Source: Thuidium tamariscinum (Eukaryota; Streptophyta; Bryopsida; Hypnales; Thuidiaceae). From it: a stretch of 64,000 nucleotides of DNA. The notes below the pieces were generated by a model that was not told the DNA's origin, searched no databases, and was given only the letters and a program-made list of their open reading frames with translations. Position numbers and translations under genes: made by a program. The stretch's first letter is position 1. Each line of letters opens with the position of its first letter. Location: NCBI GenBank assembly GCA_947034885.2, contig OX344753.2, positions 27,420,347-27,484,346 of the forward strand, read 5' to 3'. Of the stretch, positions 1 through 64,000 are shown one piece after another.

Positions 1-2730
1 CTTATTCTTACTGTGCCTAGTTCTTGTTATCAAGTTGTTCAGATTTTTATACAGTCTTGTTGGCAAGTGAAAGCATGTTTCAATGCACCAAAGAGTAGAG
101 GATTTGGATACCATATGCAAAAGTTATTAATGGTCAAAGTTTGTTTTTGAAAGTACCATCTTGTTTTTGTAAGCACCATCTGTAGTTTGGGTACATGACT
201 GATTTTGGAAATGTATGCCCATTGTAGATGGCGCTTTAAGGTTAGGTGTCACTTTAGGTGTACCTACCTTAAATTGATTATTTTGGAGTCCCTTCCAATG
301 TTTGGGGAGTATTTTTTTTGAGTCAAGCCATTTCCGTGGGGTTTGTTGTTGGCTCGAATTTAAAAATTTTCACCCGGAAGTGAATCGAAGGGTCCAAAAA
401 TTAGTAACTTGAATTTTGAGTAGGCCATGTGCCATAATTTTGAATTTTCATTGGGCAGTTTTCCTAAGTGTGGGAATTGGGGCTGGGGTTTAGCCTTTTT
501 CTTTTATAGGTTGTACAACCCTTTTCTTTTTTTTCTTTTTTTTCTTTTTTTTCTTTTCTTGATTTATAACTCAAGCTTCAAAAATAAATTTATGCTTGAA
601 AAGTTATCTAGTAACACCTATACACTTCTATGTGTAATCTGTTAGAATCCTATGGATATAACTTGGTTGTGCAAATTTATATTTGTACTTTGTTGCAGTG
701 GATACAGCCCTGTTGCCAGCACTTATTGGCAATTTATGTCTGTTTTTTAATAAGCCTTGGATCCTACAAAGTTTAGCTATGGTTTATCTTTAATTCAAAC
801 TATAGATTAAATGGGACAAACTCTCAGTTTTTCACCAACTTGAAAGTTCTGGTACCTAATAATAATCCCATGATTTTATTATGCAGGCATATCCTTATTG
901 GCAAAATCTTGGGTTTCTTTCTAGTACTTGACAGACACTTTATATGTGCTCTAGTACTTGATGTATTTAGCCTCCAAAATTATTCTGGAAGGATGACAGA
1001 ACAATGCTTAGTTTTTGGAACCACCTGATGTGGTGGCTGGTGGCTTTTAATAAGCCATATTAAACCAGAGCTTAACTTCAACATGTACATACATCCTATT
1101 GATACTCGTTTCAACTTCTTCACAGACGGATACCTCAGTCCTAATTCCTGATCAGTAGTTTCTCCCAAAACTCCCCAGCCCTTGCGGCCCAGAGGCTCAG
1201 AAGGCTTCACTTACTAGTAGCTCTAGTCTCTCCGAGAGCTAGATATGTGCTGAAATTTTGCAATGACCTTCGGGATCACTCTCAAATGCTTGATGCTCCT
1301 CTCACTGGTCTCTTCCTGGCCAGGTGTTTTCAGAGTTACCTGTTCCTCGTTTTTGGTCACTAAGTCGTTGAGGACAGAGCTTTCCTGGAGCAACTATGGC
1401 ATCCACACAAGCGACATCTAGTAACTAGGTTCTTTTTTGCTACAGGTTTCTAACACTATTGGTATTCTATTGGGACCAAATTAACTAGGATATGTTGTGT
1501 TTGTTGTTTAAAGTTATTTTAGGTGAAAATGATAACAAGTGACTTAGGGCTTAAGACACCTTGCATATGCAGGAACTTCTTCCTACACTCCCTAGTGTCC
1601 TGTTAGAAAAAAAGAGCAATCCATATATAAGTTAGATGTTGATTATTGACTTGAAGGTTCTTTCCATTTTTTGGGAAAATTCTCTTCTATGAATGATGTT
1701 GATAATGATAGGCCTAGGTCTTATGGATGACTTTGTTGTTATGTCATAAAAACAAAGAGAACATCTCTTGCTCCAATAATTAGAATATTATCATAACTAC
1801 CTTGTTCATAGGAAGTACACCCTTTAAATTACATACATACTTCAAATTTAAGTCTATCTTGAATTTTAGAACTCCAACGACTAAAGAATCATAGCTTCAA
1901 GAATTGTTGGGCAATAAATTATAGGTAGGAAAAGGTTCATAATAAATGAGAAAGGTAACTTTCTTACTTTCAAAAGATTAATTATAACACAAGACTTGAA
2001 CTTTTCCTACTCACTTAAAAGTGTAAATATCATGAATGCTCGCAAAACCTATTCCAAACTACACATGGAAGTCTATCCCAAGTGAGTACAATAGAAGATG
2101 TAATCTTTCATAATTTGTGCCAAGAAAATAAGAATATTCATTGAAATTCCTCCAATTGTAAAATATAATTGAATTCCTTAGGCTTACTCTTGTATTGAGA
2201 ATTGTTTTAGCTTGATCCTTTAGTAAGAATCACAATCATGTAGTAAAAGTATTTGAAAATTAAAACCCTTCAATTAAGGTAGACAACCCATTGGTAGTAG
2301 ATGACCCCACTATCATTGTAAAAACAGAAATCTTAGGACTTTCCCTATTAGAAAAAATAGTGATTGCTTTAGGTAGTAAGAAGATGAGCATTATAGATTC
2401 AGATTTAGTTGGTTCTAGGGTAGTCTAGAGACTCTTTTGGCAAATTCATACTTTGTAGGAAAAATCTAATTTCAGTTACTCTTGGTGTTTCTCACTGCTC
2501 TTTATGTGTGAAGAAATTTGAAAAATTTCAGCAACAGCATGAGGCAAAACTCCTTATTCAGTGGGTTGCTTTACCTTACATATTCGAAGGAGGATTGGAA
2601 AACATTCTCAATACAACATGTCAGTGGCCATGTGGACAACTCAGCATGTAACTGGATTATTCACTCGAGTGATCTTTGGAAACTATGAATACACATCGAA
2701 ATTCAGCGTTGGGTCTGATCGACCTACTTG
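1..2730. other. Intergenic AT-rich sequence, no gene seen
   Basis: No reading frame here has plant-protein character; the open stretches are short and low-complexity. The segment lies downstream of the 3' end of the minus-strand lipid-transfer gene, so its right edge should hold that gene's 3' UTR and polyadenylation region. A slightly GC-richer stretch at about 1120-1400 could be a decayed exon or repeat, but no family is recognisable. Confidence 0.6.
521..560. repeat. Pyrimidine-tract simple repeat (C T-run)n
   Basis: A run of T tracts of about eight bases, each separated by a single C, makes a perfect-looking short tandem repeat in non-coding DNA. Confidence 0.85.
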
Positions 2731-5700
2731 CTACAACTCATTTTTCAAATGTCCTAATAGGGCTTGGGAAGATTTAATCTGATTTACTAAGGCTTTCAAC
2801 TCTGCCGGAATTACCGAATCTGTTATAAGATTGAGCTCCTGATGCAATCTCAAACACAAAGTTTCAGTCTCAGAAATGGAGGCCTCCAATTTTGTGAGAG
2901 TACTTTCCTTCCTGAAAGACTTTCGAAAAGATGGAAGTGATGACACACTTGCATCGCTGAATCGCCGGCTCTTTTCCCTGTCTGGAGTAAGAACTCTGTC
3001 CAAGCCGCCACTGCCTGCATACATACAGAGAAAACCCCCGATGTTGGTTCAACTCGTTAAAACGCTAAGTCACTGATTTACTTTAATAAACCATATATAT
3101 TTTACTAGAGTTATCCCTTAAGTACGGCAACTGGTGATATGTGAGACCAGTATAAGCCTCAGATGCAAAATGCTGGCTGAACAGACACCATTGGTACTTG
3201 AACCAGTTAAAAAAAACTATGAATAGTGAGATTTCTACTTGGATATGAACACTGCCTCATTAGGCAGGTAGAACTAATAATCACAATACACGCAGAACTT
3301 TAGCTCAGGTTTCTAATAATAAATTCAAAATACTTGAAAATAGACATTTTCTTTTATATTTTCAAGTATAGCAGTTGCTTGAAATCCTCGTACCAAAATG
3401 AGTTAGCTGATCAATAGCACTATGACCAATCGTTTTGTGTAGCTGGAGGAGCTTTAAACCGCCAGCAGCTATTCGACTAGCTGACTCGATCTCTGACTTG
3501 AAACGCTCGACCATGTACTCGACTTCATGTCTGGTTGCTTCAACCTCCACCTGTATTGTCAATTCAGTCACAAATAGAAGTTCTCAAAAGTGAAGTCATT
3601 ACCACGACATCTGTAGGAGTAAGACAAAAACAAAATTTTAGGGTCTGCGAGGCATTATGATAAGTGGCAGCCACGTATGGCAACGAAGCGTCACTCGTCT
3701 GTAAGCTTTTCAGGAGAAACAACTTCATGAATACACTAACCCCAACTGAAAATACAGCAGCCTTTCCAGTAGAATTAAACTGTTTCTGAAAGTTTTGAAC
3801 AGAATAATAAAGAGAATCTTTCAAAGGGAGGTCTTCCTAGGGTACCCGTGGCCTCCCAATGTGTTATAGGAGGCCTCTGTATGATCATTGTAACCATAGG
3901 GAGCCCTCATGAATCATGGAAAGGTTTTCTTTATGACATGACTAAAGGTTCCTCACAGTCTAATATTACAGAAAACCCTGTCTATACACTAACCCTTATG
4001 AGCAATCTATAAAATAACTCGCAGAAAATCTTGTTGCAAGGTTGCTTCTGACTACTCACAAATATCAGTAGCTCTGATTGTAAAGAAATAAACGACAGGA
4101 TCCTTGTTGCTTACCGGCTCTCTAACGGCAGCTTTGCAGATCTTCACTACCCATCCTCCCATGCCGATGTCAATACCATCGTCATCTTCAGGCTCTTCAA
4201 GTTGGATCTCAAAATCAAATCCACTTTTGCTTGTCACACTTGGATCTGCTGAAAAAAACGAACCAGGATGCAAGGAATCTTCGCTACTGTTTCCATCTAA
4301 GCCAATATCGTTTACTCCATCATCAGCTGCCACGTGTGCACCGTTTTGGCCATAGTTTGTGGGGCTTAAATCCACGCCTCCACAATCTAAGTACTCCATA
4401 CTGCTGCTCAATTGTGCACTATCTGAAACGTCTCTAACTGAATGAATGCTAGTGAACCGAGGCTTCAAAGCCTGCAGTCCCTCAATTTGCACCTGTAGAC
4501 AGTCACAAACTCAAATTAGTGAGTGGAAAGCAAAGTCTGGTAGGACTCAACAGAGATGATGACGAATAATAATGCTGAAGAATAACCGAACTTGTATTTT
4601 CACGCAAGAGCAAGAACCTCAAAATACTTACCACTAAACTTTGCACAGGGCTTGATTTTGTTCCCTGTTTTGCAGCCCTTCGATTACCAGCCTCCTTCGT
4701 ACCGTGCGCTTTCAAACTCAGACAGCGAAAAGTGGAATGCCAGCATCTGTCCTCACGGAATGAGTGAGGACCCCGAAGCACAGGAGTTCTGTCATGCTCA
4801 GAAACACCATCTGCACCCTCTAAGGCAAATAGCCAGTCAAGTAAATGAACCTCAAATTCAATGTTGTCGGGTAGGCCAACATCCCAAGCAGGTTCATGTA
4901 CTGCTTTCTTTCCTTTGTCTCCTGACATTCAAATGCGACAAGAAATGGTCAGAAGGACTCTCGGGAAACAAAAAATTGGTCACCAACAATCACTACTAGA
5001 ATGCACTACACTCAACACACCGCCCACTGCGTGAAAAATTAGAGTGACCCACAACAATCATGGCCAAGGAGGTTGAAAGCTACTTCCCAGCTTCCAAGGT
5101 GATCAAAAGTGACACATTAAATTTGATAAGTATATGTTACTGTGGCAGATAATTAGTCCACAGGAAGTAAAATATTCGGTACATAATAGAAAAAAAATGT
5201 ACCACAGGTAATTTAGAAAGCCTAGCCGCATTAAACCACGTCAGTTTGTAAAGCAGTCTACTGTAAATCACGCCAATTTTAACGCAGCTAGGCTTCCTAA
5301 GATTCCTCTGGGGGTGGGTTTTCTACTAGTGATATCTCCAAAACTCTCCTGAACCTAAGTTGGCTGCTTCCTTGGAGGAATTCAATACACATGCACAAAA
5401 TACCCTGGTTGGCTCGGGTCTAGAGAGGAAGAAATGCACGCATACCTTTTCTTCCCGCTCCAATATCAGCAGAAGGTCTAAATAGGTTTGCAAGGGAGCC
5501 CTTTGACAAACTCTGGATCACCTTCTCAACTTCAGGACCAGGGCCTCCATCAGCATCAAACACACCAAACCGATGCAGCAGGGCTTCATTGTATGCCATG
5601 GCCCCGCCCATTCTAACTCCACCTACTTTTGCAACTATCCTTAAGCGATGGCATTCAGCATCCTGTTCTTTAAAAGGGATGACGTTCTTGACATTAACAT

Positions 5701-8700
5701 CAAGGAAGGGCAACCTTTCCAATGAGAACACTCCAGTCGGAGCCATGCTGCCTCTTTCCTCGCCTATCCAAAACAATGCGCGCATCTCTGGCGACCCTTG
5801 CCTAGATGATGCAGACCTTCCTGCCAGTGGTGACAATTTCAAGGGAACCGGCCGCATCAGAAGGTCACCACATGAACCGCTGGAATCCACAGGACTATTC
5901 AAAGGAGACTCTAGAGCAGAAGCATCCAATGATTCCCTGATTCCTGATACATGGGTGAGAGGACTGCCATAGTGTGATTCTAGTGCTCCTGGAAAAAACA
6001 ACTCGGTTTCCACGCAATCAACACGTATGTCTCGCCAACATAGATTTGAAGATATCACCGCTGCTGCCGCGAGGGTCTGGTGAGTGGCTGTCAAATCTAT
6101 GTCACTGCTAGATATTTGAACTAAAGGAGGACCTTCGGTCGCGATTTCCCCAGGAACCGACTCCAAGAGCTTCAACTCGAGGGTCTTCAAGCTCATATAC
6201 ACTGCCATATCAGAAGGCACAATTTCTGCAATGTCTTTCAATGATTCGACTCTAGTCAGGTCCTTGAAAGATCCTGTTGGCGTCTGTAATTTGAAGGACT
6301 TCTTTCTCTGTGCCACAGGTTTCAATTCCCGAAGAAGCATGTCACTCACTATTCCTAAGTACGTGTACATCTTCAGCACAAACAAAAACTGCTCACTTGA
6401 TGTGTTGGACACATACTTTTTGCATGCAATGCCCAACCTCACAATCCCACCTGCATCATGCACAATGATCCTTATGAGCGAACATAGTCACTGACTCCGT
6501 GCGCGATGCAGTTGATTCAACCCGTAAGTGTCCAACCTAAAAATGGGAAGTCAACAATAGGAGCTCCTAGTCGATCATAGTAACTTCCCAAACATATCTC
6601 TATCGGTCAAGAACGTAGAAAAGGAATTCTTCTTTCTCTTAGGGGGGGCTCAGAGTGTGAGACTTTGACTATGAGATTTTCTTCATTCTTTTCATTTTGA
6701 GCCTTGCGCAATTCTGAGCCAAGCGTCCAAAGGCAAGTTTCGCACTATTGACACCCCATATTGATAAATTTGTCACCTTTCTTGATGATTTATCTCTACT
6801 CCTATACCTATAGAAGCGGAAATTTTTTTCTCCATCTGTGTACCTAGGGATAAGATAGGAGTTCCTCGAGAAATAAGATGCAACCAGTTAAATTTAATGC
6901 TTAGCTTCCAACATTAAAAAGCCTGAGTGTCGTGAAACCCAATGCCTGATATGAAAAGGAGATGGAATTTTGAATTTGTAGGATAAACATTGTAGGTTAG
7001 CTCGAATATGAATTCCATCCTTCATACTTCGAGAACCGTCGTTGATATCCAAATTATGCGTACATAAGATTTGTTAAACATTCACACAAATTCTTGCGTC
7101 TCAAACAGAAAATCTGTCCAAAATGCCATACCTGGTGGGGGGACATCAATCAGTGGACCACCATCTGCAGTAGCCATAGCAGCCTCTAGATACGGCTCAT
7201 TCATCTCCACACAGCGCCACAAACCAGTGGCCCAGTCACCAGCAGTTTCATTTTGGGAGGTATCATCACAGCCGCTTGTTTCAAGAGCTATGCTCAAATG
7301 AGCCGCACGCATTACCCACCTGGTTCAGCGAAGAGCGCTTCTTTACAAAAACAGGCATAGAGACATAGGAGATCCCTAGTAAAAAGTTAAAAGAAAACTA
7401 GAATGTTGTAGAACATCAAAATACTACAGATTAATACGTCTTCTGGTCGAAGATGACTAATGCAAGTTCAGCTTGGGAATTCTGAGCTCTGGTAATTGTT
7501 CGCAGGCACTCCTCTGACGACAACAAAACTGTGTAAATAACTCTTCCAACGAAACGCTCATTATGAAGTGCTTGTGCATGACATAATTGACCGCCCATGT
7601 CAGTGTCTTCCACTTTCCATTTCAACAATATCTTACGTTATTGCACAGACGACTTCAATTAACATTCGAGGATCTTTACCTTTGCTGGCTTGAATCAACA
7701 GGCTGGCCCTTCCACATGGTGAAGCATGCAGCATCTTTTTCAAGGTTCAATAACTTGAAATTCAAAAAAGGGCTTTGAGCAACCATGAACCCCTCAACAT
7801 GCAACCTGGCTCCTGTAAAACCACTCTCTTCCTCCGTGTAGTCTTCATCCAGCAGTGCGGCATTTAGAGGTACAGTAAGGTCGAACTCCTTTAAACTGAA
7901 ATGCATTGCATTAAGTGACTTTTCAGGAAGAACTAGGCCAGGCTCTACATTGATCCCATCCGATAGAAAAGAGGCCATTCGTAAGCAGGTTTCTTCCTGA
8001 AGGTTTATCTGCCAATCACAAGCACAAATCACTGTTTAGATTTGACTAATCATTACGGCACAGGGCTGAGGATGCATTCAGATACTAGAACATGTTCATG
8101 TTGTTCAAGTAGGGGGGGAAGGTGAATTAGGTGCTTAATTTTCGTAAGCCCAACTTATCAAATCAGAAGAAGAAAAATGAGAGTAACTCGTCACTAGGGT
8201 GCTACAGATTTCTAAAGAAAAAGAATACAGAGAAAAGTGTTGGGCTTAATAGAAGACAAGCTTCAAAAATTAAAGAACAAGGTTTATATGCGTGTGTGTA
8301 TATATATATATATCATAATGGAGCTGAGCCTAAGGTAAACAAATGTTTATAATAATTTAAACAGGCACAAACTTCTTGCTTTCTATTTTCTGTCAATGAA
8401 CTTTAAATTGTTGATACCGCATACTAACAATTTGCTATCTGTTCTTTTCAGTCCAAGGGGAAAGGATGGTCAGGAGCAAGTACCTTCAGTGGCTGGCATT
8501 GAACCACTGTTTGTGAAGCCAAACTTGGAGGAGCTGGAGCAGGTGCAGTCTTTACAGAATATACGCATACCATTGGTGTGTCCGCAGTTTCAGGTATCAG
8601 ATTAGTCTCCTCCAGGGGATATATTCTAGGCCATAGCTTATCACTAGCTGAATGGGGATGTAAAAGCAGTGGGTTAGGATTAGCAGAGTAATACCTATGT

Positions 8701-11700
8701 ACTATTGTGTGAGAACTGGCGATACCCAGACGCACATACAATTCGAGAAAGCAGATGCTGAATAACCTTCATCATAGAATTGACGCAAGCAATATCACAG
8801 GTTTGCTAAGATTTAGGCTAGCTTCACGTCCTTCCTAATATGCTTCAGTCATTGTTCAAGTTCAGTGAACGAACCAAAAGAGGGTACGTATGGAGAAGTA
8901 GTGGATCCAAAATTTCGCATGCTCGGTTGTATAAGAGTGCACGAAGGCTGAGAAAATGTATCCCTGCAATAAATCACCATGTAAATTCTGAGAACATCAC
9001 TTGTCCTGAAGTGAAAACTACAATTTTGCATTAAAAGTCTCCCGATTAAACATGGTACTATTGATTTGTTTATGGACTACTATGAAGACACAAACTGCAC
9101 CTTAGAAATAGACAACCGATAATGATACGTGACATTGTTCGCATGCACGCCCCATCTGCAGAGCTTGCCTGTTCCAAACATCCTCAGCATTAACGTGAGT
9201 ACCAAAAACACGAGACTAGAAAATTCGACATTCGAAGAATACAAGCCTAGATCGGCTGTAAATTAATATTCAACATACCCGCACGTATTGAAGGGCTTGC
9301 AGCAGAAACTCTACTTGAAATTCTGCAGAACCCGCATGTTTCTGTTAGCTTATCTTGGATAGAAGTAAACTAGGTTGAGTAAGCCGCCATGTGGCATTGT
9401 TATTACATTCAAATAATCTTCAATAGGAGGGCATCGCAAGATCCATTGGGCATCAGCCATGACAAATAAATGAACCATTTTTCACTCACCAGAATCTTTT
9501 ATACAAAGAAAGATGTGCTCAATTCTTACTCCAATCATTGATTTTCCAGCTGCTTCTGACTGCAAAATAAGGGACATTTCAGAGCTCGTGAACCAAGAAT
9601 TCGTCGGATGAGGAGGTGAGAGACAACAAACATGATATCACATATAATAGAATCCTTTCCTTCTCAACGACATTTAAAACCTTGTTTAACTTGTTCATCC
9701 TTCATTCATAAAAATGATTAAGCATGATTTATTTTATTTATTTATTTTTGGCTGTAACTTGGATCCATAGCAAAGCTTCGAAAATACCCTTTCAACATAC
9801 AGGATTGTTTACTATTATATTAGCCAGCAAAGAATGTACACACGAAGGCATTCATACCTTGGCAGATTTCACACCCACGTCTCCTCTGTTCATACAGACG
9901 TAGACTCCAGTCATGAAGCGCAGCAATGCCCTAAGACCTACGAAGGTAGCACACATTAGAATCAAAGAACTTGAATAACTAAGCTCAAGAGGTCTACAAG
10001 TTGACCTGAGCTATCCTTGGATAGACCAAGCATGTATTTGAATACAACCACAGTGACTTGGGCAGTTAATTACATATAAGAACTCGGCAATGAAGAGAAG
10101 TGTAAGAAACATACCAGGCTCACTAAGTGCCGGAACAAGGATATCGGGTATGTACAATTGCACCTCCAGCCCAAGATTTGAGTTTTGCTCAGATCTACAT
10201 ATTGTAATCTATAAAAAAAAAAAAAAGTTCCCACATCCGCTGGTTACAAGAAGCTTAAATCAACAAAAACAATCAAGGGCCTTTCGAAATTTGGCAAAAA
10301 GGGACCCAAAATACCACGCGGATATGAAAAAGACAGAAATGGACAAAATACAAAATACAATCGTTTCTTGAAAATCACCAGATTACCCTGGACAGAGAAA
10401 AGTCAGGAAGTTACATTTGCAGATCCAGAAATGCTGTCTAGAAACCGCTCCCCACCAAAGAATAATCTCTTGGCACCATCTTTATCACGTGAGTTGTTTC
10501 TCCCCATTTTTAGAAACTGCTCATCAGTGAACATGTCTGGATGAGGAAGCAAGTCGACTGATAGTGATTCCCATTCAAGTTTCTGCACTTGTCCAAAAGA
10601 GAGAGTGCTGTTGATTACAAAAACACTTGAAATGAAAACTCCACATCCATTGAAGTTTCAGCCCTCCAAAGCCTTACGTACCAGGTTAAAATAGAAAGTC
10701 TACTATTGAAGCTAATAATCAATTACAGTAACTCTCAAAACATAATTCCATCGTTGAAAAACATAGGACATGATTTCGTCTTCATATTCGTAAGATTTAT
10801 TGCCTTCCTAAAACTTCCTCAATGATCATTTCAACTCTTATAGATACGGAACCGGAAACGTTTAACCATATAAGCACACAAAGGGCAAAAGGTGTCACGT
10901 TAATTTCTGGTCTTCACAATATAACAGACACTCATAAATTACTGGAAAGAACCAACATGAGGTGAGTAGATGTCAGGCATTCACCTTGAACACATATATT
11001 GACTTCATCTGATTGTTAAAGTCTCTTGCTTGATTCAGAGGGACAACCTGAAAGCACACAACCATTAAGGCCTAGCTTATTAAATGTCTGAAGTTAAAGG
11101 AAGTGGAAGCAACATAAGCACTGGATATACTCTCAAGTGACTTCAAGAAATAACTTCCAACATTCAGAAAATTTACACTGCCGCCACTTGGATGCTGCAG
11201 CCAAGTAAGCAAATTTAGCAACATGAAGTGGTCTTTCAGTACCTTCCAGTGTTCATTCGTGGTGTACAAATACAAGTTGCGCATAGTCAAAGAAGCCAGC
11301 GGAGGTTTCCTGTTTCACCACGCAAAGGTGAAACAACGTAAGCATAGGTAGTCTCTCACCTGCAATATGAGACTACTGTCCTGACTACTAGTAGGCTCTG
11401 CCAAATTTAGTAATACTGAAAATATTCAAAAATTGTAGCATGAGGCAATACCTACCACGTTGCGCCTCCTTCTGTGCTGCTCGTGCCACCCCGAGTCTCC
11501 AGCATTAAGTTGACAGTGGTCACATGTATGGTCATGCCATCTGCAAGCTGAAGGGTCCCAATTTATTATTAACGTGGACCTGGACTCGCTCACGAATGCA
11601 CTACCGTTCACATCCAATTTTTAAAAACTACATTATCCGTCCAATACAGTAAAAATGAGAAGTCTCGACCTAAAGAGCGTGATAGCGTCTCAGGCTTGAA

Positions 11701-13237
11701 TGGCAAACTAACTTTGAATTCTCAGTAACATAAATAATCTTACCTTATCTGCATACCCATAACTAGAGCTCCTCGTAGAGGAGGTTGTAGCTGAAGTCCT
11801 GCCATTCAAAAGCGTTGTCGATCGTTAGCTACAAGTCCGCTACAGAGAGTACTGTGAAAATATAATTCAATCTGAGTCAAATTTGATACAAGTCAAGTCC
11901 ATTACATGTATTAGTAAAATGAGAATAAAACTAAACAGAAATACCCCATATGACCCACTAAAAGTGCAATGAAAACTTCAGGCCCAATTTAGGCCACTCA
12001 GGTTAAGATCCCCAATAAAAGCCGGGTCTCTGGACCAACCCATGGATTCAGTTCCCTCTACACAATTAAACGAATATTCAACCTCAACGCTCAGACACAC
12101 AACTTACTCCGGTAAGGACGATGCGTGGTCATGGGGCGTCTCCGTGAGAACCAACTCCAGCCTATCTATAGCTACCACAATCGGCTCTCGATTCACATTT
12201 GACAGCGAAGGTATCTGGAGAAAACAAACCATATTGTAAGATAGACATTTCTTGTCCCCGGATACTAAACTGCACTCTTCAGTCTACTTAGTATGGGATC
12301 TGAGATAACCTGGCTGGCATTGAAGCCCAAGAGCGCTGTCAATAGCGTTGTCATCAAGGCCAAAAATTCGAGATAGGTGGATGCAAAAGTATTGGCGCAG
12401 TGAAAAATTTAACAGACATAAAAGTTCCTACACTACATAGACTTGAGAATATAGTGGAGAACCTACTAACACGTGTTCTAAAAATCCCACATGCGTCACA
12501 ATTGACAAGGTTTATGTTACACCAAATGCCACGTTAATGCGGCAAAATTTTCCAGAGCTGCTAAGGGAGGACTCAAAAATGATCACCAGGTACTTCCAGG
12601 TGAATCACATTGCCGTTGTTCATTGTGAGAAACATACCTTCAGCTCGAGCTTGCCAACCCGTGCCTCTGTGACTTCCAAAGTGGGCGGAAGTCCAATAGC
12701 TGCGTGTAATACGTCTCCATTGAGATCTGACATCCATAAACCAACATCAATAGACCATCTCCGCACAGGTAACCCTATTGATGGATTCTAGAACGTTTGA
12801 TATGCTCACAAACAAGAATTTGGAGAATGTTACTCGCGTTTACTTTCTCAATACCCTACAGACTGTCACTTTTTCAAATCAAGGTATTCCATTCTCGTGA
12901 CACGCCCTTCAAAAGGCCAAGAGCTCATAACTCCTACAGCTGGTTTGCACAACAATTGCTATGCTCCATAACAACAGCGTGCTTTTCATGGGCAAGTCGA
13001 CATACTATGGTTGCGGATTCTACCGTCGATCTGTTTCCTGAAAACATTGTAAATGACAGCGAAATTTATTTGTGTGGAACCCCTTAAAAAAAACAGAGCA
13101 ATGCAACGGACATGTGCGAGCATACCGAGGTCCGAGAGCTGCACACTGAGCCCTCGAAGCTTGAATTGGTCTCTGCTGAAGGTTTTCAGCCAATGCCGAA
13201 GTGTCGATTCCAGAGCTCTCAACAACAACGACTCCAT
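2731..13237 (-). CDS. Bridge-like lipid transfer protein, BLTP3/UHRF1BP1 (SHIP164) type, chorein N-terminus
   Basis: Exons read 13237-13126, 12726-12638, 12214-12108, 11798-11744, 11547-11456, 11309-11243, 11047-10985, 10582-10415, 10208-10115, 9937-9858, 9559-9490, 9322-9279, 9168-9101, 8963-about 8890, about 8757-8484, 8008-7680, 7319-7132, 6450-5446, 4921-4632, 4492-4115, 3550-3394 and 3014-2731, about 1,350 residues. Nearly all junctions are GT/AG and keep phase; only the exon 14/15 junction is unsure. The start MESLLLRALESTLRHWLK is the conserved N-terminus of plant chorein-type proteins. Later blocks also match the family: LEWESLSVDLLPHPDMF, GAKRLFFGGERFLDSISG, RDTFSQPSCTLIQPSM, SQTVVQCQPLKINLQEETC, VPPPGGIVRLG, EVHLLDWLFALEG. 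The family forms a hydrophobic groove that moves glycerolipids between membranes; animal members act on endosomal/retrograde vesicles. Residues 1-100 or so are the chorein region. The C-terminus (last exon) has a Ser/Arg-rich linker then a short coiled coil. All exons are open with no frameshift seen, so the gene looks functional. Confidence 0.93.
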
Positions 13238-13900
13238 TTTTCGTCTGCTCTTCCACCGAAGACTCTCCCAAAGAAAACCTCAACTCTCACCGGCTTAATT
13301 CTTTTCTCTTCGGTCCTAAGGAAGCTACCAACGAGTGCCCACCACTACTAGGGTTAGGTTTCCTACTAAAGAGCACTCCTCCTCCTCCTTCTCCTTCCAG
13401 GCCACTGATGCCTATCTGTCTTCCAAATCTCCAGCTCCAGAGCGTCATGCTGCGCACTCACGGATGGCGCCCCCCAAAAGCTCTTGAATGCTCAGTTTTC
13501 GCAGCCAGCCTGACTTAGATCTCCTTGCCCCTTCTTCCGTCAAAACAACAACCCGAAACAAACACGATCTCCGAACAAACTATCCACTTCTCTCTGACAC
13601 CTAAAACGCTTTCCATCTCCCGAGGTGTATCCCCAACCTCCCCCAAAACCTCCCCTCCAGATCTCCGTTCTCAGCATCGAATCCTACATTCATGAAGAAG
13701 GAAAGAGACGCAGAAATAGAAGTCCCCCTTCATAGAGCCGACTCCCGATGCCTGACTCCAGGGCTCGATTAGCTCCTTGTCCTGTCCGTCTCCCAATCGA
13801 AAATTGTGGCAATCGAAAGACTCCTGGCGCTGAGGGAACTTGAGGTCGCACTTCTGGAGCTGGCCAACTGGGATCCGAATATGCCTGATAGTTGAAGCAT
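13238..13900 (-). promoter_or_regulatory. 5' UTR and promoter region of the lipid-transfer gene, with upstream ATG
   Basis: The segment upstream of the start codon is richer in C/T on the plus strand (GA-rich on the sense strand) and more GC-rich than the flanking DNA, as plant 5' leaders often are. An ATG at 13281-13283 lies 46 bp ahead of the main ATG in another frame. It opens a reading frame that overlaps exon 1, so if transcribed it would act as an overlapping upstream ORF. No clear TATA box was found. The transcription start was not located. Confidence 0.5.
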
Positions 13901-13927
13901 CATCAATTTACTGATAACTGGCATTTC

Positions 13928-13965
13928 GGCAGGCAGGCAGGCAGGCAGCAGGCAGGCAGGCAGGC
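13928..13965. repeat. (GGCA)n microsatellite
   Basis: About nine GGCA units with one interruption, lying just upstream of the likely promoter of the lipid-transfer gene. Confidence 0.95.
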
Positions 13966-16900
13966 TCCCGTGTAAGTGCAGAGTGGATGGATCACGCGCC
14001 CGTAAGTTCCATATTGTTGCTCGGTGAACTTTGGATCGTATGGCACAGACGAAGGTCGCAGTTGGGCATGCCTCAGTTGCGACTTGGGAGAGCGGGACTG
14101 AAGACCGACGGCCAGTCCTACTCTTCCCGTTTCCGCGCTCTCCACGTTCCCAATCGGGCTCCCCCTCTGCCGGCTGAGCTTCCCTGGCTTGTTCCCTATT
14201 GATTCCTTCACAAGGCTTGCAATCGTCGTTTACTTATTGAAATACTCAATTGATCAAAAGCAAGAGGCAGGAAAGGAGTGCACAGAAATCATACCTTCAG
14301 TTACAGCAGGAAGTTGGTGCCCAAATTCTGATATTCAACCACACAATAGACAATAGAGCCAATTGTAAAGTTGGTCATGTATTTGTGAACAGGTGGCAAG
14401 AAGCATACATAACCTTTCATCGTTGAAGGGCATAGAAAGTGTCCTCACTCTGGCACTCTAATTCAAAGTGTTGTAACTTTTGCATCCAATGTCCAAATTC
14501 AAAAAACTTTGTTGGAGAAGTTGCACATGCTAGTTTAGTTTGTGTGGTAAAATTTTCAAATCAATCCAAGATGTCCTAATGCTTTGGGAGCCAATCAAAG
14601 TTCACACCTTCAATTTGAATTCACCATATTGCAATTGATGGTTGCAACTTCAAGGGCTTGTATCTCCTTCATCCAACGTTTGTTATCAATAAAAAAAAAA
14701 TTTAAGGGTCATGCTCCTCTAGAATTTTACTTATTGTGGTCAAATTTTTATGGCAATCCAAGTTGTTTTGAATGTTTGAGAGCAATTTGAAGTTCATAAA
14801 CCACACATTTTTGGATTACAGTGAACTTTGGAGGCTTGATTCTTCTTCATACAATGTCCATTTCTAATCATTATTTTGAAAAGTTGCACATTCTAGTCTA
14901 GTTTATTACTATAGGCTAGTATTCATTGCACTAACCCCTAAAGGCCCATGGCCATCTTTCCAATCAAAAAATACTCAAAACTGCCATTTCTACTATGTTC
15001 ATCCAAAAGAGCAAAAAAAAGTGTTTTCATATAATTTAACCTTAGGATCTTGTACTCTCTTTGTTTGAGATTATGTGGTAAGAATTTCATGAGGTTTGAC
15101 CATATAGATTGGAAGTAATGAGCATTTAAAGTTGAAAAAAAGAATTTTTTTTAACATTGTTCTGCAATTTTAGATGACTTTGATTGCCATTTGTTGAATT
15201 TTTTTGCATTATGGACTTTGAATTTAAAATAATTTGTGTTTGAAAATTGGGTTGAAATTGTCAGAAAAAAATTTCAAAAAAAAATTTCTTGAATTTCATT
15301 CTTTAAAAAATTACTAAATAAAGGTACATCCAAGATTGAAAGAAAAGTTAAATCATTAGTAGCTCTAAAATGGGATTGAAACCCAATAATCCCAATAGTG
15401 ATATTCTTTTAACAATAAAATTTAACCTCCTAAATCATATATTTTTTTAAATTGTGAAAAATTGCATCTAAAAATGAATCCCATAAGTTATTTTTCAAGA
15501 AGATGCTCAAATTGCCCAAAAAACAAGATTGTTCATAACTTTCACATACCTAATCCAAATGGAATGAATCAAAGCTTCACACATAGACAAAAATATAATC
15601 TATAAGATAAAAAGAAAATTTAATTTAATTTCAAATTTTTGTGGATTTATTTTTCTGCCCGCCAAGTTGAAATTTGGACTTTTTGTAGTATAACTTTTAC
15701 TATTAGGCACCAGTTGAAATAAAAATTATATTCCCACAAAGCTCATCAATTTTCCTATCTTATGAGAAAGTTTCACAAAGTCTCACTAAAAATTGAGGTC
15801 ATTGGAACCTGCTCAAACTCCAAATTGTCTACGAAGGGGACAATTGGCTTTTAGGGGCTAGGACCTTCTTGAATAATGTCGATACAAATCATTAGCGGAG
15901 ATTTGAGGCCTCCAGAAGATTGTAAGTTCCCCTAGTTTGGGAACGCAAAAACTACTACAAAAATATAGAATTGCAGGAATCTGACGTGGTCAAGAGAGTG
16001 CCACATCATTAATTTATTTATTTTTCGAAAAAAAATTGCACTTTTTCACATTTTAGGACCAAAATTTTTATTTTTTATTTTTTAGTATTTTTGGCCTAAC
16101 AACGGCTAAGAGCTACGGGAACAATCTGAGGAACAATCCCAAAAAGACCCTCCAAAGGCTTCAAATCCCCCCTAATGAAAAAATAAGAACAAAAAATATA
16201 GCATTTAAAATAACATGTCATGAACAATGTGGACAAAAAAAAGTAGGTCAAAAGTTATTTGTGAAATAGAGTTATGCAAATTTTGAAGGAAAAAAAAGAC
16301 TTTGACATTTTCATTTGTGAACAATAGGGAAATCAACTTTGATAGGTTCTTAAAATTAGTCCATTTGAATAAATTTGATTGTGATAAGATAAGACCAAAA
16401 TAATGATCTTAAAAACCTTTGCAATGTGTAGAAGTAAAAGTTTGATATATTCAACTTTATTAGAAGCATGGAGAGATATTGATAGTTTATATTGTCTTTG
16501 TAGAAATATCAAGAAGGGAGTATGTGACATATTGGCAAATGTCAAACACAAGCATAATAGTTTGTGGATATTGCATTTCTATTGACAAGTATAGACTACA
16601 TAAATTTATTTGTCTTTCTACTATGAATTATAGGATTTAATATGAAACTAGTAAAAGGTTGTGAGGAAAGAATTCTTAAAATTTTCACTATATACATTGG
16701 AAGAGAAAAGGTTTTGAAGTGGTAGGATTATTTATTTTCATTTTGGGAAAAATCCTTACATATTATAAGTAGGAACAAAGTTGAAAGGACATTAAGATCA
16801 TAACAATGTAGAAAACGAAATTGAAAAACAAAAAATTGAATTGTGAGAGAGTTCTATTTAAAAAACTAAATTATGTAGACATATTTATTAAAGAATTTGC

Positions 16901-18780
16901 AGAAATGGAGCTTGACAAGTTTTCTTTCAATTTCAACTTGAAATTTTGAAAAAATCCAAAAATTGAAAAAATTATTGCAATTGCAAGCTCTATATGTTAA
17001 AATCCAAAAAACACAATTTGTTGTGTTTTTCATTCATATATATATATATATAAATTTATTTTCATCTTAAATTACAAAATTAGGTTTTTTATTCTTATCT
17101 TCATTAATGGTGAAAATTTTAGATTATTCTAATATATATTCTAATTGATATAATTATTTTTTATCCTTAACTTTAAAAAATAACAATAATTTGTAGTTTT
17201 CATCAAAAAATTTGAATTTTTTTGGGTAAATATAAAGTTCAATTTTATAATAGTTAAAAATATCAAATTTTTATATCTCTATTAAATAAATTATTAAATG
17301 TGGTTTAATAGGTAAATATAACTTGGAGGTCTTTGTTGCAAATTTCTTGTAATATTATATAATTTATAGTTTGAAGTAATAAAAATATAGAATCAATATC
17401 TAAAAGCAATTTAATATACTAAATTCACCTTGGACATTATATTTGACCAAATCACAATGGATCTTGTCCTTTAAGGATTAATCTAACTGAATGAAAAGGT
17501 CTCATGCAAACAACAATGATTTGTGTGAGTTGAAAATTAAGTAACACTTACATGCAATTATTTTTTGGTGGTATTACTTGGTAACTTTTGTAAATAGTTT
17601 TATGTTGAATAACTCTTATAGGTAGCAATTGAAATAAAACTTCAATCCTAAAGATGCAATTGATTTTTCTAAAGTGTTTCTTTGCACTAACTAAGTCCAA
17701 TTGGTGGACCAAGTGTATACAAAGAAATAGAGCCAATTGACAAGGGAGAAGCAAAAGACTTGACACAATTATTTGTACAAGTGCTAGACACACTAACTCA
17801 AGTACTAGATACAACAATGTAGTAAATCAAGCAAAATAGTGGTATATCTAACAATAGTGTCAGGTGTGTGTAGAAGTGTGGACTTCATGTATTTGAAAAT
17901 GTTGGAATACATTTTATTTGTGTTATATAAATTATAAATTTCAAACAAGAAGGTAGTGGACATGCCTTAAATTCCATTTTGATTTTCTAAAGAAATGCTT
18001 CAATATTTACAGTGATTTTCTTTTGAACATATGATATTGGCACAAAAATGATATGGATAAGTGTTAATAATATTGCAATTTGAAGTGTTGGAAGATTAAA
18101 AAATGAAAACAAAACGAATCATAGATGCAAGAAAAGCATACATTCTTTATTCACTCAGTTGACTTAGAAATATTCAAAAGTACATCCTCACAAAAAGTTT
18201 GCATGCACAATTGAAGTACAACAAAATAAAATGTAAGGTTCTTATGTTTTCAAAAAGTAGGAGGTACCCAACATTTTAAGCAAACACACTTTTAGTGAAT
18301 AGTAGTGCATACCGTCATTGCACTTGGCCAAGTGCAAAACATGTCTAATTTGGTGTTTTGTTGTTGAATCTATATGAAGAAAAAGTGCACCCCCTCCAAT
18401 GTAGTTGATCAATTTCATGAAGTAAGTGTTGTTTTTGGCAAATTGATTATTTTTATGATATCAACAATGGTAATTGAAATTCTTAGAAATTTTCTTAGAA
18501 ATATATGATCATAAATTTAAGTCTTCATCCACAAAAATTGCACCTAAAAATGCATTACATATAGGTTAATGCTCAAGGAGGAGGGGATTGTCCTCCAAAA
18601 AAAGTTGATAAGAACAATGGAAACCAACAATACAGCCTTTTTGCAGTTGGTTATCATTTTTGCATTTTTGAATGTATCTTTTTGAGTCATATGAGTGTGT
18701 TTTATATGTTTTTTGTGGTATTTGTTTAACAATTTGGTGTTTTGGATGCATGTTTGAATGACATAATTTCATTTTCCAAA
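13966..18780. other. AT-rich intergenic/repeat DNA, no gene seen
   Basis: Long A/T homopolymer runs and repeated phrases (several variants of tgaattttt/aaaatttg) without any reading frame of protein character. A (TA)n tract lies at about 17037-17052. The stretch 14460-16150 reads like decayed transposon sequence, but no terminal repeats or coding domains could be found. Confidence 0.6.
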
Positions 18781-20520
18781 TAGGATTTTGAGGAGATCGG
18801 TCGGTTTGTTGTTTCTGGTTGGGTCGAATCTGTGGATGAATGGTAGTGAGTGTTCAATTTGGAATTTTGTTTTAAGTCCAAGTTAGGGTGACTGATCCTA
18901 ATGGAAATGCGGGTGGAAGGAAGTTGGTGGAATTCCTAGTTGGATGGTTGGAATTTCAATTTGGAATGGTATTGATGTGTAGTGTGTGCTTTCCAAGTCG
19001 ATTAGTGAGTGCGGGTGGTTGTGCTGCTAAGTTGGTTAAGGAACCGTTTGTTTGGTCCTATACAAGGTGTCATTCCAATTTGGTTTTCACCCACTGCGAG
19101 AGAGTCGAGTGCGAGTCCCAGCTGGTGAAGGCTGGTTTTTTTTTATGTGTGTTTCCAAGTTGGTGCTTGGAGTGTGATTGTGTGATGTTTGATGGTTGTA
19201 TGAATGAATGTTTGAGTCCTAATCGGGGAAGTATTTTGCAGTGAATGGCTGTGTCGAGTGGAAGATTTTTAAATGTTTATGATCCAAGGTTGGATCGTGT
19301 CATTGTGAGTCCTATTCGGAGATTGCACATGGAGGCAAATCCCGGTGTTTCTCGTGGAGAGAAGAATATCTAATTGGAATGTGCGGAAGAGCTACGAAGT
19401 TTCTACAAGCTGAGAGATAGATTTAAGCCTAGTAGGAGATTTTATATTGATGAAATTTATAGTGAAGCATGTGAGCATGATTAATTCCAAACGGGAGTTA
19501 GAAGCTGAGTGGATCAGCGTGTGAGCGAGTTGTGGTGAACGCAAAAGTTAAAGTGCAGAAGTAATTCCAAGTGGTAGAGAATGATTCCAACTTGGAGAAT
19601 GTTATTGACTGGAAAGATGTAGCGTATGTAGGACTATAGGATTGTCAAATCACAAGTCCAAATTGGAGAGAAATTGCTGAGGCAGCAGCATGTTAGGAAA
19701 AGCTTAAAGATGTGTAATGGTGATTTGTCACCAACTTGGATTTTTATGAGAAGATTTATATCCAGTTGGTGTTGTGTGTCGTTGTAGCTGACGGGAATTT
19801 TATGCTTGGTTGTATGTAGGGTAATTGAGATTTTATGTTTTAAATCAAATTGGTATGAATGCAAGTCCGAATTGGTCGTGTAAGAAGTGATATGTGCGTC
19901 TGTGTGAATTCCAATTTGGTCTGTGAGAGCGAGTCTGTCGCGTTAAGCTGCCAAGTAGGGAAGCTGTATGGCGATTTGATGAGATCTAATTTTATGAGTC
20001 CAATTTGGTAGTCGGAGTGTATGCAATTGGTGAAAGAAGATGACAATTCATGAGTGAGTTAAGTGTGAGAAAGGCATAAAAATGGAGAGTAAGGAAATTC
20101 CCAAGTTGGGTAGAAGCAAATGCAAGTTCTGTAATTGCCAGAGTTATGAGAGACCAAATTGTGGAGTTGTAAGTAAAAATCCCAAATTAGTAGGTGAAGT
20201 AGCTAATGTTGTAGTGATAGGAGACAAAACCAATTTGGTTTGGTGAGATTGCCCAAGTTGGTAGTGAAGGGCAGTGATTAGGAATGTACCAAGTAAATTT
20301 TAAGAGAAAATCAGTTACCTTGCTCAATCCAATTCGGGAGAGTGAAGGAGGGCAGTAGTTGCAGAGCCAAGTTGGTGGAAGAAAAGAAAGCAGCGGTTCC
20401 CTGTGAAGGCGGCCAACTGGGAAGTTCAAGAGGCTGGTGGCAGCAAGCCAAGTCGGAGAAAGACTGGGGACCAAATCGAAGAGGAAGTGCTATCCAATTT
20501 GGGAGATAAGTGGAAATATA
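18781..20520. mobile_element. Palindromic-word island C (word CCAANTTGG), probable LTR-like element body
   Basis: Almost 30 near-copies of TCCAANTTGG or its one-base variants recur every 30-70 bp, for example near 18961, 19076, 19151, 19660, 19732, 19758, 19866, 19909, 20008, 20100, 20231, 20253, 20329, 20371 and 20490. The sequence between the words is not repeated, so this is not a tandem satellite. A phrase around 19145-19180 (GTGTGTTTCC, word, GTGTGATTGTG) resembles the GTGTGT-rich phrase next to the words in the LTR-like elements at 21933 and 27680, suggesting a shared skeleton. Exact ends were not found. No coding region. Confidence 0.55.
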
Positions 20521-21364
20521 ATGAAATAAAAAAAAATTAGAAATAATAACTAAATAGTTAATTATTTTAGAAATTAGAAGATGAATTTAGGAACAATTGT
20601 CTTGGCTTGGTGTTTGTGTAGGCCAATTAGGTGTATTTAGAAGCAATCCTATTTAATAACCTCCCTAGGAACGAACATAACTATTAGTTGAATAAATCCA
20701 AATAGGTATCAACACAATCTACAGCAATCCCCAACAATGAGTAGCATTGTTTGACATAAATTACGGGTGGGAAATCTTCATGTAAAGAAATCTTTTGGAT
20801 GAATAGAGTTATTTTCAATGAAATATATATAATGCCTAATTACGTGAGCAATTCAAAATCATGTAATCAAGGTCAAAAATCCTAATTTTGGCCTACAATC
20901 TACCACGAGAATGTAGAAGACATTTCCCTATCATGGTTTATGTGGCTATAAAGGTTTAAAATTGAATGCATTGTCCCATTTAATAAATATTTCAAATGCA
21001 ATAGCATTTAGATGGAACAATGGTCTATATTGCAAACTATAGTCTCTAAGATAGAAGCACCCATAACCATTAGTCTACCCATTCTTTGACACTAGAATTG
21101 CCTTAAACTATCTCCAAAAGTACCTTGAAACAATCTCCATTCTTAATTGTGGTTGGTAGGCTTAGATTTTGGTGTGAAAATCAAGGTTGCTTTATAAGAG
21201 TGCAATTTAGGATGCCCTAAGGAATTATAGTTTAAGAAATTCATAGAAATTTGGTACCTAATCCAAAAATTATATATTTTTTTTAATTCATGATTTTCAA
21301 TTGCTAATACTTCAAAAATATTTTTTTAGAAAAGATGCTTCCAACCATACTAAATTGATTATTT
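20521..21364. other. AT-rich spacer with an inverted repeat pair
   Basis: No gene. AGCACCCATAACC at about 21056-21068 is the exact reverse complement of GGTTATGGGTGCT at about 21369-21381, and similarity extends a few bases on each side, so a short MITE-like element of about 330 bp may occupy 21050-21388. This competes with the LTR start proposed at 21365. Confidence 0.4.
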
Positions 21365-22407
21365 TGACGGTTATGGGTGCTACTACCTTATACAATGGCT
21401 AATACAATCCCACACTCTCAATTCCAGAACAAAACTCAAATACTGCAAGAATCAAAATAATTTGTATGTGTTAAATTGTTGATATTTTAAATACTTTTAA
21501 TTAAATGGAAATTTCTTTTAGTTTTTTCTTGTTAAAATCTAAAATGACATTAACCAATATGCCAACATACAAAAAGTTTTTTGGAGATTCTATAGTCACC
21601 ATATATTTTTAAAATTCCTAACTAGTTGATTTGGCGAAGTACTTTACAACTAATTGTCAATTAGTTGTCACATTGATGAACTATTTTAGACTACTTTTCA
21701 TTAGAATTCTAAAAGGTGAAATTAGGTTACAATGTAGAAGGAACAAATTGTTTGGTAGTTATTTAAAATGAACTATCATCTTTTGGAGAGAATACAATCT
21801 GACAATTCGAAGTTTTTTCCCCCACTCTCTCCGTCTTCTCGGTCTTCATTTTGGTTTTTAGTCAAATTGTAAACTTCTTGTTGTAATGATGAACTCCTTC
21901 AAGATTTTAATATAAGTATATTTTACAAATTGTTTTGTGTGTATGTGTGTTTGTGTCCAGTGATTGGACTTTGTGGTTGTCCGGAGTGGAGGCGTTTACA
22001 ATTTGTCTTGTTGTGTTATTCAAAGATTGGATTGTGTATAGATTTTGTGTGTATAATTCTATATGTTTGTGCAACCAGTTGTATTGGTAGATGTGGTTAT
22101 TACTGTTTGTGCAAATTAAAAGAAAGATCTGTTTACTGCCAAGAGTATTGACAAATTGTTAATTTTTGAACCTCTTTACTATCAACTACTAGCCTTTACA
22201 AATTGGTATACATTTTTATTGATTATCTTTATTGAGAATAATTGGAGTAATAGAGATTCCAACAATGGTGAAAGTATGCGTTTGTAGTGGAGATTGACAA
22301 ATTGTTCAAGCAAGCAGAAGAAGCTCGTGGAGTGATTGCAAGCGGAGATGGACCAATTGTCCAAGTTTGCAAACCTAGGCATGGTAGTTGATTCAATTGG
22401 TGATTAA
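21365..22407 (+). mobile_element. Left part of solo-LTR-like element A (word ACAAATTGT)
   Basis: The element would begin TGACGG after TATTT (21360-21364) and end CTACA at 39221 before an identical TATTT (39222-39226), which is the TG...CA plus 5 bp duplication layout of an LTR. The word ACAAATTGT and variants recur at 21780-22400 (near 21926, 22003, 22149, 22195, 22297, 22352). The phrase at 21933-21975, GTGTATGTGTGTTTGTG then a TGATTGGA word, is matched in the element at 27206-29641. The part after 22407 is separated by the piggyBac element. Counting both parts the LTR is about 2.8 kb. The inverted repeat around 21056/21369 is an alternative explanation of the left edge. Confidence 0.4.
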
Positions 22408-22818
22408 CCCTTCAATGCCGAAGGAAGCAAAAACTACCTTCTCGTATCTTCAAACACAATTTTGAGGGTGCTTTGCAATCTTGATCGTTGAGCAACGAAC
22501 AAGTAATTTGTATGCAATTCAACCTAGTTTCCGAGGCACTTCTCGAATTAAAGATTGGAGTTACCAATTGCCGCAGGCAGCTGCATTCATCAACCAAGGT
22601 TCAAGCTTCAGGGTGGTAGAGCCTTCGAACACCAACAAGAAGATGATGTCTGCTACTGTCTTGAAGTCTAACACGGGATCCTTCTCTGGATTTAGGGTTT
22701 GGCGCAAACTTGGTCTTGCCTTGGTGGTCGTTGGGTGTCCGTTCACGAGGACTTCTTATGAGGTTTACGGTTGTTGGAGTTTAGTGTCGTACGCGCAGTC
22801 TAGCAGAAAGCACCTTTA
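22408..22818. other. Left non-coding segment of the candidate piggyBac element
   Basis: Moderate-GC sequence with a 117-codon open frame (22481-22834) that shows no recognised domain and runs into the next element, so it is not taken as a gene. Confidence 0.35.
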
Positions 22819-24017
22819 TCACACCCAAACGTGATAATATGACACGGAATATCGTCCCAGGAGATTCCAGACGTTACTAATAGTTGCGTTTTCCGGTTTC
22901 TAGGTTTATCGGATCAAAACACCCCAAGTTACTACTCTTAATCCGGAATACCAACTTATCTTCCAGACTGTTTTTCAGGATCCGTCTTTTCTTTCCGAAT
23001 CCGTCTCTCAACTATGACCGGATTCCTTTCTCGGATCTGGATTTCTCCTTCACCCGGATCCGTCTCAATCCGGAATCCGGTTCCGTCACTCAATAATTGG
23101 TTTTTGATACCCCTGTTTTACCCTCAGGGAGTCCTCTCTTGATCTTTAGAGGGGTAGGGACTTACCACTCGTACACCTCACGCTCTCTTCTCTCAAACAA
23201 AACACATGAAAACACCAAAATATATCTGATGTTGTGTTAGGGCCGGATTCGGATCCTCACAACTTCCCGGATAGCTCTAGGCCAATCCGGTTAGCAGGTC
23301 ACTCAGGACTACTTCACTTGCCCTTACTACAACGACAGATTCGAAAACCCCTAGACCCGAAAGGACGTATTTTCCTAGTTCTTCGGATCGACTCAGTGGT
23401 TGGCAGACCTTCCGATGGACGGAACTTTCCTATGGCGGCTGCTTAACTCCGCACGAATCCGCCCCTGCGGTTCCGGAACCTCCTCCTCGTCACTCCTAGA
23501 CTCACACCGGATCACCGTTCCGGTGAATTAAAGGCTCTACGCTCAAACTCACGATTCAAGATCCTAACTCTCGGAAGTTGGTCACTCAATTCGGATTTCA
23601 AGTGCCTCAGAATCCGGATTCCTCCTCACCCTTCCCTCTTGCCTCTCAACACTTCAATGAACACACCAAGAAGAGACTCAAACACAAGTCAGAGCTAGAA
23701 TGTCCATCCGCCGGCTCAAATTAAAGAAGGGAATGAAAATACAATAGAATATGCACTAGGAGGGAATGACAAACCAACTAACTTGCCTGCCCCTTAAAAG
23801 CCCAAAAACACAATGAAAGTCAAAGCCTAAAAACAGAAACGGAATGCCAACAAGGCCAAAGAAAATCCGAAACAACCAATCGGAGCCCAACCGGATTATC
23901 CGGAAAGGTCCGGCCAGTTGTCCCTAAAGTTCCGGATCGGGGCCCACATCCGGGAAATCCGTCCAGGAAACTTCCGTCCCAAAATCTCAAAATCCTACCT
24001 AACTACTCAACCCTATC

Positions 24018-26015
24018 CTACTTACGTGCCCGCTTCGATGTCGCGCCCACGGGCGGAACTGAACTTCTCCGCGTTGCTGCCTTGGGAGGGGGAGCCTTCT
24101 TGGTGGCGGATCGGGTCTGCCTCTTCTGAATCGGAACCGGCGGCGTTCTGCTGTCTTCTGTTGAAGTCTCCTCCGAATCCGCCTCGGAGCTTTCCGAATG
24201 CTCCACTTCCTGAAATCCGCCCTGCTCCCTAACTTCATCACGGATGGTGAGGGGCGGATTGTCTTCCCTGTCCGAGTCATCCAAGATGACTGTCTCGCTG
24301 CACGGATCCTTGCCCAGAACCCTGTCTGGCTCGTTCATGTGGGCGAACTTCTCCGGATTCTCCTTGGCCGGATTCGCTAGGGCCTTCATCCGGATCTCGA
24401 GGTCGAGCCGTGGTGATGCCCTCTTCTCTTGCGGATCCGTAGGTGTGTTGGACGGTCCGGCCGCATTCGGATCCGATCCGAGCTCGCCGAGGTTCTTCAC
24501 GACCGGCGAGTTTCCGAGTAGCTTCCGATCCGTCGACATCCGTCCTTGCGCTCCGGGGCTGAAGTCCGTAAACACCTGCTGGTTGAGCAAGCTCGACAGT
24601 CCTTCCCCCAACTCCGGATTGAGAGTCCCAATTAAGGCCCTCATCTCCTTCAGTACCCCTTCCATCTTGGCCTAGTAATCCACCAAGATGGTGATGACTT
24701 TCGATCCGGTGACGTGCCCTTCCGTCATCAGCCGGGCGGAAAACAGTTTCGCCCTGATCACTGTATCTGCCGGCTGGGCCACCAACTCCTGCAGGTTCCG
24801 AACTAAGGAGGTAGCCTCCACGATCTTCCCGTTGGCGACACTGAGATCACTCTCCAGGTACGTCACCGTGCTCTGGAGCCCATTCCGCTCCTCTTCCGCC
24901 TTCCGTCGTCCCTCTTCAGCTATCCGGGCCAGATCTTCCGCCTGCCGGGTCCGATCCGTCTGGTTCTGGGCCTTGTCCTCCTACTTCCGGATCTCTTCGT
25001 CCTTCTTCCGCAACACGTCTTGAGTCGGAAGACAGTCGAGGATTTCCGGAATGTCCTCGATCTTCACCGCGCCCAGCTTCGTGACAATTTGCTCGAGTAT
25101 CGCCTCATACTGGTTGTTATCTGCGTGTGCCATCATGGCGTGACGGATGATGGTGTCGAAGTGGTTCCGCTTCTTTTTCCCCAAGGTCGATTCGGGTGGA
25201 TCCGGGTCTGGGTGTCCCCTCTTATCCGGCGTGGTGGACTTCTTCCGTTCCGACTTCCGTTCCGGCTGGCTGGCCGGCTTCTGCTCTTCCGGGTCCTCGT
25301 CCATCCGCTCGTCGTCTGGGTCCTCCGGCTCCTTCTCCAACTCATCCGTCAAGCCGTACTTGAGGATCTGAATTCCCGTCTCATAGCGGAGGAGTTCCGG
25401 GCCACTCAACACATCATTGTGGTGGTACAGGTGGAAGAGATAGCCGCTGATAGTGCTGGTCTTCTCCCGTCCCACATGCTCGGCTAGCCGGTTAACTACC
25501 CACTGGAGGACTATACCCCAGTTGACTATCCGCTTCTCAAAACACCCGAAGATGGTGTTTGCTACCGTCACGGTGACACGGGTAGGCTTTTCTGGATAGA
25601 GGATGGGAATCAAGAATTCCAACATCCGTCTATGCCGGTCGTTCGTGCAATCCGGAACTGAGTATCCGTCCTTAGGGTGGGGCGGATTCCGGAACTTGTT
25701 AACACCAAACTTGTCCGTCCGGGGAGCTAGACCTAATCCGGTTTTATCAAAACCGTATACATTCGCCCAGATATCCGGCGTCCAGGCACTCGGTCTACCC
25801 CTCACTGTGAGTTCGTACTGATTCGGAACTCCCGAGAAGATTTCCTGTACCATCTCGTCACTCTTCACACTCCAAGGGCGTTGGATCAACCCATGACACC
25901 CTAGGAAGACTAGATCATCCTCTAACTCCTTCCGATGCTGCGGATCGGAAGGGATAACTGGCGAAATTGCCTTGGCAGTCACTACCGCCCGTTTCGGATT
26001 GGAGGAACTCGCCAT
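24018..26015 (-). pseudogene. Decayed transposon ORF, putative plant transposon protein type, two in-frame TAG stops
   Basis: From ATG 26013-26015 (MASSSNPKRAVVTAKAI) one frame runs about 665 codons to 24018 and is broken only by TAG codons at 24981-24983 and 24672-24674. The N-terminal 220 residues are globular, with a block (RRMLEFLIPILYPEKPT, then TVANTIFG, then ISGYLFHLYHHNDVL) that recalls the putative plant transposon protein domain found in retroelement accessory ORFs; this match is from memory. Then follow an acidic/Lys-rich linker, a coiled coil (about 24700-25000) and a Ser/Asp-rich tail ending in basic residues. Without the nonsense codons the three parts remain in one frame. A TATA box sits about 175 bp upstream. 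No catalytic motif is visible and the function is unknown. The density of TCCGGA words inside the codons is odd. Confidence 0.65.
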
Positions 26016-26190
26016 CTCTCCGCCCGAGTCAAAACTTGTCGGTGCGGTCGGCACCGACCTTGAACTAAACCCGGAACCGATCTCTACTGCTCACCATTCT
26101 TTCTCTCTCTATACGCGCTTCAAAACCTGCACACAAGCCGTACCTCGATTTGCCAAATCGAAAAGGAAAAATGAAGTGGAGAGGAGGGGT

Positions 26191-26197
26191 TTATATA
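26191..26197 (-). promoter_or_regulatory. TATA box upstream of the transposon ORF
   Basis: TATATAA on the minus strand lies about 175 bp before the ATG at 26015, in a GC-rich context, at a plausible distance for a plant promoter with an untranslated leader. Confidence 0.6.
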
Positions 26198-26337
26198 CCA
26201 GTCGGTACCCTGCGTTCCCAGTTCCCCTCGGAACGGCGCGACGTTCCCCGGCCGTTACGCTAGTTTCCGTAGGTCGGTGGCGTAGACCCGTAGGAGCCGA
26301 CCATCCGGAACTGCATCGGATCCGTCTTTAGGTATAC

Positions 26338-26393
26338 CGGATCCGTCCTTGACAATATCGGATCCGTCCTTGACAATATCGGATCCGTCTTTC
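26338..26393. repeat. 21 bp tandem repeat, about 2.6 copies
   Basis: The unit CGGATCCGTCCTTGACAATAT is seen twice in full and once in part. It lies upstream of the TATA box of the minus-strand ORF, where it would be a promoter-proximal repeat containing the element's recurrent word. Confidence 0.9.
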
Positions 26394-26634
26394 CAAGTTC
26401 CGTCTTCCGGAAAGTTCCATTCCGGATACTGAGGAATCCGGATCCGGAAACTTATGCCCATAGACCGGAAATTCACCTTGGTCAATCCGGTTCAGACGGA
26501 TCCCAAGGAAAGAAGACTCTAATTGTCTTCTTTTCGCCATATCTAACCCTAAAATTTTGAAAAATTGAGCTTACTCTATATACTATCTTCCTATTTTACT
26601 TACATGATATTTCCGGACTGCGACATTTAGCATA

Positions 26635-27205
26635 AGGCACATTCATTGCAAAAAGATGTAGCTGACATTTGCACACTTGTCATGGGGCTAAAATGCCATA
26701 GAATAATTTGAGGGTTAGCGTGTTGTGAAAGTACTGATCCAACTTTGTAGTGGAGGTCGTTTTTGAGCATCATCATAATTGTTTTGCACTATGTGGTCAC
26801 AATCTTGCAAAGGGGCACTCATTGCCATGAATGGCAAAAGTGGCAAGTTTTGCTGGATGGTCGTGGAATCCCTTATAGCCTCACAACATTGGCAAAGAGG
26901 TAGCTCATCAAGTTCTCAAGTTCCCAAAAATTTGAGACTCCTGCCACTGATTTTGCCACCCAACCTTCAGAGTAGCTATAGCAATGGAGAGGCAAAGATA
27001 CAAATACAAGCACATGACACCAGCTAGATTCCTCGATCACTTGGAGGAAGAAGTGGAACTTTTTGATAATTAGATGGTAGAAGATAAGAGGAGTGACAAA
27101 GAGAGAGTGGGCATTTTGAATTGCTTGAGCGAGAAGCACTTGCGTCATTTGTCCTTACCATCAAAGAGTAGGCTACTTCCTCCGAACCCCATAGCAAAAG
27201 AGTGG
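26635..27205. other. Spacer between two insertions, probably piggyBac body
   Basis: No gene recognised. Words such as TTGCAAAG, TTGCCATGAATGGCAA and GGCAAGTTTTGCTGG occur around 26800-26860. By position it would be part of the interrupted piggyBac element. Confidence 0.35.
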
Positions 27206-29249
27206 TGATACTTATTTTATAGACAACTTGCAAACATTCTAGGTTTATGAAGAGGACTGATTTCCTAGCGGTAGTGTGAATTGCTCAAAATTTTTTATTT
27301 TTGTTAATTGCCTTGTGTAGTGAGAATAGAGGCAATTTGCTAAGTCAAGTTTACACTTAAAAGGAATTAGAGGCTAATTGTCATTTTAGATTCTAAAAGA
27401 CATAGTATTCAAAGATATGAAGCAAGGCAAATTGACTTGGTGGTTTTTCCATGAACAATTGTCTGAAATCAGCATAGTCATATATTCATTCAATTTTTTA
27501 TTTTTACTTGTACAACACTCTCAGTTTTCATATCTAGACTATTTGTCGTATTCCATATACCACTGAATTTATTCAATTCAATATATATCTACTTAGCAAA
27601 TTGTCATTGTATAGTTGCTAGCTGAGTACCTACGATGGGGCCAGCTTTTACGGCAATTTGACTTTATTGAAAGTAGTTCTTTGTGTGTGTTTTTGTGATC
27701 CAATGATTGGATTTGTGTGTATGTGTGAGAGTTAAGCAATTTGCCAGACTAAGCACCAATTATTGGGCCAGCTTTTAGAGCAAATTGCCTTTGAACTCAA
27801 TTGTAAACTTTTATTGTGTATTACTTAAGTCCAATGATTGGAAATAATTGATTTTGTGAGTGTGGAGCAATTTGCTATGTATACTTAAAGTGTTGTGTGA
27901 TTGTGATTTACTGTGTGATGATGTGTGAATTAATGAGTCGAATTGCCTTTATGTTCAGTCTATTTGCCTAAATTGTGTTCAATTCTAAATTGTTGGAAAT
28001 TACTAAGAACAATTGATACAACTAATTGTCTTTGTATGGCATGTATGTAAAATCAACCATTAAGCTTTAGCAAATTGTCATAGCCATGGTTCATGTTATT
28101 GGATGTATGTGATGTACGTGAGTCAAATTGTCTATGAGTAATGGAATTAATTGTACCTCCAATCAAATTGCCTTAGAGAGTTAGAGTTTAATTGCAAATT
28201 AGAATTGTCTGATTCATTGTAAATTAAAAGAGTTCTTTTAAGCAATTTGCCTGAATGAATCAATAGAATTAGACCGATTGTCTAGCATGAGTTGGTGCGG
28301 TTGGTGAGAAGCTATGGCAAATTGTTGGAGCCAAATTGATGCTGAATTAAAGAAATGGAGAAATTTTGGCAAATTGTCAAAATACAAATTGGAACTTAAA
28401 TTGCTAAATGAAAGCAATGGATGAACTTGCAAATTGACAACAAGTGTCAACCAGGGAGTTTTGCATAACTAATAATAAAATTTTATATTATGTCTAATTG
28501 CATTTGTCATGATAACTAATTGCTATACATTTGAAAATGAATAAATGAATAATTAAATTATAAATTTTGACACATTGCTATTATGTCTTGAATCCTTATA
28601 GTAAAATTATTCGTGAAATTGTTGTGAGTTTTGATTATAGATTAATTCTATAATTAAAACTAAATAAAATTGCATAGATAATTTGTATGATCATAATTGT
28701 GAAAAATGTCAAACTTATAAAAAATACAATTTGATAATATGAATATTGAATTAAATTATAGTCTAATTGTTGAAATTGGTAAATTAAATTAAATTAATTC
28801 TTAAAAGGAATTAATTAAATTATTATTATTCAAAAAGATTAAATTATCGATAAATCCAATTGAAGAGAAACCACGGTCATAGGTCCATAGGAAGTTACTA
28901 TGACAAATTGCCTTGGTCTAGATGAGGAAGTAAAGTGACAAATTGCCTTGTTGTTTGTAAAATTACTAATAAATTATTTTAGTTAATACGATGAGGGATA
29001 AAATGCCATTGATGTTATAAATTGTTCTAAGGTAGAATTAAATTAACCAATTGATGTGGATTTGTGCAGTAGCATGGAAATAGAGACAATTGCAAATACA
29101 TTCATGCCTTGCATTAATTAGGGACGAATTGCCTTAGGACTGGAACTGGTTTGATACTCATCTAAATTTGTGATTAGGCTAGTTAAATAGTGATAGAAGA
29201 CAAATTGCTTGGTAAAAGAATTTCATGGTAATTAAGGAATTGGCCAAAG

Positions 29250-29282
<33 letters not shown>

Positions 29283-29641
29283 CTATATAACTTGTTGTGC
29301 AATGATTAAGTTGGATAGTACATGCAAGTGACAAATTGCTACATACCCTTGACAATTTGCTATACCCTTTTAGAACACTAGTCCAGGACTGGGACAACAT
29401 TCATGCGTCCATAGCATTATTCATGGACTGATTACAAAATTATTTCTTGGGAATAAGAGTGAAACCCCAAATTGCCCATCCAAATGTCTTTGTATGTGAA
29501 AATTAGCAGTATATTTCAATCCATTCTAACTTACATGTGACTTCAGTTATAATATGTTAAACTATTTGACCATTCCCCTAGATTTGAACCCCTATACTAT
29601 AGTCTTGGATTTTGTGGGATTTAAGCAAAACCAAGACTATA
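27206..29641 (+). mobile_element. LTR-like element B, homologous to element A (word GGCAATTTGCC/GACAAATTGCC)
   Basis: The last 280 bp (about 29370-29641) match 38960-39221 closely: a shared CACTAGTCCAGGA-TGGGAC phrase, a shared CCCCTAGATTTGAAC phrase and a shared TTTTGTGGGATTTA phrase, ending AAGACTATA versus TAGACTACA. The phrase near 27680-27730 matches 21933-21975. About 30 copies of a CAAATTGCC-type word recur through the element (for example 27424, 27596, 27735, 27780, 28070, 28122, 28240, 28902, 28937, 29200, 29328). A start TGATAC after AGTGG (27201-27205) gives a 4/5 match to GGTGG after the end (29642-29646). There is no coding region, so it is probably a solo LTR. Confidence 0.45.
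29257..29283. repeat. (TA)n microsatellite
   Basis: About 13 uninterrupted TA units inside the 3' half of LTR-like element B. Confidence 0.95.
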
Positions 29642-29646
29642 GGTGG

Positions 29647-30953
29647 TTAGCAAGGTTTCTCATCAAATTTGAACTAATCCGCAAGATTTCATCCCAAATG
29701 TCACTGAAGGAGGCGAGCAGAGATGCAGCAAGGAAAATATTGTTGCAGTGGAGCTTGAAGATCCAATCAAGAGTCAAGCATCAAGCAAAACTCTACCTTG
29801 CTTGTCTCCAGATCGACACTCAAGGGCTTCTGGAAAATTCACATGGAATTGACCAGCAACTCATTGCCACAATTGCAGAACGCAAGGCGCCCAGAGCATG
29901 TGATGACACAATTGGTAATGGCAGTGAGTTATCCGGTAGAATTAGATGAAAACGCTAACCTATTCAACGGACATGAATATTTGGGAGCGTACAACGTACA
30001 AAAGAAGCGAGGAACTTGCAAACAATTGCCCAAACTGCAACAACAACGCCTACACAAAGCGAAGGGGACAATAATCTTGAAGGTTGGAGAACAACTCGCT
30101 GGTTCCAAAGATGAACTTGTGCATGGGCTCAACAAAACGAGGGGAGGAGGGGGAGAGCATAGTGGGCGTGCTGTTGGTGGAAAGGGTCGAGGGAGGGATC
30201 GAGGAAGAGGAAGAAGTAGTCAAGGGAGAAGGCACGAGAAAATAGACAAGGAAAACTGCTTCAGGGATTCAATTTTGACTTTGGAATATGCCGAATCATC
30301 GGAGGGTTGGAGGAGGCCGATAATTTTAGTGCATGCTGAGCAATCACCGTGGGTATTGAGGCCCTAACCTCAGCCTAGGAGTCGTGTTATTTGAAGTATT
30401 TGGGAGGATGTCAAAGATTATTTTGCTGTATTAACTCTAGATGGATCTCCGCAATGGACTATGAGTCCACATGACTTCCTAGCACGTGGGGCTGGGCGAA
30501 TTTTGCTAGGCACTCAACACATTGAAGACATTGGCGTAAGAAACAACGACGTTCACGTGGATTGCAAAGAAGTGGAACACTATGGTTGTCAACCTATCGA
30601 GAAGGAGGGGAGTGTACGGGATTCACTGGACTAGTATTGAAGTTGCAGCAGTTGCTCTAGCTCAAACAATGATGCCATAAGTATGCAAGTTAGAGTTCCC
30701 AAAGATGTGTTGCAGTGCACACCAAGTCTTTATGAGGAGTACTCTATTCTTGGAGAGGTTATACAAGAGTTTTTTTCACAAAATCAGAAAGAAACTCACA
30801 TACATGGTTCAGTTTAACAATTTCCTTGGACATCAAGCTGTAGTAGCACGTGAATGTCAATTCATTGGCAATGGTCCTAGAAGATCGTAGAGGCGACGGA
30901 GTCCATCAGTAAGTTATAAAGACAAGAGGGACTTTCTAGTGCAGCTACATTAA
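29647..30953 (+). pseudogene. Coding-like remnant upstream of the piggyBac transposase, unrecognised
   Basis: GC rises and open segments appear in shifting plus frames. One, at 29798-30367, has an Arg/Gly-rich tract (RGRDRGRGRSSQGRR). A second, about 30400-30640, reads as a soluble-looking peptide with WEDVKDYFAVLTLDGSP, and a third, about 30680-30820, contains YEEYSILGEVIQEFF. They do not join without frame changes. They may be the decayed N-terminal extension of the transposase or a separate accessory gene of the element. No family is claimed. Confidence 0.35.
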
Positions 30954-32918
30954 ATGACATCAAAAGATGCGGGAGTGGGGGAATTTGAAGTTTTTGAAGG
31001 AGTGAATATATCGCAATTGCCTCTTCTCAAAAAATCTCTTCCAACTCTACACTGGAATTACCCGGGGTACTTAGGACTGGGGGACAACATTGCCAAGGAC
31101 ATTTCAAAAGAGGAGTCGCTTGAAGACGAATGGGTGGCCCGGTATGGTGATTTTGTGGACTCATCTAACTCAAGTAATTTGGATTGGGTTCTTCCAAAGG
31201 ACTACAGTGTTTTACTAGAGGCAGAGTGTGAATCCCTGGAATCAATGGATTTTGCTCTTAGATATGATGAGTCAAATTGGCAAGAAACATCAACTCAATT
31301 AGAAAGGAGTCGAGATAATTTCTTTGGGCCTTCTCTAGGTCTAGTGAGAAGTAACCTTAGGAGACCAATAGTTGTGCATGAGTCTTTTGAAGCTTTCTGG
31401 TCCAACAAAACATTGAAGGAGATTTGTAAGCAAACAAATTTGTATACTAAATAGGTAGCTACAAAACCAAGGATAGGAGGTCTAAATGGAGGTTCAAATT
31501 GGGCCAATGTTTATTAGGACCAATTGTGAGTCCCCGATTCGTCACCGGGGACTCACGGGTTCTTTTTTCAAATTTATACATAAACTAAGGCGTATTTAGG
31601 CTCATAACACCCACAAAAGGGCATTAAACCTATATTGGCATTACACATACCAATGTGCCATTTGGTCATTAGGTGGGATTTAGGATAGTTTACATCCAAA
31701 ACGGGCCTGGTCTTAGTTAAATAGACGCCAAATTGATAGAGACATGCAGGATTAGGGTAAGAAGCCTAAAAAGGCCCTGCCTAGGCTAGGAAGTCCTCAC
31801 AGGGGGATCTAGGAGGAATCCCCCACTCCCCATAGCATCGAAGAGGATACGGATAAAGTACTAACCTTGAAATGCAGGTACCGGGCAATTTCCTAATTCT
31901 AGGAGCACACAGTGGGGATGCAGATTTGCATCCAAGTGGGGGGATCCCATGGGTGGTCCCCTCTTAAGTTTGGGAATTTTCCGACATTGTTTGGATATTT
32001 TCCCAGACGGTCAACCGCGATGGACTTTGGGTGGGAATTCGAAAGAATATCCCAAAGTGCGGTAAAATCCCACTAAAAATCTGGCGAGGCGGTCTCACAC
32101 CAACGGAGCGCTTTGCCAAGTTTCAAGACAAAACGATAGTTAGAAGATCCCAAATCGGCAACATTCCTCCCCAACTGACAAATTAAATGGCAAAAGCGGC
32201 GGTTGACCGGCGTACAGGGGCCATACGACATCGGAACGGAGCCTATTTTGGGTCTATTCCTACCCCCTCCCATCTACTTGGAAGATTGGTGAAGGTTTGG
32301 GGTCCAAAATTGCTAAACTCCAAAAGTTGGGAATTTATCCCAACTTGGATCCCAGCTTACGCTAAGATTCTTCGAGAATTTGGACATAGTTTAAGGGATA
32401 AGGGGTTCTCTGTAGGCTAATTATGGCCTTCCGGAGCCAATGGCGCAATTCGTTTGCCATTTGGAGCTAAACTCCAAAAGTTAGCCTTTTGGGGACAGCA
32501 CATGGAGAAGAAATGGGGGTTTTAGGCCCCCCAATGCATTTTTGGGGAGTTTGGGCCCCATTAGCCGTGGGGAACGCGTAGGGAACGTGTGGGGAACTTC
32601 GGGCACATGTGGGAGCAAGTACCACCTCAAAAAGTTAGTGGAGGTGGCTCATGTGCTTTGGTGTAAGTAATTTCAAATTAAGTAGGTGGGAACACATGGG
32701 AACTTCTCCCATGTGAGAACTTGTAGATTTTGGGGAAGGTAAATTAGACGGTTTTGCAAGTTTTTGTAAGGTTAGGTAAGATTTGAATTTCCCAATTCAA
32801 ATTGTGTAGATTTTAGGTGGATAATTAGATTTGGGAGGGGTAAACATGTACGGACCTCCTAATTTCTCTCATCTAGTTATTCTTAGTAGATTAAGGGGGG
32901 GTGTTGCTCCCTTTTGGG

Positions 32919-32926
32919 TATAAAAG
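32919..32926 (+). promoter_or_regulatory. TATA box of the solo LTR
   Basis: TATAAAAG followed by a GC-rich then CT-rich start region (about 32930-32970) is a strong plant core promoter layout and would mark the U3/R boundary of the LTR. Confidence 0.7.
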
Positions 32927-33242
32927 GGGCGGCATTCTCCTCTCATTCTCTCTCTTTTCTCACTCCTAACCATTTAAGGGAGGAGGACTATTGGGCCCGG
33001 GTTATGCCGGATTTCCTTTGGCCTTTGATGCCAAGGAAGCATTTGATGGTCTTTTGGGGTTTTTACACCCTTTGGTAAGTGTGATTTCTTTACTTGGGGA
33101 CTTGAGACCCCCCCAAGTGGTGGAGCTTGTTGCAATCCAAACTTGATTATTCATTGTGTTGTGTACCATTGAGGGTTGTTGTAGGAGAGTATTGTGAGGA
33201 ACCGAAAGGTAACTTGGGAGGTGACTTCGAACGTATGCTTGC

Positions 33243-33520
33243 ACTTGTGTAACCACTCTCTTCTCCCTCTTCTCTTAGTCACGGGGTTAATTTAGTCCCA
33301 TAGGGGACGGCGAAGCTTTGAACTATAGAATAGGCAACTTGTGTAACCACTCTCTTCTCTCTCTTCTCTTAGTCACGGGGTTAATTTAGTCCCATAGGGG
33401 ACGGCGAAGCTTTGAACTATAGAATAGGCAACTTGTGTAACCACTCTCTTCTCCCTCTTCTCTTAGTCACGGGGTTAATTTAGTCCCATAGGGGACGGCG
33501 GAGCTATGAACCCCCGCACC
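33243..33520. repeat. 94 bp tandem repeat, three copies
   Basis: Units start ACTTGTGTAACCACTC at 33243, 33337 and 33431 and are nearly identical; the third diverges after GGGGACGGCG. It lies downstream of the LTR TATA box, so it would be transcribed. Confidence 0.95.
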
Positions 33521-33947
33521 ACCTAAAAAACTAAAGTCTTAGCCACGTGTCAAAACGCCTCACTCTCACGGCGGAGCCTTGAACCCCTTAAGTCTTAGCG
33601 GGGTGTCAAATAACCTCCCTCTTCAGTTAGACTCAACGTTTAGTGTCCAACACGGTTGGCACTAAGTCAACGTTTAGCATCCAACATTAATCGTTCTTTT
33701 GTTAGGGGGTCCCCAATTCCACTAAAAAGCCAAAATTCACGAGTTAGGCCTCAGCTCCAACGTTGGACCAGCCCCAGCCAGCCAGAGCCCCCAGCCAGCC
33801 GGAGCCCTAGCCGGGCCGCCAACCGGGTCCGCAGCCGGGTACCGCAGCCGGGTCCGCAGGTCGGGGAGGGGGGAGCCAGGGTTCGGGAGCCAGGGGGGAA
33901 CCAGGGTTCGGGGGCTAGGGTCCAGGGCCCTTACAAAAAAAAGATAG

Positions 33948-34092
33948 AAATTAGGTAGTTAGGGGAAAATAGGGAAATTAAATAGTTAGGGGGAAATAGA
34001 GAAATTAGGTAGTTAGGGGGAAATAGAGAAATTAGGTAGTTAGGGGAAAATAGAGAAATTAGGTAGTTGAGGGGATAAAATAGAAACTAGTT
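33948..34092. repeat. 28 bp tandem repeat, about five copies
   Basis: The unit is close to GAAATTAGGTAGTTAGGGG plus a short A/G-rich tail, with one or two changes per copy, inside the 3' half of the solo LTR. Confidence 0.9.
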
Positions 34093-34434
34093 GGGATAGG
34101 AAGCCATTGCAAAAAAGACCTAGTTGTAAGAGCACCCGGGAAGGGATAATAAAACGAGCCCGGACCGAGACATGGCAATGATGGACGTGGCGTGGAGTGA
34201 AGAGGACCGGGTCCACGGAACGGAGGTGGGCATCTAACCCTACCTTTGATTTGGATTAATTAATGCAATAGGAGATTGGTTAGTGGAAAAGTCTACATCC
34301 TGAGTAGGGTTAAGGTCCGGTAATTAGCAAATACAAATAGGGAGATAACCACAACCAGAATAGAAATAAGACGAATGAATACCAAACATAGGATAAAATA
34401 CGGAGAAGTAGAGTAAAAGGAACCAAGGCAAATA

Positions 34435-34712
34435 CGTAAACGTAGAGTAGAGTAGAACGGTACCAACACGTAGAGTGGAGGTACTCGATTAATATACGTA
34501 GAGTAGATTAAAACCTAGACCAATACGTAGAGTAGAGGTACTCGATTAATATACGTAGAGTAGATTAAAACCAAGACCAATACGTAGAGTAGCCGAGGAC
34601 AAAGACAAATACGTAGAGTAGAGTAAAACCAAACAAATACGAAGACGTAGTATAGACTAAAAGAATACCAACATGTAGAGGTAGACTAGACGAGTACAAA
34701 GACGTAGAGATG
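34435..34712. repeat. Dispersed ACGTAGAGTAG array
   Basis: About a dozen copies of ACGTAGAGTAG or near variants are spaced 20-40 bp apart, with partly repeated connecting text (GGTACTCGATTAATAT twice). It lies near the 3' end of the solo LTR. Confidence 0.9.
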
Positions 34713-36258
34713 GGGTAGGAGACACCATAAGTAAGGTGGGCTAAAACGAATCCAACCAATTAGAAGGGAGATAAAACAAGAACAAAACATAAAAGTAGGA
34801 CAAGAGAACGAAACAAACCTTGGTTAGGATAGTAAAAGAAGATCCATTGCTTGGAAGGCACAATGGGTTGACGCTTAGACACTCATAGGTAGTAGAATTG
34901 ATTAGAACCTGGTTGTGATCGCTTAATTCCAAGGGTGGGAATGAAGCGCCCACACCAATTAAAAGGATTCATGGGGATCTTGTTGTTCATGGGATTAAAA
35001 ATTTTGCCTCAAATAAGGTTATATTGGGAAAAACGAGCTTTGTTTGGATGTTCCGTGATAAAGTCAGTTACAAGTTGGGATAGATTTGAGGCCATCTTAC
35101 GCTGTCTCCACTTAGTTGATAATGGGAGCTTGCCAAAAAAACATTGCCCTAGTTACGATAAGTTGGGTAAAGTAAGATGGCTCATAGAAGAGTTTGTTGT
35201 CATCAATCAATCCCTTTATAATTGTGAATGATACATAACGGTGGATGAGATTATGATAAAGTATAAGGGGCATTTCTATGAGTTCCGGCAATACATGCCA
35301 AGTAAACTGGTGGAATACGGTTTAAAGATTTGGTGTGTTACTAACTCATTGTCAAGGTGTATTTGGAATCTCCAAATGTATGTTGGTGTTAGGGGCCATG
35401 AAGCATAATCAAACCAAGGGATGAGAGTTGTTTTGGAGCTGACGGAGAACCTTAGTGGTTGTGGTCATGTCATTGTGATAGACAATTTTTTTACGTCTCC
35501 AGAACTCATGGACAAACTATTGACTCGAGGATTTGGGGAACAAGTACTGTGAAAAAAGGTCGTGTAGGCATGTCGTTTATTCTAAAGCAATATGTTGTAG
35601 AGGTTGAATTGACACAAGGCACGTTATTAATAAAGATGCATTGCTCAAAACAAATGGCAGCAATTGTGTAGCAAGATGCATAGTTTGTCTTCCTAATTAG
35701 TACATCTAGGGATCCTATAGTATCGAAGTGGTTGACCTGTAAGCGTTGGATTGGTAGTGAGCTAAAAGAGTTCTACACTAGTCCAATACTTGTAGAGCAT
35801 CAAAAGTACATGAGAAGGGTTGACATTATAGATCAGTACAAGCAAAAGTACTCATCCCAGCTTTGAACTAGAAAGTGGTGGCATAGACTATTCATCTTTG
35901 TTTTAGATTCGTCAATTGGGAATAGCTATATCTTGTACAAAATCCATGTTGAGGAAGCAGGGTTGATGAAGTAGGGTTGATGAAGCTGATAGATCAAGAG
36001 AAATACTAGTAAGAGATCGCTTGGTGGTTGTGCAATCATTGGATGAGGGCAGGTCGGACTTGCGGTCCTTTCAACATCCAAACAAAAGGTATTCATTATC
36101 CAGCTGGGAAAGGCCAAAAGCGACGGCATAAGTGTAAGGTTTGTGGGAAGGTCATGAACCATTTTTATCTCCGTTACAATGGAGCTTACATGTGCGATGG
36201 AGATTGCTATTACAAGATCCACACTCAAGCTCGATATGCAACCTTTGTATTGAGATGA

Positions 36259-37465
36259 AGGCAATTTGGTATTTGCTTATATAGGTAAGCCTCAGACTTC
36301 ATAGAAATCCAGATGAAGCTTCTATCCTTGCACCCAAAGTTGAAGTGCAACGACTTCTCTGATGCATCACTCAATAGCCTGCTAGATGGAAAATACAGTC
36401 CAACATTAGTATCATATTTCGCATGGTTGAGTAGGAACTAGATTATTGTACTAAAGTTGAACTGCACTTACATGTGATTCAATTTTGAGGAGCCCTCTTT
36501 CAGTGATTCAATTTTGAGGAGCCCTCTTTCAGTAGCACCGTAGCCCTACCGTGAACTTTGAACTCTGCAACATTTGGTGGATGATTTTTCCCACATGTAC
36601 TGATTTTGCCACCCAAATTTTTGCTCATTGTAAGACACCTTTTATTTGTAATTGAATTGCAATGTTCAAGTGTTGAACCCTTTGAATTTTCATGGACGGT
36701 AGATGAACATTACGGTTAGTTGTTGGTCGGTTCTATAGGTGCCAAGCAGACGCTACACGCCATTCCCGCCTTTACTTTGGCGGGAAGAAGAGACATGTAT
36801 GCTTTATGAGGTATAAGATGCCCTTTGATTCTTTTGGCAGCTAATCGGGTTTATAGTTCAAGCATCGCCCGACTTGATGAAACTTTAGTTTCAGTCCTCC
36901 GCACCCTGTGTTTACAATCCGTGCACCGTTGCACCGTTGCAACTGCTCGTGCGTTGGAAAATACATTTAGCCAAAAAAATGGAAAGCTTGTAAATACAAA
37001 CTTGAGTACTTGAACAGTTGGATTTCAAAACAAAACAAATGTGATTTTTTTTTAAATAGTCAAACTTACCAGCAATTTCTATACGGCTAAACCTTCATGA
37101 GTTTACCCAACTATTTGCTACACCTTGTAATCCTTTGGAATTCCAAATCTATGACATTCATCATAGTAAATTCTCGTGAATTCTATATATTCAAGTTGGG
37201 AGTGTACGTGCCATTGGCACAAGAGACAGTTGTACTGAGCATGTTTAGTTTTTGGTAAGCAAAGGTAGGGCCCTCCACTTCACTGATAGAAGTTCGGCAC
37301 TCAATCCCTCATACTAAATTTTTTCCCCCGAATGCTCAAGTACTGTACTTCACGTTCATAAGGTTACATTTCACCCTTGGTAATTCCTAAACCATCAAAA
37401 AATAAAATCCAAAACTAGGCTTCCTGGCTACAAGGAATCACCAAAAAGCAACCAGCCCTAAAGGG
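36259..37465. other. 3' non-coding part of the piggyBac element
   Basis: Follows the transposase stop and runs to the GGG/TTAA end. It holds a perfect 29 bp direct duplication at 36475-36532. A short hairpin-like CCCGCC...GGCGGG pair lies near 36767-36784. No gene is recognised. Confidence 0.45.
36475..36532. repeat. 29 bp perfect tandem duplication
   Basis: TGATTCAATTTTGAGG with the following 13 bases occurs twice back to back without a mismatch, which implies a recent duplication. Confidence 0.95.
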
Positions 37466-39221
37466 TTAATTTGGTAAGTGCTCTTACAACTAATTGTTAA
37501 TTTATTGTGTTGTGGGTATGCTTGACAATTGGTTCACCTATAAATTACTATGTTGAATGTACAATCCAATTCTAAATCTTGTAAGTATGAAGTAGTCTAA
37601 ACAAATTTGCCAAATTGCTTAATTTACAATTTGTATTGATTTGGTAGAGTTGGAAGTATGTGTTTACAGACTAGTTGTTGTGATAATGGATTTACTTTAA
37701 ATTGTTGTGATTAATTTTGTGAAAGACTTATGTTGAATTATTGTTAAACTGGGAACTACTTGTTGATACACAAATAGTCTAGTGGACTTAGATTTATCAT
37801 GAATGTCCTTGCATATCAAACTGTAACAATTTGTACTTTGATGCATTGATATTAATTAAATGTTTTTTATGTCTGTGACTAATTGTCTTGGTTTAATGGA
37901 TGCTATGTCATGCGAACCTAACAAGTTGTTATGCTGATTGAATATATAAATTAGAAATCAGATTGCAGATGTTTGTATGGCATTCCGAGATCATATGTTT
38001 GATGTTGGTGAAGTTAATTATCTTGTGGTTGTTTTTATATAATTCAATTTGAGTGATTTAGAGTGTATATTTAATTGTATGAATTTTAAATTACAAATAG
38101 TCAAATTTGTTTGCGAAAACTATTGTTGGATTACTAAGGTATTGGGCAGTAGAATTGGTACTAACCATTGGTTAAAAGGAATTTAAAAAAATTGATTAAT
38201 GTGTAAATTTTTGATGAATAATTAGTTCATTATTTATATATTATTTCATAGTCACAAGCAAAATTAATGGTAAAATGAATGGTTGGAATATTAAAATTTA
38301 TGTTAACCATTTGTTTTAGGATTTGTTTCTTAAATTAATTACCACATATTAGTCATATAGACTAGGTGTTTAATGGGTACCATTATTGTAGACAATTTGT
38401 TGGGATTGATGAACTTTAACAAATTAGTTATTTGGTAAGGGCTGTAGGAATAAGTAGTAAAATGGAGATGATGGATTATATTTGTTAGATATGGTTGTTG
38501 GGAAGGAAGATTTGGTTTTGATATGAGATTGTGTTTAAAACAAATTGTTTTCAATCTAGTGTTTAGTGGTTGGCCTTGTCAAGGCTTAATTCCAAACCCT
38601 CATTTGGAATTGGGAATTAGCCAGCTAGTAGACTAATTGTGGGATTCTTTAACCAATGGTAGTGAAGTTGTGCAGATAAATAAAGGAGCTTACATTACAC
38701 ACTCATGCCTTACATTTAAATAGTGACAAATTGTTTTTAGATAGGACAAGGATTATTTTCTTGAGCATCCTAATTTGGTAATTTGGATAGCTAAGTAGTG
38801 ATAGAAGCAATTTGTTTGGTAAAAACAATTACTAGTAATTAATGAACAATATGTTACTCGATTTTTGTTATATATAATATTATATTTAAATTGCATTTAA
38901 ATCTAAATCATGCATGACAAATTGTTAGTCTTTACAACTAATTGTTTATAGAAATTGAGCCACACACTAGTCCAGGATTGGGACTGCACTCATGCGTCTA
39001 TAGCATTATTAAGGACTGGGCCATCAAATTTGTATACTTGGAAATAAGATTAGATACTAATTGTTAGAATTTTAATTGTTATTAATGTGTATTTCCTATT
39101 CCATTTCCAATTACATATGACTTTAGCCACTATACATTAGACTATTTGATCATTCCCCTAGATTTGAACTCCTATACTATAATCATGGGTTTTGTGGGAT
39201 TTAGACAAAACTTAGACTACA
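37466..39221 (+). mobile_element. Right part of solo-LTR-like element A (word ACAATTTGT)
   Basis: Words such as ACTAATTGTTAA, GACAATTGG, ACAATTTGTA, GACAAATTGTT recur through the segment (for example 37490, 37533, 37628, 37827, 38392, 38727, 38934). The 3' 260 bp match the end of the element at 27206-29641, and the end CTACA is followed by TATTT, the candidate target duplication also seen at 21360. Confidence 0.45.
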
Positions 39222-39876
39222 TATTTTCAGAAAAAAATGACAAAAGATAAAGTAATTCTAATTCATCATCAACAAAACCAAGTTCTAGACATGGCTTACT
39301 TTGAAATTAATTTTTTCCAATTTAAAGTGATCTAGGGTAGATCTATTGATTGAATTATAGTGTGTTGTACACTACAACTTATGATTATATATACCTTTGG
39401 ACTTTGTCCATTGATGTTCACAATATAATTGTATGTATAAAAATATTTCAAATTTGTACTCAATTTGGTTAGTGGTTGTAGACTAATTTTCCTTTTCAAC
39501 TATCAAGTAGAACCAAATTACATACAAATACTCAAATTTGAATCATAACAAATTGGCTAAATAGGAAAAGAATTTGAAAATAACCATTCAAATAGTCTTG
39601 CAAATTTTGGAGACTATTGGTCTAAAGTTCAAATTTGCTTGAGACAATTTATATTTCTATAGCTCATTTCTACCCGTATTCTCCTTCAATACAATTATTG
39701 TCAAATCAAATTCTTCTTTAATTAATAAAGTATTCTTTGAAAGTAGAATGGCTCGAGGTAGGTCAATTGATTGAATTATTGATTCTTCTTTTGTTTGACT
39801 AGACTTAGTACAAGACTAATTGAAAGTTTGAGACTTGTATTGAAGCATCCTCTTTGTATAGATAAGAACAAAAGCA

Positions 39877-40420
39877 ATGGATTTGGCAGTTTTTGCCACT
39901 TTTCAAGACATTACCACACAATGTCTTGAAAAGTGGCAGAAATTGCCAAAAAAAATTTAAGATTTTAAAATTAAAATTTTTTCATTCCTCCCTTGCTCCC
40001 CCCTCTTGTAATTTTTAGAAACAATTCTAAATGACAAAGAATATGGAACAATTCATCCCGTATTTGTATCCACATTCTAATATTATATCTGTATGCATAC
40101 CTATATCCATATCCCAATACTGTATCCATATCCAAATCCATAATTGTATTTGTATCTTGATATTGTATTCGTACTTGTATTCAAATCCATATTTAATATC
40201 CAAATCTATTATTATATCCATATTTAGTATTCATATATGGTATTGTATTTGTCAAATTAAATTCCACAAGATCAATGGTTTGTGATCTTTCGATAATTTT
40301 AAAGGTAAGCATTTAAAAAAAAAAAAATCAATGGCTTGTAAATTTTTTGTGAGAGGGGGGGGGCTAATTAATTGACCACAAATGTACAACCACTTTTCAA
40401 GACAATGTGTGGATAAGAAC
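39877..40420 (+). mobile_element. Non-autonomous element G, copy 1, carrying an ATATCC/TTTGTAT simple-sequence core
   Basis: It begins GGATTTGGCAGTTTTTGCC with a near-perfect hairpin (CCACTTTTCAAGACATT ... AATGTCTTGAAAAGTGG, 39897-39936). Next come a C/T-rich tract, an ACAATTCATCC phrase, a degenerate array of ATCCATAT/TTGTATTT words, an AAGATCAATGG-TTGTGATC phrase and a G-run. It ends near CCACTTTTCAAGACA at about 40390-40404. The same order of blocks recurs at 41903. Confidence 0.65.
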
Positions 40421-41902
40421 AAAAGCATTAGTATTAAACTAAATTTGGTCTATTCAAGAGATTGTATTTTTAATACTAATAAAATAGGAATGGGCTTAAT
40501 CAACTTCTCATATCAAGTTTGAGGTATATCGTTTTGCCTATGAAAGGCTTGAGAGAAATTATCAATGATTGATGACTTTAAGTTTCTTGTGTATATTGAT
40601 ATAAAATTATTTTGAAATTATATAATTTATTCTTAAATACTACTCTAATTCCACTTAGTCTTAGTTATATATGATGTTGGTTATAAAAGTTTGACTCCTT
40701 TTGAGTCTTCTATAATTGACATCCTTTGAATTTGAAGATTCAAAAATTTGAAAAGAATACTATATTATATACAAAATTTTCTTCTTTGGATTTACATTTT
40801 AGTTGTATGACTTCAAAATCTCATTACTTTCATTTTTGCTTCAAAATTCTATTACTTTTGTCTTGACTTCATTCCACCATTTTAGCCTTTGTTATATTCT
40901 ACCATTTTTTTAGTTGTAGCTTTAAACAAAATCCATAGTCTCTAATAAATCCTATAAAATATCAATGCAAAAGGCCAAAGGCTACATCAAAAATCAATTA
41001 AACTAGTTACAACCCAAAGTATATAGATAGAATATTTATTTTAATTTGAAATTTGGCCAATAATGATGGAGTACTCAACTTTTAATTTTAGAATGACAAG
41101 GTAATTTGAATTGCACCACAATGTTCTATACTATGTAATACACCTATGAAAAAAATGTCAAATTTTATAAGCATATTTTGTACAAGATATGAACTTTAAA
41201 AAAACTCACATTAGTTTGAAATTATCACCAAAAAAGTTGAAACTTTTATGAATTATAGAATAAATGTGAGTGCATCTTTTGAAAAGAAATATAAAATTTT
41301 CCATTGGAACATTAATAATTAGAGCACAAAGAAAGAAAAACTTTAATATTTGATAACATAGTCATGGAATCCTCTTTTCAAAGTTAGTAATAGTAAATTA
41401 TGAACAATATCATGCCTCATTTTGACATCCTTGTGTTAGTGATTTCGTTTGTTATTTTTCTCTATAGAATATTGTATACATGAGCCTATTCATACATAAT
41501 AAGCATTGATAAGCATATTGTACACTAGTTGACACTTTCAATTACATTGTATATTGTATATATTAACTGAAGGTGTTTGTTGTCTACATGCAACAAAAAG
41601 GTTGCCATCCAAGTATCAAAGAATTGCATGTGAGGAAGTTTGAGTAGAACCTTGCTCAAAAAGTTAACTACAATTAAACTAGTATTATAAAGATTGAGCC
41701 TCTTTGTAGTGTAGATGCTTTTTTTCAATATCAACTTAAGTCTAATATAAATATTGGCTTGTATATCAATCTAAAATCAATGTTTCCTAACTTATATGAG
41801 ATAAAAATTATCTCATATTTAGGATGGATAAATTTTAGATTAGTGAATTTTAGGAAGAATTTAATTATTACTTTAGTTTAAATAAGATGTATGGTTAATT
41901 GG
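40421..41902. other. AT-rich spacer, no gene seen
   Basis: Only short, low-complexity frames and many poly-A/T tracts; no recognisable domain or terminal repeat. Confidence 0.55.
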
Positions 41903-42580
41903 ATTTGGCAGTTTCTGCCACTTTTCAAGACAGTGTGTGTAACACAATGTCCTAAAAAGTGGCAAAAATTACCCCAAAAAATTTAAAAATTCCATTTCCC
42001 TCCCCCCTCTTTCTTGTAATTTTTGGAAACTGATTTCATTGACAAACAATATGGGACAATTCATCCCATATTTGTATTTCTACATGTATCTTGGTATTGT
42101 ATCCATATCCCTATACTATATCCATATCTATACTTATATTTGTATTCATATTCAATATCCGTATTTGTATTTGTATTTGTATTCATGTTCAATATCCATA
42201 TTTGTATTTATACTCATATTCATATTCTATATCTATATTTGTATTTGTATTTATATTCATATTCATATTCAATATCCATATTTGTACTTATACTTATATT
42301 AGTATTTGTATTCAATATCCATATCCATATCAAATATTTCATTACGTATTTACATATGGTATTGTATCTATTTCTAGTATTCGTATATGGTATTATATTT
42401 GTATCAATATTTAAAGTAAATCCTACAAGATCAATGGCTTGTGATTTTTTGGAAAATCAACAATGATTTTGAGGGTAAGAATTTTTTTTTGAAACAATCG
42501 ATGGCTTACAAATTTTTTGAGAGATAAGGAGGGGCTAATCAATTGATTAAGAATGTGCTGCCACTTTTCAGGACATTGGT
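41903..42580 (+). mobile_element. Non-autonomous element G, copy 2, with longer simple-sequence core
   Basis: It has the same blocks as the copy at 39877: GGATTTGGCAGTTTCTGCC, a degraded hairpin with CCACTTTTCAAGACA, CCCTCCCCCCTC, CAATTCATCC, a longer degenerate ATATTTGTATTCATATTCAATATCC array (about 42070-42410), an AAGATCAATGGCTTGTGAT phrase and a final CCACTTTTCAGGACA (about 42562-42576). The array is longer than in copy 1, so it has expanded or contracted since the copies split. Long Tyr/Ile-rich frames in the array are artefacts of the repeat. Confidence 0.65.
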
Positions 42581-42769
42581 AACTGTGATGTAAATTTTGC
42601 CTACTTGACAAAAATCCCAAGACAACTATTTAGGGGATTATTTCCATGGAAAGGTCTATAAGTCTATCCTTTGTATGACTAAGGTCACTGTAATTGTATT
42701 TTGAATACTTATTTTATGTTGTTTTTGGTTTGGTTTCAAACAAAAATAAACCCAAGGAAAAATTCTCTA

Positions 42770-45340
42770 ATGTCAATTGGTCACAATCCACAAACTCAAT
42801 GCTATAGTAGACCAAATGTATGACGTCACAGTCTTGCCTAGTAAGTGGTTCACGTCAAATCATCGTCGTCAAGTTGTCTAGGGTGGTCAAATTGTCTTAT
42901 GCATGCTCTAGCCACTTAATGCAATATATATTTTTATATAATTATATATTTTTATTTTATTTATAATTTGATTCCTCTTTTCTTTCTCTCACATGGCAAT
43001 CACTCTTAATTTGCAATAATTTAATTTTAAATAAAAGAAATTTAAATTCTTTCCTTTTATTTTATTTCTTTATCTTTTAACAAGTTGATCCTCTTTCGCA
43101 AGTCAAATGGTCTCAGCCGTTCCACTTGAATTATGTCAAATAGTCTTCTAATCTACCTACTACATCTAATAGACCTAAATTCACTATTTAGACTTAATTG
43201 TTTTATTTCCAACAACCACAAGCAATTCCTACCTACCGGATTTGTTGGTGGTTGGGGAAACACTTGCAATATAAATTTTAATTCTAATTATCAACTTGAC
43301 TCTATGTCTCAGTCAATTAGATTTAATTCCTTAGACATGTGACTTCATAATATCAAAAAGAATCACATTCTATTAGACTTAATTCCATTTCTACATAATA
43401 TTTAGTCTACTAAACTTAGCAGATTTTGAATAATGAAATTACTTTAGTCTATGTCTCCAGTTGACAAACTATTTTAATAGACAACATTCATTTGTTGCTT
43501 CATCTCAACACTTCCACAAAATCAATTTGACTTAAGATAATTACAATTTAATTCCACATCTATGCTCAATCAATTAGACCATTACAGTTCAAGACTGCAG
43601 ATGTTTACAGACGATTCGACATCAGCACAATTGCAACAACTAAATCATCAGCACAATTGCAACAACTAAATTGTATGCTTAGTATTTTAGGGTACAATTT
43701 AACAATCCAGCCTATGTGAATTCAAATGCAATTCCATATCAAGCTTGGACAATTAGACATAAAAATGCAAGACTAAGTTCTCCATAGCCAATTAGTCATC
43801 CTCACAATATCTAATTTTATCAAATGAATTCCAGTTTCTCACATACACCAGTCTAATAATAATTAATTTGACTTCTAATAATTAATTAGACTATGAGCCA
43901 TGCTTCCCTTACCACATGGATGCATTGTGTGACTCAATCAACTAGTTAGCATCACTATACTGTTTGGCAATTAGACCATGCTCCCATGACCATGCAACCA
44001 CATGAGACTTACAACAGCATGTACTTAGGCTATTAGACTGTATGCTTTCTAACACACATCAATTATGCACAAGCCTGATTCAGTCAATTAGACATGACTA
44101 AATTTTAGCCATATTGCAAATTAGCTGTTGAATAAAATTAACTATTCAGTAATCTCTCACAATAAGAGAAGTCCAGTAGACTAACAATTTTAAATGAAAC
44201 AAATCAATTATAATTCAGCCACTTGTGAGGTTCCCATCTGCCAAGTTGACTTGATACAACAAAATTACACTTACTTGTCCATTTGACTTCACAATCTGTG
44301 TAAATTAATTAGTTTGTATTTCCATCAACCATGTCTAAATGATTACAAAATTATTCAGACCAATCGACTGAAACTTACCAACATCAGAGATATTTCACAG
44401 GCAACCTGCTCAGTCCATTGGTCCGATCTCCAACACAGCCACCATCAGCTTCGACAATTGGACTAAAAATTCCATTTTTCTAACTTCAATCTATCCTCAC
44501 TAATATTATAGTTATAGCAATCCTTCCACTCACCAGCCACCTGCTGCTCAGTCAATTTGATTTCCAACTCCACACTCAACAGCTAACTATTCTCACCCTC
44601 CATCACATTGACTATTCACTACAAGAGAAAGGGGTGTTTTAAGTAGTGTCCTAGACATCACATCTTTTAAGTAATGTCTTTTAAGTAAGGTTTTAAGTAA
44701 AATTTTACTAAAAAGACTGTCTTTTTGGTAAAATTTTACTTAAAACCTTACTTAAAAGACATTACTGAAAAGACGTGATGTCTAGGACACAACTTAAAAC
44801 ACCCCTTTTTCTTGTAGTGATTAGACTCTGTAAATTAATTCAATGGCAATGAAAAACTGTAGGCTTGTACTGACAATTAGACAAAGATTACAAACAACAC
44901 AGAATCAAAGCACACACAAGTAAATAGTCAACTGGACAAGAAAACAAACGAGCTCACAACTACCTGCTGTCTCAGCTCAAGACAATTAGACAAACATAAA
45001 TTGCACAATGCAAAAGCTCAAAGATATATTGACAATTAGAAGCGAGTACACTGTGAGTCATACCAACTGTATGCACTGAAAAATAATCAACTAGACATTT
45101 GGACATATAGTCCCAAAACTGCGAAGACAACTCTTCACCATGAGGTGCATTGTCAATTTGTCTTTCTAATTCTTCTATTAGTCCCTTCCAGATCCATTCA
45201 CTCACACCCTTTTAAGTCTCAATTAGCATTTACAAGTCTATTTGACTTAGGAATGGAAATGGAGCTAACTCTATGCTCTATTTACACTGAGAAAGGCAAA
45301 TTGACATCAAAATTTAAAAAATTAGGTTCACAGTAACTTA
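42770..45340 (-). mobile_element. Palindromic-word island D (word GTCTAATTGAC/CAATTAGAC)
   Basis: CAATTAGAC, GTCAATTTGAC and close variants recur every 30-70 bp (for example 43312, 43571, 43750, 43971, 44086, 44458, 44876, 44984, 45032, 45150). A phrase near 44920-44945 (AGTCAACTGGACAAGAAAAC) resembles the reverse complement of the GTGTTTGTGTCCAGTGATTGGACT-like phrase of element A, suggesting the same family in opposite orientation. A 26 bp duplication lies at about 43620-43672. The CACTA-type MITE at 44617 is inserted in it. There is no coding region, and the ends are approximate. Confidence 0.5.
44617..44819. mobile_element. CACTA-type hairpin MITE
   Basis: It starts CACTACAAGAGAAAGGGG and ends CCCCTTTTTCTTGTAGTG. 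The two halves are near-perfect reverse complements through most of their 200 bp. It is flanked by ATT on both sides (44614-44616 and 44820-44822), the 3 bp duplication expected of the CACTA/En-Spm superfamily, whose ends are typically CACTACAAGAAA. It has no coding capacity. As RNA it would fold into one long hairpin. Confidence 0.92.
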
Positions 45341-48299
45341 ACATATGCAGCCATTTTGAAATCTTTTTGTGGTGATTTTGGGTGAGAAAAATACTTTAAC
45401 CCCTAAACAACTAAGTGACAATATTTTTTAGCGACATAGAGTTCTTAGTCAATCACTTATAAATGGAATTTTCATTAGTTTTCTTTGAAATTCTTACACA
45501 ACATGTATTTAAGAAATAGCTTCAAGGCACAATAATATAATTCTACAACATCTGATTATATATTTTAAAAATTCTTGTATAATAATAAGTTTCTTTTTCT
45601 GTTCAAGCAACCTAAGCATGGATGAAGAAAATACTTTTAGGAAGAACATCGAAAACTTTGAATCATTTTGATTAATAAGATGAATGTTTTGAAGAGTTTA
45701 ATTTGTAGGTAATAATGGAATCTCCACTCAAAAATAAACTTTGAAGTTCTTCAATTTTCAATATTCTTGAAATAAATAAATAAATAAATAATGTAAATTT
45801 TTTATTACAACATTAAAAGTATTGGGATGGGGATTTTTTAATTCTATAACTAAATTCTTAACAAATTATTATCTTTAATCATACTTTAACACTTTCTAAT
45901 TACTATTTTTTTCAAGCATGAATATAAAGTATTTTTTGTCATGTTTTTAATATCTATTTTCAACTTATTTCTTCAACTTATTACAAAGACAAAGAGATGG
46001 AAGTTGCATAATATAGTTATACATTTTAAGGTAAGAAATTTGTAAATGAAACCTCATCATTTGAAAATAATTGGAATTATATCTTTTTAAGACTCTAGCA
46101 TTATGATCTTGTAACTAGTAAGATTTCTTAATTTGAAATTTTAAAAGGGTGTAATTTAACAAGTGACCTAAAGGATTCTATGGTTAGATTTTTGTGTGTG
46201 TAGATATATATGTATATGTCTATATGTATCATAAAGTAATTTTTCTCTTACTATCCTTTATGAGGATGAGATTTATTAAAATAAATTCAAAATATAATTT
46301 AATGATGATGGAGATGATTTCTATTCATGATTTATCTTCATTCACATTGGTATTATCTAAGTTATTTTTCTTTTATAACCCTACATTAGAATAAGATTTG
46401 TTAAAAAATAATTTTGATAACTAAATATGACATTTAATGAAATTTTATTTAATTTCAAAAAGGCATGATTGAATAGTATAGAAAATATTAATTGAAGAAA
46501 TTTTAATTCATAAAATTCAAGATTTGTACAAACAACATTCCCAAGTACAAATTACAATACCATCCCTTAAAAAAATCATTGTAAATTGCAAAAGAAAGTG
46601 AATATAATCATCTTGTCTTATATCAATTTTCAAATTTTAAACAATGAAAGTCTCAATGATATATAAAAAAAAGAGCCTAGAATCAAAAATCACATCAAAA
46701 TATTGTGTATCACAAAAAATAATATTAAAATATAATGTAATTTTACATATTAAATAAAAATATCCCTAAAAATAAATCATTTTATAAAAGGTCTTATAAA
46801 TTTGACCCTAGGATATGGTAAATGCTAAATGTCTCTATTCTAGTATAGAAGTCTTTATTGATTAGGAACATATAACATCAACAAAAAATTAAAATATATT
46901 TCAAATTTTTCTTGAAGTTTTATTTTATCTCAAATTTTCAAATATCTAAATTTCATTGTTGATTTTGAGGTCAAATTTGGTTAGGTTGATATATCTTCTA
47001 AATTATATTGATAAATATAGTTTCCAATTATTGCATAATAATTTTGACATGTCACAATTAAAGTATCATAAATAAATGTTGTAGACAAATTAGAGTTACC
47101 CTTTCATCAATACATTTAGACCTTTAATAATCACCTATACTAACAATCACTTAGAACCAAAGAACTTAAATAAGTTTTCAAGAACAAACAATAAGAGTTC
47201 AGATGTTTTAAGAAGAACTAATTTTGTTTAAGAATTTATTAAAGATTTAACCCTAAATTAAATGTTGTATTTTAAGGTCCAAAATTGCTTCAAACCTAGG
47301 TATTTTACTAGTGGTTACCTTAGAAACAACATAAGACCTATTATAAGGTACGTTTTAAATATTGGAGCTAATAATTTAAAAAATATTCAAGTTAGTGTAA
47401 AGATATTAAAAGAGATTTGAGGGCATTAGAAGTCTGCAAGTTATTTTGAGTTCTTGAACTGTAGAAACATGCTAGAACTATGCCACATCAAGAGTTTCAC
47501 ATAGTTGAAAGACTACCACATCTAGTTTTAAAATTTAAAATTTAAAATTTTTTTTTTAACATAAATAATTTTTTAATTCAATTTCAGGTTTTTTAAGAAT
47601 TTTTAAGAATTTTTGAATTTTTTTTCATCAAAAATCCATAAATTTCAAGTAGTAGGTCTTATCAATAGTTTTTAGACAACAGAAGGAATACGTTGGTGAA
47701 CAACCCTAAAACAGGCTTCTCTTGCCTTCAAATCCCTTCTAATGATTTTTTTTAAAGCATATTATATTACTACTATACATTATACAATAATTAATGATCT
47801 AAAGAATATAATTTGAAAATCTAAACAAAAAGCAATTTAAAAAAGACAAGAAGACCTTACTTGAAGAATTGAGTTTTTTTGAGGATTTAGATTTTGTTTG
47901 AAATCATCATTTGGGTGTTTTTTTCAATCCATCTTTTTTGTTTTCTAATCAAATTCATAAATTTTGTAGAAAAAATTTGTACAAAACAATCTATCTTCCA
48001 TCCACAAATAGACAAAATGATAAATTAATAAACAACATTTCATTTTGAATTGTTAATCTATATTTTTTGTATAGTTTGTGTTCAACAATAGTTGGAATAC
48101 ACAAGTTGTACTAACCAATCCTTAAACCATATATAAATGATTGAATTACAACAGGAACATGTTTAAATGCCTCAAATTTATGAATTAACTACCACACCAT
48201 GTGAAAAATTGAATGAAAAGGGCATGAATATATTGTGAAATACACTACATTAGAAAAGACTTGAACCCCAAAAGAGGCCGCTTTGTAATGCAAAAATTT

Positions 48300-48500
48300 G
48301 GGTGGGAAGAGCCTTCACAACTTACTAAATAGGCCAAGAATTCTATAATGAATTCAAAAATTAGTCATCATTACTCAATCCATCCCTATGATCTCATGAA
48401 TTAGTGGGTGGGAAGAGCCTTCTAAATTCACTAATTGGCCAAGAAATGCATTATGAACTCAAAAATTCATCATCATTACCCAATATAACTTCAAGATATC
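48300..48500. repeat. About 105 bp diverged tandem duplication
   Basis: GGGTGGGAAGAGCCTTC, an AGGCCAAGAA/TGGCCAAGAA block and an ATTCATCATCATTAC-type block occur in the same order at about 48300 and 48407. Confidence 0.8.
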
Positions 48501-48712
48501 ATAAATCTCATGATGGTTTCCTCATGAAGGATGGAGCACATGCCAAGTGGTGGGTGTAATGCCACATATGATTGCTCTCATACTCATGCAATTACATGCA
48601 ATTAGTACTAAAATTGGTAAAAAAACTCGAGGCCTCTTTTTGGGTTCAATTCTTTTCTAATGACAAAAAGATGAAGGTATAAATGACTTGCCTACAATGA
48701 TTGTAGAAGTCA

Positions 48713-48755
48713 TTTCTTGCTCACAATGATTGCAAAGCAATCATTTTGCAATCAT
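48713..48755. repeat. Inverted repeat centred on TTGCAAAGCAATC
   Basis: ACAATGATTGCAAAGC is followed by its near reverse complement ending TTTGCAATCATTGT, and a further CAATGATTGTAG lies just upstream, making a compact palindromic cluster. Confidence 0.7.
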
Positions 48756-50850
48756 TGTTAAGTTATTGTGGCCCCTTGTATTTTTGTAGTAATAGTAGCT
48801 AAATCAAAATAGGAGCATATATATTGTGAAATAATAGCCAAATAGACTCCAAAATAAAAAGTTTCAATGCATGTATATGTAGACTACAACTCTACAAGGT
48901 GTAGTGGAGTACCCATGGCTTCAGAATACTTGTACCCAAAGCAAGGCTAAAATCTTCATTTATATTTATTGTCTTACAAATCCAACCATTTGATCTTCAA
49001 TTAAACTTTTCAAATACATCCTTCTAGAATTTTAGAGTAAGAAATTGACATTCATTGCAAATTCAATGTGCCTAAACTTCCAATGGCAATCTACTAATTA
49101 AATATGTAGAAAGATTTAAACCCAATGGTGAAGTTTTGCATTTAAATACTTTTATGGAAAGATATGTATGTCTCCTAACTCAAGCAATTTAGTCAATAAA
49201 AAACTAATTTTTTTTTCTTAAAGTTATTAAGTGGAAGGTTGTACTAGATGAAAGAAAAAACTAAATTGCTATGAACATTTATGAGAAATTGGGAATTGTA
49301 AACCCCAAGGCCGGTAAGAATAATTTTGTAAACAACATAAATCCTATATTGTTTAATTTCATTTGAAATTATTTGACAAATAAATTAGAAAAAATGGCTT
49401 CATATGCTTTTTCTACCTTCATTGTTACAAAATAAATCTCCTCCTAACTTCATCTCATTATTTGGATGACTATTCCAAATTGAATGGTTTAAGTGTTTTT
49501 GAATAGGTATCAATCTAAATACACTCAAAAATAAAATCAATCAATTATATGTATGTATGTATGTACATGTATGTATGCAATTATATGTAGTTCTCGAAAG
49601 CAACATTGAAATTAATTAAAAAAAACTTTAACCATTATAATCTTCCTATTGGCCTTAATTCATTTTTTGTCCCAAAACGACTACTAACTGTTAACCCCTA
49701 CATGCCACTAGCACCATTCTTTCGTGCTTGGATGAGCTAAATGTGAGTGTGTGTGAGAGAGCGAGAGAGTAAAATCATTTTTTCATCCATTTTTTGTCTG
49801 TTGACTTTTCATGGAGGGTTATGAAGAATACCTAATTGAGTGTGTAGTCTTGCTAATGTTTGTCTTCATATGAATGAAAGTAAGTATAAAAAATGGATGA
49901 CAAAATTTGTTGTTTTATTGTATTTTTCTCCTTGCTCTAAATTTCAAATTTCTCTTTGAAAATGAAAATTTTTGAGTTTGAGCCCGACTAATGAAAAGAA
50001 GGCCATATACTCTAGTTTCTAATCTAGTTGGAATTTTCGAAAAATTCGTAATATTGAATATTTTATTGTAGTTTGAATTTAGATGTATTTTCAATGTCCA
50101 TTGTATTCTAATTACAAGAGGACAGAGGAATTGAGTTTAAACCGTGATGTTTTTCATTGTAATGTACACACGTGGTGAAAATTTCAGATTTTTTGGAATA
50201 ATTTTCAACTTGATGTGATTTTTTCTTCATTTTACCTTCAAAAATTCTCAGAAAAATCAATTTTCTTCTTAGAAAACTATTTTTTTTGGTGAACTATAGA
50301 AGACATGTAGCTTTATCTCTAAAAAATAAATACAAAATTTTTCATACATATCTACTTCAAAAATGACTACAATCTAAGTGACGGACATCGAGGCGTGAAA
50401 CCAGTGCTGGGAGACCTGGCGTTTCAGGGTTAACTATGAACCGTTTTTAACCATTGTTACCTGTTTATACAAAATTAAAAAACCAAACAAACTAAAAATT
50501 TAATGATTGCTCATTTAAAGGAAATTTGGATGAAAGATTGCATGATCCCATTGTCTTCTTTGCCAATCTCCTCTCCCCTCCCATCCCAGTCAAGGGCATG
50601 ATTTCGCACAAATCCATTTCAGACCATAGGTATTATTCTCCTATCAATAAATTTTTATTTAGACTACAAATTTATAAACTACCTACGGAATCGAGTATAT
50701 GATAGATTATAGTTCTGTCATGAATACAGTACTTTTTTTGTCATGCTTGACGTTTTCAAAATGTCCCAATATTCAAAAGTTCATTCCTAGGTATCGTGAT
50801 TGGCAAAAAAAATAAATTTCAAGAGCAGAGGTTGAAGCGAATACTTAGGA

Positions 50851-51766
50851 TCATATTCTTCCAGATGAGAAGAAGAAATTATTTAGAGAAAAGTAAAACA
50901 CGAAATTTGAAAAAAATGTTGCCATTATTTTCACCGTGTGCCCACCGCACTTAGTTTTGCCAACTTGAATTAAGTTTTCAGCAAGAAGTGCCAATCCTGC
51001 TATCCGGGTATGGGCTTCGGCCCTGCCCCCCTCGGCTGCCCACAGAAAAGGTGCCTGAGGCTGTGAAACCTCCCTCCCTCCCTCCCTCAAATGTTCGCCT
51101 GCAGTACTGTGCATTCTAGCTCTTCATGCACCTTGGTGCCTCCTGGACCCCAATCCCACAAAATTCCAACCTGGAAGTTGAACCTCATTCCTTCTAGGGT
51201 CGAGGTAGGATGACTCATTGTGTCCGTTTAGTCGCTATTTAAACCGATTGGATGCGCAACACAGAATTGCTCTCGTCAAGGCTTTGCTAAGCGAGTTCCT
51301 TTCGGAGATTTCGTTTCTCTGTTATCCCAGTCTCATACATCGAATAGAATGCACCCTATCTACATGCATGCACCAAATTCTTGGAGCATGAGGACGCTTG
51401 ACAATCCCAAAAAAAGCGGAGTCTATACCTTAAATTCTATACCTTACAGCATCTCAAGTCATTTGAGGCATGAAGTCCCCTAGCCAGCCAATGACTTTGG
51501 ATTATTGAGCACACGTGTGCAACTGATCACATTCGTCAAAATTGTCTCAAAATAATTCAGACTATGCTCTAAGTTTGAGATCCTGTACCTCAACCTTGTC
51601 AGGAATCATCACCCTGTATGCAGGGTCAATCTCATTATCAACTACATTAATCCAGGTGCAAAAACAGGTCCCACCTCTCGCGGGAACAAGAGTGTCTCAC
51701 GAGTAAGAGTCGAACTAGATTAGATTGATACCCCATTAGGAGAGGTGAACCGTGTAAATGAAAAAC
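50851..51766. other. 3' flank of the aminotransferase gene
   Basis: Higher GC than the DNA to the left, with a (CCCT)n tract at 51068-51088. It should contain the 3' UTR of the minus-strand aminotransferase gene. A minus-strand open frame at 50851-51114 has no recognisable domain and spans the simple repeat, so it is not called. Confidence 0.5.
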
Positions 51767-55179
<3,413 letters not shown>

Positions 55180-55560
55180 GGCGAGCCGAAACCTCGCGAG
55201 GAGTGGAGGAAGGAGGAGGAACGACGGGACAAGGAAGAACCCTTCCTTTCTTCGCTTAGCTAAGTAACTAAGTGTTGCGTTGCTTGGAGTTGCTTGGCTT
55301 TGCAGGGATGTTATGAAGGTGCGGAGAGAATCAGAAGCACGACAAGGAGAAGGAGCGAGGGCTGCAAGATCCCAACGAAGCGAAGGAGAAGGGCGAAGAG
55401 CGATTGGTTCAAGGGACCCAAATGCGCCACCTCGGTCGGTCGGGCTGTGCGCTGGGGCTGCGTGGCTGACCCACAGGGAAGGCGTCGCGTCCGAGTCAGC
55501 GTTAGGCACATTGAGGCCGCTTTCAGTTCTACACTAAGGTAGGGGCTGTAAAAGCGACCC
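55180..55560 (-). promoter_or_regulatory. 5' UTR/promoter region of the aminotransferase gene
   Basis: GC-rich segment, CT-rich on the sense strand (minus), ending abruptly at the AT-rich DNA beyond about 55560. This is typical of a plant leader and proximal promoter. No TATA box is evident. Long open frames on both strands reflect GC composition. Confidence 0.45.
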
Positions 55561-57984
55561 TTTACCAGCTGATTTGCATTTTGGGGAAGCTAGACTCCTT
55601 AAAACAATTTTTAGTAAATTTTCGTGGTAAGAAAAATGGAATTGGCATCTAACCTAAGTTGTTTCATATTTTTTGGACCTTCATGGAATTAGTTATGAAT
55701 TTTTGAAGTTGAAAACACAGTGGTTTCTAAAAGCGACCCCCTCCTGAAATGTGCACTTCTGGTACATGTTAGAGGCAAAATTTATGAGATTGCTTTTAGA
55801 GACAGTGTTGCAATTACAACCCCCTACCTTACACATTTCATTTGATCAAAACTGCACTCTGATAGACTATCCTATATTCACAACTTTCAATATTTGTAAA
55901 ATATTATTAAAGCATCATATTATTACGAAACCACTTGGGTTGCATTTCTCTTGAGTTTACTATTTGATCTCATCAATTTTTTTCAAGAAATCAAACTTTG
56001 AAATGGAGGGACCCAAAAAAGTGTCCCTTTCAGATGATTTTACCTTTTGGACTTCACAATTGTAAGAATTCAGTACAAAACATTGGTTTGTTGTAATAGT
56101 AGGTGTGACGTTGATTTACCAAAGTCACACTATTAAGAATGAGTGAAGGTTGGAATATTATGATATCACATCAGTTTTCACAAAAATAAACCTTATAGTA
56201 ATACTAATTTCTAGGTGATGCTCATTTCCCACCTTCCCTAATAGGAAATATCAATGTGTAGGAGCTTTTGGGAGGAACAAAGACAACATCTTTAAGGCAT
56301 ATGACATGTTGGCCCTACAAACACAATAAGCTTTGAATGACTAGTGTCAAATTAGAATTGAAAGGTACTATAAGTAGTGAAGTGCATTTTTAATTAAATG
56401 TTGAAAATAGACATTATGAGTATGAAGAGTCGAAGGAAAAAAACTTACTAAATTTGATCAATAGACAAACCAAAAGAAGCTCTCTGTGTGAATTTTCAAT
56501 GATTTCAAAGAGTCCTCATTCCTACTATAACTCACCCTAATAAAATAAAATAAATCATATATTATAACATCTTGAAGTTTTGTCCAAAATCATTAAGGAG
56601 TAAGAATTTTTTATTGAACTTTGTTGATACTTGAAAAAAAAATTAGTGTATCAAATCATGTATTTTGGAGACACTTCAATTAGTTATAAAAATTTATAAA
56701 CTTTTACTAAATTACAATAGACTAACATTGTAATAAAATCTATTACAAAACAAAGGCTACTATGACTGACGTCATCAACTAACACATTTCTCCTTCTTTT
56801 ATGTGTCTTTCATACAAAAAAAAGGTCTTTGAACTTGTTGTCTTTACATTTTGCTTCAAATAAGGTCTATGACATTGATAAGAAAGTTTATAACTCAAGT
56901 CAAAAACTTCAACCACTTAAAAAAAACTTCTACTTAAAATCAATACAATCCTTTGGTTTGATGTGATTGGCTAAATCAATTTATATGACACAATCAATTG
57001 ACACACACCTCTTGACTAATACCTTCATAACATTATGATCTTGTACAAAATGAAATAAAACAAATAATTGTTAAAAATCACATATATAAAAATTGTAATT
57101 TATTGTAACCTAAATTTAAATATAAGCTATTGTGCATAGACTGTTTCACAATAACAATGATGAACAAATGATTTTCATCAAATTTTTTAGCTCAATTTTA
57201 CCAATGCCATATCCTGTGAATTATATTATTAATATCCAAAATATAAGTATTTACTATACAAATATATATATATAATTTTTAAATACATAGAAAAAATTTA
57301 TTACACAAATTTTCACACATACATACACAAACTACCATAAATAATTCAAAAGTTACATGTTTTTCAATAAATTTTGGGCATGTGGTGGTACAAGTAATAC
57401 ATTTGTGTAATCTGTTTTTTCAAAACTTTAAAATTAAGCTTAGATGCTGTAGTATATTTTTTTAAAAACTAATCTGATTTACTAAATCCGAGTTCGAATA
57501 CCAGGGAATGAACTTTGTAAGGCTAGTGTAATGTGCTTAAAGGTCACAACGTGCAAAATTTAGAGACTGATTCATTCTTAATCCCACTAAAACCCAAGGT
57601 ATCACTCAAGCTGTCCATTAGTAGATGCTATTGACTGATGGATGCAGTCATAGTCCTATCTAGTGTGCTACTAGCTCGTGACAATAGTTCTGGGATAATA
57701 GTTCAATGTGGACTGACTTGTAGTGAATGCATGTGCAATGTAGGACTTGTAGACTAAATAAATAATAGTATTGTTATTCTTAGTATTTAGCAAAAGAATA
57801 AGAGTTAATGTTTTAGAATAACTCACAATAAGTCCGCGCACACACAACCAAGGACAATATGGCCAAACACGTGCAAATCAATATGCTCTATCTAAAACCC
57901 ACACAAAACTCCTATTTACAACATGCATACGCAATTTCAAAATTGACACTCTAAACTTATATTAGAACAAGGGCAATTTCGTTA
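55561..57984. other. AT-rich intergenic DNA, no gene seen
   Basis: Low-complexity, stop-rich in all frames. The repeated phrase AAAAGCGACCC (55549 and 55730) suggests decayed repeat DNA. Confidence 0.55.
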
Positions 57985-58135
57985 AAATGGCGATATTCCA
58001 GTACAGTGGCATTTCATTTCATTACAGTGGCACGGCATTCAATTAGAATGGCAGGGCATTCGATTAAAATGGCATGGCATTCAATTATAATGGCATGACA
58101 TTCCCTACGAACGGGACGGTATTCCATTAAAATGG
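57985..58135. repeat. 20-22 bp minisatellite, about seven copies
   Basis: The unit is close to AATGGCATGGCATTCAATTA with variable bases at the A/T steps. Because ATGGCAT... and ATTCNATT are partly symmetric, the array is also rich in small inverted repeats. It lies at the border between AT-rich DNA and the GC-richer 58-64 kb region. Confidence 0.85.
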
Positions 58136-59189
58136 CGTTCTTGGGTGCACTTGAGGCGGGTCCATGGAGGAGTGCGTTGTTTTCCGAGGGGTCGGACACG
58201 AGGAGGGAAACCAAAGTAGTTGTGAAGTCACAATGCATTTGGGGAGGGGGGGGGGAAGAAGGGACTTGATTGTATGGGACGGTGCAGAGAGTGGTTTTCA
58301 AGGCGACCTTGCATCCCACGGGAGTCCACCGTCTCGAAGTCAATATACAAAGCAACGATGGTGGAGACGTTGATTTGAGCTTCTCCTTTTTGAAGGTTCT
58401 CCATAAAAGTTTGTGCTTGGCCAACTACGAATCAAAGTAGTTTAGACTTCAAAGTTGTCGAAACAGTACGGCACTGGGAATTTGACCAAAGCTACACTGG
58501 TTGGTCAAAAGTGTGCATGGCCAGAGAATGGAGGTTGGGAAATCCGAGTTCAAAGATATGAATGTAGCTACCTTGGAATTCCTTTCTTTCAGAAGAGTGA
58601 GGAATTTGGAAAACGAAGCCTTCCATGTATTGCCCTCTGTCGTCAAAACATTTCTGTACATGATGTGATGCATGATTTTATAGATGTGGAAAACAATAGG
58701 GTAGTGAAGGCACACCCCAATTATTTCTTCATCGTCAATTATGCCAACTTCTCAATACAAATAGTGATTACGCCCATTTTCTTGTACTACATACCTTCAA
58801 AGGACCGTGGACATTCGCCATGATCTCTGCCTTCTTCATCCTAAGAGTGTTTCTTAGTCTGTAGTCCCCTTCGTCATTGGAGAAATCTGAGAGGTCCATG
58901 TCTTTGCTGTCTTTGTTTTTTGTTGTCAGATTGAGATGGCACAATATCCATGTCCAGCTTCCTTTGTGGTGTTCCAAACAGGATATGCCGAAGATTATGG
59001 GGTACTAATTTCCCTGGAATACTAGGGAAGGTACCACTGTGAGTGAGGTAGTCCTCGTTGCAACACCTGTCTACTTCAAACTTCGATTGAAGATTAGAAA
59101 TGTTAGGTTGGTGTTGCAATTAAAAGAGGGTTGCTTTGTACAACATGGATTTCAATGAACCACGCCTTTGCTAGAATGTGGAGAGCAAA
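58136..59189. other. Unassigned GC-moderate sequence
   Basis: A 122-codon plus frame (58455-58823) contains VHDVMHDFIDVENNRVV, faintly like the MHD region of plant NLR proteins, but no P-loop or other NLR motif is near and the resemblance may be chance. A run of 12 or so G bases lies at about 58241-58255. No gene is called. Confidence 0.35.
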
Positions 59190-62100
59190 TACCCCCATCC
59201 AATAATTTTTGCTTCATTGTAAATAATGAAATATGAAGGAAGACTTAGAAGTGCAAAAAAGGAAGTCAGACCTCTGAATTTTAAACGTTGTACTTTCTAT
59301 TTCACTGAAAACGCGCGTACTTCCAATGGAGGTGCACGTGATGTATGCCCAATAGCTCCAATGAGCTCCTTCCTTCAGTCAATGTGTTTTTCTCTTTTCC
59401 AAAATGAACTCTTCATCTCGGACAACATCGACATCCCAAATTGAGATGCAACCGTGGGAATTTGGGGTTTTGGTGATGTCAAGGATGTGGAGCTCATCTT
59501 GGAGGCAAGGAAGATGGATTGACTGGAAGAAGAAGCTAATCAGAGTTATTAGACATGCACGTTTCACTTCTTCAATCATGTCTTTGTTCTTGAAGCTTCC
59601 TTTGGTCTTGGAATGGTTCATTGTAATGTTTCATTAAAAACGCGCGTGTACTTCCAATGCAGGTGCATGTGATGTATGCCCAATAGCTCCGATGAGCTTC
59701 TTCCTCCAGTCAATGTGTTCTTCTCTTTTCCAAAATGAACTCTCCGCCTCGGACAACACCGACATCCCAAATTGAGATGCAATCGTGGGAATTTGGGATT
59801 TTGGTGATGTCAAGGATGTGGAGCTCATCTTGGAGGCGAGGAAGATGGATTGACTGGAGGAAGAAGCTAATCAGAGTTATTAGACATGCACGTTTCACTT
59901 CTTCAATCACGTCTTTGTTCTTGAAGCTTCCTTTGGTCTTGGAACGGTTCATTGTAATGTTTCACTGAAAACGCGCGTACTTCCAATGGAGGTGCATGTG
60001 ATGTATGCCCAATAGCTCCGATGAGCTTCTTCCTCCAGTCAATGTGTTCTTCTCTTTTCCAAAATGAACTCTCCGCCTTGGACAACACCGACATCCCAAA
60101 TTGAGATGCAACCATGGGAGTTTGGGATTTTGGTGATGTCTAGGATGTGGAGCTCGTCCTGGAGGGGAGGAAGGTGGATTGACGGAAGGAAGAAGCTCAT
60201 AAGAGTTATTAGACATGCACGTTTCACTTCTTCAATCACGTCTTTGTTCTTCAAGCTTCCTTTGGTGTTGGAACGTAGCTATGCAGCAGAGGACGTTGCT
60301 TCACAATGACCTTCATTGTCATGAATGAAGTCGTTTGCTATCCAAGTATCCCGGACCCAAATTGACATTGAAGTGTATCGTAAAGCATCCCAATGCCAAA
60401 TTTGGAAGTGAGTAACTTGGTTCGCTAATGCACTCAAAGGACGTGGTTTGTGATGTGTCTCCTTTGCGATTTTGAACTTGGCCTTCCACGTTGCACAATG
60501 TCATGTATGCCCAATAGCCTAGATTCGCTTCTTCCTCCACTCCATCTATGTCCTTCACCTTCCAAAAAGATTCTTTGCCTTGGACAATACCGACATCTCC
60601 AACAGAAACACAGCATTTGAGTTCGGGATGTTGGTCTTGTGCAAGGTAAGGAGCTCGTTTTAGTAGAGAAAAAGGCGAATCTGAGCTCCTGGACATGCAT
60701 GTTTGACTTCTTCAATGTCTTTGTTGAAGTTCGATTTTGTCTTGCAACCTAGCTTCGGAGTGCACGTCGTCGTCTTGGAATGTCCTTCATGGTCATGCTG
60801 TGAGTCGTTCGGGGTCCAAGTGCCGAATGCCAAAATTGGCATTCAAGCGTATCGTAATGCATCCCACAGCCCAATTTGGAAGTGGGCACTTCCACATAGC
60901 GAAATGTCATGTATGCCCAATAGCTCGGATTCCCTTCTTCCTCCAGTCTATCCATTTTCCTCACTTTGGAAACAGATTCTTTGCTTTGCACAATACCAAC
61001 ATCTCAAATTGAAACACAGCATTTGAGTCTGGGATACTGGTGTTGTGCAAGAAAAAGAGTTATTTTCGGAGGTGACGAAATTGGATACAATAGAAGAAGA
61101 AGTGAATCCGAGCTTTTGGACATGCATGCTTGACTTCTTCAATGTCTTTGTTGTTGAAGTATTTGATTCGGTCTTGGATCGTAGCTTTGGAACGCAGGTC
61201 GTCCTCTTCTAGTGTCATGCTGTGAGTCGTTCGGGAACCAAGTTCCCGACGCTAAAATTTGCATTGAAATGTATGCTAGTGCCTTTCCAATGCCCAATTT
61301 GGCAGTGGGAACTTGGCTCCCTAATGCACTCATTGGACGCGGTTTGTGACGTGTCTCCAATGTGACTTTGAACTTGGTCTTCCACATTGGAATTAAAATG
61401 TCATGTATGCCCAATAGCTCGGATTAGCCTCTTCCTCTAGTCATTTCGTTTTGCTCACCTCCCAAATTGACTCTTTGCTTTAGATAATAGCAACATCCCA
61501 AACAAAAAGACACCTTTCAAGTTTGGGATTTTGCTGTCGAGCAAGACAAAGAGTTACTTTCGGAGGTGAGGAAAATGGATACAGTAGAGGAAGAAACAAT
61601 TCCTAGCTTCTGGACATGCATGTTTGACTTCTTCAATATCTTGGTTGTTGAAGTTCGATTTGGTCTTGGAGCCTAGCTTTGGAGCGCACGTCGTCCTCTT
61701 GTGGTGTCCTACATTGTCATGCAACGGGTCGTTCGGGAACCAAGTCCCCAACACTAAAATTTACGTTGAAATGTAATCCAATGCATTCCAATGCCAAATT
61801 TGGCACTGGGAATTTGGCTCTCCAACGCACTCATTGGACGTGGTTTGTGGTGTGCCTCCTCTCTGACTTTGAACTTGGCCTTGCACGTTGGGAGATGTCG
61901 TGTATGCTTGGATCTGCTTCTTCCTCCACTCGATCCATTCTCTTCACCCCAAGAACTAACTCTTCACCTCGTACAAGACCAGAATCCCAGACTCCAATGC
62001 AACCTTGACACAGTTCATCATTTGTTTGCAGCATGTGAATGTGGATGGACGTGACCTGTACTATCTCATAAGCATGACTAGCAATGTCTCTACTTAATTT

Positions 62101-62860
62101 TGGATACTTTGAAGTTCATGTGATCCCTGCCACATTCCTCATTTAGAATGTTGTCTTTGAATGTGAAGTTGGATGTAACTTTTTCCTACATGCTATTGAG
62201 TGAAGTTGAATAATGGGCAAGCCTTGTTTGAAGCCAATTGTGCGAACTTAAGTTCAGACCCCACAAAAGATGCTCGTGAGAATGTCAAGTTCATGCTCCC
62301 TCTTGATATTGAAAGAGGTGAATCCCTTTGTGCTGTGAAGTAGTCCTACACACAGGTCCATCCGAGGAGTGCAAGATTTTACGTTGTTGGGCGAAATCGA
62401 GGAACTGCATCTCTAGCGTCCATGCACATTGAATCCTACGGACCATGGATCCACCATGTGAAGGTTGCAATGGAGATGGGATTTGGGTGTTGCACAAAGT
62501 GAAGCGTTAGTTTTGGGAGTGAGAACGGATTGATTGGAGGAAGAAGTTAACCCAAGCATTCGGGCATGCATGGTTGACCTCTTGGATGTCTAGCTCCTTG
62601 AAGGTCGATCTGGTCTTGCAACCTCTCTTTGGAGGGCATGTTGTCCTCTAATCACATGCTCCATTGTCATGCAATGAGTACGTTTGGGGACAAAGTTATC
62701 ACTGCTAAAATTTACCTGGAAGTGTGTACCCTAATGCATTCCGAAGCCAAATTTAGCAGTGGGAACTTTGTTCCCTAACGCATCCATATGACGTGGTTTG
62801 TGATATGTCCTCTTTGGCTTCCGACTTTGCCTTTCATGTCGCAAAGTGGATTGCACCAGC
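59190..62860. repeat. Tandem array with internally inverted modules
   Basis: The landmark ATGCCCAATAGC occurs at 59345, 59676, 60005, 60507, 60913 and 61407, giving unit lengths of 331, 329, 502, 406 and 494 bp; degenerate units continue to about 62860. The three 330 bp units are about 90% or more alike. Within a unit, AGCTTCTTCCTCCAGTCAAT is followed about 160 bp later by its reverse complement ATTGACTGGAGGAAGAAGCT, and the similarity of the two arms extends over about 100 bases. Each unit is thus two modules head to head. The longer units add about 170 bp containing a GCCAAATTTGGCA-type palindrome. Open frames on both strands are a by-product of the symmetry; no protein family is recognised. 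Confidence 0.8.
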
Positions 62861-64000
62861 ATCTGCAGAGGTGATCGACAGAGTAGAGCATCAGTTGTAG
62901 GCATTGATGATTTTCTACAACGAAACTTGGCACGCAAAACTGGAAACTAGGGCACATAGTGTTGGACACATGTACAAGGTTCTACAAGCAAGAGGGTGGT
63001 TAGGGTGTAGGATACCATCTTCTATGGTCCGCAACGTTACACATGCGTAGCTGGCATTGTGGACGTTCATGACATCGCAAACCCTCGTGCTCATCTCCAT
63101 TTGTCGCCATTTGCCGTTTGCGAGGTAACGGTGGACACGAGGTGAGCCAACTACAGATCACCCCCCAAATGCATCCCTCGATCAAGACTCCAGAAGCAGG
63201 TGCATTGGTAAGTTGTGACCAGCGGCGATGGCTTCCTTCAACGGACGTAGTGCAATGACCGCTTTGGATGTTCACGGACCGAACATTGCATTGTCGTCGA
63301 CCTTGAATGTCGACCACATCATCGATCACCCCTGAATTTGCCCTGACGTCGTTGCTTCCATACAAGAAGGAAATGAGCGGTCGTGAGCGTCGCTGCAGCT
63401 CATTCTCTTCGTGCACGGAGGCACCCGTGTCAAGGCGAATTCAGGGTTCCTAAACGACGCGAACAGCAGCCATCGCCACTGGTCACAACCTATCAGTGCA
63501 CGTGCTTCCATAGTCTTGACTGAGGGATGCGGTCGGTAGATGGTCGACAACTGGCACACCTCATGCCCTCCAGAATCGATGCAGACTTCTTTCGCTTGTC
63601 CATGCTCCGAAGATCGCTAAACCACGTGCGAGGCAACTCCACGTGAGACATTCGCCATCTGCAAGGTACCTGGACCTCCGACAGGCTAGGTGGTTGCCAA
63701 GAAAATGGAACCCACATGGCCGTCCGACACTCCACCCACATGAATAATCGCAGTCCACTCCAGGAATGGAAGGTGCCGCGTGAAAGCGAGCGTGGATCCG
63801 ATGGGCTGACAACCACTTAGCCTGCCAGAGGCCGAGATACCATACACCTTCGTCGTGTTCGACTGCTGTCATGTTGACGATGCTGCATGCTTGGTTGAAG
63901 ACCAGACCCGATAGTCTCCGTGTGGGAGGGCACGGTTCAGAACGCCCGTTCTGAATCGGACGGAGCCCGTGACCAGCATGTGAGGCCGCTCCGCAGTCGA
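62861..64000. other. GC-richer unassigned sequence at the window edge
   Basis: Overlapping open frames of about 100 codons on the minus strand have no recognisable domains and no splice pattern that joins them. A short palindrome (GTTCAGAACG ... CGTTCTGAAT, 63935-63956) lies near the end. It may continue beyond the window as a repeat or gene. Confidence 0.4.

Follow-up and report, generated by a model that had tools for sequence, protein, structure and literature searches.

Short words repeated within transposable elements have been described for Sireviruses and for VANDAL elements, the latter being MULE DNA transposons, and a 2016 paper in Genome Research reportedly deals with Sirevirus palindromes and small RNA. 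According to the available part of Bousios et al. (2010, PMC2829016), the Sirevirus motifs are short dyad-symmetric words, present at 8-32 copies per element within the LTRs, with element-specific arms around a common core, CGG-CCG, to which ACAATCGATTGT of Tnd-1 is the sole exception; they are accompanied by CpG islands, cluster in the upper half of the LTR, and occur in extra copies before ENV. The VANDAL/VANC system, as given in the accessible text of PMC5735166, uses a non-palindromic motif, YAGTATTAY, in tandem repeats that are bound by a known encoded protein. In the portion of PMC3485330 at hand, Retrosat2 is described as having LTRs longer than 3 kb and, ahead of gag-pol, an ORF0 that diverges fast and was not found outside grasses.

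The window analysed here is a stretch of 64,000 nt of Thuidium tamariscinum (GCA_947034885.2, contig OX344753.2, positions 27,420,347-27,484,346, forward strand), and its own numbering is used for the coordinates of all features described below. We propose, at a probability of roughly 60%, that the LTRs of several families in this moss are arrays of dyad-symmetric sites that selection maintains for a putative partner protein specific to each family.

LTRs and nested insertions in the window

Island C (18645..20723, plus strand, with ends placed where the alignments of its copies stop) is an LTR with CCAA-N-TTGG words, 12 of them exact and 29 at one mismatch or less. Its sense was taken from a same-strand PR match enclosed by two copies of the C LTR; a clean 5-bp target duplication was not found in its flanks, the best pair being GCAGT/GCAAT. 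In correction of the earlier note, element A is a single LTR in two pieces with ACAA-N-TTGT words, a 5' part (21591..22407, plus strand, 5 exact words) and a 3' part (37466..39221, plus strand, 7 exact words, terminus TTAGACTACA), split by a piggyBac-like DNA transposon with nested inserts (22404..37469, plus strand). When both flanks of this insertion were joined, collinearity with intact A LTRs was restored; the flanks of the A LTR itself were compared and a matching target duplication was absent. The piggyBac-like element has TTAA on both sides, CCCTT ends and a transposase broken by frame changes, matching DDE_Tnp_1_7 in two frames (E 3.8e-43 and 2e-8) at about 34953-35929. Inside it lies island B (27275..29641, plus strand), a solo LTR with GRCAAWTTGYC-type words and flanks GGTAG/GGTGG, which differ at one base. 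Island D (42584..45332, minus strand), a solo LTR with GTCWA-N-TWGAC words and an exact target duplication, GTAAC, has copies ending near 45332, and its sense follows from paired LTRs that enclose an opposite-strand PR match. Within D there is a fold-back (MITE-like) insert (44605..44831, no strand assigned) with 113-nt arms that are 92% complementary; in the D copies that reach this region, the alignment breaks at query 2013-2017 and resumes at 2221-2223.

The carriers had been suspected to be LTR elements, and this proved right: the islands are LTRs of Ty3/gypsy-type retrotransposons that form sister families. Exact 5-bp target duplications, as for solo LTRs, flank 15 of the 22 complete A and B copies, which have TG...CA ends; in the window the duplications are exact for D and the GC-rich element, differ at one base for B, and are not clean for A and C. 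Pairs of LTRs, recognized by coordinates, were located around PR matches with 77% and 75% identity (D) and 43% identity (C) to the PR of an A element. The full-length D and C copies lie at C1:11045888-11064867, C3:3354173-3372307 and C1:46503664-46515642. The D pair at C1:11045888-11064867, its LTRs again paired by coordinates, fits the Ty3/gypsy layout of gag, PR and RT with a PBS between two LTRs. In the first D element, the primer-site-like TGGCGCCGCTGCCGGGG, which we take to be the PBS, stands immediately 3' of the LTR and an RVT_1 match (E 7.8e-26) follows PR; the RT starts 0.8 kb past the PR match, and no integrase match was found in 0.65 kb of that interval. For A, a PBS-like sequence follows the LTR L028, and gag- and PR-like sequences were detected with weak E-values; the 3' LTR of this element (L028-L030) was not found in the 20 kb after its 5' LTR, and Pfam gave no relevant match on L031. 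The carriers are LTR elements and, on the evidence of these 0.65 kb between PR and RT, not Ty1/copia Sireviruses; nor are they MULE-type DNA transposons.

The GC-rich element (22785..26625, no strand assigned), delimited by copy ends and flanks, has TGTCG...CGACA ends and an exact target duplication, TTTAG. Its 33 other near-full-length copies are 92-97% identical and share their ends within a few bases; one further copy is at 83% and three matches are partial. An antisense ORF, some 690 codons long and interrupted by stops in the window copy, gave no relevant Pfam match, and its structure model (mean pLDDT 37) was too poor for structure search. The enrichment of words claimed for this element holds (30 exact in the window against a mean of 2.7 in 1000 dinucleotide shuffles), but the word pattern fits only loosely: what repeats is the half-site ATCCG, found 78 times on both strands in changing contexts and partly inside the ORF, and the architecture therefore differs from that of A-D. 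Nor does the element conform to the one-base-gap dyad described below, and it alone carries CCGG words. It was also considered as the LTR of a PR-bearing element, for which two C8 loci with the antisense ORF 6.5 kb from a PR match were insufficient.

Family-specific dyad words and their conservation

Each island had been described as saturated with its own near-palindromic word, and comparison with 1000 dinucleotide shuffles bears this out: exact counts in the window (shuffled means in brackets) are 12 (0.07) for the C word CCAANTTGG, 12 (0.23) for the A word ACAANTTGT, 14 (0.08) for the B word RRCAAWTTGYY and 2 (0.01) for the D word GTCWANTWGAC, and none of these counts, nor that of the GC-rich element, was reached in any of the 1000 shuffles. 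The words are thus not the noise of dinucleotide composition. The D word is enriched as claimed, with 26 occurrences at one mismatch or less against 0.37 in 200 shuffles, but is usually imperfect. Word pairs counted genome-wide numbered 186, 215 and 17, against 2, 5 and 0 for reversed controls.

A de novo scan for gapped palindromes in the window and 40 fetched loci gave a match in 27 of the 41 sources. In 25 of these 27 the best palindrome was a family word (that of A, B or C), the exceptions being L030 and L034. The other 14 sources gave no match and the imperfect word of D was missed; only 1 of 205 shuffled sources passed the same cut. In L030 the scan also flagged AAGTACTT, which occurs 6 times within about 670 bp; its match in L034, TCCANNNNNTGGA, led to a palindrome common to A and B.

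In families A-D the word consists of two inverted half-sites that end in CAA (CWA in D) with one base between them. The outer letter of the half-site is A in A, G/A in B, C in C and T in D; since the half-sites ACAA (A), CCAA (C), GCAA (B) and TCAA (D, as GTCWA) surround the same one-base-gap dyad, the families between them use every one of the four letters at one position. Of the AATT-like core proposed earlier, the A/T centre stands for B, the arms of which are unequal, but the A word accepts any centre base. At one mismatch, B also contains 17 A-like and 9 TCAANTTGA-like words. Spacing is wider than the 30-70 bp first estimated, with medians between exact cores of 85 bp (B) and 130 bp (A). 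Own-family words are absent from 4910 bp of A internal sequence and from 1602 bp of B internal sequence, indicating their location in the LTRs, where they spread across nearly the whole length.

Words of this kind could also have arisen neutrally, by slippage, local duplication, conversion or composition bias. At least one pair of B words, in L015, shares 22 of 24 flank bases, and the mean flank similarity of word sites slightly exceeds random in 4 of 5 LTRs. This similarity stays near the random level, however (7.5-8.7 of 24 bases against 6.9-8.0 at random positions in the 5 LTRs, from one random draw), and duplication accounts for a few words at most, as the earlier note had argued. Shuffles that never match the counts, words that change less than their flanks with an A centre base that changes more, and arms that differ in concert at orthologous sites all speak against a neutral origin, which we regard as highly improbable.

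The contrast between A and B was followed in 40 scored matches to the 3' end of B, one of them the window B, 36 fetched at length and three left out. Word-masked similarity assigned 18 of 37 copies to the A type and 19 to the B type. The word GCAANTTGC is absent from 17 of the 18 A-type copies and occurs once in the remaining one, and ACAANTTGT occurs 4-15 times per A-type copy and 0-4 times per B-type copy; the words are family-specific and track the similarity split. For alignment, 15 of the 37 copies were excluded because both ends were not found by pattern, and with the window B (winB) added, 23 were used. At orthologous sites in the alignable A/B blocks the core is kept and the arms are G/C in B against A/T in A in 5 of 5 cases, and in 8 of 9 over all blocks, in agreement with the claim that the arms differ in concert around a stable core. 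Among the four further sites, the homology of which is doubtful because their blocks show 45-50% A/B identity, three obey the rule, one of them in some B copies only, and the fourth departs from it.

Conservation beyond substitution noise was observed for both families. In A, identity is 0.932 for the words, 0.820 for their flanks and 0.727 for the centre base, and that of the B core is 0.939 against 0.858; the words resist substitution better than their flanks, and the A centre base does not. Control words of equal composition matched this excess in 11 of 150 cases (A 9-mer) and 11 of 102 (B 9-mer), and the 7-base core alone is clear, its excess being reached by 1 of 150 and 0 of 150. By site bins, B words exceed flanks in only 16 of 24, and the A centre lies below the arms in 13 of 24. 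Between A and B, 390 of 649 aligned cases (0.60) retained the core, compared with 0.42 on average for controls, at least 5 of 19 of which were higher. For C and D the evidence consists of one sequenced LTR each and genome coordinates.

Putative readers of the word arrays

The array would be bound by a putative protein as a two-fold symmetric dimer, on opposed xCAA half-sites with exactly one intervening base and a core common to A, B, C and (as CWA) D. Because the core is shared and the outer letters distinguish the families, every family would have a separate variant of the same type of protein, encoded either by the element or by a family of host genes. An occupied array probably drives or protects transcription only from the LTR of its own family, a transcriptional or anti-silencing role, and as the partner changes, the sites would change along with it.

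A second palindrome, TCCARTGATTGGA, is identical in the A and B families, and its A form presumably represents two inverted CCAAT boxes; it suggests that host-type sites are present. Alternatively, different members of a single host transcription-factor family may have been co-opted, one by each retrotransposon family, for ordinary cis-activation, so that neither an element-encoded partner nor co-evolution would be necessary. Paralogous host factors would yield a common core with differing outer letters, and such recruitment was proposed for the Sirevirus motifs, which, in the available part of PMC2829016, matched mainly stress-related plant transcription-factor sites. Host recruitment alone would not call for as many as four outer letters among four families, nor for so little exact use of one another's words, and the words cover nearly the whole LTR rather than the promoter only; we consider this explanation possible, though not the expected outcome.

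If the partner of the proposed arrays were element-encoded, the fast-evolving zinc-knuckle ORF0 could be the binder, and it serves as a lead only. ORF0 occupies the same position in one element each of A, B and D; for 20 of its 40 rows (19 elements) a same-strand PR match follows 2.9-4.0 kb downstream, in a comparison that covered 31 of the 150 PR rows. The A and D proteins share 38% identity (32% in another alignment) against 77% for PR, and ORF0 thus evolves fast. The knuckle match falls short of the Pfam cut-off (E 0.0009 for D, 0.27 for A), the fold model is too poor for structure search (mean pLDDT 46), the words are dispersed here whereas VANC targets are tandem, and CCHC knuckles usually bind single-stranded nucleic acid. 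ORF0 as the partner is judged unlikely.

The same knuckle-like motifs, in both ORF0 and gag, would suit words that act in RNA, as packaging or dimerisation signals of the genomic RNA, which contains LTR sequence. However, the words are strand-symmetric, the A centre is free, coverage includes the presumed U3, and arms of 4 bases would be too short for hairpins, all of which makes a role in RNA very unlikely.

A wider form of our proposal, in which expanding element-linked dimeric binders, possibly ORF0, constitute an address code, with one-base-pair specificity insulating sister families and sites rewritten LTR-wide upon a change of binder, is speculative and rather improbable. One core with four arms in many copies offers a clean system for testing how selfish elements switch regulatory partners across dozens of sites and how they stay insulated from their relatives.

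Comparison with Sireviruses, VANDAL elements and Retrosat2

No paper on such arrays in Ty3/gypsy elements or mosses was found among the titles and abstract starts of the open-access literature. The VANDAL/VANC system, named before as the closest precedent, resembles the present families in the build-up, within non-coding DNA, of a short motif that differs from one related element to the next, but its motif, in the available part of PMC5735166, is non-palindromic and tandem, whereas the words here are palindromic, dispersed and carried by LTRs. Retrosat2 shares the long LTRs and the fast-diverging ORF0, but the accessible text of PMC3485330 describes no family-specific word array.

The nearest precedent is the repeated LTR motif of Sireviruses (Ty1/copia), nearer than VANC. 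In the terms of the available part of PMC2829016, both systems have dyad-symmetric words, based in the LTR, in high copy number, with a common core and differing arms. The Sirevirus motifs belong to copia elements and have a CGG-CCG core, which is not found in A-D, whereas the words here belong to Ty3/gypsy-type elements and have CAA-N-TTG (A, B, C) or CWA-N-TWG (D) without CpG; they extend over nearly the whole LTR of 2-3 kb instead of clustering in its upper half. Arrays of dyad words in LTRs were called Sirevirus-specific in that source, and their presence in Ty3/gypsy-type families, together with the concerted difference of arms at orthologous sites of two sister families, a feature beyond those described there for Sireviruses, suggests that family-specific LTR codes evolve repeatedly.

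Family-specific words in the islands

The words of the islands have in common inverted half-sites separated by a one-base gap. Island C carries CCAA-N-TTGG, all four letters occurring at the centre, and island D carries GTCWA-N-TWGAC. Position frequencies give (A)ACAA-N-TTGT(T) for A, in which any base may stand at the centre, and CAA-W-TTG for B, with mostly purine arms (commonest arm pairs GA/GG, 46; AG/GA, 44; AG/GG, 42).

The window spans C5:27420347-27484346 of an assembly that looks plant-like by its primer-site type and gene content. Exact word counts per island in the window were compared with 1000 dinucleotide shuffles. In no island did any shuffle reach the observed count of its own word: 12 of CCAANTTGG in C (shuffled mean 0.07), 12 of ACAANTTGT in A (0.23), 14 of RRCAAWTTGYY in B (0.08), 2 of GTCWANTWGAC in D (0.01) and 30 words in the GC-rich (GC) element (2.7), in agreement with the earlier note that each island is enriched in a word of its own. 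With up to one mismatch, and 200 shuffles, the counts were 29 against a mean of 1.2 for C, 30 against 4.1 for A, 19 against 0.2 for B (as GRCAAWTTGYC) and 26 against 0.4 for D. In a cross table of 8 words and 5 islands, exact matches were diagonal with the sole exception of TCAANTTGA (3 in D, 1 in A); when one mismatch was allowed, island B also held 17 A-like words. A scan of 41 sources without a preset word ranked a family word top in 25 of the 27 sources with a match, and 1 of 205 shuffled controls passed the same cut. The enrichment of the C, A and D words extends to the whole 363-Mb assembly (19 contigs), as shown by pairs of CCAANTTGG 60-85 bp apart (186, against 2 for the reversed pattern), of ACAANTTGT (215 against 5) and of GTCWANTWGAC 30-60 bp apart (17 against 0).

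When 37 LTR copies were typed by similarity with the words masked, the 18 A-type copies contained 4-15 ACAANTTGT and 0-1 GCAANTTGC each, and the 19 B-type copies 0-9 GCAANTTGC and 0-4 ACAANTTGT each. The LTR alone carries the words, and no own-family word was found in the internal sequence of A (4910 bp) or B (1602 bp).

Carrier elements and their nesting

A query from the B 3' end gave 157 first-look candidates, of which 40 places were scored and 20 loci, then 16 more, were fetched. The 22 LTR ends examined showed ACTACA or a close variant, followed by dissimilar sequence. Complete copies are 1.9-3.4 kb in length; those of A type start with TGTAGTC and those of B type with TGTGAGT, the B copy of the window having TGTGAAT instead. 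Of 22 such copies, 15 are flanked by an exact 5-bp target duplication, as in solo LTRs. In the window, D is a solo LTR (42584-45332) with GTAAC on either side; a fold-back insert within it (44605-44831; 113-nt arms, 92% complementary) has similar sequence in three fetched loci, L042, L012 and L020. One A copy, L028, is a 5' LTR with primer-site-like sequence, followed by gag- and protease-like sequence at weak E-values (0.0044 and 0.0036). Downstream of this copy, AAGTACTT occurs six times in about 670 bp (L030:7303-7972).

LTR pairs enclose a protease match in two D elements, C1:11045888-11064867 (77% to the A element, mostly by coordinates) and C3:3354173-3372307 (75%, by coordinates only), and in a C element, C1:46503664-46515642 (43%, by coordinates only). 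The sequence read in such paired elements, 1071 and 1101 bases, is from the D element on C1, where TGGCGCCGCTGCCGGGG directly follows the LTR end and reverse transcriptase lies downstream of the protease. The LTR nature of the carriers, proposed earlier, is borne out by these pairs and the target duplications, and the order of protease and reverse transcriptase indicates that they are probably of the Ty3/gypsy type.

A and B are homologous as the earlier note supposed; A, however, is not a separate intact island but one LTR (21591-39221) split by a piggyBac-like element at 22404-37469, with TTAA at 22404 and 37466, a transposase match and several inserts. With its flanks joined across this element, the A LTR is collinear with intact A copies. 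The solo LTR of B (27275-29641) is nested in the same insertion, which explains why the two appeared as separate islands. Another insert (31500-34950) contains a 94-bp unit three times together with 27- and 57-bp repeats, and similar sequence is present in the fetched locus L031. The GC element at 22785-26625, with a TTTAG duplication, also lies inside. It is a 3.84-kb TG...CA unit of high copy number (585 first-look candidates; another place, C8:20131600-20139300), most scored copies being 92-97% identical. Its antisense ORF is open for 690 codons in many copies, the match being free of stops in 33 of the 117 rows scored; no recognisable domain was found in this ORF, and ATCCG half-sites lie both within and beyond it. 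The element may be an LTR or else a separate non-autonomous element.

Concerted arms and constrained core

When 10 A LTRs and 13 B LTRs were aligned, the core was present in at least two copies of each family in nine columns. Five of these are in alignable blocks (A/B identity 0.60-0.76), and in all five B carries G or C on an arm at a place that is A or T in A, for instance GACAAATTGTT in 10/10 A copies and GACAAATTGCC in all 10 core-retaining B copies. The other four sit in blocks with 45-50% identity, and their homology is doubtful. Two of them agree with the rule, a third agrees in some of the B copies and the last breaks it, giving eight of nine overall if the partial case is counted. Since A-type T corresponds to B-type C in 11% of cells in alignable blocks, and A to G likewise in 11%, the five-of-five difference is well above background. 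A second palindrome of 13 bp, TCCARTGATTGGA, serves as internal control, being the same sequence in 10/10 A and 9/13 B copies, with the centre base changed in one of these nine; it occurs in the window at 21956, 27699 and 27830. The suggestion that arms differ in concert between A and B while the core stays is supported in the alignable blocks.

Against substitution noise, the A words are kept across copies at 0.932 (flanks 0.820; centre only 0.727) and the B core at 0.939 (flanks 0.858), the B centre being kept as well. Control words equalled the 7-base core in 1/150 cases for A and 0/150 for B, and the 9-base word in 11/150 and 11/102, which makes this a strong test of the core and a moderate one of the arms. 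In per-site bins the words exceeded their flanks in 20/24 for A and 16/24 for B, and the A centre was lower than the A arms in 13/24. Between A and B the retention of the core (390/649 cases; control mean 0.42) is unexceptional, as at least 5 of 19 controls were higher.

A candidate partner and known systems

The words probably form an array of sites at which a family-specific protein would bind DNA as a dimer and act on LTR activity. A possible partner is ORF0, a short reading frame that has a CCHC knuckle-like motif and was seen between the 5' LTR and gag in one A, one B and one D element, that of the B copy being broken by a stop. In the fetched loci it occupies L049:318-899, L031:325-1005 and L029:348-1003. 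When its 40 genome rows were set beside 31 of the 150 protease rows, 20 of them (19 elements) had a protease match 2.9-4.0 kb downstream. Between A and D its identity is 38%, against 77% for the protease, so it diverges much faster. Its fold model is poor and zinc knuckles usually bind RNA, so ORF0 is a lead only.

In titles and abstract openings of the open-access literature, no report of dyad-word arrays in Ty3/gypsy LTRs was found. VANC, proposed earlier as the closest precedent, does share family-specific motifs, but its carriers differ, its sites are tandem and non-palindromic, and its protein is known (PMC5735166). The Sirevirus repeated motifs are the nearest known system. According to PMC2829016 these are dyad words, 8-32 per element, stated to be Sirevirus-specific; they resemble the moss words in dyad symmetry, a common core and arms particular to each element or family, and differ from them in carrier, core and placement.
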